Below, piece after piece: positions 1 to 64,000 of a DNA stretch of 64,000 bases. The DNA comes from Rhodocollybia butyracea (taxonomy: Eukaryota; Basidiomycota; Agaricomycetes; Agaricales; Omphalotaceae). The translations under genes and the position numbers were made by a program. Positions within the stretch are counted from its first letter, which is position 1; each line of letters starts with the position of its first letter. Where the stretch lies: NCBI GenBank assembly GCA_015501585.1, contig JADNRY010000014.1, forward strand, positions 124,001-188,000, written 5' to 3'. The notes under the pieces were generated by a model that was not told where the DNA came from, ran no database searches, and was given only the letters and a program-made list of their open reading frames with translations.

Positions 1-983
1 TAAGAGTCATGTAATTACCGCAGCTATACCCTCTGGATTCAACCGAACATCTTCATTCTTCTCCCATTCTGGGTCATTTCGACGGGAGCGAGAGAGTGGG
101 GTACTTATACCTGGATACATAACATTCAATTCAAAATGTCGCAGACCATCAAACCACATAGCGAACCTCCGTCAATAACAGCCTGCAAAAAATTCATCGT
201 AAGGACTTGGCGTATTCGCAGATGAGAGAGAGAAATCTCACATGCGCGACATGGATATTTTGCTTCCCAAATTCCTTTGCCAAACTTTGGCTCAACGCCC
301 TCATCGCGAACTTCCCTGCTGCGAATGCACTGGTGGTCGTATTACCTCTGATGCTGGCTGTTGCTCCTGTGAATATCAATATCCCGCGTTTTCCAGTCGT
401 CTGATCGATCTCGTTCTTGGTAAAGTCAGTGATGACTTCATGAGCAAATGCAAAGGCGCCTTCGACATGGACTTCGGTGGAGCCTTTGACTTCCTCTGGA
501 GTAATGCTGAGGAAATCCCGCCACACGCCATATGCGGAATTATAGATTGCAGCGCGGAGATTGTACTCGGGTGAGGGGTAACGAGTGCGAATGGATTTGA
601 AGGCGGTTTGGATCGAGCTATATTCGTATGAGGGGATGGCAAATGAGGCAACCTGATGTGGTCGGTGAGCACTAGAGAGCAGAGAGTATGTACCATCGCG
701 ACGTACTTCAGCGCCAGAGGCCTTTAACTCGTCCTCCAATGACTTGAGGCCACTGGCTCCGCGCGCGATAAGCGCGACACTGTAACCTTCCTTCGCAAAC
801 GCACGACTACATGAAGTTCAGCGAGGTGGATACCAATAGGAAATCAGTATGACGTACGCAGAAGCTCCTCCGGTACCTTGCCCTGCACCAATACCTAGAA
901 TGTTATAAATGCGTAAGATTTTATCGGATAAAGCGCGCAAAAGACTTGCCAGCGATAACGACAACAGGTTTAAAAGATGGCAT
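1..983 (-). CDS. Short-chain dehydrogenase/reductase (SDR), 3' end beyond the window
   Basis: NAD(P)-dependent oxidoreductase of the SDR superfamily; the substrate cannot be read from sequence. The start ATG is at 981-983. The first residues (MPSFKPVVVIAG) run into the cofactor-binding glycine motif GIGAGQGTGGASA, followed by ARAFAKEGYSVALIAR, a typical Rossmann beta-alpha-beta start. Later come ILIFTGATAS and a C-terminal SLAKEFGKQNIHVAH segment; in this divergent family the usual YxxxK is replaced by FAAGK. Exon 1 ends in a GC-type donor (gcaagt); the other introns are GT-AG. The last segment in the window reads RLNPEGIAA and ends at an apparent donor, so the final exon lies left of base 1. 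A decayed relative follows at 1320-2140. SDR membership is secure, the precise role unknown. Confidence 0.85.
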
Positions 984-1319
984 AGCTGTCGAAGGGTAAA
1001 TGAGTTGTCGTGTGTAAGAACTGTTCAGATTTTAAACTAAGTGAATTCGGTCAAGTGACGCAATTTCTCAGCTTGCGTTGTAATCATACTATCTTGCGTT
1101 GTAATCAGCATCTTGCTAAGCACTCGCCAGTCAAGTACAAGTACAAGTACGGTATCAGTAATGGATCCCGAGGTATTACAGAGCCATGTCACAAAAGTTG
1201 CAATGATTTGACTAGCGATTGCAAACCGATACATGATTACCAACTCTCATTTGCAGGACGTTCTGTGATTCAACTAGTGCGTTTTGTGCGAGTCCGAAGC
1301 TGGGTAGGTAATCACGATC
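984..1319. other. Spacer between SDR gene and SDR pseudogene
   Basis: Short noncoding stretch holding the presumed promoter of the SDR gene to its left. It contains a small ACAAGT direct repeat near 1133-1150. No gene or RNA recognised. Confidence 0.4.
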
Positions 1320-2140
1320 CAACTCCCAAGTCCAGGCCAACCGCTCCTGCTTGACAAGGTTCAGATATGGCTGAACATCTTCAGCAGTCAGATAGTGCCA
1401 ATCTTTTTCTATCTCACCTTGGCAATACTTTTGGGCTTCAAACCGAGTTATTCTGAATCGTCCCGCTGGATTCCTGGACCATCTCTTTCGATTCCTACAA
1501 GGATCTTCGCGTCAGAAGGAGATAAGGGTAGAGACACTCATCAGGTACGCGCATGTGCAATCTGTGTTGAACTCGGCAATATTCTCGAACGACAATCGTC
1601 AAAGCTTACACGAATCCCATCCTTTCCAAATTCCTTGGCCAAACTTTGGCTCGATGCTCCGTTAGCAGACTTTGCCTCAGATGCCCTCACAAACGTAACG
1701 TATCGTGCCTGTAAAGATTAGGATGCCCTTCCTTCCCGTCTCCAAGTCAACTGAATTACTTTGGAATTGCAGTCAACATTCTCGGGAAAACACGAACGCT
1801 TCCGCGGTGTTGAGGATGAGAGATTGATTTACTTCTTCTGGCGTTGTCGAGAGAAAGGGTTTTAAGACAGCAAAGCTAAATTGCTGCTCCGATTCCACCT
1901 CCTGCTTCAGAAGGCCATATGGTATCCATAGCATCTTTGAAATCTTTGAAGTCTATATGGCTTGGCAGAAAATGGCGCGACCTGTACACGTCAGTGAAGC
2001 ATTACAAAAAAGTAAACGAATTCTCACTTGCCTCTACTCCAGAGTGCGAAGATCCTGCGCAGTCCTCATGAGCATACTTTCCTCCAGATACGAGCGCGAT
2101 ATTATATCCAGATTTTGTGAATAATTGGCTGAAATTCAAC
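1320..2140 (-). pseudogene. Decayed second copy of the SDR gene
   Basis: Minus-strand remains of a gene related to the SDR at 1-983. Matching blocks in order are: FTKSGYNIALVSGG near 2065-2140, equivalent to FAKEGYSVALIARG; LKPFLSTTPEEV near 1835-1870, equivalent to WRDFLSITPEEV; ETGRKGILIFTG near 1705-1745; SQSLAKEFGKDGIRVS near 1600-1650; and a C-terminal-like ERLAWTWELDRDYLP near 1300-1350. Between them the frame is broken by an in-frame stop after FVFSREC and by a deletion plus frameshift straight after ILIFTG, which removes about 25 residues. The exon carrying the glycine-rich cofactor motif is missing. I infer a dead duplicate that arose locally. Confidence 0.8.
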
Positions 2141-2515
2141 GAATGAGTAGGAAGGGTATGATGAGTTTCATGATTGGGTAGTTACTAGACGAAAGTGCTC
2201 AAGCGCTCATACACGTGGGAGCGCTTATCACATTTATCGTCTAACAAATCTAGTAACAACTCATTTCGATTCAAGATCGTTACAGGATCGTTCTCAAGGT
2301 GAGTTGTGACGTTATTATATACTGTGGACCCCTCTGAACTTTGAATTTGGCTTGCGAAGAGCTCTAGGTACATCTTTCTCTCGTTGTTTTCTCCTGTTTC
2401 TGATTTAAAAAAGTGAACTTGCCACCAACTTGCCACAGACATCCATAAATGATTACTACCTTCGTAGTGTCTATCAATATTCTTCGCCTTCAGCAACCAT
2501 CATCGTTCATCCAGG
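2141..2515. other. Upstream region of the kinase gene
   Basis: About 375 bp between the SDR pseudogene and the kinase start. An open frame of 103 codons lies on the minus strand (2185-2496), but it shows no recognised domain and no splice support, so it is not called as a gene. Probably 5' untranslated and promoter sequence for the kinase. Confidence 0.35.
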
Positions 2516-3908
2516 ATGGAAAATAATTCTGATACTGGTTCTTTCGAAGGCTTTACTCATATCAGCTTTATCGCAGAAGGTGGCTACGGTGAGTTAATTC
2601 CTTCAGTGTGACAAGTTAAGTAATGGACGATATACAGGTGTAGTGGAAAAATATCTGAGTCCAACTGGCGAATTCGTCGCAGTAAAGAGTGAACGTGCTC
2701 TTTCTCGAATTACTCGTTCAATGCTCGAATACGAATACAAACTCTATCAGGTCTTCAAAGGGCATCCTTGCATCCCGCGTGTATATGCATATGATACAGA
2801 GACGTTATATGGTCCTCAATTCCGCGTCATGGTCATGGAACTTTTGGGCCCAACGGTTGGAAACCGTTTTCGTCAATCTAGAGACGAATTCAGCGTTGAA
2901 AGGGTGGCCAGAGTGGGTCTCGGAATGGTGTGTCCTCCAGTCATCAAGTAAGAGCTTTACTGATCGTGTCTCTAGCTTACCGCAGTGGAATACATACACT
3001 CCAAGGGCTTCATTCACCGGGATTTGAAGGTAAATGTCGCTTTTGTTTTCAGTATATTCATGATATTTTTTGTTGAACTGCGATCCAGCCGGAAAACTTT
3101 CTCTTTGGACGAGACGATCAACCCAACCGCGACACTGTACACATAATAGACTTTGGCCTTGCACGCAGATACCGAGACCGTGATACCAACGTGCATTTTG
3201 CACCTGCTAAAGGTACTGTCATGGGAACACTCATATATTCTAGTCCGGGCGCGCATCTCGGGCAAGGTATGCATACCATATCGTACTGTCATGAGCTCAT
3301 ACCCTTACAGCCCTATCCCGACGTGATGATCTCCAAGCGCTGTCGTATATATTAGTTCGACTATTTCGTGGTTCCCTTCCTTGGAAAAATTGTCAGGGGG
3401 CACTGAGAAACATCGCAGCAAGCGCATTGAACAGAAAAAACGTTCATGGACAACAGCAAGATTGTGTCAGGGGTTACCTCAAGAGGTTGAGCGTTTTATG
3501 TCCTACTGCTTTTCTCTCGAGTGGAGCCAAGATCCGGACTATGATTTCCTGCGGAGCCAGCTATCTGCTATCGCCGGGTCCGATACGACCTATAACTGGA
3601 GCGAAGAAAGTAAGGAGTGTTATATGACCTTTAACTGGCTCTGGGGCGAAGAAGATGAAGCGGAAACAGAAGAAACCAAACCAGTCTCTCTCTCGTCGAA
3701 AGAAGCTCACGATTCGACGGATCATCCCTCAGTCCGGCAAGGTGATTTGATCTTCGCGCGTGTTCTGTGCAAAGAAACCTTGGAATACGAACCCAAAATT
3801 CGAAACCCAGACCCAAGCTACTATCATCGTACCGGTGACACCGAGGAATTTCCCTTTCGCCAGCCATTGTGCGCAGCGTCGCTTGCTCTGGTGATCACCT
3901 CAAGTTAA
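2516..3908 (+). CDS. CK1-like protein kinase, frame broken near 3395
   Basis: Serine/threonine kinase of the casein-kinase-1 type expanded in mushroom fungi. The start is ATG 2516. Introns are 2589-2637, 2928-2975, 3030-3088 and 3267-3310. Visible kinase elements in order are: a short Gly-loop (IAEGGYGVV), the ATP lysine in EFVAVKSE, the catalytic loop FIHRDLKPENFLF, the metal-binding DFG in HIIDFGLARRYRD, then GTVMGTLIYSS, the CK1-type SRRDDLQALSYILV and RGSLPW. After RGSLPWKNCQ the frame slips. The continuation (GGTEKHRSKR, then QGLPQEVERFMSYCFSLEW) lies one frame away, and a sixth G in the GGGGG run at 3395-3399 would join them. So the locus is either a recent pseudogene or carries a homopolymer sequencing error. 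The catalytic residues are intact. C-terminal limit uncertain. Confidence 0.75.
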
Positions 3909-4563
3909 GCCTGTACCCACTGACTCGACGTACCGACAAACTAGAGGGTATTGCAAGTGAACGTAAGGCGTGCTTCCAACCGTTCCCCTCAATATGCAAT
4001 ATAGACACTAGTGATCTCTTTGTCTACGATATTCTTCCACATCGCGTTTTTCTTACTCAAGTGAGTGTGTTTTTGATCACTACACTGTTTTGAGTTGAAC
4101 ATGCCCAATCCTACAGAAAACCGCAAGCATAACTTCCTTTCGATATAACCTTCCAGATCCAATCCTCTCAGAGATAGAACAGCAAATCAATGCCGCAAAA
4201 TTACCGCACGACAGAAAAGTATACGAGTCGGATGACAATGAGACAAGCACGCTTGTGAAGAATCTTCCAAACGTTGAGTCGCGCCGCCAAGTTGTCCTGG
4301 AAATATCTCCATTTGAATCTCCTCCTGACGACGGCCCAGTGGTGTGGGATGGTTTCCTAGGATGGTCTGTGGACGTTGGAGTCGTAGAACAGAAATGGAA
4401 AGAAGAGAACGGAGAACTGTCAGAGTAAGTATTCGTACATTTGGTCAAGTTTTGGCCCGTAGCTCATGACTTATTTCGCAGTTTTTTGAATGATGTGACA
4501 ATGTCGGAATTGCGATGGACTGGACCGTTTCCCGATAACTTGCCGTTGTCCTGTGAGCTTTGA
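3909..4563 (+). CDS. Hypothetical exons downstream of the kinase
   Basis: Three coding-like blocks joined by good introns (4061-4116 and 4425-4481), ending at TGA 4561-4563. They read LTRRTDKLEGIASERK... to FLTQ, then KTASITSFRYNLPDP... with a strongly acidic middle, then FLNDVTMSELRWTGPFP. I recognise no domain. The first block begins in a frame different from the end of the kinase. The exons may be a C-terminal extension of the kinase after a second frame break, or a separate small gene whose start I cannot place. The clean splicing argues that they were once coding. Confidence 0.4.
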
Positions 4564-4990
4564 TGATTGAAAGCTCAGTAGTAACATTGGTCACTTTACT
4601 TGCGAGTCTCAAGTTTCTCAATTGTGGATATTCTCAAAACTCATCTCGTATTCGTATTTCAATTGGTATTCTATATTAAGAGACCTCTGCTTCAACGAGA
4701 GCACGGCAAAATACATGTGGATAGTCTGATACGGGAGGTACAATTAGATTCTTTTTTTTTTTTACACAATTCGTTATACGGACTGGTGAATTTCCCGTTT
4801 TCTTAGGAGTAAGATATCTAAACCTCTGAGTCAAAATTATGTTCTGACATTTGAGGGCTCGGAAAACCGAAGGATTCGGAGAAGCCGCCTGTATGTACTT
4901 AGATGGTATAGCGAAATGGACTCGTGTAGTTGATTTAGTCGTACATTTTTATTTTGATACTGACTCAGTAGCTTGAAGCTTCACCAACTT
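4564..4990. other. Intergenic, convergent 3' ends
   Basis: About 430 bp between the kinase-side exons and the agmatinase stop codon. A poly-T tract lies near 4750. No gene seen; it should hold the two 3' untranslated regions. Confidence 0.4.
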
Positions 4991-6783
4991 CTACTTCCAA
5001 AGTATCAAATCCTCCTCGCTGAATGGACCAACATGTGGTTTCGGAGGCTCATCCACGAGCATCATAGACAGAAAGTCGTGCACAATATCAGCAGCAGCAA
5101 TACCGGTGATATCAACTGCATCGTAAGCAGGGGCAACTTCGACGATATCGGCACCTCTGTATCAGTGTATATCAGTTTAAGTTAGTGTATAGCAGTGAGG
5201 TTCGATTGCTTGTTTGGTTGGAATAATGATTGAAGGAATGAAAGAATGAAGGAGGAAGACATACACGAAATTCAAACCTGATAGCCCTCGAAGAATACGC
5301 TTGACTTCGCGAGTTGTCCATCCGCCTATTTCGGGGGTACCAGCTATATCGAAGAGGGATTGGGTCAAAGTGTTGAGTGCTGAGCAATAGTGCTTTGGGG
5401 GTACTTACTAGCTGGTGCTTGACTTGGATCTTTTATGGTATCGTTAGCCTTCGAGTCCGAGTCTGTTGATAATCTCATGCCCACCTACGACGTCGATATC
5501 CAAGCTCATTGTAGAGTTGCGTCAGTACGTGACGCGCTACCGTAGTAGGGACAAGACACAGTTACCTCAAGTACACAGGTTTATCACCGATACGTTGACG
5601 AATCTTTTTAATGATGTTCTTGATCCCGTAGTCATCGATATCTTCAGCGCTGATCACTTGAAATCCTACAGTATCGTCATGTCCCAAGTCTTCGATACCC
5701 TATGCAATGATTCAATCTGGGCAGCTTGTGCATACGCGCAGTAGCTCACGTTCATCTTGCATCGAATCCCGCCATGTATACTGGTATTCGTTAGCAGTCC
5801 TTCTTCAGCTGCAATTGCGAAGAACGATCCGTGGTTTATACGTTCTTGAGGAGTGCTTCCTGGTAGAGGAGCCCAAGTGTCCAGATGAGCGTCAAAGTGG
5901 ATAACCTGTCCTAATTCAAGTTACTATTCCTCAAAAAAAGAATAGGGAATGACTCAACCGAAACGGGCCCGTACACCTTATGCAATGCCCTTAGGATAGG
6001 AAGGACCTGTGAAATTGTTTAGAAGCGATTCTGCTCGGAGAACGGATCTCACGATAGTATGATCTCCTCCCAGGGTGACAATTCTAGGGTGTTCTTTCCC
6101 ATCAAGGGCAAAAGCACGAGTTCTCTCCTTGTAAATCTCTGAAGTCCCTCCATACACCGGGCGCGAAAGCAACGTTAAGTATGCAGCCTCCATCTGGCCA
6201 ATCGCTTTGGCATTGTCAAATGGTGAGATTGGGACCTAGCGCATGAACGCGTGAATGCGCAAAGGTTGAGTCGTGAGCTTTGAATGTACACACATCGCCG
6301 CAGTCCAAAAAACTCGCGCCGAAATCCGATGGACTGCTTCCCCATGCGAGTGAATAGCCTATTCCGACACCAAGTGGCTGTCTTCGGGATCCAGCACGAA
6401 TGGCATAAGGTCCAAACCGTGCACCTGACCAGCAAGGACAGATAAAGAGACATATAATATTAATTAACATCATGGTGAAGCTGATAGTGATACATACCAG
6501 GTCTATAACTAGTAGTAGTGTCAAAAGGAAAACCAACAATTCCGATATCGAAAGGTGTACTAGCATCTTCGAGACATTTTCTGTAGTTGAAATGGGAAAA
6601 GCTCAAGGGTCCACTGTAGGTCATGTCGTTCTGTGGGCCGTATTTGCTGGTCCAGGGCTCCTTGGAGATGTCGGTTGGAACGTTTCCGGCTGTAAACGGC
6701 TGCTGTGGCGTTGAATATTCATGAGCGCGCGATACAAGGGAAGCGTAAAGAGTAACAAAAATAGTCCAAATGTATTTAAACAT
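4991..6783 (-). CDS. Agmatinase/arginase-family ureohydrolase with signal peptide
   Basis: Manganese ureohydrolase that releases urea from a guanidino substrate such as agmatine or guanidinobutyrate. The start ATG is at 6781-6783 and the stop at 4991-4993. The protein begins with a hydrophobic leader (MFKYIWTIFVTLYASLVSRA), so it is probably secreted or vacuolar. After it come FDIGIVGFPFDTTTSYRPG and ARFGPYAIRAGSRR. The metal ligands are all present: GGDHTIV, HFDAHLDTWAP, and LDIDVVDPSQAPATGTPE assembled over three exons. Then GGWTTREVKRILRGL and GADIVEVAPAYDAVD follow, ending at EDLILWK. About eight short introns, including one inside DIDVV/DPSQ. It is divergent from SSP1 and is the left part of a 4.5-kb tandem duplication; the second copy (10281-11681) is broken. 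The catalytic class is secure, the substrate not. Confidence 0.88.
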
Positions 6784-7344
6784 CGTGGATGTAACGATCT
6801 GAGAGATAAATAATAAGCGCTCACGCTCGTTCATGTGCAATAGGCGCCACACTCCAGTGCTCCGCCGCCTCGTAAACACGCTCCGAAGCTTGCACTAGGG
6901 TCTGAGACCTCGCCGGAAGCTAGGAAGGCCCGAGGGCTTGTATTGGGACAACATCCAGCTTATACAAATCCCTCTTACTCTGATACTTTAACGGTCAGAT
7001 ATTGGAGGCGGTCAGCGAGTTCAAGAAGTTCAAGACAGCTTTGAAATTCAAGTCACGTATCGTTTCAGTCCCAGAAGGTCAGGGAAGGTCCCGGACTCCA
7101 GAAGACTCCCCGCGTATATCACTATCACTAGGTGACATTGCACCAGAGCTGCAACAACTAGAATTTGCAACGAGTTGCAAAAAGTGCTCACCGCTTAAGT
7201 GACTCGTGAGCAGCTGTTGAACAGCCTTTAAACTCTTCTCCTCTTTCTTTCTTCTTCTTTCTCAGCGTGAAAGACTTGCTCTCTCCAGACTCTGGAGTCA
7301 GGATACGAGCCGATATAAGCAGATCTAGAGGTATGTCATTTTGA
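6784..7344. promoter_or_regulatory. Divergent promoter region, agmatinase (-) / SSP1 (+)
   Basis: Shared upstream region between the agmatinase start and the SSP1 core promoter, copied almost unchanged in unit 2 (11682-12248). It includes a pyrimidine-rich run (tcttctcctctttctttctt) near 7230-7260 that also precedes SSP2. No protein-coding exon recognised. Confidence 0.5.
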
Positions 7345-7370
7345 CCAATGATACTACAGGTGCTTATAAA
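7345..7370 (+). promoter_or_regulatory. SSP1 core promoter: CCAAT and TATAAA
   Basis: CCAAT at 7345-7349 and TATAAA at 7365-7370, about 115 bp before the SSP1 ATG. The stretch from the TATA box to the ATG (GTTCTGCTGGTTC, AGCTTGCTGGTCAAGC, CTCGAAA) is shared by nearly all SSP copies. Confidence 0.65.
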
Positions 7371-7479
7371 AAGCAACTCGTATATGCAGTAGTTCTGCTG
7401 GTTCATTCTCTCACTCGAATACAGCTTGCTGGTCAAGCCACATTCCTCGAAACAAATACTACTCGATAAATTCTCAAGA

Positions 7480-8411
7480 ATGCGCGCTGCTCTTCTCCTC
7501 TTTACCCTCATCGCTAGCTCCATGCTTGCTGTGTGTATACCAGTGCCAGGCAGGGAGGACCGCAAGCCAAAAATAGCTGGGAACAACAGACTTGGAACAC
7601 ATCATGGTGGGACCCAAAGACTTGGGCTACCGCCACCAAGGAAAGCCAGGGAGCCTAAGCCTGAGTTGCCCATGTTTCGGGGCGATCGTGTACGTGTTTA
7701 ATGGTTAAATTTCTACCTTATACCCACACCATCCTAGGTTGTGACCTTCATTAACTTGGACAAAAGAGGCCCCAGCTGTGGAACCGAGCTAACTGTCTTT
7801 CAAAAGAGCTCGCCGAGTGGCATAAATCGCAGCCGCGAACTCACCATGGCGATAAATGATGCCATGGGCTCGGAGGCTTTTTCTATGACCTACAAAGGTT
7901 TACTTATGCCTGAAGGCCCTCGGAAACGGCTTTTTTTTAAGATGACCGGACCAGGCTGTGATCTAGAATGTTTTGGGTGGATAGCAAAGGGTCGTGAGTA
8001 CATCTGGTTTTTCTTGCGTTCCTCATTTATGTTTTGCTAGCTCCATTTGAATGGAAGGACAAGGCTCGTACATCTGCGGGAGTGGCTAAAGGCGGGGATT
8101 TTAAGACGTGGTATGTTGGCATCAGCCTCGGGGGCAGCCAAAAGGGCCCATTTAAGGAGCCTCCAAGCGGTAATGCTCTCCTGTGGAAAAGGCTAAAAGC
8201 ATGGGAGATCATTCGGGATGAAGCTAAGTTGATAATCAATCATCTGAGTGGGGGCGAAGTTGAGTTGATGTTCAATAAGCCGGGGCCAGTCCAGCCTGCT
8301 TATCACGGGTCTCCATTCAATCCTCAACTTTTGCCTCCAGCTTCAATCCTTCCCCTTCCTCATCGACCTCGTCCATATCCTGCTCCTCCATATGTCCTGA
8401 CCCGGCCCTGA
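7480..8411 (+). CDS. SSP1: small secreted protein, unrecognised family
   Basis: Predicted 278-residue secreted protein. Introns are 7690-7737 and 7994-8040, and the three exons total 837 bp. Residues 1-22 form a signal peptide (MRAALLLFTLIASSM... to AVCIPVP). Residues 23-70 are a basic, proline-containing linker (GREDRKPK, PPPRKARE). Exon 2 opens with VVTFINLDKRG, with a possible Kex2-type KR. It has the family core LFFKMTGPGCDLECFGW, whose CxxxC holds the conserved cysteines. Exon 3 has TWYVGISLGGSQKGPFKEPP and a proline-rich tail. I do not know this domain; the size, signal peptide and clustering suggest an effector-like or cell-surface role, which is inference only. Twin of SSP2. Confidence 0.75.
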
Positions 8412-9560
8412 ACTAACTTACTTATGAGCGCTTGTTTCTACGTACAGTACCATTGGATAACCTAATGATTCATGCAACTCCAATGAAGTGATGAACCTTT
8501 CTTCATCGTTCGCGTCCTCGCCTTCCTTGCTGCCTCTCATGATATCGTCAACGAAACGGCCTCGAGCAACTCGATATTGAGACCAATCCTTATAGCGTTA
8601 TTTTAAGCTGATTATTCCATATCTTGTCTTTTGAGGGAGTACAGTGGTTGTCGAGGCTGTAGAGATCGAGATTTAGTGAGCATCCTATCTCTAATCGTTG
8701 CGCCGTTCATCTAACTTGTAGATACCCATGCAGCGTCACGCGTCATTGGCATGAGCGCAAAATTATCTGTCAATTTTGTTACCGTCTCCTACACCGACTC
8801 ACACTGCTCTACGCCCTCTAAAAAGGCGGAAAGTCTCTTCAGCCGCGCGCGTTGACCTTTTTCTTTTACAGGCTGCCAAAGCCTTTGCTTCTCTTACCTT
8901 CGACCCATCCCCGAAGAAACCCGCAATGAACAAGATGACAATGGACGACGAAAGCCGCCTGCTCCTCCAAAGACGGCACTCACAGTGACACGGTCGAAGA
9001 ATCCATCGCACCATCGCAAAGCACCTTATCCGAAGCAGAACTCGAAGCTCTACAAAAGAGTTTCGAGTACACGCCGTTCTTCCTACCTCCAATTAATCTC
9101 TCTCTTTCTCCCGCCGCCGTTTCGTCCTCTTCCCACAAGATATGCTACCCACACTATTCTCTTCAAAGTTTGTTCTTCCATTCCGGCTCACCTTCACACT
9201 AATAGAATTGGCAGATGTACAAAAAAGCTGAAGCTTGCTCTGGACCGCCCAAGAAATGGAAACATGCACGACTACGACTGGAACTCCATATTAACCACCA
9301 CCGGTCTCTTGATCTCCCGCACCTTTGTCTTCTCCACTGCCTCTGACTGTATACGACGTATCGTCAATCATCAATGAAAACTTTCGAATGATTCTCCAAC
9401 AAAGTCCAAGTCACTGCAGTGCGATGCTTTTATGGACTCCAAGCTTGATGCATGGGAGAACATCCATTCTGAGATGTTCTTCTTATTGATACTCACATCA
9501 AGCACCCGGTCGAGAGCAGCTACCTCTTTGATATGACTGAGACCGTCCTGGCGGAGTGGC
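8412..9560 (+). pseudogene. Downstream stretch with a degraded coding fragment
   Basis: Region 3' of SSP1, repeated after SSP2. Near 8815-9080 a plus-strand coding-like fragment can be followed across frames: PLKRRKVSSAARVD, QAAKAFASLTFDPSPKKP, then SDTVEESIAPSQSTLSEAELEALQ. Each piece is in a different frame in both copies, so I read it as a remnant of an unknown gene. The remainder shows no feature. Confidence 0.4.
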
Positions 9561-9785
9561 CATTGAGGTGGATTAGAGATGAGGCCTCGGAGTCAGTCTT
9601 TGGCGAATGGCTTCGTTAAAGGTATCTTCTTTTCTGCGCCTTTTGTCTCGATATTTTGAATGAAGACGCATGAGCTTGATACCGTTTTTGAGCTGATTAC
9701 ATAGGACGAGGGGATACATACCGGTTTTGCTGTTAGCCATAGGTGGGGCTGGGGTGAACCATTCCGGCGCGCGGTATGACACAAG
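9561..9785 (-). pseudogene. Broken exon of an unknown gene, unit 1
   Basis: Minus-strand counterpart of the open exon at 14368-14655. It starts APEWFTPAPPMANSKTG and then loses frame through a small deletion (the twin has an extra ccatcccg at this point). The later words IFIQNIETKGAEKKIPLTKP sit in another frame. Function unknown. Confidence 0.45.
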
Positions 9786-9940
9786 TGTTGAGGACCTGCG
9801 GTCCCTGATGGTTGATTGGTGTTCCTTGTTTGTTTAGTGTCAAGAAAGACTTTTATTGATCATTTCGACATACATTCTTCTGGTATTCGCCCTCTCAAAC
9901 CATGCATACATACACACAGATGTTGCGTGATCTTGTTATT

Positions 9941-10280
9941 TCTCACTTGTTATATCAATTTATAGCCAATGTTTGTTCCACGTTCAACATTGATAATAGT
10001 AAAGCCCAAGCATTGTCTTTGGCGAGATGCCCAGCTGTCTCGGGAACCTGCAGGTTCGGAGTACATCCATATTTTGATGAGGCGTAAGAGAGCGAGACGA
10101 GGTATTAAGATTTTCAGGGTCTCAAGCAACACTGGTCCTCGCGCGGATCGTTTTCAGCCTGAGCAGCAAGAGAGTACCCCCATGTGGTAAGTACTGGTAA
10201 GTATCACTGGGTAACAGTGGGTAACGTTCTGTAACATTACATCAGAGCAACACAGGTTTGCAAAAAGTGCTCATTCCGCT
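9941..10280. other. Linker between the two tandem units
   Basis: Sequence unique to the junction of the duplicated units. It has no recognisable gene. It ends abruptly where the copied agmatinase sequence starts (about 10281). Confidence 0.45.
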
Positions 10281-11681
10281 ACAATAGTGCTTTGGGGATA
10301 CTTACTAGCTGGTGCTTGACTTGGATCTTTTATGGTATCGTTAGCCTTCGAGTCCGAGTCTGTTGATAATCTCATGCCCACCTACGACGTCGATATCCAA
10401 GCTCATTGTAGAGTTGCGTCAGTACGTGACGCGCTACCGTAGTAGGGACACGACACAGTTACCTCAAGTACACAGGTTTATCACCGATACGTTGACGAAT
10501 CTTTTTAATGATGTTCTTGATCCCGTAGTCATCGATATCTTCAGCGCTGATCACTTGAAATCCTACAGTATCGTCATGTCTCAAGTCTTCGATACCCTAT
10601 CCAATGATTCAATCTGGGCAGCTTGTGCATACGCGCAGTAGCTCACGTTCATCTTGCATCGAATCCCGCCATGTATACTGGTATTCGTTAGCAGTCCTTC
10701 TTCAGCTGCAATTGCGAAGAACGATCCGTGGTTTATACGTTCTTGAGGAGTGCTTCCTGGTAGAGGAGCCCAAGTGTCCAGATGAGCGTCAAAGTGGATA
10801 ACCTGTCCTAATTCAAGTTACTATTCCTCAAAAAAAGAATAGGGAATGACTCAACCGAAACGGGCCCGTACACCTTATGCAATGCCCTTAGGATAGGAAG
10901 GACCTGTGAAATTGTTTAGAAGCGATTCTGCTCGGAGAACGGATCTCACGATAGTATGATCTCCTCCCAGGGTGACAATTCTAGGGTGTTCTTTCCCATC
11001 AAGGGCAAAAGCACGAGTTCTCTCCTTGTAAATCTCTGAAGTCCCTCCATACACCGGGCGCGAAAGCAACGTTAAGTATGCAGCCTCCATCTGGCCAATC
11101 GCTTTGGCATTGTCAAATGGTGAGATTGGGACCTAGCGCATGAGCGCGTGAATGCGCAAAGGTTGAGTCGTGAGCTTTGAATGTACACACATCGCCGCAG
11201 TCCAAAAAACTCGCGCCGAAATCCGATGGACTGCTTCCCCATGCGAGTGAATAGCCTATTCCGACACCAAGTGGCTGTCTTCGGGATCCAGCACGAATGG
11301 CATAAGGTCCAAACCGTGCACCTGACCAGCAAGGACAGATAAAGAGACATATAATATTAATTAACATCATGGTGAAGCTGATAGTGATACATACCAGGTC
11401 TATAACTAGTAGTAGTGTCAAAAGGAAAACGAATAATTCCGATATCGAAAGGTGTACTAGCATCTTCGAGACATTTTCTGTAGTTGAAATGGGAAAAGCT
11501 CAAGGGTCCACTGTAGGTCATGTCGTTCTGTGGCGACGTATTTGCTGGTCCAGGGCTCCTTGGAGATGTCGGTTGGAACGTTTCCGGCTGTAAACGGCTG
11601 CTGTGGCATTGAATATTCATGAGCGCGCGATACAAGGGAAGCGTAAAGAGTAACAAAAATAGTCCAAAGGTATTTAAACAT
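10281..11681 (-). pseudogene. Truncated, frameshifted agmatinase duplicate
   Basis: Near-identical copy of the gene at 4991-6783. The matching ATG is at 11679-11681. Exon 1 has a one-base insertion (tggcgacg against tgggccg), which turns KYGPQNDM into an out-of-frame run. The duplication breakpoint removes the last two exons, so the segments TGTPEIGGWTTREV and GADIVEV are absent. The GGDHTIV and DAHLDTW exons are still present in sequence. It cannot make a complete enzyme. The low divergence from the parent implies a recent event. Confidence 0.88.
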
Positions 11682-12248
11682 TGTGGATGTAACGATCTGA
11701 GAGAGATAAATAATAAGCGCTCACGCTCGTTCATGTGCAATAGGCGCCACACTCCAGTGCTCCGCCGCCTCGTAAACACGCTCCGAAGCTTGCACTAGGG
11801 CCTGAGACCTCGCCGGAAGCTAGGAAGGCCCGAGGGCTTGTATTGGGACAACATCCAGCTTATACAAATCCCTCTTATTCTGATACTTTAACGGTCAGAT
11901 AATTGGAGGCGGTCAGCGAGTTCAAGAAGTTCAAGACAGCTTTGAAATTCAAGTGTATCGTTTCAGTCCCGGAAGGTCAGGGAAGGTCCCGGACTCCAGA
12001 AGACTCCCCCGTGTATATCACTATCACTAGGTGACATTGCACCAGAGCTGCAACAACTAGAATTTGCAACGAGTTGCAAAAAGTGCTCACCGCTTAAGTT
12101 GTGACTCGTGAGCAGCTGTTGAACAGCCTTTAAACTCTTCTCCTCTTTCTTTCTTCTTCTTTCTCAGCGTGAAAAACTTGCTCTCTCCAGATTCTGGAGT
12201 CAGGATACGAGCCGATATAAGCAGATCTAGAGGTATGTCAATTTTTGA

Positions 12249-12274
12249 CCAATGATACTACAGGTGCTTATAAA
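12249..12274 (+). promoter_or_regulatory. SSP2 core promoter: CCAAT and TATAAA
   Basis: CCAAT at 12249-12253 and TATAAA at 12269-12274, 115 bp before the ATG, with the same layout as SSP1. Confidence 0.65.
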
Positions 12275-12383
12275 AAGCAACTCGTATATGCAGTAGTTCT
12301 GCTGGTTCATTCTCTCACTCGAATACAGCTTGCTGGTCAAGCCACATTCCTCGAAACAAATACTACTCGATAAATTCTCAAGA

Positions 12384-13267
12384 ATGCGCGCTGCTCTTCT
12401 CCTCTTTACCCTCATCGCTAGCTCCATGCTTGCTGTGTGTATACCAGTGCCAGGCAGGGAGGACCGCAAGCCAAAAATAGCTGGGAACAACAGACTTGGA
12501 ACACATCATGGTGGGACCCAAAGACAAGTTGGGCTACCGCCGCCGAGGGAGCCTAAGCCTGAGTTGCGTATATTGCAGGGCGAACGTGTACGTGTTTAGT
12601 GGTTAAATCTCTACCTTATATCCACGCCATCCTAGGTTGTGACCTTCATTGACTTGGACAAAAGAGGCCGCAGCTTTGGAACCGGGCTAACTGTCTTTCG
12701 AGAGGGTTTGCCGCATGGCATAAAACGCAGCCGCGAACTTACCATGGCGATAAATAATGCCATGGGCTCGAAGGCTTCTTTAATAAACTACAGAGGTTTA
12801 CTTATGCCTATGGAAGGCCCTCGGAAATGGCTTTTTTTCAAGATGACCGGACCAGGCTGTGATCCAGAATGTTTTGGATGGATGGCAAAGGGTCGTGAGT
12901 ACATCATCTGGTTTTTCTTGTGTTCCTCATTTATGTTTTGCTAGCCACGATTGAATGGAAGAACACGGATAAAACATCTGCGGGATATTCTTCAGAGAGG
13001 GAGTTTCAGTCGTGGTATGTTGGCATCAGCCTCCGTGGCAGCCAAGAGGGCCCATTTAAGGAGCCCCCAAGCAATGATGATGTCCGGAGCTTCTTGTGGA
13101 AAAGGCATAAAGCATGGACGATCCTTCTGGGCGAATTTAAGTTTATCAAACAGCCGGAGCCGGTCGAGCCTGCCTATCATGGGCCTCCATTCATTCCTCG
13201 TTTGCCTTCTTCAATGAGTCTTCATCGACATCGTCCATATCCTCCTTTTCCTGCTCCTCTGTCCTGA
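12384..13267 (+). CDS. SSP2: small secreted protein
   Basis: Predicted 261 residues. Introns are 12588-12635 and 12895-12944; the exons sum to 786 bp. Exon 1 is almost identical to SSP1 (signal peptide, GREDRKPK). Exon 2 has FIDLDKRGRSFG and LFFKMTGPGCDPECFGW. Exon 3 has SWYVGISLRGSQEGPFKEPP and ends in a proline/histidine-rich tail. Amino-acid changes against SSP1 concentrate in exons 2-3 while exon 1 is nearly unchanged, which could reflect diversifying change in the mature domain. Function unknown. Confidence 0.75.
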
Positions 13268-14367
13268 ACCGGCCCTGAATTAACGTACTTATGAGCGCTT
13301 GTTTCTACGAGTGGATATCCCAATGATTCATGCATTTAAACCCCCAAACGAAGTTATGAACCTTTCTTCATCGTTCGCGTCCTTGCCTTGTTCGCTGCCT
13401 CTCATGGTATTGTCAACGAAATGTCCTTAAGCAACTCGATATTGGGACCAATTCTTGTGTCGTAGTTGAGAGTTATTTTAAGCTGGTTATTCCATGTTGC
13501 GTTGTCTTTTGCGGGAGTACAGTGGCTGTCAAGGCTGGTAGCGCTAGTGAGCATCCTATCTTTAATTCTTGCGCTATTCATCTCACCTGCAGATGCCCAT
13601 CTTGTCACTGTCAGCGTCATCGGCATGAATGCAAAACCCTCTGTCAATCTTTCTCACCGTCTCCTACACCGACTCGCACTCTTCCACGCCCTCTAAAAAG
13701 GCGGAAAGTCTCTTCAACCGCGGGCGTTGACCTAATTTTCTTTTACAGGCTGCCAAAGCCTTTGCTTCTCTTACCTTCAAGTTTGCACTGCCTGCCTGTG
13801 AACAAACGTATAGAGTCTGTATAGGGGAGACAACTTTCGACTCACCCACGAAGAAACCCGCGATGAAGAAGATTTCAATAGATGACGAACGTCGCCTGCC
13901 TCTCTCAAAGACGACACTGACAGTGACACGGTCGAAGAATCCAGCCCGCCATTGCGAAGCAGAACTGGAAGCTCTACGAAAGCGTTTCGAGTACGCGTCG
14001 TCCTCCCTACTTCTAATCAATAATCAATCACTCTTTCTCGAATCCCGCCATTGTTTCGCCCTCTTTCCTTCCGATATCACGAGATATCCTCCCCACATTG
14101 TTCTCTTCAAAGTTTGTTCTCCCGTTCCGGCTCACTGTCACGCTAATAGAATTGGCAAATGTGCAAAAGCTGAAGCTTGCTACATGCACGAACTGGAACT
14201 CCATGTTAAGCACCAACGGATATCTCTTGATCTCCCGCGCCCTTGTCTTCACTGCCTCTGACTGTATCATCAATCGTCAACAAAGTTCAAGTCACTGCGG
14301 CACGATGCTTGTATGGACTCCAAGCATGATGCATGGGAAACATCCATTCTGAGATGTTCTTATTGAT
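13268..14367 (+). pseudogene. Downstream stretch of unit 2 with a degraded coding fragment
   Basis: Counterpart of 8412-9560. The same scattered plus-strand words occur (PLKRRKVSSTAGVD near 13690-13740, AAKAFASL near 13750). An insertion of about 60 bp carrying gtttgcactgcctgcctgtg near 13780-13830 is absent from unit 1. No intact frame. Confidence 0.4.
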
Positions 14368-14655
14368 ACTTACATCAAACTCGAGGGAAGTACCTCTTTG
14401 ATGCGATTGAGACCGTCCCCGGCGGAGTGGGCATCGAAGTAGATTAGAGATGAGGCCTCGAGGACTCGGTCTTTGGCGAATGGCTTCGTTAAAGGTATCT
14501 TCTTCTCCGCACCTTTTACCTCGACATTTTGAATGAAGATGCGTGAGCTTGATACCGTTTTTGAGCTGATTACATAGTCGGGATGGGGGTGCGTATCGGT
14601 TTTGCTGTTTGTCGTAGGTGGGGCTGGGGTGAGCCATTCCGGCGCTTGCAGTATG
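14368..14655 (-). pseudogene. Orphan open exon of an unknown gene, unit 2
   Basis: An uninterrupted minus-strand stretch of about 90 codons. It reads APEWLTPAPPTTNSKTD, then VISSKTVSSSRIFIQNVEVK, IPLTKPFAKDRVLEASSL and IYFDAHSAGDGLNRIKEV, and stops at a potential donor (gatgtaagt). Other exons cannot be found nearby and the unit-1 copy is frameshifted. I do not recognise the family. The DAH is not in a ureohydrolase context. Confidence 0.45.
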
Positions 14656-14790
14656 ACACAAAGGCGTTCATTGTTTAGTGGTCAAGGAAGACTTATATCC
14701 ATCTTTCAACATACATTCTTCTAGTACTCACCCTCTCAAAACCAAGCATATGTACACACAAACGTTGCGTGACTGTTATCCCGGAAATGT

Positions 14791-15498
14791 TCAATGTTGA
14801 TATTAATGAGAATTTGCAACTATGAAACCAAGTGAGTTCCAGTACGTACTACAAAATTGCTCAACCATCGCTTGTGCGTGGCAGACGAACAGGCCTCTGA
14901 ATTCTTCCTTCCTTCTCTTCTCTCAACTTAGAAAACGAGATAAACTTGCTCTCTCCAACAGGGCACAAGCCTATATGCCATATTTAGAGGTATGTCCTTC
15001 TGACAAATCATACCTACCATAGGTGCTTATAAAAAGAAACTTGTGTATGCAGTAGTTCTGCTGGTCCGGTCTCTACATCCTCGTCTGCGCTTCGTGAGCA
15101 CGCTCCAGATTTTTTCATACCCTCTCGCGCTCAAGCTTGGGAGCTTGTAAGTACGTATAGGTCGCTCTTGCTTGGATCCTTATTCTCTGATAAAACTTTG
15201 CAAAGTTTTTACGTATTTGAAATTCAAAATCTCTATGAAATCCTCGTTCGGATCGTTTCAGCGTGGACCTGCGTGGACCTGTGCAGTGTGTATCACTGGG
15301 TAACATAAGCACAGCAACACAAAATTGCAAAAAGTGCTCGTATGTATGTACTTAAGTGATCGCTCAGGCAGCCGAAAAGACTCTTGCTCTCTTATCTTTT
15401 CTCAACTTGACGAGCTTGAAAATCTCGTCCTCCGTCCTGAGGCTTCAGGAGTCGGGACACAACCCGATATAGCCAGATATAGAGGTACGTCTTTTTGA
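14791..15498. other. Upstream region of SSP3
   Basis: About 700 bp without a recognised gene. It includes a first promoter-like remnant near 15000-15065 (tgcttataaaaagaaacttg, then cagtagttctgctggtc) that is not followed by an SSP start. That suggests a lost SSP copy or a shifted promoter just upstream of the SSP3 promoter. Confidence 0.45.
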
Positions 15499-15528
15499 CC
15501 AATTACACCTACTATCAGTGCTTATCAA
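15499..15528 (+). promoter_or_regulatory. SSP3 core promoter, TATA altered to TATCAA
   Basis: CCAAT at 15499-15503. The TATA position reads TATCAA (15523-15528), a one-base change from TATAAA in the other copies, so expression may be weakened. Confidence 0.5.
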
Positions 15529-15632
15529 AGGCGAATCGTGTATGCAAGTGGTTCTGCGGATTCAGTCTCTCGCTCGAATACAGCTTGCCGGTCAAGCTGC
15601 ATTCTTAGAAATACTCGATACAATTCTCAACA

Positions 15633-16482
15633 ATGCGCGCTCCCCTTCTACTCTTTATACTCATCGCTAGCTCTATGCTTGCTGTGTGTATACCGGTGCC
15701 AGGCGGGTCCAAAGCCGAGTCGTCAAAAGGCAAAAGACCCGCACCAGGGTCACCAGAAGCCGGGCCATCGAAGAGACCTAGGTTGCAGGCCCAACGTGTA
15801 AGTAGTTACTAAGTTAGTGGTTAATCATCTATACGTCATGCCCATATCATGTCAGGTTGTGACCTTCGTAAACGTGAAGGGTTCAAGCTTGGGAACAGCC
15901 CCAACTGTATTTCGGCAGTCGGCCGGCGTACTCCGCCCAGACACACTCAAGCAAGCGATCAATGATGTGCTCGACGAGGGGTCATCGATAACCTTCCAAG
16001 GTTTCTTACAGCCATATTTGCAAGATCGGAAATGGCTTTTTTTCACCATGACCGGACCAAGATGTAACCCTGTACTATTATGTTTTGGCTTCGCAGCAAA
16101 GGGTGGTGAGTACGATCTGGCTTTTCTTGTGTTCCTCGTTCCTCGTTCATGTTTGCTAGCTGCATACGATTGGAGGGGCGCACAGCGTACACAGGCGGGA
16201 AAAGTTACAGGCGGGGAATTTCAGTCTTGGTATACTGGGATCAGCCTCGGAGGCGACCCAAAGGGCCCGTTTCTGGAACAACCAAGCTACGATGAACGGC
16301 AGCAGAGAAGAAAGGATGAGGAGTGGGTGTCCGTTTTGGAAGAGTATTTTAAACTCAACGCTGGGCCGGTCCATCCCGCTTTGCAAATCCCTATTCAACA
16401 ATTACGTCCTTCGATTCCTCCTTCGATTCCTCCTCCTCCTCATAAACCATATTCTCTTCCCCATCCTCGCCCTCCGTATTGA
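15633..16482 (+). CDS. SSP3: small secreted protein
   Basis: Predicted 245 residues. Introns are 15798-15855 and 16106-16159; the exons sum to 738 bp. The signal peptide (MRAPLLLFILIASSM) is followed by a basic linker with KGKRP and SKRPRLQAQR, which could be a proprotein cleavage site or a nuclear-localisation-like patch. The core reads WLFFTMTGPRCNPVLLCFGF, with the cysteine spacing widened from CxxxC to CxxxxxC. Exon 3 gives SWYTGISLGGDPKGPFLEQP and a PPSIPPSIPPPP tail. Intron 2 is 54 bp, a multiple of three, and has no in-frame stop. Function unknown. Confidence 0.75.
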
Positions 16483-17294
16483 TATCCTGAAGTTCCTAGA
16501 ATCCCATTGAACCGGCCCAGCCTGAACTAAAGATAGTGTTTGTTTCTCAGTTTGGATTCTAGAATCCAAATCCAAATCCGTGGCCGAACAGGCTCTAATG
16601 TTATTTGTTGCGTATTGACCAGCTGGCCTTCTCCGTTCACCAGACCATCCCTACATAAGACCGTTGCGCTGGGTTTATCAAATAATCAAATTGCAACATA
16701 GGCTCCTAGGCTGACACGCACTAGATTAGACTAGACTCGCTTCTTGTTCGAATTGGATGTTGTCTTTCGCTTCCTCGTCTTCTTCGCTACCTCTGATGGT
16801 ATTTACTAACTCGTATCAAAAAAAAAACCATGGTGAGTGTACATTGAGCTAGTTATCGCCTACGACACCCCGATTTTACAGCCAAAACCAAACAGCAATG
16901 TCTAGAGTACTGCCAGCATAGCTTCAGCATGCCAGGCTAGGGTGGTAATAGGGAGCAGCAGGAAAGGGCGGGAAGCGGCTAGTACATAGCTATAGGCGGT
17001 TACCCTGACTCGGAATTGGCTCCCTGTGGCGGGCCATATCAAGAACATTGTCAAACCCATCCAAGAGCTCCAATGGTATTGAGTATATTCAAGGGTTCTG
17101 GCTGGTCCTGGCTTTTGCCGTACAGAAGCGTACAGCCCGTGCTTACCACTGAGAGCCACTGAGCCGAATTCAAAAATAAATAAATAAATTCTCGTATTTA
17201 AGCGATCGCTCGCTGGTAGTCAGCCTCTCATTCTTTTTTCCTCTTTTCCCATCGAGGTATGTTCTTTTGATCACTCATACATACGATAGATGCT
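16483..17294. other. Intergenic, SSP3 to SSP4
   Basis: Contains the SSP3 3' region and a stretch near 16900-17160 whose minus strand reads LLYGK-type words (VRQKPGPARTLEYTQ) related to 18778-19035 upstream of SSP5. So the two upstream regions share ancestry. A poly-A run (16819-16828) and a short aataaataaata tract near 17175-17187 occur here. No confident gene. Confidence 0.4.
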
Positions 17295-17300
17295 CATAAA
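17295..17300 (+). promoter_or_regulatory. SSP4 core promoter, TATA altered to CATAAA
   Basis: The TATA position reads CATAAA. The CCAAT seen in other copies is changed to a cact context, yet the downstream GTTCTGCTGGTTCAG leader is kept. This is the most eroded promoter among the copies with an open frame. Confidence 0.45.
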
Positions 17301-17383
17301 ATGTAACTTCGGGATTACAGTAGTTCTGCTGGTTCAGTCTCTGACTTGGATACAACTTGCTGGTCAAGCTACGATACTCAACA

Positions 17384-18225
17384 ATGCGCGGTGTCCTCCT
17401 CTCCTTTATGCTCCTAGCCAGCTCCATGCTTGCTGTGTGCATACCAGTGCCGACCGGGTCAGATGCCAATCAAGCCAAGAAGAAACTTGTAAGTGGTTAC
17501 TAGTTATCATCTATACCTCATATCCACACCTTGCCAGACTGTGACCTTCATTAAAGGCAAAGGAGGTTCAATGGGAAGCTTGGAAACGGACAAAACTAAA
17601 TTTCCAGATCCAAAGAGCCCATTTTTCACCATTCGCAAAGAGGATCTCACCAGTGGGATCAAAAAAGCCATCGGCTCGTCTGGAGAACCAGACTACAGAG
17701 GTCCATTCAAACCGGAAGAGATCGCACCAGGAGAGATCGTACCGGAGCAGAATCAGGAAGGCCGCGAAGCTGAAGAATCTAGCAGTGGGGCCAAGCCCAT
17801 GGTCCCATACCGGCTTCATTTCATAGTCACCGAAGAGGGGGGTGAGCATGGACCATGGTTTGGGTGGGCAGCACAAGGCGGTGAGTACGCTCCTGGATCT
17901 GGATTTTCTTGTATTCCTAATATCTGTTTGGCTAGCTTCGTGGAACTGGAGGATCGATAAGCAGCACAAGAAGGGAACAGCTGTCAGGAAGAACATACGC
18001 AGGCTTACGTTGTGTGTTGGTGTTAGCTTAGGCACCCCAGGGCACGAGTTCAAGGCCATTAATGAACCTCCAAACACCAATCTGGACCTCCTCGAGGAGA
18101 AGAAGCGAGGAGTATGGACGTCCCTTCGGGATGACTTTGTGCGTCTGCCAATCCATCCGGCCCATCCACCTCAGACTTCTCCTTCTAACACAATGACAAT
18201 ATCTAATCTCATGAATGCTCATTAG
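17384..18225 (+). CDS. SSP4: small secreted protein
   Basis: Predicted 245 residues. Introns are 17489-17537 and 17881-17935; the exons sum to 738 bp. The signal peptide (MRGVLLSFMLLASSM) has a very short linker ending in AKKKL. Exon 2 is longer than in SSP1-3 and acidic in its centre (EEIAPGEIVPEQ). The core reads RLHFIVTEEGGEHGPWFGW, so both conserved cysteines are lost, a subtype shared with SSP5. Exon 3 has LTLCVGVSLGTPGHEFKAI. The subtype forms its own branch with SSP5. Function unknown. Confidence 0.72.
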
Positions 18226-19023
18226 ACGAGGACGCCTGCTCCTCCTACAAAAAATCCTTTCCTTCCTGCATTAACGTACTTATGAGCGCTTGGTTCTAAT
18301 CGTATTTGTTGCGCAAGCCTTTTCGTTCTTCTGTGTTGACCGATCTGAGATATCCCACGCCACATAGGCTCCTGGGCGGAAGAAATAACAAAATGCACTT
18401 ATATATTCCGGTGAGTGGTTTCTTCTTCCTCTCTTACGCGCCCTCCCATTCTTCGCGTTCTTCACTGGTCAGAATCACTGCCTTTGAGGTATCGTCGACG
18501 AAATGTCCTCGAGCAACTTAAGATAGAGACCATTCCTGGTATCATTAAGAAAAACCGTAGCGAGCGTTGAGTAACCTACGACTCGGACAGCGAGGGCTGT
18601 GCTGTCAGCATGGCATTCAGCATACCGAGAGAGTGGAAACGGTTGGTTAGGTAGGTTAGGTTAGGTTTATTACGGCTTGGGACCAAGTGCTGATACGCCG
18701 GGATCCGAGAAGCTACTGATGTATCTATTTATGTACACCATCGTCTCGGGCCAACTCTCGGTGTCCGGACGAGCTCACTACGCTTTGGTAGCGGTAGATC
18801 CGTGAGCCACAAGAGAGACCACGGCTACTCCAGTCTCTGATAAATCAGGAGTATTTTCAAATACATCCAAGAGTTCCGATGGTATCAAGGGTCCAGGATT
18901 TTGCCCTGAGGCTGTTTTGCCGTACAGTAAAACCAGAGCCACGCGGGCAGTGAGCCTCTCTTTTCCCCCCCTCTTTTCCCATCGAGGTATGTTCTTTTGA
19001 TCAATGTACCTACAATAGGTGCT
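18226..19023. other. Intergenic, SSP4 to SSP5
   Basis: Holds a telomere-like run (ggttaggtaggttaggttag, 18646-18665). It also holds an open minus-strand stretch at 18778-19035 ending in LLDVFENTPDLSETGVAVVS, which looks coding but has no start, splice partner or recognised family. The sequence upstream of SSP4 contains a related but shorter version. Confidence 0.4.
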
Positions 19024-19029
19024 TATAAA
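19024..19029 (+). promoter_or_regulatory. SSP5 TATA box
   Basis: TATAAA at 19024-19029, 107 bp before the ATG and followed by the conserved family leader. Confidence 0.55.
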
Positions 19030-19135
19030 ACGCAACTTATGTACTGCAGTAATTCTGCTGGTTCAGTCTCTCACTCGAACACAGCTTGCTGGTCAAGCTA
19101 CTACATTCCTTGAAATACTCGATACGGTTCTCGCA

Positions 19136-20190
19136 ATGCGCGGTGCCCTCCTCTTCTTTATGCTCATTGCTAGCTCCATGCTTGCTGTGTGTATACCAGT
19201 GCCACCCGAAAAAAGACCCGCAGACTCAGAACTAAAGGCCGGCGTGTCAAAGAAGCCACTCCCTTCGACCCCCTCTCCTCCTCCCCCACCTGGGTTTCGC
19301 CATGTAAGTGTTTGTGGTTACTAGTTATCTATACCTCATACCCATATCTTGCCAGACTGTGACCTTCGTAGACAGCACAGGTTCAAGCTTGGGAACGGAA
19401 GAGACTAACTTTGAAGGCGTAGGAGGCTTGGGCATCCGCAGACAGGATATCACCAAAGCAATCAATGCCTTCATTGGAGGGGTCGACGCCACACCAGATC
19501 TGTCAAAGCCGTACTACAGAGGTAAACTTCACCCGGAAAAAATCACACTCACAGAACAAGAACAAAAAGATATCGGCGCGCATAAGTACATAGACAACGG
19601 CGATAGAAAAATCGAATTGGTCCCACGCCGGCTTCATTTCATAGTCACCGAAGTAGGGCATGAGCGAGCGAGGGCCATGGTTTGGGTGGGCAGCACAAGG
19701 TGGTGAGTACTGAGTACTCGCTCCCGGATCTGCATTTCTCATATCTGTTTTGCTAGTGACATGCACCTGGAGGGAACAGGAGCGTGTACATGTCAGGAAG
19801 AACTCTAACAGATTTGCGATGTACGTTGGTCTTAGCCTAGGCACCCCAGGGAACGTGTTCCAAGCCATGAGACCTCCAAACACCAATGCCCTCGAGGTCC
19901 TAAGGCTAGAAGTATGGGAGGTCCTTCAAAATAACTTCATGAAACTGCCGGTCCATCCGCCTCATCCTCTTCCTCCCGCTTCTCCTTCTAATATCATAAC
20001 TACTCATGATTCACATTCTCCTCTCATGATTACTGGTGAGACGAGGAATCCTGCTCCTGGTCTTCTTCCAACGCTTGAACCTCAGGCTCTTCCAGAACCA
20101 ATCCCTGTTCCCGCATTGCGTGGTTCAATTCCTCGTTCTCCTCATATTACATATTCTCAGTCCGCCTCAGGGACATTGATATCAAGCTGA
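19136..20190 (+). pseudogene. SSP5: frameshifted small secreted protein gene
   Basis: Closest to SSP4. Exon 1 is 19136-19303 (signal peptide MRGALLFFMLIASSM, then PPEKRPADSE and a poly-proline stretch), exon 2 19356-19702, exon 3 19757-20190. The exons sum to 949 bp, one more than a multiple of three. The fault is a four-base surplus near 19655-19672 (gagcgagcgagggcc against gagcatggacc in SSP4). It makes the frame end at a stop 19704-19706 that spans the donor, giving ...MVWVGSTRW. The old frame of exon 3 (MYVGLSLGTPGNVFQAM and a long proline-rich tail) is still fully open, so the break is recent. A shortened secreted product remains possible. Confidence 0.75.
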
Positions 20191-21384
20191 CGCAGTGCTG
20201 ATCCCATTGAACCGGCCCGGTTTGCTCTTGGTGGTCTTAGCGTATTTTGTTGTGTATTGATATTATTGATCAGCAAGCCTTTTTGCCCTTCTCCGTTGAC
20301 CAATAAGTAGATATTCCAATGAAGAAAACTCGCAACCTAGGCGAAAGAAGTAGCAAAACGCGCTGAACTCTGGCGAATCCACGTTTCTTCATCTCTTTCG
20401 CGTCCTCGCCTTCTCTCGCCTTCTTCGCTGCCTCTGAGATCTGATCATTGATGGTACCGTCAACGAATGGTCAACGAAACGTCTTCAAGCAACTCAAGAT
20501 TGGGATCATTGCTTGTATCAAGAAAAGGCGTAGTGAGCGTTGACGCGGATGTTGAGCCTGTTATTAAGTCCGAAGGGATTGGGACATGGATTCGTTCCTA
20601 CTGTTTGAAAAGAGGGTTTTGGGTCTTTTTTTACGGCTGGGGTGAGCGTGCGTGTGGACAGTAAAATGCAGGGTTAGAGGTCTTGAAGACTTTGTGAGTA
20701 CTTTTTAATCGAGTTTACTTGAGTTTTTTTCGCTTTGTTTAATTTCGTTCTCGCCTCATCGTTCTTCGATCTTCGACATCGATCGTTCATCTTCTTCTAC
20801 ATGTTCTATACTCTATCCCACCATCTCCATCGATACGCAGATCACGTACTAATCTTATCTCCCTAGTACGGTGCACATGCCTTCCAGTTGGCTTGCGATC
20901 TTTTTGGAATTTCCATCTGGACATTCGGACTCGTATATGTCTCTTCTTCCTCAAATGCTTGTTCTTCCTCTCAACTCCGCTGCCACTTCTAGTTCAGCTC
21001 AACACGAAATCATTTTGTTTATCCCCAGTTTCGCTGTGTCTGCCCAGCGGTATAATGAAGTTGCTTTCGTTCTCTTTTCAAGAGTGTTGTTCCTTCGAGT
21101 TGACGCCCCGAAAGGTGGGGCAACCCCAATGGTCATCGAATGCTTCATAATCAAGTCAACTCTTGATAGCCTCTATCCTCCTATGAATACTGTTCTCTTT
21201 TCCATTCGAGTGAAATGATGACGAACGAGAGATATCGTCGTGTCAAGTTCCCACACACACCTTCTGACCACGCACCTTTCTTCTTACCACCACATGCTCT
21301 AACAGTACGCCTTCTTACTCGTTCCAATCCTTCCTGTATTGACTCGCCGTTCTACCAGGTACGCAACTCTGTCAAAATACTCGA
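20191..21384. other. Intergenic upstream of the DUF7907-like gene
   Basis: About 1.2 kb with no confident gene. It starts with the SSP5 3' region. From about 20460 to 21384 it matches 26540-27670, upstream of the second DUF7907-like copy, and probably includes the promoter of that gene. Confidence 0.45.
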
Positions 21385-22011
21385 ATGCCTCCAATCCACG
21401 AACCACCTTCCCGCAACCATCTCTTCTGGCTCCGCACCGCCCCTCACCCATCCACCCCCACCGCATCCAAATACGCCAACTGCTACCTCCGCCACCACGG
21501 CGGCGGCGTCGACGCTGTCATGGTCATGCCTAAACCACCTATATATCTTCGATCGCATATGGACGAAGACGGCAGAGTAGTCTTCATGTCGTGGAAACAT
21601 CCTGGACGGAGCTGGTGTCTCAATCTCGCGCTGGGTGGGCTTGGAACTGAGGGTGCACGGACGAAAATGAAGTGGCATGAGGCAGAGATTGTTGAGGCTA
21701 CCGAGGATGATCGGGATGGCACAACGTTAGCATCGGGAAAGGGTTTTGTTTTTAATGAGGCGATGGTCTCGGGAGAGCTAGTCACGGTGTTGAATGCGGG
21801 GGAAATTGAACTTGAAGGGGGAGGGCCGCAGTTTGGTGGGTGGATGGTATGCGAATGGAAGTGGGGGCATCCTCAATTGTTTTGGTTGCGCAAGAGCAAG
21901 GATGAAGGACTTGATGATGTCGAGTTGCCGCCGTTTTGTGAGAGGGTTGTGCTTGTGAAGGAAGCTTTACCTGAGGGTGTTCAGGATCAAGCCCCGGAGA
22001 ATCGTGTATGA
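21385..22011 (+). CDS. DUF7907-like protein
   Basis: Uninterrupted 208-codon gene from ATG 21385 to TGA 22011. No signal peptide is seen. The N-terminus MPPIHEPPSRNHLFWLRT is followed by NCYLRHHGGGVDAVMVMPKP and FMSWKHPGRSWCLNLALG. The C-terminal half has PQFGGWMVCEWKWGHPQLFW and PPFCERVVLV. The FGGW(M/L)VC-W-G-PQLFW pattern and the late single cysteine remind me of fungal DUF7907 proteins; this match is from memory and needs a profile search. Function unknown. It lies between SSP5 and SSP6 and is duplicated with the SSP units; the second copy is broken. Confidence 0.65.
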   Translation: MPPIHEPPSRNHLFWLRTAPHPSTPTASKYANCYLRHHGGGVDAVMVMPKPPIYLRSHMDEDGRVVFMSWKHPGRSWCLNLALGGLGTEGARTKMKWHEAEIVEATEDDRDGTTLASGKGFVFNEAMVSGELVTVLNAGEIELEGGGPQFGGWMVCEWKWGHPQLFWLRKSKDEGLDDVELPPFCERVVLVKEALPEGVQDQAPENRV

Positions 22012-22734
22012 CTGGTAGAATGATTTTTACTGCCTTGGTACATCGAACGAGATCATTTCTATATCTGACTGTCGATTATGAAAGAAGACTCAAACTCAAA
22101 GAGTCTCTTTGTAACTTTTATAGGACGCAAAAAATACTTAAAGTTGCCATACCATGCCACCATCGATGTGGTTTGTATTTTGGGTCAAAAAATTCCTAAA
22201 CCCTCAAATTGTGACAAGTAACTGTAGTGTGTCAGGAGGAAAAGGTGAAATATCAATCATCTAGCGGACTGAACACCGTTCTCGGAATTGAAACTTGATT
22301 TTACTAACACAGGAGGCTCCGAGGGACAGTGTGTAAAAGAGCGGGAGTGAAAGTAAATGGTGATATACATACTGTACTGTTACCGTTGTGGTCTCCTAGC
22401 TTAAATTTAGGTGGGTATTGCACAGGCGTTATTTGTGCCATTAAACTCAAAATGCCATCTATTTTCATGTTTGCTCATGTCAGTTCGGGATTTAATACGA
22501 TCAGAGATCCACCTTCTGCTGAGCCACCAACTCGGTTCTCAATGCAACCCATTGCAGATGAATCTTCATCAGAATACCCCTGACAAAACATAGGGCAACC
22601 TTCAAGAAGTGAATATAAGTAGCAGATAATCTCATGACTGGGGGGGCTCCGCAAGCGGCAAAGGGCCGAACCTTTTACTATTTAGCTCTAAGGTTAGGGT
22701 TGCCAAAACGGGACCGTGTTTGGAAATACTTTCA
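22012..22734. other. 3' region of the DUF7907-like gene
   Basis: Noncoding. It contains the segment catcagaatacccctgacaa (near 22568), which recurs at 34670 and 38313 and in shortened form near 28536. No gene seen. Confidence 0.4.
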
Positions 22735-23500
22735 TCTAGGCAATCATGGAAACAGCATTCCATATCTCCAAATATTTTCCCCTGTTCAGCAGCTGATCAG
22801 CCTACATTCTGAATGCAGATGAACGGCGACCATCTGGAACTTGTATGAATGCTACTTATCTCAGTCGAAAGTCATTAATCAAACAGTCTTGACTCCTAAC
22901 CCCTACCAATACTACTACATACTACTGACTGAATTGACAAAACTGACTCCTTGGATCGACAGCCCAAGTCAGTGCACTGCGCGATTCCCAACTCATAGTC
23001 AACGTTGCCTGATTAAATCATGGTATGACTTTTTGACTGACGGAAACAGTCAAGTCCAAGTCAAGTCAATGTACTGGCGTCTATCCACTTAATTCAGCAA
23101 CTGCCACGCCATCGCAGAATCGTGTTTCACAGGACTCGCAGTATTGGCTAATGTATAATACCATGAGGCCAAAAATGAATGGTCCAGCCACACCACTGGC
23201 TGTATAGCTTTGCCAATACTAACGCAACATTGGCTTATGACCCGGTATGTATTGGACCCCTAAGAGTATCGGACCCCTGGGAGATAATGATTTTACTAGA
23301 TGAGATTGAGTTTGACCGTCGGCGGTGTTCAAAAAGTCAGCTCTAGGACCATGTTGTGTACGTCCTTGTACATCGTACCCAGTTCTTTCCCATGGATTGA
23401 TGAACTATAACCAGAGCACAGCAGGAATACAGTGGTTGTGGCATTGTCAGCTTGTACAGGCGGTTATAGTATGTTCAACCAATCATATCTACTATAAGTC
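22735..23500 (+). repeat. Conserved SSP upstream block, copy 1 (SSP6)
   Basis: First of four related blocks of about 0.8-0.9 kb that precede SSP6, 7, 8 and 9. Shared words include cttatctcagtcgaaagtca, ctccttggatcgacagcc, attggctaatgtata and gttcaaaaagtcagctctagga. They have no coding potential, so the conservation reflects recent duplication, regulatory function, or both. Confidence 0.75.
23033..23053. promoter_or_regulatory. Inverted repeat TTGACTG-N7-CAGTCAA upstream of SSP6
   Basis: Perfect 7-bp arms around a 7-bp spacer (acggaaa), kept at the same place in all four upstream blocks, about 590 bp before the ATG. Candidate dimer-binding site; the factor is unknown. Confidence 0.5.
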
Positions 23501-23508
23501 CTTATAAA
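23479..23508 (+). promoter_or_regulatory. SSP6 core promoter: CCAAT and TATAAA
   Basis: CCAAT at 23479-23483 and TATAAA at 23503-23508, 113 bp before the ATG. Confidence 0.65.
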
Positions 23509-23620
23509 AAGTGACTTGGGGATGGAAATGTTTCAGTTCTGCTGGTTCAGTCCCTCACTCGAATATTTCAGCTTGCTGGTCAAATTGCACTCATCGAAAT
23601 ACTCCATACACTTCCTAAAT

Positions 23621-24432
23621 ATGCGCGCTGCCCTTCTCCTATTAATTCCCATAGCAAGCTTCATGCTTGCTGTGTGTATACCAGTGCCTCCAGTGGATGG
23701 TGAATATGTAGCCATAGCTCCGGCTGGCCCTGGTTACACAAGACCGCCAGATGGTGAAGGCACCAACCCGTCCCCGCAGAAGAAACTGGGCCGGAGACGG
23801 AGCTACCCACCGCGTGTAAGTGTTTACTGGTTAATCATCTACACCTAATACCCATATCTTGCCAGGCGGTGACCTTCATTAGAAACAAAGGAGACCCGGC
23901 GGGAATCGGCCCGCCCACTACTTTTGGTCCCGGCGTCACCTCAATCGGCTTCTCCAGAGGGCTCAATGATATCTTGGGCTCGGCTGAAAATCACTACATG
24001 GGTACATGGGAAGTATCGGGAGAGAAATGGGTTTATTTTAAGGCCACTGGTGAGGGGTGTAATCCATCATGTTTTGGGTGGTCAGCAACAGGACCTGAGA
24101 GAACGCTGGGAGGAACCGGGGAAAGTAGGTATTGGGGTGTTAGCCTAGGCGACCCGGCCAGGAACATCTTTACACCCAAGAACCCATTTCCAGGAGGCCC
24201 AAGTAACTATGCAAAAAAGAGGCGAGAAATATGGAACAGCCTTGTGGGGGAGTTTGAGAGAGGCCCCTTTATGAACCCGCCAGCTTCTCAGGCTCCTCCT
24301 GATCGAATGGCCATACCTCGTATCATGAATACTTCTGCTCCTCCTGGAAGTCCTGCTCCTGGCCAGGGTTCCGCTTCTGGCCAGGGTCCTGCTATTCTTC
24401 CTCCTCTTCGTCCGCGCCCAGGTGACCATTGA
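23621..24432 (+). CDS. SSP6: small secreted protein lacking the second intron
   Basis: Predicted 253 residues. There is one intron (23816-23865) and the exons sum to 762 bp. The signal peptide (MRAALLLLIPIASFM) is followed by a glycine/proline-rich linker ending in KKLGRRRSYPPR. The core reads WVYFKATGEGCNPSCFGWSA. Where other copies have a 47-69 bp intron after GW-A-G, this copy reads straight through (CFGWSATGPERTLGG to YWGVSLGDPARN), so the intron is precisely missing. The tail has GSPAPGQGSASGQGPAILPP, which resembles the repeat unit of SSP7. Function unknown. Confidence 0.75.
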
Positions 24433-25019
24433 GCGCATGTTTCTACTAGGCATAATAATATTTGTTGCTCCTTTGACATAATGACGAGATCAGCAAACCC
24501 TCCAGCCTTCTCCATTAAGTAACCAGACCATACTCAAAGACTGCTTAACCCGATGATTAAAACTCACGACATAGGAAGAAATAAGTATCCAATAAGATAA
24601 TGCACTAGACTCCAACAAACGTTTCTTTGATATTGTCTCCCGCGTCCTTGCCTTCTTGCCTTTTTGCCTCTGATGGTATCGTAAACCAGAACATCAAAGA
24701 CCTTGAGACTATCCCTTGTATCCAAGAATAAGCTGTATTCAATCTTTCGCTAACGACGTGTTGTGTTTTGCGGGAGGCGTGGAAAAAATTGTTAGTGTAG
24801 ACATAGAGAATGAGTTTGACGGGTGGGCATCCCTATAGTTGCGCTAATAATCTAACCCCTCACAGACGCCCTTCCCGTCAGCTTACATTGGCATCAACAC
24901 GACAACTCATGTCAATATAGCGAATTCATCCGAGTTGCTCTCGGAAACGACTCACGAGCAACATTAAAGTTTGAATCCGGGAATATGATTTTGTTGCAGC
25001 GCAAGCTCGACTTTTTTAA
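24433..25019. repeat. Conserved SSP downstream block, copy 1
   Basis: Noncoding block following SSP6 and repeated after SSP7, SSP8 and SSP9 (cataataatatttgttgctc, gacgagatcagcaaaccctc, ttgatattgtctcccgcgtc). It leads directly into the ankyrin-MYND fragments and so is part of the duplicated unit. Confidence 0.7.
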
Positions 25020-26130
25020 ATTTTAAGCAGAGGGTAATCCTACAAGCCAGATTGTGTTTATTTCGACTTTGATGACGAGTTGGTGTGTTGAATACATCAG
25101 GGCCCAGGGGTGTTCAAGTTGTGGTATCTGTCTTTGGGGAAACCGAGGCGTGCGCGCGCGATGCCGGCCATGGGCCCGGGATGCTAGTGAACGGTAAGGT
25201 GAAGGAGGGCTTGAGCATGACCGTTGTGGTGTAGTTGAAGGAGAGTGCATGTTTTTTGGGGGGAGGAACGGCCAGGTTTTTCCTGTGTGGTAAGGGGTAG
25301 TCAGTGGGAGAGGGGAAAGATGGAGATACTTAATCTGACATTCGAGTGAGCAGTACTATCTCTCAATTTACGCCTCGCACGACTCATCAGAGCTACATTA
25401 TCGTCTGCGATTTGTAAACACGCTCCACATCTCTGTACCACCCTCCTTAGGCAACGCCAGTTCACCTACTCGGTATTTCACCCATCCGGCAATCACAGCT
25501 GCGACTTAAGGACCACACATTGCGTAAATCTTTCTTGGAGTGATACCATCCGCCTTCATGATATCCAAATCCGCATCAAGCCCAATGAGAACGTCGATCC
25601 CAGTCACGTAACTCTGCGCATGAACACAGGAATGAGTGCAGTCACTCCATAACGGTTCTGGTGGTTTGGATTGGCGCCGTGTGTCAGAAAGACGCGAAGG
25701 AGGTTTGTGATTAGTTCTCTGTAACTTAACGGTGGTCCCGACGATATCATCAGAGCTCCAAGGCCAGTAACCAGATTTGCCTCGTTTGCTGGAAGTTGAG
25801 AGACTAGTTGATCCTGAAGTATAACTCGAGTGGGAATCATAAATGCACGAGGATTCAGCGCCGCGTACGGTGCCTGTCGCTCGACCAAGCTCGTGCTCAA
25901 ATGGAAGAGCATTCAAGTTGTGTACAACCGTGAAGAAACATTGGAGGAAGAGTCGCAGAGTTGTCCCCTCGACGAGCCTTGCATCGGATGAGAGTCTCTT
26001 TGCAGTCTTTGAAATTCTCGAAATTGAAACATGGTTGTATTGACACTGGAGCAGGAACAGAGCGTAAAAGAGCAACTTGGGGTGAAAGACTAAAGTAGAC
26101 GATGGCATGGTAGATGGCAACATACATGCT
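25020..26130 (-). pseudogene. Ankyrin-repeat/MYND-finger gene fragment A
   Basis: Minus-strand fragment. An ankyrin-type stretch (LLRVFLTHGANPNHQNRYGV, then DVLIGLDADLDIMKADGITP) is followed by an in-frame stop after AMCGP. Then VAAVIAGWVKYRVGELALP leads to a MYND-finger remnant whose cysteines are spread over two frames (RCGACLQIADDN, then IERYCSLEC-like). After it comes a proline/serine-rich tail with ASRAHG. Several frame changes make it a pseudogene. Upstream residues (CFNFENFKDCKETLIRC) are shared with fragments B and D. The complete parent gene is not in this window. Confidence 0.65.
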
Positions 26131-26249
26131 GTACAGTTGAGTGAAAGGTTTACATCAATGGTACCGGGGATGAAGAAGCAGAAGAAGAGGCGGCGTATGG
26201 AAGGGGAGGGGTATGGTGAAAAGGAGGAGGACGAGTAGGAGGGGAGGAC

Positions 26250-26460
26250 GAGTTCAAAGCCATCAATCGTCTCCTCTCATGATTACTGACGAGACCTGGC
26301 ATACCTCCAGAACCGGTTGAACCTCACCAAGACTTACCTCGTTTCAAAATCCCTGTTCCTTATCTCCCTCTTCATTTTCTCCTCGTATTCCAGATTCTCG
26401 TGGTTATCAACATACTCCGTATTGATATTATGCTGAGCGCTGAACGTTGCTCGGCCATTG
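26250..26460 (+). pseudogene. SSP 3'-end remnant
   Basis: Matches the proline-rich tail and 3' region of SSP5 (ctcctctcatgattactg, then gatattatgctgagcgctga; compare 20022-20195). It has no signal peptide or core domain. It marks a vanished SSP copy whose 5' part was replaced by ankyrin-MYND fragment A. Confidence 0.6.
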
Positions 26461-27670
26461 AGCCCGGCTTATGATCGCGTATACGTAACCGTATTTGTGT
26501 ATTGATGTTGCTGTCAGCAAGCCTCTTTTGACAACCTCGCCTTCGGCATCGTCAACAAAACGTCTTCGAACAACTCGACGCCCATTCCTTGTATCAAGAA
26601 AAAGCCACAGTGAGCGTTGACGTGGATGCTGGGCTGGTTATCCAGTCCGAAGATATGATTTCATTCCAGTTTTTTTGAAAAGAGGGTTTCGGGTTTTTTC
26701 AACGCTGGCGAACTTGAGGGCAGTAGAGCACAGGCTTTGAATATTTGAATTTGAGGACCTTGTGAGTAATTGTTTAATCGAGTTTACTTGGTCTGTCTGA
26801 GTTTTTTCGCTTTGTTTAGTTTCGTTCTTGCCTCGTCGTTCCTCGACATCAATTTTCATCCTCTTCTACAAATCCTAGATTCCTACTAGTAGCACAACCA
26901 TATACAATGATTCTACCTGTATCCCACCATGTCCACCGATATATTGATCATCTCATTTCCTTCATTTCCCTACCGCTTGTTTCAATGCCTTCAAGTTGGC
27001 TTGCATTCTTTTTACAACTCCCATTTGTATGACCATAAACATTCGGACCCGTAGATGTCCCCCCTCCCAACCCGGTAGTCTACTCTTTTCTTCTCATCCC
27101 AACTTCGCCGGAACTCACGCGACAACTCGTCGTTCTTTCAGGATCGTTCTTGGTTTTGCGTCTACCATATAGGTCTTGGTAAGTCACGCTTTCTGCTGTT
27201 TGATTCGATCGAAATTCAATATTCAGGTTACAGCAGGCCTCAATGAAGGAAGCCATATCATCATCTTTATCCTGTGTCTATTATCCACCGGTGATGTTGC
27301 TATTCACGTCCTTTCAAAGTGTTGTTCCTTCGAGTTGATTTGAAAAGCGGGGCGATCCAGTGGATCAGTGAATGCTTCATACTTCATGATCAAGTCGCCT
27401 CTTGATAATTCTCTATCTTTCGAGTCCTCTCGATAGTCTCTCTATCTTCTGAATACATACTATACTCTTCGAACTCCATTTGAGTGAAGATGATGACAAA
27501 CGAGGGATATCGTCGTGTTCTCACACAGACCTTCTGACTACGCACCTTTCTTCTTACCACCACACGCTCATAAAGCACCAGTACGCCTTCTTACTCCTCT
27601 CAATCCCTCCTATATCGACTCACCGTTCCTTCCACCAGGTACACAACTCTGTCAAATTTCTTCTCTCCAA
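26461..27670. other. Intergenic upstream of the broken DUF7907-like copy
   Basis: Counterpart of 20300-21384 with indels. No gene recognised. Confidence 0.4.
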
Positions 27671-28232
27671 ATGCCTCCAATCCACGAACCACCTTCCCGC
27701 AACCATCTCTTCTGGCTCCGCACCCACCACAACCAAATACGCCAACTGCTACCTCCGCCACCATGGCGGCGGCGTCGACGCTATCATGGTCATGTCTAAA
27801 CCACCTATATATCTTCAATAACACCCTGGACGGAGCTGGTGTCTCGATCTCGCGCTGGGTGGGCTTGGTACTGGTGCAAGGACGAAGATGAGGTGGCATG
27901 AGGCAGAGATTGTCGAGGCCGCCGAGGATGACCGGGACGGCACAACGTTAGCACCGGGAAAGGGTTCTGTTTTCGATGAGGCGATGGTCTCGGGAGAGCT
28001 AGTCACGGTGTTGAATGCAGGGGAAATTGAAGAGAGAGGGGGAGGGCCGCAATTTGGTGGGTGGATGGTATGCGAATGGAAGTGGGGGCATCCTCAATTG
28101 TTTTGGTTGCGCAAGAGCAAGGACGAAGGACTTGATGATGTCAAGTTGCCGCCATTTTGTGAGAGGGTTGTGCTTGTGAAGGAAGCTTTACCTGAGGGTG
28201 TTCAGGATCAAGCCCCGGAGAATCGTGTATGA
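27671..28232 (+). pseudogene. Broken second copy of the DUF7907-like gene
   Basis: Same start (MPPIHEPPSRNHLFWLRT) as the gene at 21385, but a deletion after the codons for LRT (cccaccacaaccaa against cgcccctcacccatcc...) shifts the frame. Further on PPIYLQ is followed directly by a TAA stop, with about 45 bp missing that encode SHMDEDGRVVFMSWKH in the intact copy. The second half (HEAEIVEAAEDDRDGTT to the C-terminus) is open and about 95 percent identical by eye. A recent pseudogene. Confidence 0.82.
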
Positions 28233-28599
28233 CTGGTAGAATGATCTTTACTGCCTTGGTACATCAAACGAAATCATTTTTATATATCCGACTGTCGATT
28301 ATGAGCGAAGACTCATCAAACTCACCCGAGGAAGTAAGAGTCTCTTTACAACTTTTTATAGGATGCGAAAATACTTAACCTTGCCATAAGTACAGCTTGA
28401 AAATCAATGCCATCATCGATGAGGTTTAGTATTTCTGGTCAAAAAATCCTACCCACAAATTGCGGCAACTGTAGCGACGTTTGTCAAGAGGAAAAGCAGT
28501 GAAACAATCCTCATCTAGCGACTGAACACTGTTCATCAGACCCCTGACAAAACATAGGGCGGTGAATATATTATAAAGCAAATAGTCTTGATTCTTCAA

Positions 28600-29352
28600 C
28601 AGCGTTCCATACCTCCAAACATCTTTCCTCTGTTCAACAGCTGATCAGCCTACATTCTAAATTCAAATGAACGGCGACCATCTGGAACTTGCATGAATGC
28701 TACTTATCTCAGTCGAAAGTCATTAATCAAACATTATCAACTCCTAACCCCTACCAGTACTAAGCACTACATACTACTGATTGGAAGTCATACTGGATTG
28801 ACAAAACTGACTTCTTGGATCGACAGCCAAGTCAGTGCACTGCGCGATCCCCAACTCATAGTCAACGCCGCTAGATTAAATCATGACATGACTTTTTGAC
28901 TGACGGAAACAGTCAAGTTAGTGCACTGGCGTCTATTCACTTACTGTAATTCAGCAACTGCCACACCATCGTAGAATCGTGTTTCACTGTACTCACAGTA
29001 TTGGCTAATGTATACTGCCATGAGGCCAAAAATGAATGGTCCAGTCATAAATGACTGGATAGCTTTGCCAATGGCTCATGGCCCAGTATCGGACCCCTGA
29101 GAGATGATGATTTTACTGTCACATCAATATGAGATAGAGTTTGACCGTCGGCCGTGTTCAAAAATTCAGCTCTAGGACCATGTTGTGTATGTCCTTGTAC
29201 ATCGCAGTGCCCAGTTCATTCCCGGGGATTGATGAACTATAACCAGAGCACAGCAGGAATAGAGTGGGAATCAGTGTGACATTCAAGTCAACTTGTCATT
29301 AGTATGCAGGCGGTTATAGTATGTTCAGCCGATCATATCTACTACAGGTCCT
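28600..29352 (+). repeat. Conserved SSP upstream block, copy 2 (SSP7)
   Basis: Second of the four related upstream blocks, with the same order of landmarks as 22735-23500. Confidence 0.75.
28896..28916. promoter_or_regulatory. Inverted repeat TTGACTG-N7-CAGTCAA upstream of SSP7
   Basis: Identical arms and spacer (acggaaa) to the SSP6 site. Confidence 0.5.
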
Positions 29353-29358
29353 TATAAA
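29353..29358 (+). promoter_or_regulatory. SSP7 TATA box
   Basis: TATAAA in cttataaaaag, 117 bp before the ATG. The upstream CCAAT is mutated to CCGAT. Confidence 0.55.
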
Positions 29359-29474
29359 AAGTAACTTGTGGATGGAACTGTTCCAGTAGATCCTGCCGGT
29401 TCAGTCTCTCCTCACTCAAATACAGCTTGCTGGTCAAGCTGCATTGCTTGAAATACTTCATACAAACTCCAAAA

Positions 29475-30376
29475 ATGCGCTCTGCTCTACTTTTCTATTT
29501 ACTCATAGCTAGCTCTTTGCTTGCTGTGTGTATACCAATGCCAGCCAACAAAATCAGGCCCAGAACAGGGCCGCCCACCGGGGCACCAGGTAAAAGAACA
29601 GCCATCGAGTCACCTGAGGGGCAACCAGCACCAAACAAGGCTGAGCCACCAATTGATATAACTATCCGCGTGAGTGTTCAATAGCTAAACATTTATACCT
29701 AATACCCACATATTGCCAGGCTCTTGGTCAGGGTCGTGCACCCGTAGCTCAGATGTCTGTTCTTGATCATCCTGGAAGTCCTGGTCATGCACCTGTAGCT
29801 CAGATGTCTCTTCCTGATCATCCTGGAAGTCCTGGTCGTGCACCTGTAGCTCAGATGTCTGTTCTTGATCATCCTGGAAGTCCTGGTCGTGCACCCATAG
29901 CTCAGATGTCTGTTCTTGATCATCCTGGAAGTCCTGGTCGTGCACCCATAGCTCAGATGTCTGTTCTTGATTATCCTGGAAGTCCTGGTCATGCACCCGT
30001 AGCTCAGATGTCTCTTCCTGATCATCCTGGAAGTCCTGGTCGTGCACCTGTAGCTCAGATGTCTGTTCTTGATCATCCTGGAAGTCCTGGTCGTGCACCC
30101 GTAGCTCAGATGTTTGTCCTTGATCATCCTGGAAGTCCTGGTCATGCACCCATAGCTCAGATGTCTGTTCTTGATTATCCTGGAAGTCCTGGTCGTGCAC
30201 CCGTAGCTCAGATGTCTGTTCTTGATCATCCTGGAAGTCCTGGTCGTGCACCCATAGCTCAGATGTCTGTCCTTGATCATCCTGGAAGTCCTGGTCGTGC
30301 ACCTGTAGCTCAGATGTCTCTTCCTGATCAGATGTCTGTTCTTGATTATCCTGGAAGTCCTGGTCGTGCACCCTAG
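29475..30376 (+). CDS. SSP7: signal peptide fused to a 17-residue repeat protein
   Basis: Predicted 283 residues. Exon 1 is 29475-29669 (signal peptide MRSALLFYLLIASSL, then a basic linker with GKRTAIE) and the intron is 29670-29719. Exon 2 starts in the family's usual phase but, instead of the VTFI core domain, reads ALGQGRAPVAQ and then repeats of MSVLDHPGSPGRAPVAQ. The frame ends at TAG 30374-30376, where one G is missing from unit 12 (caccctagctc against cacccgtagctc). The remaining repeats continue in another frame to a family-like end (GSPAPGHGPAYPHD, stop 30922-30924). The repeat resembles the GSPAPGQG tail of SSP6, so I infer that a tail segment was amplified while the domain was lost. 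The product would be extracellular and proline-rich. Confidence 0.65.
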
Positions 30377-30905
30377 CTCAGATGTCTCTTTCTGATCATC
30401 CTGGAAGTCCTGCTCGTGCACCTGTAGCTCAGATGTCTGTTCTTGATCATCCTGGAAGTCCTGGTCGTGCACCTGTAGCTCAGATGTCTCTTCCTGATCA
30501 GATGTCTGTTCTTGATTATCCTGGAAGTCCTGGTCGTGCACCCGTAGCTCAGATGTCTGTCCTTGATCATCCTGGAAGTCCTGGTCGTGCACCCGTAGCT
30601 CAGATGTCTGTTCTTGATCATCCTGGAAGTCCTGCTCATGCACCCATAGCTCAGATGTCTGTCCTTGATCATCCTGGAAGTCCTGCTCATGCACCCATAG
30701 CTCAGATGTCTGTTCTTGATCATCCTGGAAGTCCTGGTCATGCACCCATAGCTCAGATGTCTGTTCTTGATCATCCTGGAAGTCCTGGTCGTGCACCCAT
30801 AGCTCAGATGTCTGTTCTTGATCATCCTGGAAGTCCTGGTCGTGCACCCGTAGCTCAGATGTCTCTTCTTGATCATCCTGGAAGTCCTGCTCCTGGGCAC
30901 GGTCC
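29733..30905 (+). repeat. 51-bp coding minisatellite in SSP7
   Basis: About 22 full units of 51 bp (17 codons, consensus MSVLDHPGSPGRAPVAQ) plus two 18-bp partial units (MSLPDQ near 30323 and 30494). Variable positions are V/I before AQ, H/Y in LDHP, R/H after PG, and VL/LP. The same composite (full unit, MSLPDQ, then a Y-type unit) occurs twice, which shows a higher-order duplication. There is one single-base deletion (30371-30373). Because 51 is divisible by three, several frames on both strands are open throughout. Confidence 0.9.
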
Positions 30906-30924
30906 TGCTTATCCTCATGATTAA

Positions 30925-31459
30925 TCCATCTATATCCCACATGCTCATTGAGGGCTTGTTTCTACTAGGCATAATAATATTTGTTGCTCCCACGACATAA
31001 TGACGAGATCAGCAAACCCTCTGGTCTTCTCCATTAAGTAACCAGACCATGCTCAAAGACTGGTTAACCCAAGGTTAACCCAATGATTAGAACTCACGGC
31101 ATAGGAAGAAATAAGTATCCAATAAGGTAATGCACTAAACGTTTCTTTGATATTGTCTCCCGCGTCCTCGCCTTCTTGCCTCTGATGGTATCGTAAACCA
31201 GAACATCAAAGATCTTGAGACTGTCCGTTGTATCTAAGAATAAGCCGTAGTGAGTATTATCCAGTCTTTGGCAAACGACGTGTTGTGTTTTGCGGGAGGC
31301 GTTATTGTTAGTGTAGACAGAGAACGAGTGGGCATCCCTATCGTTCCGCTAATCATATAACCCCTCACAGACTCCCTTCCCGTCAGCTTACATTGGTGAA
31401 TTCATCGCTCTCGGGAACGAGCGACATTGAATTTTGATGAATTCACGAATATAATTTTG
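30925..31459. repeat. Conserved SSP downstream block, copy 2
   Basis: Matches 24433-25019 (cataataatatttgttgctc, ttaacccaatgattagaact). Noncoding. Confidence 0.7.
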
Positions 31460-32780
31460 TTACAGCGCAAGCTCGACTTTTTTTTTTGTGTGTGAAGACG
31501 GTAATCCTACTACAGAAGCCAGATCGTATTTTATTCTGTTTTGACTTTGATGACAACTTGGAGTTGGTTTGTTGAATGAGTCAAGGGTGTTCAAGGCGCG
31601 GTATCTGTCCTCAAGGTTATTTTCTTCTTTAGGGAAGCCGAGGCGCGCGCGCGTGATGCTGGCCATGGGCCCGGGATGCTGGTGAACGATAAGGTGAACT
31701 TGAGGCTTAGGCATGGCGGTTGTGGAGTTGAAGGGAATGCATGTTGTTTTTCGGGGGGGAACGGCCAAGTTTTTCTTGTGTGGTAAGGAGTAGTTAGTGG
31801 GAGAGGGGAAAGATGGAGATACATAAGGGCTTACTAGGACTCTGATATTCGGGTGAGCAGTATCTCTCGACTCTACACCTCGCACGACTCATCAGAGCTA
31901 CATTATCGTCTGCGATTTTTAAACACCCTCCACATCTCTGTACCACCCTCCTTAGGCAACGCCAGTTCACCTGCTCGGTATTTCACCCATCCGGCAATCA
32001 CAGCTGCGACTTAAGGACCACACATTGCGCGAACCTTTCTTGGGGTGATAGTACCTGCCTTCGTGATATCCAAATCCGCATCAAGCCCAATGAGAACGTC
32101 GATCCCAGTCACGTAACTCCGCATGAACGCAGGAATGAGGGCAGTCCCTCCATAGCAGTTCTGGTGGTTTGGACCGGCGCCGTGTGTCAGAAGAACGCGA
32201 AGGAGGTTTGTGAGTAGTTCAACGGGACGGTTGAAGATGTTCTGTAACTTAACGGTGGTCCTGACGATATCTTCAGAGCTCCGTGTTCGAGTAAGTATAC
32301 AAGCCAGTGTTCCTTCGTGCGTGCTTTTGAATTGGAAGTACGTTGATATTTGGAAGGCTGTTGCGTTTGACATCCGGGAGTTACTAACTAAAAAGCAATT
32401 TAAGCCTGGTTTGCTGGTACTTGGTTGAGAGAGCAGATGATCCTGCAACGCCCTGAAAGAGATGGCATCTTTTGGATCGCCTTCCCATAGCTTTGACTGG
32501 GAATCATAAGTGGACGAGGATTCAGCGCCTCATGCTGAAATGGAAGAATATTCAAGTTGTTTTAGGGTTGTGTACAAACATGAACAAGAAACATTGGGGG
32601 AAGAGGTAGAAGCAGTCGAGTCGTCTCCTTGACGAGCATCGCATCGGATGAGAGTCTCTTCGTAGTCTTCAAAATTCTCGAAATTGAAACTTGGTTGTAT
32701 TAAGAAGCAGCAACAGAGGTGAAATAGCAATGGTGAAAGACTAAAGTAAATGGCGACGTAGTAAATGGTGATATACATAA
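31460..32780 (-). pseudogene. Ankyrin-repeat/MYND-finger gene fragment B
   Basis: Longest of the four fragments. From the right it has CFNFENFEDYEETLIRCDAR, then TELLTNLLRVLLTHGAGPNHQN, TGIDVLIGLDADLDITKAG and a stop after AMCGP. Then VKYRVGEL follows, a degenerate MYND segment, and a proline/serine-rich tail with HQHPGPMASITRARLGFPKE. Frames change at least three times. Compared with fragment A it keeps an extra block around 32220-32450 (LVSNSRMSNATAFQISTYF). Confidence 0.65.
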
Positions 32781-33300
32781 TGTATAGTTGAGTGAAAGGT
32801 TTACATCATTGGTACCGGGGTGAAGAAGCAGAAGAAGAGGCGGTGTATGGAGGGGAGGGGTACGGTGAAAAGGAGGAGGAGGGAACGACGATGAGCGGCA
32901 AATATGCGGTGGCAGAATTTGTTTTCATTTCGAGCATACATTCGACGTTGGGAGAGCTATGTCGGTACTCCTCGGTGAAGAGGGAGCCATCACACACTCG
33001 AGCTCCTAAAGCCAATTCCAAACTTGCGTCGCAGGACTGTCTTTCCAGGGTGTGTGCGGGGCGGGAAGCCATCGTTGAACATGAATGAGAGGTCTGGCAT
33101 CATGGCGCCGTGAACAGCAATTCCAACAAGCAAGATGCATGGAATCCGAACCTGTAACCGGTAGCCGGTAACCACTTGACACTTCCTGCACGTCGGTCGG
33201 AGAAGCCTCAAATGAAGGAGTCCCGCAGAGTATGAAAAGCCGCTGGTGGAGTGGACAACAAGAGATCGATGAGAAACTGGAGCATGATACGAGCAGCACA
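32781..33300 (-). pseudogene. Fragment of an unknown minus-strand gene
   Basis: Shares words with 42110-42800 and 44090-44380, notably LERQSCDAS and a segment preceding MLEMKTNSAT. Frames are broken. Its constant position upstream of the ankyrin-MYND fragments suggests it belongs to the 5' part of the same ancestral gene or its promoter. Confidence 0.4.
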
Positions 33301-33894
33301 AAGGAGACAGGGATTATCGATTAAGGTGGAAAGCCGGTGGCTAGTGGCCTGGAAGACAAAGACACGATAGCCTCAAGAACACCCGGCATCTGTTGCAATT
33401 AGCTGCCCGGTTAACGCTGGTTTTTTGTAGTGTGAGGATTGGCAATTTCTTTTCTGTGCTTTTCTAGTTACGAGTTGTAGAGGCTTCCAAGCTCAAGCTT
33501 CAGACATGTAATGGTGGTTGCGGAGATAAGTATAACAGTTGATCACGCGGTGTGCTGTCACATCACGATTACTATTTAAGGAAATTCGGATCAACGTACG
33601 AGCAACTGGTTGAAAGTCTGCGCCAGGTCTGCGTTGTAGTACATTGTAGCTGTGGTATCATCCCATGAGCGTACAAAGCCATCGGTGATAAATCGATAAC
33701 TTACTGGCCACCGTGACCGATACAAGCTGATGAGGGTTATACCATGCCGCATGCGCCGCGTGGACATCCAAACTCTAAACTTCTTGTCTTTGTCCGGAAC
33801 AGGTCAATGTTAACGCGTTAACGTTCAACTTCTCAAGTTTGGCTCTCGTCATATATCTATATATTTACCGTAGTACTGTTTTTCCCAAGTTCTT
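33301..33894. other. Intergenic
   Basis: No gene recognised. It contains a short stretch (caatttcttttctgtgcttttctagtta, 33446-33473) that resembles the sequence directly in front of the SSP10 leader (42998-43040) and a coding stretch at 45410-45430. Confidence 0.35.
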
Positions 33895-34540
33895 TACTAG
33901 ATACGAAGCCTACGTGCAGCTGATGACGACGCTACTAGGCCCATAGCCTCTACGAAGAGCATCTCGGGTGTCGAGACGCTGTATAAAGAGGCCCTGAAGA
34001 TGCAGAGGATCGTTCCCAATCGGCGAATGGTCCCGGTCAATGCGCACGTCATGGCTGGGTTGTGGAAGGGTGTCATCCGGGGTATTCGACTATATCCACT
34101 CTGATGCACATCCTCCGAGGATCCGGCTGGCTATAAATGGGTACGTGACCACACTGCTGAAAGCGTATGTCCTCATTGGTGCACCCGTAGACTTGGGAAG
34201 CGCCAAACATTGACACATGTAATGCTATGTAAAAATTGCGCAGGCGAACAACCAAGCGCAGGATGGCTGTAAAAAATGCGAGGCGAACAGCACTCCCGAA
34301 AAATTCCCCAAGCGAGGAATGGCTGTTCACCAAAACATGCAAGTCCCCAATGCCCGTGAAGCCATATTCAAGGCCAGTCTTACCCACTACAACTATGGCC
34401 AAAAGAATTGTGTGGAGTACTTATTTTCAGGCTCATAGGGAGCGTAAAAGCCTGAGGACCTGGGTTTAATCTAAGCGCTGAGGTATCTAGGTAAATTACA
34501 GTACTAGGTAACGCTACCTACTACTGGATACCTATGTCGC
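33895..34540 (+). pseudogene. Degraded plus-strand gene fragment, copy 1
   Basis: Related to 37745-38230. Readable words across frames are YVQLMTTLLGP, FDYIHSDAHP and LLKAYVLIGAPVDLGSA. It contains a local doubling of gcgaacaaccaagcg/gcgaacagcactcccg near 34245-34300. An ankyrin-type origin is possible but unproven. Confidence 0.35.
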
Positions 34541-34735
34541 CGCCGAGTCTGAAGAAGTCCCCCGATGAGGATCATCTTTCTTGATCTATCCGCTGGCCGG
34601 AACCAGTTCTTTGGCTTGAGTTTCCAAGTGCAATGCATGCCGTTGCATTCTGACTGCAGACTTATCTTCATCAGAATACCCCTGACAAAACATAGGGCGA
34701 GCTCCAAGAAGTGAATATAGTAAATAATCTTGATT

Positions 34736-35521
34736 CTTCATGGAGACAGCCTTCCATTCCTCCAAACGTCTTTCCCCTGTTCAACAGCTGTCCAGCCTAC
34801 ATTCCAAATGCCAGATGAACGGCTGTATGAATGCTACTTATCTCAGTCGAAAGTCATTAATCAAATATTATTCAAGACTCCTAACCCCTACCAATACTAC
34901 TAGTACTGAGTGGAATTCATACTGAAACTACATACTACCACTGAGTTCAAGTCACACTGAATTGACAAAACTGACTCCTTGGATCGACGGCCAAGTCAGT
35001 GCACTGCGCAATCCCCGACTCATCATCAACGCCGTTAGATTAAATCATGATCTTTTTGACTGATGGAAACAGTCAAGTCAGTGTATTGGCGTCTATTCAC
35101 CTAATTCAGCAACTGCCACACTATCGCAGAATCGTGTTTCACAGTACTCACAGTATTGGCTAATGTATAATGCCATGGGGGCCAAAAATGACTGGTCCAA
35201 TCACAAACCACTGACTGTGTAGTTTTGCCGATACTAACGCAACATCGCTTATGACCCAGTATGTATCGGGCCCCTGAGAGGTAATGATTTTACTGTATCG
35301 ATATGAGGTAGAGTTTGACCGGCGGTGTTCAAAATTTCAGCTCTAGGACTATGTTGTGTACGTCCTTGTACGTCGCAGTGCCCAGTTCGTTCCCGGGGAT
35401 TGATGAGCTATAACCAGGGCACAGCAGAAAAACAGTGGAGGTTGTAACTTGTGACATTGTCAGCTTGTCGTTATACAGGCGGTTATAGTATGTTCAACCG
35501 ATCATATCTACTATCGGTCCT
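34736..35521 (+). repeat. Conserved SSP upstream block, copy 3 (SSP8)
   Basis: Third of the four upstream blocks; same landmarks as 22735-23500. Confidence 0.75.
35056..35076. promoter_or_regulatory. Inverted repeat TTGACTG-N7-CAGTCAA upstream of SSP8
   Basis: Arms identical to SSP6 and SSP7. The spacer is atggaaa, so one spacer base varies while the arms do not. Confidence 0.5.
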
Positions 35522-35527
35522 TATAAA
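35522..35527 (+). promoter_or_regulatory. SSP8 TATA box
   Basis: TATAAA 116 bp before the ATG, with the conserved leader following. Confidence 0.55.
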
Positions 35528-35642
35528 AAGTGACTTGTGGATGGAAATGTTTCGGTAGTTCTGCTGGTTCAGTCCCTCACTCGAATATTTCAGCTTGCCG
35601 GTCAAGTTACACTCCTCGAAATACTCCATAAAATCCCTAAAT

Positions 35643-36577
35643 ATGCGCGCCGCCCTTCTCCTCTTAATGCTCATAGCGAGCTTCATGCTTGCTGTGTGTA
35701 TACCAGTGCCTCCTACTGAAGTCGGCGAAACACCCGGGCTACCAGATGGTTCCAAGAAAAGACCACCCCCGAGTGACAATTCAAGCCAGCCAACGAAAAA
35801 ATTCTTAAAGAATGGCAAAGAACGTGTAAGTGTTTACCCGTTAATCATTTATTCCTAATACCAACATCTTGCCAGATTGTGACCTTCATTAGCGACAAAA
35901 GTGGTACCCCGACCTCGCAAGCCGATATCACTGTTTTTGATGACACCGACATCACCAAAATGGGTTTCTCCGGAAGGATCAATCGTTTCTTTACCTCGGC
36001 TACCAATACCTGCAAAGGTTCATGGAGACCAGTGGGAGAGAAGAAATGGGTTTATTTCAAGATCACTGGTGACGGGTGTGATCCATCATGTTTCGGGTGG
36101 TCAGCAATAGGACGTGAGTACTCACTCCTGGATTTGATTTTTCTTGCATTTCTCATATATGCTTTGCTAGCTCAATATCGAACGAACCCGGCTGAGGGTG
36201 GGCCCGCTGCAGTACCCCACGGGACCAAGACTCAGAGGTATTTTAGCCTTAGCAAAGGCGACCCGGCCCATGACGCCTTTGACCCGAGCACCCTTCCGGA
36301 AAGCGATCTTAGCTTCCAACCATCCACTGAAACGGCAAGGGCTGCAACGATGACGACCCTTTTGGAAGAGTTTGACCGCGAGTTTATGAATCCGCACAAT
36401 GAGCCTCATACTCCTCCGCCTGCTACTCCTGGTCCTGGAAATCCTGGTCATCCCCATGATGTGATGGGCATACCTAATATCCTGAATTCTCCTCTGCCTC
36501 CCACTCCTCCTAGTCGTCCTGGAGCTCCTCCTCCTCGTGATGCTCCATTTCCTCCTCCTGCTCAGCATCATCATTAA
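35643..36577 (+). CDS. SSP8: small secreted protein
   Basis: Predicted 275 residues. Introns are 35826-35875 and 36114-36170; the exons sum to 828 bp. The signal peptide (MRAALLLLMLIASFM) has a linker with SKKRPPPSD and TKKFLKNGKER. The core reads IVTFISDKSGTP and WVYFKITGDGCDPSCFGWSA. Exon 3 has RYFSLSKGDPAHDAFDP and a long tail rich in PP, PGPGNPGHPHD and HHH. Intron 2 is 57 bp and fully open; if retained it adds a hydrophobic stretch (LLDLIFLAFLIYALLA) in frame. Function unknown. Confidence 0.77.
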
Positions 36578-37089
36578 TCCATCTCATATCCCACATGCTC
36601 ATTGAGGGCTTGTTTCTACTAGGCATAATAATATTTGTTGCTCCTTTGACATAGTGATGAGATCAGCAAACCCTCCGGTCTTCTCCATTAAGAAACCAGT
36701 CCATGCTCAAAGACTGGTTAACCCAAGGTTAACCCAATGATTAGAACTCACGGCATGGGAAGAGATAAGTATCCAATAAAATAATGCACTAAACTCCAAC
36801 AAACGTTTCTTTGATATTGTCTCCCGCGTCCTCGCCTTCTTGCCTTCTTGCCTCTGATAGTATTGTAATTCAGAACATCAAAGACCTTGAGACTATCCTT
36901 TGTATCCAAGAATAAGCTATATTCAATCTTTCGCCAACGATGTTTTGCGGGGGGCGTTATGAGACGGTGGAAAAAGTTGTTAGTGTAACATGAAGAATAA
37001 GTTTTGACGGGTGGGTATCCCTATCGTTGCGCTAATCATCTAACCCGCCCTTCCCGTCAGCCTACACTGGGATCAACACGAAAACTCAT
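36578..37089. repeat. Conserved SSP downstream block, copy 3
   Basis: Matches 24433-25019 and 30925-31459. Noncoding. Confidence 0.7.
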
Positions 37090-37720
37090 GTCGATATAGC
37101 GAATTCATCCGAGTCGCTCACGAACGACATTGAAGTTCGATGAATCCACGAATATGATTTTGTTGCGGCGCAAGCTCGACTTTTTTTTTTTTTGTTTTTT
37201 TTTTGAGAAGAGGTACAAGCCAGATTGTGTTTTATTTCGAGTTGGTTTGTTGAACGACTCAGGAGTGTTAAAGCTGCGGTATCTGTGCTCAAGGTTAGTG
37301 TCTTCTCTGGGGAAGCCAAGGCGTGCGTGCGTGATGCTGGCCACGGGGATTGCTAGTGAAGGGGAAGGAAGGTTTAAGTACAACAGCGGTAGTGGAGTTG
37401 AAGGGAGTGCGTGTTTTTTTTTGTGGATCGGCCAGGTTTTTCCTGTGTGGTAAGGGGTAGTCAGTGGGAGGGGGAAAAGATGGAGATACATATCAGCTTA
37501 CTCTGATATTCGGGTGAGCAGTATCTCTCAATTTTACACCTCACATGGCTCATCAGAGCTGCATTGTCATCTGCCATTTTTAAACATGCTCCACATCTCT
37601 TCGTACCACCCTCCATAGGCAACCCCAGTTCACCTACTCGGTATTTCACCCATCCGGCAATCACAGCTACCAAGTCCTTTACTATGTTCTTCATTATTTC
37701 TTTGTAAAGATTTGTATTAT
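37090..37720 (-). pseudogene. MYND-finger gene fragment C
   Basis: Only the C-terminal part of the ankyrin-MYND gene. It reads DLVAVIAGWVKYRVGELGLP, then TKRCGACLKMADDN and RCKIERYCSPEYQSK. The MYND pattern is recognisable, but the late cysteine is replaced (PEYQ for LECQ) and an inner cysteine by histidine, so zinc binding would fail. The tail is out of frame beyond. The ankyrin part is missing because the fragment is cut near 37720. Confidence 0.6.
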
Positions 37721-37744
37721 GATTATTAGAATCGTGATAGGGCA

Positions 37745-38230
37745 ATGGGGAGGTTGAATACATTTGATAATACTAGTAGTGAAAGTGTGATTCCGGTACC
37801 GTGTCCTCAAGCCTTTGCGAGATCGGGTGACATTGCTTCGCTCCAGAAGACCTTGGACCAGCGGAGAAGTGATACGAAGCCTATGGCTATCATCTACGTG
37901 CAGCTGACGACCACGCTACTAGGCCCATAGAAAGAACATCTTGGGTGTCAAAAGCCCTGTATAAGGCCGCCGTGGAGGTACAGGGGATCATTCCCAATTG
38001 ACTAATGGTCAGCACATCGATGAATGCACACGTCATGACTGGGTCGTGGAAGGGGTGTCATCCGGGGGACTCGACTATATCCGCTCTGACGCACATCCTC
38101 AGATCCCGCTGGCGATAGATGGGTACACCATGCTGCTGAAAGCGTATGACCTCATTGGTGTACCCACTGTAGACTTGGGAAGCGCCGAGGTATCTAGGTG
38201 AATTACAGGTCTTTGGATCATCTTGCTTGA
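37745..38230 (+). pseudogene. Degraded plus-strand gene fragment, copy 2
   Basis: Copy of 33895-34210 extended to the left. It begins openly with IPVPCPQAFARSGDIASLQK, an ankyrin-like first helix, then YVQLTTTLLGP and a stop. Further words (LDYIRSDAHPQIPLAIDGY, LLKAYDLIGVPTVDLGSAEV) lie in another frame. Head-to-head with MYND fragment C; possibly the 5' half of the same gene family, inverted. Confidence 0.45.
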
Positions 38231-38379
38231 TCCATCCACTGACCGGAACCAGTTCCTTGGCTTGAGTTTGCCTGCAATGCATGCCGTTGCAGTCTGACTG
38301 CAGACTTATCTTCATCAGAATACCCCTGACAAAACATAGGGCAACCTTCAAGAAGTGAATATAGTAAATAATCTTGATT

Positions 38380-39175
38380 CTTCATGGAGACAGCCTTCCA
38401 TTCCTCCAGACGTCTCTCCCAGGCTGTTCAACAGCTGTCCGGCCTACATTACAAATGCCAGATTAACGGCGACCATCTGGAACTTGTATGAATGCTACTT
38501 ATCTCAGTTAAAAGTCATTAACCAAATATTATTCAAGACCCTACCAATACTACATACTACTGAGTGGAATTCATACTGAAACTACATACTACCACTGAGT
38601 GCAAGTCATACTGAATTGACGAAACTGACTCCTTGGATCGACAGCCAAGTCAGTGCAGTGCGCGATCCCCGACTCATAGTCAACGCCGCTAGATTAAATC
38701 ATGATATCACTTTTTGACTGATGGAAACAGTCAAGTCAGTGCCATGTACTGGCGTCTATTCACCTAATTCAGCAACTGCCACACCATCGCAGAATCATGT
38801 TTCACTGTACTCGCAGGATTGGCTAATGTATAATGCCATGAGGCCAAAAATGAATGGTCCAGTCACAAATGACTGTATAGCTTTACCGATACTAACGCAA
38901 CATTGGCTTATGACCCAGTTGTATCGGACCCCTGAGAGATAGCGATTTGTATCGATATGAGATAGAGTTTGACCGGCGGTGTTCAAAATTTCAGCTCTAG
39001 GACCATGTTGTGTACGTCCTTGTACATCGTACCCAGTTCGTTCCCGTGGATTGATGAACTATAACCAGAGCACAGCAGAAAAACAGTGGAGGTTGTAACT
39101 TGTGACATTGTCAACTTGTCATTAGTATGCAGGCGGTTATAGAATATTCAATCAATTATATCTACTATTGGTCCT
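38380..39175 (+). repeat. Conserved SSP upstream block, copy 4 (SSP9)
   Basis: Fourth of the upstream blocks. The closely matching part starts a little earlier (about 38210, ggatcatcttgcttgatcca; compare 34568). Confidence 0.75.
38714..38734. promoter_or_regulatory. Inverted repeat TTGACTG-N7-CAGTCAA upstream of SSP9
   Basis: Arms identical to the other three sites; spacer atggaaa as at SSP8. Confidence 0.5.
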
Positions 39176-39181
39176 TATAAA
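39176..39181 (+). promoter_or_regulatory. SSP9 TATA box
   Basis: TATAAA 116 bp before the ATG. Confidence 0.55.
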
Positions 39182-39296
39182 AAGTGACTCGTGGATGGAA
39201 ATGTTTCGGTAGTTCTGCTGGTTCAGTTACTCACTCGAATATTTCAGCTTGCCGGTCAAGTTGCACTCCTCGAAATACTCCATACGGTTCCTAAAT

Positions 39297-40144
39297 ATGC
39301 GCGCTGCCCTTCTCCTCTTAATCCCCATAGCGAGCTTCATGCTTGCTGTGTGTATACCACTGCCTCCAGATGTGACCACTGGTAAAAGACCAGCAGAGGA
39401 TGAAGGCACCAACCCACCCCGACAGAAGAAAACGTATCACCTACAACGTGTAAGTGTTCACGGTTTAGCCATCTATACCTAATACCCACATGATCTTGCC
39501 AGACTGTGACCTTCATTACCGACAATAAAGGTACTATTTCCAGCTCGGAAACCACTCCTTTCGGTGATCGCAACGACGTCACTGCATCGGGCTTCGTCGA
39601 AGCAATCAATAAAGTCCTTGGTACTACGGGCTCTAAAGGAGTTCATACCTACGAGGGTAAATGGGAAACAGCTCAAGGAGACAAGAAATTTGTTTATTTC
39701 AAGATCACTGGTACCGGATGTGATCCATCATGTTTTGGGTGGTCAGCACTGGGAAGTGAGTACTCGCTCCTGGATTCAATTTTTCTTGCGTTTCTCATAT
39801 ATGGTTTGCTAGCGAGATGGAGAGTTGCCAAGGGTAAAGTTGTAGAAAATGGTAAGATGAGGTATTATGGTCTTAGCCGAGGCGGCCCAGACAGTAACAT
39901 CTGGGATCCTGTTTTGTCACTTCCGGATATAGCTACCCTAGATGGGGTCCCCAAGGCTAGCCGCCAGGAGTGGGACGCCCTCTTGGATGATTTTAAGAAG
40001 CACTTTATGAAACTTTCAGATTCTCCTTCTCCTCCTATTGCTCAGCCTCCCACTGGAAGTCCTGATCCTGACCAGGATCCTGACCAGGGTCCTGCTATTC
40101 TTCCTCCTCTTCGTCCGATGCGCCCATCTGGTCGTCCTCAGTGA
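39297..40144 (+). CDS. SSP9: small secreted protein
   Basis: Predicted 245 residues. Introns are 39450-39502 and 39756-39812; the exons sum to 738 bp. The signal peptide (MRAALLLLIPIASFM) is followed by a linker with TGKRPAEDEG and RQKKTYHLQR. The core reads TVTFITDNKGTI and FVYFKITGTGCDPSCFGWSA. Exon 3 has RYYGLSRGGPDSNIWDP and a tail with PDPDQDPDQGPAILPPLRP, nearly the same ending as SSP6. Intron 2 is 57 bp and open in frame, as in SSP8. Function unknown. Confidence 0.77.
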
Positions 40145-40749
40145 GCGCATGTTTCTACTAAGCATAATAATATTTGTTGCTCCTTTGACATAATGACGAG
40201 ATCAGCAAACCCTCCAGTCTTCTCCATTAAGTAACCAGACCATACCCAAAGACTGGTCAACCCAATCACTAAAACTCACGAATAGGAAGAAATAAGTATC
40301 CAATAAGATAATGTGGCACCAGACTCCAACAATCGTTTCTTTGATAAAGTTGTCTCCCGCGTCCTCGCCTTCTTGCCTCTGATGGTATCGTAAACCAGAA
40401 CATCAAAAACCTTGAGACTATCCCTTGTATCCAAGAATAAGCCATAGTGAGTATTATTCAGTCTTTGGCAAACGACGTGTTGTGTTTTACGGGAGGCATT
40501 ATGAAACGGTGGAAAAAATTGTTAGCGTAGATATAGAGAATGAGTTTTGATGGGTGGGCATCCTATCGTTGCGCTGTTCCTCAATGGGACCGCGCCGGTT
40601 ATTCCTTCCTTCCTTCCTTCCTTCCCATAAGCCTACATTGGCATCAACGCGAAAACTCATCTCAATATAGCGAATTCATCGCTCTCTCTCGGGAACGGCT
40701 CACGAGTGACATTGGAATTTGACAAATCTGTGAACATGACTCTTTCGTT
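40145..40749. repeat. Conserved SSP downstream block, copy 4
   Basis: Matches the blocks after SSP6-8. It contains a (TTCC)n microsatellite (about 40604-40625) not present in the other copies. Confidence 0.7.
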
Positions 40750-42000
40750 GCAGCGCAAGCTCTTTTTTTGAGAAGAATCCTACAAGCCAGATTGTGTTTT
40801 ATTTGGACTTTAAGGACAAGTTGGTTTGTTGAATGACTCAGGGGTGTTCAAGCTGCGGTATTTGTGCCTCAAGGTTATTGTCTTCTCTGGGGAAGCCAAG
40901 GCGTGCGCGCGTGATGCTGGCCACGGGGATGCTGGTGAAGGGCCAAGGCGAAGGGAGGCTTAAGCACAACATCTGTGGTGGAGTTGGAGGGGAGTACATG
41001 TTTTTTGGGGGGATCGGCCAGGTTTTTCCTGTGTGGTGAGGGTAGTCGGTGGGAGAAGAGAAAGATGGAGATACTTAATCTGACATTCGAGTGAGCAGTA
41101 TCTCTCGATTTTACACCTCACACAGCTCATCGGAGCTACGTTATCATCTGCCCTTTTCAAACACTCTTCATACCACCCTCCCTAGGCAACGCCAGTTCAC
41201 TTACTCGGTATTTCAATCCATCAATCACAGCTGCAACTTAAGGACCACACATAAAATTCTCCTGGAATGATAGTATCTGCCTTCATGATATCCAAACCCG
41301 TATCAAGCTCCATGATAACGTCGATCCCAGCCGTGCAATTCCGCATGAACGCAGCCACTCCATGGTGGTTCTGGTGATTGAGATTGGCGCCGCGTATCAG
41401 AAGGACGCGAAGGAGGTTTGTGAGTTGCTCGACGGAACCGTCGAAGACGCTTGTAACTTAGTGGGGGGTGTTGACCATATCTTCAGAGTCCACATGAGCT
41501 CCGTGTTCGAATAAGTATACAAGCCAGTATTTCTTCGTGCGAGCTTTTGAGATTGGGAGTGCGTTGATGATTGGAAGGATGTTGCGTTTGACAAGCTGGA
41601 GTGAGACTCGATACCGAGCATTATATGTACTTAGATAACCATTTTCACCCTGTTGAACGACCAACGTAGCAATATTGCACGCTCGGCGATCCTTGAAAAG
41701 GCCAGTAACTAGATTCGCCTCGCTTGCTGAGAAACTGGATGATCCTGCAACGCCCCGAAAGAGATGGCATCTCATGGATCACTTCCCCATAACTTTGACT
41801 GAGAATCATAAATGGACGAAGATTTAGCGCTGTGTACGGTGCCTGTCACTCGACAACGACGAGGAAACGTTGGAGGAAGAGGGTAGAACCAGTCGCAGAG
41901 TCGTTTTCTTGACAAGCGTTACAGCAGCCTTCAAAATTCTCGAAATTGAAACTCGGTTGTATTAAAACTGGAGTGGGAACAGAGCGTAAAAGAGCAAGGG
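40750..42000 (-). pseudogene. Ankyrin-repeat/MYND-finger gene fragment D
   Basis: From the right: FRGVAGSSSFSASEANLVTG, ACNIATLVVQQGENGYLSTY, LQLVKRNILPIINALPISKA, then YWLVYLFEHGAHVDSEDMVN, a clear ankyrin-type sequence. GLDIMKADTIIPGEF and the best MYND remnant of the four follow (ADDNVAPMSCVRCKIERYCS, then LECQIKYLHL). The first MYND cysteine pair is lost (EECLKRADD). Stops and frame changes separate the blocks, so it is a pseudogene, but it shows best what the parent looked like: about five ankyrin-like segments followed by a MYND finger. Confidence 0.65.
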
Positions 42001-42800
42001 TGGAAGACTAAAGTAGATGGTGACGTAGATGGTGATATACATACTGTACAGTTGAGTGAAAGGTACCGGGGGTGAAGAAGTAAAAGAGACAGCGTATGGA
42101 GGGGGAAGGGTATGATGTTTTCATTTCGAACATACATTCGACGTCGGGAGAGCCATGTTGGTACTCCTTTGTGAAGAGGGAGTATATCACGGCAAAAGGC
42201 CATCCCACTTTCCGAAATATAGGCGTCTGGCATCCACGTATCAGGAGTATCGGTGCGGAGTTCGCTAAACCAATGGAAGACAACAGCACAACCACGAGTG
42301 ATTGTCATTGATGGTGTGTCGGGAGGAAAGGTAAAAGGACGACCGTTTCGTTCTAAAGGTGGACGACGACGGTACCAATAGCCTGATCGAGCCATCTGTG
42401 CACGCAAGTTCCGCTAAGGCGTAGCTTTGTGTTCAGATATTCCAGCGGAAGAATCCTTGGATATGCATCGCGGAATCGTTGTTGGATGATAAAATCAATC
42501 AAAAATTGAATCACTGATAGAATGAAATCGTATCTGAGGACAATTTTCTTGACAGAACAGGACAACAAGTATCGAGGGAGAGACAGAAACCTTTTTGAAG
42601 ATCCACAGAGGTCTCGAACGGTGTTTTCGAGACTGGCATTTGGGTTTACTTTAGTGTTTTTTGGTATGAATATAGCTATCACACACCTAAAGCCAATTAC
42701 AAATCTTGCGTCGCAGGACTGTCTTTCCAGGTTCTGTGCGGAGAGCAAGAAGAGTGGTAGAGAAAGCACTATAGCAGACAGGCATGACCGGTGCCGGTGA
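42001..42800 (-). pseudogene. Fragment of an unknown minus-strand gene
   Basis: Two long open stretches overlap in different frames: one with FVIGFRCVIAIFIPKNTKVN and YPRILPLEYLNTKLRLSGTC, the other with FTFPPDTPSMTITRGCAVVF and HWFSELRTDTPDTWMPDAYI. They can be joined only by a frame change near 42390. The block around LERQSCDAR recurs at 33006-33070. I do not recognise the product. Confidence 0.4.
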
Positions 42801-43126
42801 GCAGGAAGGTAATAGTTGGTCGTCGTCGAACGACGAACATTAGAATGTATAATACTATAAAGAGGAAACAGGGATTACTGCGTGGACTGGAGGACAGGAG
42901 ACACAGCAGTCTCAGGAACGCTGGCACATTTATCTGTTGCACCTGCAGGCCTGGACGTCGGAAGCAGCATCGTTTACAGGTTCCGGTGGGTCCTTTTGTT
43001 GGTTTTTGCAGCGATTTCTTCTCTGTGCATTTCTAGTTATTCCAGTTCTGCTGGTCCAGTCTCTCTTTCGAATACAGCTTGCTGGTCAAGCTGCATTCCT
43101 CGAAATAACTCGATACATTCTCAAGA

Positions 43127-44045
43127 ATGCGCACTGTTCTGCTTCTCTTCATGCTCATCGCTAGCTCTATGCTTGCTGTGTGTCCCAGTGCCCAACCCGC
43201 CCGGCCCAAAACGATCCAGCACCAAGACCGGGACTGCGACCTTCCATCCTTACAACAGGGAGTTGAAGCCGAAGCCGTTGACCGGAAAGCGGCTTTTTTA
43301 CGAGCCGATGGGGAAACCTCCGTCTAACAGGCCGGAGTTGCCAATGTCGGAGGGCCTCCGTGTAAGTGTTTGTGGTTAATCGTTTGATCATCCATATAGA
43401 CCTCATACATCTTGCCAGACTGTGACCTTCATTAACCTCTCTACATTTTTGCCCACTCCGGGCTCAGAGGAGACCATAACTGAATTTCCAGACGGTGTCC
43501 CCTCGAACTGGCTCACTAACGCGATCAATATCGGCTTTACAGCTTCTGGCTCGACAATCTACAAAGGTTCATGTATACCATCGGCAGATGAGCGGATGTG
43601 GCTTTATTTCATAATTACCGGACCAGAGTGTCCAGATTCATGTTTCGCGTGGGCGGCAAAAGGTGGTGAGTGCCCGACTACTAGCTCCCTCATCTGGTTT
43701 TTTTCTTTGCGTTCCTCATATATGCTTTCACTAGCCAGATATAAATGGGATAAAGCTCGTAACACTGCGACAAAGACAAAAGGCAAGGATGGAAAATACG
43801 AAAATTTTCATTCGTGGTATGCTGGCGTTAGCAAGAATGGCCTAGCGGGCCCCTACATTCTATATCCAGACGCTAATGTCTTCCAGGTGGCAAAGAAAAG
43901 AGTATGGGAGACTATTTTAGGGGAGTTGAAGCGTTCGCGGATAAGCATACCTAATCTCAGGACTACTGATCAAGAGGCGAAGATTGAACATGGCTCGTAT
44001 CAAGTCAGGGTACCTGTCCCGCCACCTGGTAGCAGCATATCATAG
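43127..44045 (+). pseudogene. SSP10: SSP gene frameshifted just after the signal peptide
   Basis: Exons are 43127-43361, 43419-43665 and 43735-44045. They sum to 793 bp, two short of a multiple of three. The signal peptide (MRTVLLLFMLIASSM) is intact to AVC. There gtgtataccag of the other copies has become gtgtcccag, which shifts the frame. The old frame beyond is open: VPVPNPPGPKRSSTK, then core TVTFINLSTFLPTPG and FIITGPECPDSCFAW, then SWYAGVSKNGLAGPYILYP. The family promoter is also gone: homology to the leader begins at gttattccagttctgctggt (43036) and the TATA/CCAAT part is replaced. Intron 2 (69 bp) is open. I judge it inactive. Confidence 0.78.
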
Positions 44046-44455
44046 TACAATAGTTGTGGTTTAGCAGATCCCAGGTTATACGGTCGTGATCTAGTTGTTT
44101 CCACCCCCGGTTTTAACCTCGGTGGAGAGATGAGTGAGCCAATTCCAGATCTTGCATCGGAGGGCTGTCTTTTCTGGCCCGTGTGTGTGGAGCAAGAACA
44201 ATAGAGAAAGCACTTCGGGTCCTCCGGGCAGGTAGTGACCAGGGAGGTGATAGTTGATCGTTTTCTGGCGTAAGCGTTCGTGAGGCCATGACAAACAAGG
44301 AAACGAGTCAAAGAAAATTCGAAAATCACATTGACAAGTAACGATTACTATAAGTCTTGATAAGTATGACAACAAAAGAATAAGATGCGCCAGAATCCCA
44401 ACCTCCGGCCATCAGGTCACTACTTGACGCTTTCCCACACATCGACGAACAAGTC
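44046..44455 (-). pseudogene. Fragment related to 42660-42830
   Basis: Shares ccagatcttgcatcggaggg...ctgtcttttctggc...gagaaagcac with the segment before SSP10 (near 42700-42780) and with 33010-33060. No intact frame. It shows that the pieces flanking SSP10 come from the same duplicated element. Confidence 0.4.
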
Positions 44456-44469
44456 TCACATAGCGGGTG

Positions 44470-44760
44470 AAAAGCCACTGGCAATGGATGATGGACCAGA
44501 CAACAAGAGGACAAGAAACTGGGGCGTGATAGGATTATCGAACCCATGGTTCAAGAAGTAAAATGAAAGGAAACAGGAATTAAGGCGGAAAGCCACTGGC
44601 AATGGTTAAGAACACGGTTCAAGAGCTGAAATGAAATAAGTAGAACGTAGACAGGAAACGTGAATTAAGGCGGAAAGCCACTGACGACAGCTGGTGGACC
44701 AAACAACAGTATCAAAACCACAGTTCAAGAAGTGAAATGAAACAAGGAGAACGTATAAAG
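44470..44760. repeat. Imperfect tandem repeat of about 105 bp
   Basis: Three diverged copies, each with gaaagccactgg(c/a), a variable stretch, then ggttcaagaagt(g/a)aaatgaaa and a further gaacg (44470, 44585 and 44672 onward). Noncoding. Confidence 0.6.
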
Positions 44761-44832
44761 ACGAAATATGTAGGATAATGTTCAAACGTTCAAAGGATAC
44801 CCTTCCGCGGAAGGTCATCGACTGGTAGGGTA

Positions 44833-46099
44833 TCAGACTGGACTACTCTGAGAGAGCTTAGGTTTTGACTGCTGCTCGCGGATTTCTACGATGTCGTCCT
44901 CCAAATCTTGTTCGCCCTGCGTGTATGCGCATAAAGCAAACTAATAATCATATTAATGTAGGCGGAGGCTGAGTGGGGGGAGGTCTGACCCGAGTTACCG
45001 TAACGAGCTTTGTCTCTTCGCATCCACCCAGCTCTCCCTTAAGAGCTTGTACTTCGTCAAGATAGTGAGTTTCCTGGGCACCTGTTCACTTGATGAGTGA
45101 GAGCCAATGCTACGTTAATATGGAACTCCCACCGGGTTCGATGCTAGAGGAATGTTTGAGAGCAGGAGTTGCCTAGGAGAAAGCGTCAGAATCACATTAG
45201 AAAAGATAAAAGTGAAAGATCCATCACAACAGCAAGAAAAGCAAAACTCACACGACTCGACACATCCTCGAAAAGCCACTCAAGAATGCCCGCATCTGCA
45301 TCTGTTGCAACAAGTTAGTCATGGACGTCGGACGTTCTGAAAAAAAGCATCGTTTACGAACTCGAATTCTTTTTTTTTCACACATTTTTTGAGAAGATCG
45401 ACAATTTCTTTTCTTTCCTTGTCTAGTTCCGAGTTGTTCAGAATTTTATCACCGTCGAAGTAGACAGCGCAAATGAGCACGACGAAGGCTCCCTAAATAT
45501 GAGTGAGAATGAGAACGATGGCAAAAAGCGGGCTTCTTACTTTTGCACACCCCAGACCGTGCGACCATTCCATATCTGTGAAGGAATCGCGCGCCTCTTG
45601 TACCAGCTTGCTCGCCTTTTTGAGTTTCTTCACGTCTATAGGGGCCGGCAAGGAAGCAGGAGAAGTCGAAGGAAATGTGCGATTTAAAAGCTGTTCTGGC
45701 TTTTTGAGGTTCTCGATGAAGCCAACTAGGTCAAAGTACGCGTTTTCTCCAACTGCGACTTCAAACTCGATAGTCCAGCGTGCACTTTTGCGATACTTCA
45801 AGTTCCAGCGAAGCAGTTTTCTAAAAATCACCGCGATGATTCCGATGGTGGCGATATCAAGTATGCTAAAAATTATGTTTGGTTGAGAAAGAAAAAGTGG
45901 TTGACCGTTGAGAAGAAGTTCGGTTGAGAAGAAAGATCACGCTTACGCTTACCTTTTCGTGACGCCATTTGGATAGCGTCGACCAGTTTTTGAGTCTCTT
46001 CTGCCAGTCATTGGCAAGCTTACCATTCGCACCAGCTTCGTTTGTTCTTGCAGCATGGTGCACGAGACAATCTCCTACAAATGTTATTCCCCAAGTCAT
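44833..46099 (-). CDS. Hypothetical protein, spliced
   Basis: Probable gene of unknown function on the minus strand, start ATG 46097-46099 (MTWGITFVGDCLVHHAARTN). It continues NDWQKRLKNWSTLSKWRHEK, then a membrane-like ILDIATIGIIAVIFRKLLRW. Next come FEVAVGENAYFDLVGFIENL, DVKKLKKASKLVQEARDSFT and GAFVVLICAVYFDGDK. After a short exon with DADAGILEWLFEDVSS it has ETHYLDEVQALKGELGGCEE and ends EQDLEDDIVEIREQQ-SSPV, stop 44833-44835. At least five introns with good borders; the exon near 45290 is least certain. The charged, helical C-terminus may be coiled coil. I recognise no domain, although the layout reminds me of uncharacterised agaricomycete proteins. Confidence 0.6.
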
Positions 46100-46780
46100 A
46101 TTGATATTCTGAATTCTTGAGGCATACCCCACGTCCTTGTATCGCGATTCGATTACAATGCATAGGAACATGGCTATCTTGACATCAATATTTCAGGCCT
46201 CCAGGATAATTGATAACCAGTTATATGCCATTTTCGTTCGCGTACATGGTTTGCCACGCGACGCTGATTTTCTCCAAGACAATACATAGCTGACATGTAC
46301 AGTGAGTTTATGCTCGTACAGGACCTTGTCGAATGTACACACCAATTAATTATCGCGAGAGGTACGGATAAGCATCGCTAGGTGACTTCCAACCCACTCG
46401 GCGTAATCCATCGTTTCTGTCATGCATAAAAGCGAGGTAAGGATGGAAGAGGGAGGAGCTGAAATAGGGTCCACTAAGCGGAACCTCGTTGGTGAAATGT
46501 GCAGTAACCGGCGAGCAACTGGAAATTCTGATGGTCTTGTCGTAGCTGGGGCATTTGTCCAGAACTATTTTGTCTATCATCCCTCAAATACGCAAAGCCT
46601 CGTTAACCCACTGGCCACCGCGAGATGAAGATCCTTGTCTTCCCAACATTGAACATGTATGTTCGGGAACAGACGGGTGTTTTTTTTCGTCCTGTTCCGA
46701 GTCTGAGAACATAACATTCTCACAAGGGTCAGCAACCGAAATTGCAAAAGTGCAGAAAAGTGTTGTCTCCCGAAAGCAGA
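46100..46780. other. Intergenic
   Basis: Upstream of the hypothetical gene. Short open stretches on both strands lack splice or family support. Nothing confident. Confidence 0.35.
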
Positions 46781-47160
46781 ATCTAAAACCTCTTGACACT
46801 AACGAGCTCCCAGATCTGGTTTTTCTTGCATTCCACGTACTAATATGCTTTTGCTAGCTGCATATACATGGATCCAAGGTCATCAATCTGTGACAAAGTT
46901 AACCAGAGTGTCGTGGTATCATTGCTGGCGTTAGCACGTTTGGCCCACAGGGCCCGTTCAAACCACATCCAAGCAGTACTCCTCTCGAGAAGAAAAAGAA
47001 AAAAGTACGAGAGGACACTTTGAAGGTATTTATGAAACAGCCGCTTGATGAAGAGACTCAGGATAAGCATACCTAATCTTCTAACTACTGATCAAGAGCC
47101 AGACCACAAACATGGCTGGTATCAAGTATCGGTACCTGCCCTTTAGTCAGTCGCCTGTTA
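46781..47160 (+). pseudogene. SSP remnant: intron 2 and last exon
   Basis: The stretch gatctggtttttcttgcatt...gcttttgctag (46814-46857) matches intron 2 of SSP genes. The following sequence matches exon 3 of SSP10 (tcgtggtatc...gctggcgttagca, gggcccgttca, then aagcatacctaatct...ctactgatcaagag; compare 43810-43980). No signal peptide or exon 2 core remains upstream, so only the 3' third was duplicated or survived. Confidence 0.7.
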
Positions 47161-47931
47161 GCATACTGTAGTAAATTCGTCGTTAGAAGATCCAAGTTGT
47201 GTAGTCGTGACCTAGTTGTTTCAGCCGCAAGCCCTTCCGGTCTTCGCCATTAGACCATACGCCAGGGTGAATAGCCCAACGATCAACTTCACAACATAGG
47301 CTCTTAAGATCTTAGGCCCAGGAAGAGATAAATATCAAATAACAAAACGCGCTACTCAGTATGTAAACTCCAACGAATGTTTCTAAAAATGATAGAAATA
47401 GCATAGGCAACAGTGTAATTGGCCGACTCATAATGCGACATGCTTCTATAGAGATCAGTTAGAGATGTAGTATTGTACAATAGGCTTTAGGTAAGTATTT
47501 AACAGAACATGATAACATAGCAGAGAAAAGCATTAATCGACAAGAGAGCAACCCCATCCCTAATCGCTCTCAAATTCGATGGGTTGCAAATTCCGGACTA
47601 TTCGAGAGGGATTGGAGAGAGACCGCTTCGGATATCTCGATGGCCTGAGTTCTGCATGGATACTCAGTATGGATATTGCAGCAACACCAAAGGGTTAAAG
47701 ACTCACTCCTGATTTTGGCCTCTGAAGAAACTCTTCTCTCCTGTTTGCGTTTCGTGGTTGAATTAGTACATCTGTTTCCGTACTTGACTTCTTCGCTGGA
47801 TACACTCCTTCCGGGGACGTTGCTAATGATTAGATAGTGTAGAAGCATTCGACTCGATGGAAAAACATACATCGTTTTGCTCTTCGAGGCATTCACCCTG
47901 AGTTCATTCAGTCAAAGAACTACTATCTTGA
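47161..47931. other. Intergenic, 3' of the ligase-like gene
   Basis: Starts with the SSP 3' region (caacataggctcttaagatc...aaatatcaaataacaaaacg). A minus-strand open stretch 47570-47896 (VPGRSVSSEEVKYGNRCTNS) could be a further exon of the ligase-like gene but does not match the ligase catalytic domain. Confidence 0.35.
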
Positions 47932-48891
47932 TCATAGTAGCAATGTAGTAGAGACGACGCACTTCTCATCCGAGTCCACTTTGCGCGCGGGCTCCACAGA
48001 ATTATGGAGCGCCTCAACAACACGTTGTAAGCTGTGGGTTTTCTGGTATAGTTTCGGGGCATCTTGGTGATACGCCGTCAAGATAATGGAGTTGTCAGAG
48101 GTGAATAGCAGATCTCGTAGGGAGTATGGAATGAGTATTGCAGAAGGATGTTCCAAAAGATGAAAGTTACCTTTGAGTATAATACACACGAGAACTTTGT
48201 GCTCGATGGGGGACAGCTCGCCGAACACTCGTCTCATAACTTCAACCTGTTTCTCCCTGAGATCCGTTAGTAGCTGAAGATAAGGGTCCTCGTGTTTCTC
48301 AGATAACACACCGTTTTAGCGCGTACTTGGACAGCTCCGTCAAGCGCAGGTCGACTTGTTCGACAGTGCAGCTACTTTCTATCACACTAGATCGCTTCCC
48401 CACAAGATCGTAGATGACCTCCGACATATCTCCTGTACCCTAGAGTAAGCGTAGCAAAAACATTTGTCCGTCGTCATGGTAAATCAATTTAGACTACTTA
48501 CGACCGCGCAAGAATGAAGCCTTTGTGCATCTGGGTCGCCGATGGCCAGAGCCCTAGTGTAAAGCTGGCTAAGATTGACTCTATTGGTTTGGACAGTCGG
48601 GCCATAACCGGAACGCGTGTTATCGAGCTGTAATATTAAGCTTATGAGGCCACTGCCACTCAAAGACGCGAGAGAAAAGGACGACGCGTACATGGGGTAA
48701 AAGAAGGTGAAGGAGTGTCAAGGCATTCGCCTGCCCATCTTGTCTGTATTTCTGTTTAGAGTTTGATTCAGATGCAGCGGATGAGTGAGAGAATGATGTA
48801 CCTCGAAGAAACCACGGAGGCTTTGAAGTTGATGAGAGGGCTCCTTGCCTTTCAGATAGACGATTTGTCGTGCAAGGTGGATGAAATTCAT
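47932..48891 (-). CDS. DNA ligase IV N-terminal-domain-only protein
   Basis: Six exons (48802-48891, 48692-48751, 48502-48627, 48312-48439, 48171-48256, 47932-48113) sum to 672 bp, giving 223 residues with no break. The sequence follows the helical N-terminal domain of DNA ligase IV: NFIHLARQIVYLKG, ALTLLHLLLPHLDNTRSGYG, LYTRALAIGDPDAQRL, DMSEVIYDLVGKRSSV, LRLTELSKYALKREKQVEVM, EHKVLVCIILKDLLF, then ILTAYHQDAPKLYQKTHSLQ. In ligase IV this domain helps clasp DNA ahead of the nucleotidyltransferase domain. That catalytic domain (KxDG motif) and the BRCT repeats are absent. Either a truncated duplicate that kept its frame, or a domain recruited for another use. A further 5' exon is possible. Confidence 0.72.
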
Positions 48892-49278
48892 TGCGTGAGG
48901 AGTTTTCGCTGGTGGTGGTGGTGGTGGAGGAAAAGAGAAAGTATGTTTTGACAGTTATATTCTCACCGAACACAAAGAGACCTTTTGAGTACGATCGAAT
49001 ACGTAAAGTCAAAGCTAGATATACGAGACGCTTACAACTTATGATGTCAGTGTTATTCTGCTCCACAGAATAACACTGAACTTTTGTGTATCTGGCACGG
49101 CGGATATAGTACAGCGGTCAATCTCATCGACCACGGAGAAACGTCAAGCATTTTAGGTGGTGCTCGTTAATCACGCGTCACGCTCACGAGGCGTGACTCA
49201 CACGCGTAAGTTTTCTATCTTCTTTGCATCTTGATTCTTGTAGCCTTCCAGCTTCCACGCTTGCTATTTTATCGCCAA
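48892..49278. other. Intergenic between divergent genes
   Basis: Possible promoter region for the ligase-like gene and for the debris to the right. A (GGT)n run lies at 48911-48930. A tRNA-like look near 49095-49150 was checked and rejected. Confidence 0.35.
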
Positions 49279-50344
49279 TGGACTACTATACATCAAACCT
49301 CAAGGCATCAATAGCTGCAGAAGCTCACAGCTCTCACCTCAGACACTTGTCTTCGAAGAAAGCCTTTTGCAACTCTTGCAGGTCAAGTAGACTCGAACAT
49401 GTTTGACGGTGCGGAATGCGTGTAATTGACCACTAGATGGAAAGACTTGATGCGCTGTAGCTGATGCCAGTGATCTTCACAGTTTCTCGGACCTTTCTTT
49501 CATTTTACTCAGGGACTGACGCAGAAACGCGCGATACTGTTCTCAATTCTTGTCAAAAAGCACGCTGGCAAGCCTAAGAGGTCTTTTCTCATGCCCAGAA
49601 GAGGCGAAACGTGAATTAGAAGCTGAATATTGAATCGTAGGGCCATATCTTTAAGAAATATGGGCAAAAGACAAGTGTCGTTACACCTGTTTACCAAGTC
49701 ACTTCAGGAACAGGCCGAAAGACTGGAGGCTTGGGCGAATATATTTTAAGTTGTCGTTTATGATTTCATTCATCTAGGGTGCTCCGGTCAATGAATATTT
49801 CTAGAAAGAGTTGTCAAACTCAAAACTCGATCTAGTTTTATGTTTGGGATTCAACGACGATTAAATTCACCTTCTGCAGTGAGGTAAGCTACCGACTTTC
49901 GTTCCGTACTCTGTCTTAATCTTGCTCTGTAGATGCATGGTACCGAAATTATGCCGATGCCAGAAATGACTTGTTACGAAACGACGGGATGTTCTGGAAG
50001 AGTGGAGGGACCTTCCGCGTCAGAACGATGCTGCAGGCAATGGTGTTTTGGATGTTGTGTTTCTGAGAGTGGAAGGTCGAGAATTTCAAACAGCTTGGAG
50101 AGGGTTCCGAGGCATCCCTTCTACGCAATATTGGGTTAAGAAACTGCGAAAGGCCGTTCATTCTGTAAATCGTGAGTTTCAATCTACTCGGTTTCGTGGA
50201 CTAATAATAGCTCTTGTATTACAGCCAACTACCATCTCGGCAATTCCGAACGCAAAGCTCGCTTCCATCGAGGTTTCTCCAAATATTTTGATGGAATGCT
50301 CGATGTACCGTGTGCGCCGTGTAGCCGCTAGTGATCACGAATGA
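49279..50344 (+). pseudogene. Debris of an unknown spliced gene
   Basis: Coding-like blocks in plus-strand order are: MDYYTSNLKASIAAEAHSSH up to FCNSC followed by a donor-like gtcaag; RGLFSCPEEAKRELEAEY near 49575-49628; LHLFTKSLQEQAERLEAWAN near 49680-49745; DAWYRNYADARNDLLRND near 49933-49990; VLEEWRDLPRQNDAAGNGVL and RVEGREFQTAWRGFRGIPST to 50173; then NYHLGNSERKARFHRGFSKY. The joins need frame changes (stops after EAEY and WANIF, one shift near 49990), so I call it a pseudogene. I do not recognise the family. Its 3' end lies 140 bp before the anoctamin start. Confidence 0.45.
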
Positions 50345-50486
50345 AATTTTAGAAATTAGAAGAAAAGCGAAGATGAAGTCGTATGCAGCTTTGGCACGTG
50401 GGAACTGACATGTGAATGACGCACGTCCAAGTCTCGCTTCTGTACTACCACCCTCAGGAAGCCTTGATAGCTTTCGAGCATCGAAC

Positions 50487-53058
50487 ATGCAAATGTTCGA
50501 CGTTGACTTTGTGATTTCTTTCCGCTCGTCGAAATCCAGCGTCTCAAGCAAGCAAACAAAGGAAGAAGCCACAAAAGCAGAAGCCCAGTATTCTCGCTTA
50601 TTACAAACTCTCACCCATGGAGGATTAAATGCAGTCGGACGTAGAGGCGATTCTTTGGGCCATCTGCTGGTTTTTGTCTATTGCCCAGATAAACTCCTGA
50701 AGAATTTGATTATCCGCGAACGGTGAGTTTCCAGCATCTCTACTTTAGCTCTTGCTCAGGATGTTTCAGGCAGTCCGACTTTCTGTCTGGTTTACCAGTA
50801 ACGCCTGTTACCCGAGATACTGCATCCGAAACCCAGCCATTAGCCCCATCTGACCGTCTGCGTTTGGTACACGCCTATATCACGTCGATACCTGCTGATG
50901 GAGGGCTGGGAGTAACTCCGGGAGCTTCAGAGTGGGATCTTATTGACTCGGTCTACTGTTTGCACGATAGGGCATTCAATGAGACCTGGATACAGTGAGT
51001 CTATACCCATAGGGAGCAACGTCGTAAATATGTTGATATTTTACTCTGCATAGTGCTTGGACAACGAGCAAGATTGCTTCCGTTTCGTCCAATCGAATAC
51101 GGGAACAGGTACGTTTAATAACTCATTTGTGATATCGTGCTAATAGGTCTCAGTTTGGTGAATCTGTGGCGCTCTACTTTGCCTTCTTGGATTCCTACAC
51201 TCGCGCCCTTGTTCTCCCAGCTGTCTTAGGCGTTTCATTCTACTTTTTCGGCACTTCATATTCGCCAATATACTCGTTGCTCACTGTACTCTGGGCCATC
51301 GGCTTTGTTGTAAGTAACCTATCGCCTTCCCTCTTCCTGGAATCTCATAGCTTTACAGGAGTGGTGGCGAGTGCGCGAACGCCTGATTGCCCTTCGGTTT
51401 GGAACACGAGGGTCTTTCCGCGTTGAGAAACGCCGAGCTCAGTATGATCCAAAGTTTCCTTGGTGGAAACGTGAGATCAGGATACTCGCAAGTCTTCCTA
51501 TCATCTTGGCTTTTGTAGCTCTCCTTTCGGCTCTCATGACTGGGATATTCGTGTTTGAAGCATTCGTGACGCAATTATATACTGGGCCTGGACACAAGTT
51601 CATCGTGAGTTTTGTTCGAATATTTGGAGATTCGCGTCTGTCTCACCTTTTATGTAGTCATTTAGCCCGACGGTCATCTTCGTAATCCTAGTGCCTCGAC
51701 TGGTCTCCATCTTCCAAATGTGCGCACAGTATTTTACTCGATGGGAAAACCATGCCCACCACTCGTCGCACAACAAGTCCCTCACACTCAAAACCTTCAT
51801 CTTCAACGCTCTCGTGGCATACCTCGGTCTGGCGCTCAGCGCCTTTGTCTATGTCCCTTTCGGCGAAGGTCTCATGCGCATCGTTCAAGTATGGCTTTTC
51901 CAAGGATCTGTGCCTCATACAGGTGATGAAATGAATGTGAATTTGACCGAAACCACCGTCACGGACCAGGCCAACATTTGGGACAATGACTTGAATGCCG
52001 AAAGCAAGCTCAACCATGGGAGACTAAAGGACCAAATGTTCGCCTACACCGTCACCAATCAGATCGTAAGTCTCCTATAGCAGAACTAGACTATCCGCTT
52101 ACGATCCGAGTATATAGGTGAACACCTTCGTTGAGATAGGTCTTCCATACATCACCCGAAAAATCAGTACGTTCAGAACGAAAAAAGCCCCCTCCTCCGG
52201 CTCTTCAAACGGGAAGAAGAAGGTTGTATTCGAGGACGAGAAGGAGAAGGGTGGACAGGTGGAGAAGGAGTTCTTGGAACGCGCCAGGGAGGAAGCCGCG
52301 CTGGAGGAATACGACGTCTTTGGTGATTATTCCGAAATGGTCATTCAATTCGGCTATGTCGTTCTCTGGTCGACCATCTGGCCTTTGGCACCTGTGAGTA
52401 TCAATTTGCAAAAATTTTGGCCTGCGTTTTTTTGCTTATGGTACCCCTCCAGGTTATGGCATTATTGAACAACATCCTCGAACTCCGAAGCGATGCTTTC
52501 AAAATCACCGTCCACGAACGCCGACCCACCCCCGTGCGCACGGATACAATCGGTCCGTGGCTTGATGCGCTGGCATTCTTGTCGTGGATGGCCGCCTTGA
52601 CGAACGGCGCGCTTGTGTACCTCTTTTGCCCACGAGAACACTCCCACTGTACATCCGAGTCTGCTATTGAACGGGTCCATCGTCATTTGGTGGCTACCGC
52701 CAGTAAAGAGGGTGTCGACGGGTTATGGGGTGAACACGGGAAAGGTCTGGGAGCTACGAAGGAGCTGCTCATCATGGCTCTACTGGTCGCTTTGGCTGCG
52801 AGTCACGGATATCTGGTCGTCCAGGCTCTTATGAAGCATATCATGGAGCGATTGTTATGGAAGGGGAGCGATGAGGTGAAGGAACGGGAACGGGAAGAAC
52901 GGATGGTGAAAGAAGTGTTTTTGAAAGGTATCGGGGGTGTTGAGGTTGATACGGCGGTGAGTAAAACTGTGGATGCGGCGAATGGGGAGGGAAATACTGG
53001 GTTCTGGGATCATGATGAAGGGATGGATGAAATTCGTAGATTGAGTTCGTCGACGTGA
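50487..53058 (+). CDS. Anoctamin (TMEM16)-type membrane protein, probable lipid scramblase
   Basis: Eight exons (50487-50722, 50770-50994, 51054-51108, 51154-51309, 51359-51604, 51658-52065, 52118-52393, 52453-53058) total 2208 bp, giving 735 residues. The cytosolic N-domain starts DVDFVISFRSS and has THGGLNAVGRRGDSLGHLLV and YITSIPADGGLGVTP. Then QFGESVALYFAFLDSYTRAL leads into the membrane domain, typical of fungal TMEM16 scramblases of the afTMEM16/nhTMEM16 type. Further family signatures are FVEWWRVRE, YTGPGHKF, FVYVPFGEG, MFAYTVTNQIV, then FGYVVLWSTIWPLAPVMALL and NNILELRSDAFKI, which carries the conserved acidic residues of the calcium site. It probably moves phospholipids across the ER or plasma membrane. 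The gene appears intact and single copy. Confidence 0.92.
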
Positions 53059-53371
53059 CCAGCGGAGTGCGAGGCGCTCACGGTCAATAGCGTGCTACTA
53101 CAATATGCTCGACTAGTATGATATGGCCAGTGGACTTCATTTTTTTACAATGTATGTATGTACATGTTCCTGTAAATCGATAGTTTAAACTTCATGGAAG
53201 TGGGAACTGAGATACTGCGAGTGAAGGGGCAGTACGTGCAGTATTGGGTATCAGGATAGACAATAGTGCAATGTGGACATTCAAAGCATTATAGATCAAC
53301 GCGTTTCACCTTTAGAGGCATTCCATCCGTAGGTTCTGTTATCGTAGTCAGATTTAATTTGAAGCAACCAG
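53059..53371. other. Convergent intergenic region
   Basis: 3' ends of the anoctamin and P450 genes. Nothing else seen. Confidence 0.4.
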
Positions 53372-55622
53372 TTAAATCAACGCACTCATAGTAATAGCAG
53401 CAGCGGGAAGCGTTTTCTGGCCTTCATAAGCAGGTTCAAAGGTAAAGTTGGCAATGAGCGCTCTGTAAAAACCTGTCAATGATCGTTCTCAGACTGAGAA
53501 AGGAAGGACAACTCACGCGAGGACAGCCTTCATCTCAATAATGGCCATCGTTTTTCCAATGCATGCATGCGGCCCAGCAATGAAAGAAAACGTAGAAAAA
53601 GTCGAGTTGTAGTTTTCTGGTAGATTCAGCCATCTTTCTGGGCGAAATCTGGTCGTGTCAATTGCAACTCGGTGAGCTCTTGATTGCATGGTGTGACAAA
53701 ACGGATGCTCACTCTTCAGCGTCTTGACCCCAGACCTCTTTCCACGTATTAATGACTCGTATCTGAAGAATTCAAGGGATTCATGCTTAGCCACGAGGTT
53801 CTTTGAAGCTTACCGGGATCCAAATCAAAGTTCCCTTTGGTATGAAGACTCCATCGACATAGTCAGACTTGGCCGCCTTTCGTAGTGTTATTGGTACTGG
53901 AGGCATTACCCGGAGGCTTTCCATGCTGCGAAGAAAGGATGAAGGGACGGAAGAGAATCATCAAGACAGCATACATACATGAACAGTCCAACCATTTCAT
54001 GTCTCGTAGAGTTTTATAATCCAGACGTGAGTTTTGGGCATACAAGGGACCGACTTCAGCTCGAAGTTTATTCTGACTGGAGATATCGTTGGCAAGTAGC
54101 CATAGAGTCTGTGTAGTTGCTCTACTCAGTAGGTAGTTCGGCCAGGATTAGCTCGACATACCCAGGTCAAACCAGACGCGCTTTAGTTATTTATGTTCAT
54201 CTTCAAGTCAGTTTTTCAGTTTGAGAAAGTTGAAAAGGAATTGTACGTTGTTTCGTGTCCTGCTCCGAGGAAAGTCAACTACGGAAGAGAATTTGAACAT
54301 CGCCAGCGTTGAGAAAAACACAGAAAGCCTTACCACTTGATTTACCATCGCCTCATCACTCATCTTGTATTCATCACCAACTTCCCTCGTCCGTGCCCTT
54401 ACCAAAATGCTCATGATATCTTTCTTTCCACTAAGCTCCGAATCACCCTCAACTATACCTGCTTCGATAGACTCTTTCATTTTGTCCCGTAGCATCTCAG
54501 CCGAGATACGTTTGATATTGTACATCGAGTCAATGAGGATTGTTAGCGGAGCAAGTGCTTCTATGTGAGTGGCCTTGAAGACATGGCGATGCCGGTAAGC
54601 AAACTCGGTTTGGAGGAACTTTGGCATGCCTGGGATGATCATGACGAGGATGAGCATGGCGATGTTGCGACCAGACTGAAGGCTGAGTAGACGTTCATAG
54701 GCGTCGGCAAGATTGTTGTGAGGGTTGTGCAACGAGTCGATTTTCAAGCCAAAAGCTGTCTTGCAGATGATCTCAAGAGTCACCTTGCTCACTATTTGTG
54801 TGGTTCAAGTATTCGTATCATTCGGTAGTGGCCAAACGTACTCCAGTCATATACTTGAATCTCTCTGCCCTCTTTGGAGTCAATGTGCGATGTAAAAATG
54901 TCGACGAGTCTGGAAATGTTCAATGACATTCGTTGGAAATGGACAGCGCTACAAACCTTTGTATTGCATCGTAATACATATCCGTCTCTACAGAAAGCGT
55001 CGGCTTTCTTTCAAGATTGCAACAGTGCTTATACTTACGCGCCATCAGATTTGGGATCGAGAATGCGGGATTCATTGCTTTTCTCATTTGCCTGTGTTCC
55101 TCTCCCGTAGTGGTCAGTAGTCCAAAACCTGTTACATGGCCCAGGATTTTTCTCAGAAAGCCAGGCTACAGGGAAATTCAGAGGGGCATGGATGCATCAA
55201 ACGCAAGTCACAAACTCGGGGATAATCCAGCCAATCTTTGACCATGATCTTCTGCAAGGCCTCCGGCTTCAAGAACATAACTCTATCCAATCCGACAGGC
55301 CCAACAATACGCACGACAGGCCCATACTCCTTGCACCATTCGCGTTGTGGTATCCCAGATTCAGAATTAATTACCCTTCCAAATTGTCCCATGATGGGAT
55401 GACCCAGCGGAGGTCCGGGGAGCTTGCGTAACGGAGAAAGAAATAAGGGATAGATGTATAACTTGTGTACTATCCAATATGTGAAAACTCCTGATGTTCA
55501 ATGTTCAGTTCATACTTGTTTAGATGAATAATGACAATTCGGTGCCCACCGAACGCGCCGAGGATAACACGCGATGTGTTAAAGCTAAAGACAAACATAT
55601 TGCTGGTAAAAGCGAGTGACAT
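53372..55622 (-). CDS. Cytochrome P450 monooxygenase
   Basis: Membrane-bound haem monooxygenase. Start ATG 55620-55622 (MSLAFTSNMFVFSFNTS, a hydrophobic anchor split by an intron), then YWIVHKLYIYPLFLSPLRKL and the proline hinge PGPP. The substrate-region block follows, then the I-helix AGHETTASGLTW, which is restored by splicing over two introns (54190-54270). Next come the ExxR motif in MESLRVMPPVPITLRK, the PERW-type FRPERWLNLPENY, and the haem-binding loop FSFIAGPHACIGKTMAI with the cysteine ligand. It ends ALIANFTFEP...SALI at 53372-53374. All key motifs are present and frames are continuous, so it is probably functional. Subfamily and substrate cannot be decided by eye. Its neighbour TmpA-like gene does not form an obvious pathway with it. 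Confidence 0.9.
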
Positions 55623-56594
55623 GGTGGTTCGGACGCAAACCGGCTAGGTTCGTTTTCATGACAATGCAAGTAGCTCGTGAAAATCGCGAGTTCGGAAATC
55701 AACGCTCCCAAGCGCTAAGCGCCCAGGTCCGGGGGCGGAGATCACGCGGTCCGATAACGAACGCATCAACGTGACTAGACCGTCACCTCGAAGAGTCGAA
55801 ACAACTACATGAGTTTCGGGACTTAGAAAGTCAAGAATCAGTAACCCAGACCGGAATAGACAAAAGGAATCACAAATACCACAATTTTATCCCTCGTTCC
55901 GATCACTATATCGGCCTCCAAAGCATTGCTTCCAAGAGGAATCACAGAGGACGCTCATTCCTGAATCCTGAGCTGTGGATTAAACTCACTAGGGCTCAAA
56001 TCTCCTTCGTTCATATCCTCTACCCCAGCCAAAGACTACAGTACAATACTTATAGCATAGGGTCTTCCTGCAGTTGGATTTTATGCCCCAACTTTCAGAA
56101 TGTCACGGCCGAAAACGTCCGAGGAATTAGCTTGCGGGTTCTCCCGATTTTCTGTCGAGATTCATTTGACCAGCTCTTGGTCCGATCTCAAGACGGGGTT
56201 ACCGATGCGTTTTATGATCAGCACGGAAGGCCTGCCAGGAGGACTTCACATCTTCTGAAATATCGTCCAGAACGTTCTGGTATCGATAATCTGGATACAA
56301 AACAGTGTCTTCGAAAACCGCTGTAAACGCAGTTGAGTCACGTTGGTGACTTTAACTCGAAATCTCAACAGCTTCTCTCCATGGACAAAAATAGCTTACA
56401 CTATGCGAGGCGGCGATATTGTATTCATTCGTCAGATATTAGTAAAGTTCGTTCTCATAATTCCACTTGGATGGCATGACTCTACATCATAGCTCCGTAT
56501 AAAAGCTGCTCAGAGATCCCCACGCAAGTCGCCACGTTGGTTTAAGCCCTCCGCCCAAAACTTTACTACCCTTGAGTTCCTTGACCCTGCAATC
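55623..56594. other. Divergent intergenic region
   Basis: About 970 bp between the P450 start and the four-helix gene start. Short open stretches only; no gene recognised. Presumed promoters of both genes; a TATA-like cgtataaaagctg lies at 56495-56507, about 95 bp before the right-hand ATG. Confidence 0.45.
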
Positions 56595-57337
56595 ATGGCT
56601 GGCATGAACTGTTTCTGTGTGCATCGTTCGAGGCTGACCTGTTTACTTCGATGTAGGCAAAAAGAAGGAGGAGATTACTAGCCGATACAGGACTAACAAA
56701 TTCTGGTTGTATAGCGTTGCTTTTGTATTTCTCTTTGGGATGAGTAAGTTGAAGTTTCTTTGTTCAGCTGCCCACCGTGCTCATCGTCATTCGTAGCCGC
56801 CGCCGAACTCGGGCTTGTCTCTGACCTGCTACACAAAGGGGGTAACAACGTAGAGAATTACCCTTCTGCCGAGTTCAAGCATGACCTGGGTATCTTGCTT
56901 TTCACCTGCATTGCAGAGTTCCTGTACATTATTGGTCACGCTTTCATCGAGATGGGCTGTAAGTTGCATCCTCAGACTGTTTTCTTTGTATGCTTACTTT
57001 CTTTCATCAGTGAACATATTCATCAATTTTTCTTTGGCCGTCTTCTGGGGTGCTGGTGCTGGTATCCTCTTCCAGGTCTCGCCTTTTGAATCGCGCACCT
57101 GTGATAAATCAAGCTCGGTTTTCACCTCAAATTGGGCGAGCTATGCGGATAATTGCTCCCGTGTTGTGGCGATGCAAGGTCTCGCTTGGGCTTTGTGTGA
57201 GTCTGGCTTTTTGAAGGACGCATATATCCTGATGAATATCCGTTGTAGGGGGCCTCTCTCTCACGTTGATGTTTGGAATGTTCTTCCACCTGGTAGAGTT
57301 CAAAACCCGACGAAACGTATCCATGTACAATGTGTAA
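56595..57337 (+). CDS. Four-helix (MARVEL/tetraspan-like) membrane protein
   Basis: Five exons (56595-56610, 56657-56743, 56797-56958, 57011-57196, 57249-57337) total 540 bp, giving 179 residues. The N-terminus is short and basic (MAGMNCKKKEEITSRYRTNK). Four hydrophobic segments follow: FWLYSVAFVFLFGM, LGILLFTCIAEFLYIIGHAF, NIFINFSLAVFWGAGAGILF and LAWALWGLSLTLMFGMFFHL. A cysteine-containing loop (RTCDKSSS, YADNCSR) lies between helices 3 and 4. The tail is VEFKTRRNVSMYNV. This layout is typical of small fungal MARVEL-like proteins, though I cannot assign the family with certainty. Exon 1 uses a weak gtttct donor, the least sure point of the model. Confidence 0.68.
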
Positions 57338-59293
57338 ACGGTATCATACCGCTGCGTTGAAATTTCTGTTTTTCAAATGCCCCTCTTACTGTATGCATGA
57401 TCTTTCACGATTCTAATGTTTTCGACGCCTTGGCTAAATCTTAATAATGACTGTTCAAGTTGTAAATCTATTCAATTGAATTCTTGTAAAATGCCGAAAC
57501 GAATAGTAATGCTCCGAGTCCGATGATGCGGGAAGTTTAAGCTAACGACCCACCAGGACACTACCAGGACCTGACCGGGACCCACCTCGTAGTTGTTCAA
57601 TCTTCACTCTGAATACTTTTTTTGACATCTCACACTAACAGACCATCACGCAAAGACGCAAAGCGCTCTGTTGCGTCTCAGCGCGGTAGTGAGATATCAT
57701 TAGGATATCATGCTGTGTTTTATTATTATATCTCCCTTCCTTAGCTAGCACGTGTCTCGCTGCAGTGCTGAGTGCTGTGAAGGCATTGAATTTATCGTCA
57801 AAATACTTAGCTGGCCTAGAACGTGGTATGACATATGTACATATGAAATCTGTAGGAGCTGAAATTGCTGCTCTTAGAGCCGGTATCAGACATTGAGACT
57901 GCCCAGAATTACCGGAACGAAGAAACATTCGGTGAAGCTTGGAAGCCTTGGAGAGTCAAGCCTTGGTTCGATCCTGTTCGATCGTATCGAAGAAAATAAC
58001 CCCTGTTACGCTATCTCACTCAAGAGCCTTCATGTCCTGACTGATGAATTTGCTATGATGCACGTCGTCGCTGTGATCGCAAGTTAAGATGAAGATCGAA
58101 TCAAGCTCGCGGAGGTCTCCAGACTTCTTCAGACAATGCTGGTGACAAAGAGTGACAAAGGCGTTAAGGAATTGAATGATCCGAGCTGGCAGAACTGTGC
58201 ACTCTAGATACTACTTACAACGTGAATGAAACAATGTTGTTTCTGCGCCGATGCTGTCCTTCTCTATATTGGGAGGGACCGTTTGACTATATTGAAAGAA
58301 TTTCCTATTCTCAGCTCGCCAGACGGAACTACGTAAATCATAATAGGGTGCAGCTTGAAATCTTCAAGTGACTGTTGTGCTCACACCTTGATGTTCGGAA
58401 CGTTCTTCTAAAGTTCTATCCGACTCCCTTGGCATTCAGGATCAGACAACATAATTTTTACTGTCACCGCTTACCCCGATATTGCGAGGTCCCACGCATG
58501 CCTACTATCGATGTTCGGATTGTCCATGATCCATTTCGTGCCACTGGCGTCCATCCATTACTCCTACACACCGCATAAACATTAAATAATCATACCACTG
58601 GCAGGACCTTGATTGTATGATGCCAGCAGAGGCTCTTGAGTCCTCCGGAATAACTCGCTTTAGTTAAACTATCGCCGTAGTCCTCGCTCTTGTTTGCCTT
58701 GTAGAGTGGTTACGCCACGACTTAACCAAGCCTAGCATTTTGCATCCTATATGCGTTTGAGGTGAGATCAATGATGGTAGGGGTAAAGGCTGAGCACTAC
58801 TAGTACTACTAGTACTCTTCTTAATTGTTTGAGTCAAGAATGAAAAAAGTCCGTAGGAGTTGGGATGAAGAACCAGCGCAATTAGTCCTTAAATACATAA
58901 CCATTAATCATGGTTCACCCATCTGTCCACTTATGCTGTACTGTCCATGCGCTCCATTTACGGCCCCTCTCTTCTTCGGTGATCCTACTCATCGCATATA
59001 TGCTTAGCCTCATAGAGTCACTTGCATATTTGGATTGACTAGCTATTAATACTCTAGCAACGTCCGAAAGAGGTACAGCCAAAGCTGTACATCGCATGTG
59101 CCTGATTCTATTTATGATTGTCGGAATCAGGTCATTTCCGAGCCTGCTGCAGTTCAACAGATCGTACGGTTCGTCCGATAAAAATGGAATTTTGATAAAG
59201 AGAGCATAAAAGATAAGTACAGACACTGGGTTACAAATCCACCTCGAGGCGTAAAATAAGAGTACAGAAAAATACTGGGTATGTACACAAAAG
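57338..59293. other. Long gene-poor stretch
   Basis: Nearly 2 kb without a convincing gene. At 58384-58412 the sequence cttgatgttcggaacgttct resembles the last exon of the four-helix gene (57262-57290) and may be a remnant of a duplicate. A perfect small repeat tactagtac occurs at 58798-58815. The 3' region of the TmpA-like gene lies at the right end. Confidence 0.4.
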
Positions 59294-60914
59294 TTAGGAG
59301 TCGAAAATCGCACCGTATGCAGGAATTCCTCGACTCTCCATTCCGTATACTACCTTCCGCGTTAGCTTTGGATTTGAGATAATGAAAACAGCCTCGGCTT
59401 GAGATTCCAACACCAATTGATATGTGACAGCGACCATATTTGGACGTCCTTGCTTTCGCGTATCCCAGATCCAGGCGTCAGGATCCGCCTTCTTCACCGC
59501 TTCAATGATTTTCGCGCCATATGTCTGCTCAGGAGCGGGTGTGCTCCAGAAAATTCGCCGGGGTGTATAGTCAGCGTAGAAGAGCGAAAGTGGTGGGCCT
59601 ATCCCCGACCCAGTGGCGACGAGTACGATCTTCCGAAAGAGCTTGGAAGTGTAGAGGAGGCCGTGGAGAGGGTTACCTCTGATCCAAAGCTTCTTCGGGG
59701 GGTTGTGAATGATATCATTAGTCCAGTCACCTGCATTCGACACGACGATAGAGAAACCTTCAGGTTGACCGGTCTCCTCATTAATATCTGGGACTGTGGC
59801 AAATGCATGCCATTCCAGAAGAGGTTTGTTGGACACTTTGAGTCCATAGAAGGGTTCGATATCTCGGTACTTAAAGTGGAGCCGTGTAACGTGACTCGAG
59901 AGAACTTCTGGAAACACGTCCACATGGCGTAGACGCACCCAAGAGATAGCCGTGCAGGATGATGATATAACGAACGTCCAAAACGAGGACGTGCTGATGA
60001 GATATCGGCCGAGGGATGGTGGATGTTCTTCCATTAGTCGATACTGATTGCCCGCAAAGCACTGGTGCATCCTGCATTTGTTCTGAGCACGGAAAGTAAG
60101 CAAGGAAAAAGACGACTCACCAAAACGTACATAAGGCCACCCAACCTGAATAACGATGGATTGCCTCAAAGTGATCATGATATCTTCGGCGGAAAGTAGG
60201 ATGAGCACCCGCAAGGATGAAACAGAACATGACAACCAGAATGTAACATGTTATCACGTTAGCAAGAGACCATTTAGTGGGATCTCCGATGTGGTCCTTG
60301 GTAGTTACTGCAGTGTACATCAGAAACCAGACCACAGACGCGACACCAGCGCCAGAATGAGCGCCTCCATAGTGAAAGACCTTTGCAAGACGTTTTCTGA
60401 TCCAAAGCGGCCAGCTGAGTGGACATATGTCGGTCGCAATCTCGTACACCAGGTTGACAAAATTCTCTTGGCGGAAGAGAAGAGTGATCATCAAGTTTGC
60501 AGAGGTTGCGCTTCCTACGTTTTGCGCGGAAGGGGTTCCCCCACTCTGAACCACAAAAACGATGAAGGCGATGAGATTCGCAGCAAATATAACCGAAAAG
60601 GTTTTGCGGTAGTACGAGAACGCGATGTCTACCAAACATAAAGGTCAGCCAACACCTAAGAATAAGAATTCGAGCATACAATGTAACCATCGGGTAAAAC
60701 TGGAATGTCCAATCTTCGATGGAAGCTCGACAGAGTCAACTTGTTTAACAGTAACCTCTGCGAGTTCGACGGCTTTTTTCTCCATGTCGACGGTGTGAAC
60801 GGAGCTGGGAGCCGAGCTCGAAGTTGGGGTTACATCATGAACGCCGCTGGTCTTACTGAGGCTAGGGAGCGAAAGGGCCTCCTCAGATTGCTTCTCGGAG
60901 TTGTTAGAAGACAT
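59294..60914 (-). CDS. TmpA-like membrane flavoreductase (ferric-reductase-related)
   Basis: Start ATG 60912-60914, stop 59294-59296. A charged N-terminus (MSSNNSEKQSEEALSL) precedes several membrane spans: FSVIFAANLIAFIVFVVQSG, LMITLLFRQENFVNLVYEIA, FHYGGAHSGAGVASVVWFLM, ITCYILVVMFCFILAGAHPT. The histidines in HYGGAHSG and AIHRYSGW fit a reduced haem/membrane domain. The cytosolic half has an FAD/NAD-binding fold: WHAFATVPDI, the glycine motif VLVATGSGIGP, FWSTPAPEQTYG, and a C-terminal VVYGMESRGIPAYGAIFDS. Introns after TRWLH and after CTFW restore the frame. It resembles Aspergillus TmpA, a membrane flavoprotein linked to conidiation signalling, and the related C-terminal reductase of some adenylate-forming enzymes. 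No adenylation domain is present here. Confidence 0.8.
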
Positions 60915-62819
60915 TTCGGAGATCGAGGAGAAGTGGGTACTTGTCTCATTTCAGCCCATGACCTACCCGTTTTAAATCGCTGGGTCTTTCCTGAAATTAA
61001 GTTCGAGTTCGGTGTATGGCTCGCAATCTATTTAGCCCGATTCAACCCATGGACGGGTTCTTAGGTTTTACGTGACGAATGCTATCCTAGATGTTCCTTG
61101 TCGCACCCCACTTGAATTATTCTAGTACATGGACCTCCGGACTCAGTCGGAAGGATTCAGGTCTGGCTGATGGTTACCCCTCAGGCTATACGGTACACCA
61201 TAATTCTGGTCCGGAGATCGCTTTGAAGGGACTGTAAAATTTCCCAGCATACATAGAAAGCCAGAAGCTTGCTGTGTTCGTTCAATAGAGTCCTTAAAAT
61301 TCCCGCTTCCGACAGCTGCCAAGATTCTGTTGTTACAAGTATGTATAGTATATAGTACTTCATGCCGAGCTTCGACCTGTTGATGCGCCAATGCCCAAGC
61401 CATCAATTCAGGATCTTACCGGTGATTAACGAAGTCAACGTACATCGCAAGTATTGCCACCGTTTTAGAGGCGATTAGGCCATTGCACTCCGCTGTTGTG
61501 AAAAATTTGACTGCGTGTCGTGTGGATAGGAACCCGCCATGTACGACAAGCACACATGGTAATTTTGGTTGTACCGTTTCGGTCTCCAATCTCCAAAAAG
61601 GTATTGTCAGTAAGCCTCTCAGCAGGGAGAGGCAAGGAGCCAGCTAGTTACTCAATGTCCATCTACACCTCATTTCCTACCCTTCCTTCCTTCCTACTCC
61701 AACATAATAAACCAAGAGTTATTCAAAGTTTTATAGTGCACTCACGGTAGGACTTCACAAGGCTCCACTGGGAAACATATCAGATAATCTGCAATGTTAA
61801 TCTGATCAAGTCGAGGGAAGATAACTCAACTGGCCTATCTGATACTAGGTATGATTGGAGGGTAGATAGTTTATCTGACATGCTGCGACTCAAGCCGAGG
61901 TGATTGGTGGGTATCTGATATACTCAAGTAATACCATGAGAGTCCGAAGCATGCGCGCGAGGATACAGTAGAGATGGGTATCACCTTTTAAATTGAGAGT
62001 TCTCGGAGAGATACGGTTTGTGATACGGTAGGAACGACATAGCGATTGATCTTGAAACCCGGAAGAGTTCGGATTTTTCTCTTTGAGCTTCTAAAGGGTA
62101 CCCAAAACGATTCGTGAGCGAAATTGCCAAGGAGATTTCACGTCTATTATTCTGTCTGGGACGAGCTGGGACGGCAGTCCAATCATGACGGAGGTACCAG
62201 GAGGCCGGGTACTAGATGAACACTACGAAACAGGGGGCATCGCGCGTATGCGGCGCCTGCTAAAACTGGAATTAAGGTACAGTGAGCATGCCGACGTGCG
62301 CGCATGAGAATAGCAAAGCAAAGTATGAAGTTACAGCCTGACCGGTAAAGATGGGTCGAGGACGAAGATGACGGTCACAGGAGAAAACAAGTCACAAGAC
62401 GCGCTTACGTGTGCCGAAGTTGGATTCTCGACTTGAGGAACGAGCTGGCAGGTTACCTCGAAATCCATCCTACATCCGTCCTTTCTGACTAGTTACTGGA
62501 GGCGTGCGGAATTCAAGGTCTCACTTCCAAGCTCTCCCAAGCTCTACCCTCGATTCACGGAAAATACCGCTGTTTGTTTACACGCTAGTTCACCGTCCAC
62601 TCCCCAATATCCAACACCCTCCACCATTGCTCCACCGGACACCCAATGTACTAGGCTGAGCCTGAGTCGAATCACCGCAAGAAGTTCTCAACTTTGCTGA
62701 AGTAGTAGGCACGAAAAATATCCATCGTATAGATCCCGAGCTTCTGAATGGCACAATTATATTACAACTGACTTCACTCAGGTAAACTCAGCTGGAGGTA
62801 TAATACAAAACATCCAGTT
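60915..62819. other. Gene-poor stretch
   Basis: No convincing coding region. It contains a short (CCTT)n run near 61681-61695. Nothing else recognised. Confidence 0.4.
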
Positions 62820-62825
62820 TACGCG

Positions 62826-63055
62826 TGGGCCAGTGTGGCAACAAGTAATTGGTGTGGACCGTGTGGTGAAAACCCGTACTGTCGTGCAGAATCATATGTT
62901 CCTGGCCACAAACGTCATGCTGAGCTCCAGGATTGAGTATCAGTACTCAGTCCGGGCGTGGGCTAGTGCGCGGATACAAGTGATTAGTGTGGTGCAAGCC
63001 TGTACCGTCGCGTGAAATGTTCCTGGGTTATGAATGCTATTACTGAGCTCCATGA
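62826..63055. repeat. Diverged direct repeat of about 130 bp
   Basis: Two imperfect copies: gtgggccagtgtggcaacaagtaattggtgtgg... at 62826 and gtgggctagtgcgcggatacaagtgattagtgtgg... at 62958. Both run through cctgta/cccgta...tgtcgtg and atgttcctgg to ctgagctcca. Noncoding as far as seen. Confidence 0.6.
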
Positions 63056-64000
63056 AGCTCGTAGGAATAGACCAAAGTTCTTCCTTTGATGCGTAATCCT
63101 CCTTCAGCTGTCTCCAATCATCCGACATTCCTTCTGTGCATCAAATTCACTGGCGCATATCACCGCGACGCTCTTCCCCTTGTCCTACGCTTTCGTGCTT
63201 CTGGAGTTGCTGGGTTTTTTTGATGGCATACTCCCTAAAACCGTGAAAGTACCTGTCCTTCGTGTGCCAGAAATCACTTTCCAGCGCCGTTCAAGAGGCA
63301 CGGGGCAGGCTATCATTAGTTAACAGAGATCCTGGTGTTGCTGAATCGGAAGGTTTCGTAGACGGTGGGAAGGGTGGAAGGAACTTGGAAGTAACCCTAC
63401 ACGGTCCAGTTCAAGTTGCTGGCTCCGCGGCGCCACAAAGTTTTCCACAGGCGATGGACATTAAGCGTGAATCTTTGTGATGGTGATGTTCACTTCGAGT
63501 TCAATTCGAAGATCTCTAAATTGTCTTTCCCCACGCAACGCGGGACCGACTCCAGCTGGATCTCTCGCTGAGCACCAAATTGGACACTCGTCGATAATTC
63601 AGTGCAGTGCTCAGCTCACTCATCGCTATTTTTTTGAGTTACGAATCTGCGACCAACAGCTAAATCGCCTCTGGAACAGCTCCAGCCGTTAGAGAGACTA
63701 TTTTCATTTCCCCCCCTCTCTCGCTTTATCATCCAGTGCCAGTCGACCTCCAGTGAAAGTCTCGGAGAAGAATAGGGTCGCTCTTTCTCCGCCGAAAGCG
63801 CTTTTCAGCAGCATTATTTCAATATTTCAACGCATTTACTTATCCTGAAAACCTGCTGGCACTGAGCTAGATCCGATGATAGTGTAAAGGTGCGATATAA
63901 GTGCGATACGAAAGCATATGTGGCGGAGCATAGAGCTACTCATCGAGGTAGTTGCCAATGAAAAACCTCGCTATGTGACTGGGGTTGCTGTTACTAGTCA
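63056..64000. other. Right edge, no gene recognised
   Basis: Several short open stretches, none with splice support or a known motif. The pyrimidine-rich run ttcatttccccccctctctc near 63700 could be upstream of a gene lying beyond the window. Confidence 0.35.

Follow-up and report, generated by a model that had tools for sequence, protein, structure and literature searches.

What a mushroom would use a dense array of related genes without a recognised domain for, and why the parts encoding the mature proteins have changed faster than their surroundings, are the questions raised by this locus. The window, a 64,000-nt stretch of DNA (positions 124001-188000 of its contig), belongs to the 95.6-Mb assembly, in 1,381 contigs, of Rhodocollybia butyracea, an Omphalotaceae agaric. 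A repeat search of the window without prior assumption recovered ten 98-nt 5′ ends (repeat family D3), all on the plus strand and nine of them 64-81% identical to the reference copy, which bears out the ten plus-strand copies described in an earlier note on this DNA; they extend from 7,480 to about 44,047 (Table 1). The seven intact frames that the note had listed were recovered as open spliced frames with GT-AG introns in 7 of the 10 copies, the disrupted ones being copies 5, 7 and 10. The exon phase, held to be fixed, is so for intron 1 (phase 0 in 7/7 intact copies), and intron 2 is in phase 1 in 6/7 and absent from copy 6. Copy 3 is annotated as P0003 without its signal-peptide exon. In copy 5 a frame change is met in exon 2 if the gene is spliced by the family's own pattern, on which the call of disruption depends; 16 of 110 other GT-AG pairs leave an open frame, and all 12 of those listed lose the FGW strand. 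Copies 1 and 2 belong to a 4.9-kb duplicated unit, and the flanks of copies 6, 7, 8 and 9 are related to each other. At least two 3′ remnants had been proposed; the one related to copy 10 is solid and the one near 26.27 kb is weak, with 3′-flank homology to copy 5 (71%) lying beyond it at 26548-26870.

Table 1. Gene copies, remnants and repeats of the array, in window positions.
Feature	Span	Exons and parts	Strand	Basis
Copy 1, intact, 278 aa	7480..8411	7480-7689, 7738-7993, 8041-8411	+	Open spliced frame, GT-AG introns
Copy 2, intact, 261 aa	12384..13267	12384-12587, 12636-12894, 12945-13267	+	Open spliced frame
Copy 3, intact, 245 aa	15633..16482	15633-15797, 15856-16105, 16160-16482	+	Open spliced frame
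Copy 4, intact, 245 aa, without cysteine pair	17384..18225	17384-17488, 17538-17880, 17936-18225	+	Open spliced frame
Copy 5, disrupted in exon 2	19136..20191 (end approximate)	Exon 1 19136-19303, open	+	Family splice pattern
Copy 6, intact, 253 aa, without intron 2	23621..24432	23621-23815, 23866-24432; module 23866-24282	+	Identical to annotated P0002
Weak 3′ remnant, tail fragment of a copy-5-like gene	26270..26295		+	26 nt at 92%
Copy 7, signal peptide and linker, then tandem repeats, no module	29475..30376	Exon 1 29475-29669	+	Frame closes at 30376
Copy 7 minisatellite, 51-bp (17-aa) unit, 23 copies	29732..30889		+	Tandem Repeats Finder
Copy 8, intact, 275 aa	35643..36577	35643-35825, 35876-36113, 36171-36577	+	Spliced product identical to P0001
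Copy 9, intact, 245 aa	39297..40144	39297-39449, 39503-39755, 39813-40144	+	Open spliced frame
Copy 10, disrupted	43127..44047 (end approximate)		+	Stop in exon 1; exons 2 and 3 open as pieces
3′ remnant related to copy 10 (intron 2, exon 3, 3′ flank)	46802..47222		+	Three pieces, 70-74% identity

That the genes are real was suspected from their frames and is upheld by two lines. P0001, the protein of a 1,104-nt JGI contig, is identical, letter for letter, to the spliced product of copy 8, and since this contig encodes the product without its two introns it is most simply a transcript, which implies that copy 8 is transcribed and spliced. The other line is the pN/pS of 0.28 in close exon A pairs, given below. 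The encoded parts are, in order, a putative signal peptide, a basic and proline-rich linker, a module of about 140 aa and a variable proline-rich tail. All ten copies begin with a conserved hydrophobic start, as read by eye, and the proteins are probably secreted. The mature length of a small secreted protein (SSP) is conventionally below about 300 aa, and the intact window copies, with 245-278 aa including the signal peptide (7/7), fall under this cut-off. Among unique gaps between exons A and B, 42/89 keep the frame against 26 and 21 in the other classes, counts in which ORF-based detection can favour same-frame gaps; 36 of these 42, which include copy 6 with no intron, are stop-free and would give a hydrophobic insert. 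Retention of intron 2 as a product was rejected since P0001 is without the insert, the frame excess is modest and the sequences are related.

The module is recognised by the exon A pattern VTFI...G...F...LT..I..A.G...I.Y.G.Y.P..R.W.YF..TG..C..PCFGW.A.G and by the exon B patterns Y.GIS.G.P....F and EW......F....FM. The earlier statement that no known domain is present held in Pfam, where no family was returned for four of the seven intact copies and nothing significant was found among 47 module rows (best 0.025) or six multi-module proteins (best 0.023). An AlphaFold2 model of the copy 6 module, built from 96 aligned sequences (the target itself, four proteins and 91 of the 118 rows), reached a mean pLDDT of 86.1 and a pTM of 0.79, with a strand, a helix, strands at 55-62, 65-80 and 83-94 and a C-terminal helix at 113-132. 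The model of full-length copy 8 (47 sequences, mean pLDDT 76.1, pTM 0.59) agrees with it and has low confidence in linker and tail. The predicted fold is alpha+beta, and no clear PDB match to the module model was found in the structure libraries compared. Most of the conserved columns hold hydrophobic or aromatic residues, Gly, Pro or Cys. Both cysteines beside FGW are present in 94 of 118 rows, both are absent in 7, one is present in 5 and 12 could not be placed; this co-occurrence gives a Fisher p of 1e-7 among rows that are related to each other, and the pair next to CFGW probably forms a short-range disulfide. The conserved aromatic, glycine and proline residues together with this probable disulfide would hold the module together. 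No conserved polar cluster of catalytic look is present in the module alignment, which suggests a binding or antagonist role and not an enzyme. Hydrophobins carry an eight-cysteine pattern, and this identity was rejected for a module with two conserved cysteines and no Pfam hydrophobin match among the copies and module rows searched.

The dense local array is real, but it is part of something larger, the window being a local outcrop of a large modular and apparently undescribed superfamily that runs through the whole genome. Own-genome searches with four family proteins or pieces returned at least 63, 104, 150 and 148 matches (E 0.01). The start positions from the last three of these searches and from one with protein P0012 (below), pooled and split at gaps above 1.5 kb, form at least 151 clusters, which are spread over 84 contigs and of which the window's own contig has 26; they are groups of matches and need not all be intact genes. 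Near-identical contig pairs suggest that both haplotypes are in the assembly, so that the haploid number is lower than the cluster count. A DNA search with exon 1 gave 29 matches, and iterated module profiles gave 192 module-A matches including duplicates, or 118 rows after removal of short and near-identical ones. Superfamily proteins have one to four modules. The word small, by which the family had been described, proved too narrow for named relatives with two to four modules and up to 621 aa.

For copies 6, 8 and 9 the divergence of coding parts was compared with that of their surroundings. In gap-free comparison the flanks are 84-96% identical out to 900 bp, the signal peptide 93-94%, intron 1 82-86% and intron 2 91% (pair 8/9), whereas the linker has 44-73%, exon A 66-70% and exon B 52-66%. 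Exon 1, described earlier as far better conserved than the rest, is so in its signal-peptide half, but few parts are less conserved than its linker half. Codon positions 1+2 of exon A differ at 32-36% compared with 10-12% in the flanks (p 2e-9 to 3e-14), a difference about three-fold that of the flanks. Third positions of exon A are also raised (21-37% different), and in degenerate codons of the mature part with unchanged residues they differ at 20-28%, so selection on the protein is not the sole possible cause; older divergence, or homogenisation of the flanks by gene conversion, may contribute to the contrast between exon and flank. This contrast is not clean for copies 1 and 2, where identity is 86% in the 3′ flank, 77% in exon B and 90% in exon A. 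As a control, a DUF7907 neighbour duplicated upstream of copies 6 and 7 keeps 93% identity across 300 nt and 80% in a gapped alignment of 200 residues, with a stop in the second copy. Local duplication followed by fast divergence, as the array had first been understood, is supported by the 4.9-kb unit, the related flanks and these identities.

Exon A pairs at least 90% identical, 11 of the 12 across contigs and one (L079/L080) within the window's contig, have a pN/pS of 0.28 (0.17-0.58), showing that close pairs are under purifying selection. For exon A pairs 70-90% identical the pooled value is 0.80 (0.64-1.09, 11 pairs) and not above 1. Exon B gave 0.48 (0.19-1.27, 7 pairs) and 0.52 (0.33-1.02, 6 pairs) in the same two classes, and in exon 2 the seven window copies, compared pair by pair, gave values of 0.52 to 1.35. 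The genes are thus maintained while paralogues diverge fast; neither a ratio above 1 nor positive selection is established, and the latter was not accepted as the sole cause of the fast divergence. Neither a match to a housekeeping domain nor a lack of transcripts with dN/dS near 1 everywhere, the outcomes that would have spoken against the first interpretation, was observed.

The best single reading, to which a probability of about 0.45 is given, is that the proteins are secreted, bind instead of acting as enzymes, and diversify through conflict with other organisms. Copies would multiply through local segmental duplication, after which the mature part would change fast and the promoter region, signal peptide and introns less. 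The proteins would act outside the cell, against bacteria, other fungi or small animals of the litter or in recognising them, and a changing partner would drive the diversification. The main rival, rather unlikely but ahead of the others, is a structural or adhesive role in hyphal wall, matrix or fruiting body, with proline-rich tails and basic linkers that would bind wall polymers and fast change that comes mostly from a relaxed constraint on redundant family members. Such tails and linkers are present, the paralogue pN/pS of 0.80 is near neutral and 3/10 window copies are disrupted, all of which a structural role accommodates; however, the mature part outpaces its flanks beyond what plain relaxation predicts, and the folded module is kept across the superfamily.

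The many divergent arrayed copies and the fast-changing mature part would also suit self/non-self recognition between conspecific mycelia, in which variation between individuals is itself the function. Allelic diversity is however not elevated in the pairs at least 90% identical, which lie mostly between possible haplotype contigs and show few differences at a pN/pS of 0.28, and this makes such recognition improbable. The same low ratio, together with the transcript-like contig of copy 8 and the conserved core and cysteine pair, argues against a decaying or hitch-hiking repeat family that does little and owes its spread to duplication or mobile elements, a reading that is very improbable despite the dispersal over 84 contigs and the three disrupted copies. 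Returning to conflict with other organisms, its widest form is possible but doubtful as a whole: in one mushroom lineage an undescribed secreted domain, possibly confined to the genus and perhaps new in fold, would have been amplified to about 100 or more loci and have entered multi-module proteins, and its coding exons, outpacing the introns and flanks that go with them, would supply a diversifying set of weapons or recognition proteins aimed at other organisms.

Pathogens and symbionts supply the best-known cases of secreted families that have expanded and evolve fast. An effector or cell-surface role, to which the earlier note had likened the array, is no more than a candidate here; an effector in the strict sense acts on another organism and is induced on contact with it. 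R. butyracea is a forest-litter decomposer according to the portion of PMC8480192 drawn on here, and an effector of plant infection is therefore not the default reading. The species is, within the same limits of the source, without a known host, which was counted against a role in conflict. If that role is true, so large a family in a free-living decomposer of litter would point to an intense and little-studied conflict in soil and litter. The family also offers a defined set of single-domain proteins for expression and testing, and its module, which is compact and modelled with confidence, is a target for solving the structure.

Animal toxin multigene families have conserved signal peptides and fast-changing mature parts. 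The array resembles them in its conserved promoter and signal peptide, its introns that are more alike than its exons and its variable mature part, but neither a sequence nor a fold relation was found, and no toxic activity of the array proteins is known. In a comparative study most SSPs come from orphan genes without a Pfam domain (PMC4649063), and orphan SSPs of Agaricomycetes share with the array proteins a signal peptide (here read by eye) and the lack of a known domain. In contrast to orphan SSPs, one module here unites at least 151 clusters and occurs up to four times per protein, and full relatives exceed 300 aa. KEX2-processed repeat proteins are reported in Agaricomycetes, with one homologue in R. 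butyracea (PMC9769878, from an excerpt), and copy 7 is like them in having a signal peptide followed by tandem peptide repeats. This identity was rejected for copy 7, whose 17-aa unit has just one basic residue, R or H depending on the copy, and lacks the dibasic KR or RR cleavage sites that separate the peptide cores of such proteins, and whose frame closes inside the repeat array; the other copies are not repeat proteins.

Literature searches found no description of the module family, which may still exist elsewhere. A search of a collection of 5.8 billion proteins, requiring shared 5-residue words, returned 15 different proteins, 13 of them named R. butyracea and one being P0001; with 13 named proteins returned against at least 151 genome clusters, absence from other genera is weakly supported. 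One further protein, P0012 (source 'lgn', 1,807-nt contig), gave at least 106 matches in the genome at E 1e-5 and is 68% identical to its best match in the assembly, so it comes from another genome or from a copy missing from this assembly.

The signal-peptide exon is missing from the public protein models of copies 3, 8 and 9 of the array (P0003, P0015 and P0004, respectively), and annotation-based secretome counts would therefore overlook these three copies. The model of copy 9 also extends into sequence downstream. Intron 2, which separates exons A and B of the module, frequently lacks a stop and has a length that is a multiple of three in many family members. Among the unique A-to-B gaps of family members, 42 of 89 were in frame and 36 of these 42 were free of stops. 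If retained, intron 2 would give the protein an extra hydrophobic stretch.

In the disrupted copy 7 the module is replaced by a minisatellite whose 17-aa repeat is similar to the proline-rich tails of adjacent copies, and the reading frame shifts partway along the repeats. A neighbouring DUF7907 gene was co-duplicated with the array, and its second copy contains a stop. Another block of family matches lies about 90 kb past the array on the same contig.

Features of the window and of contig JADNRY010000014.1 (window coordinates unless stated)
Feature	Position	Strand	Remark
51-bp minisatellite, copy 7	29732-30889		23 copies; stands where the module is expected
Intron 2, copy 8	36114-36170
Intron 2, copy 9	39756-39812
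DUF7907 gene, first copy	21343-22008
DUF7907 gene, second copy	about 27660-28230
Exon-sized ORF, short-chain dehydrogenase match	197-817	-	Pfam
Exon-sized ORF, anoctamin match	52327-53055	+	Pfam
Exon-sized ORF, cytochrome P450 match	54211-54804	-	slightly below Pfam cut-off
Second block of family matches	258238-311084 (contig coordinates, outside the window)	all -
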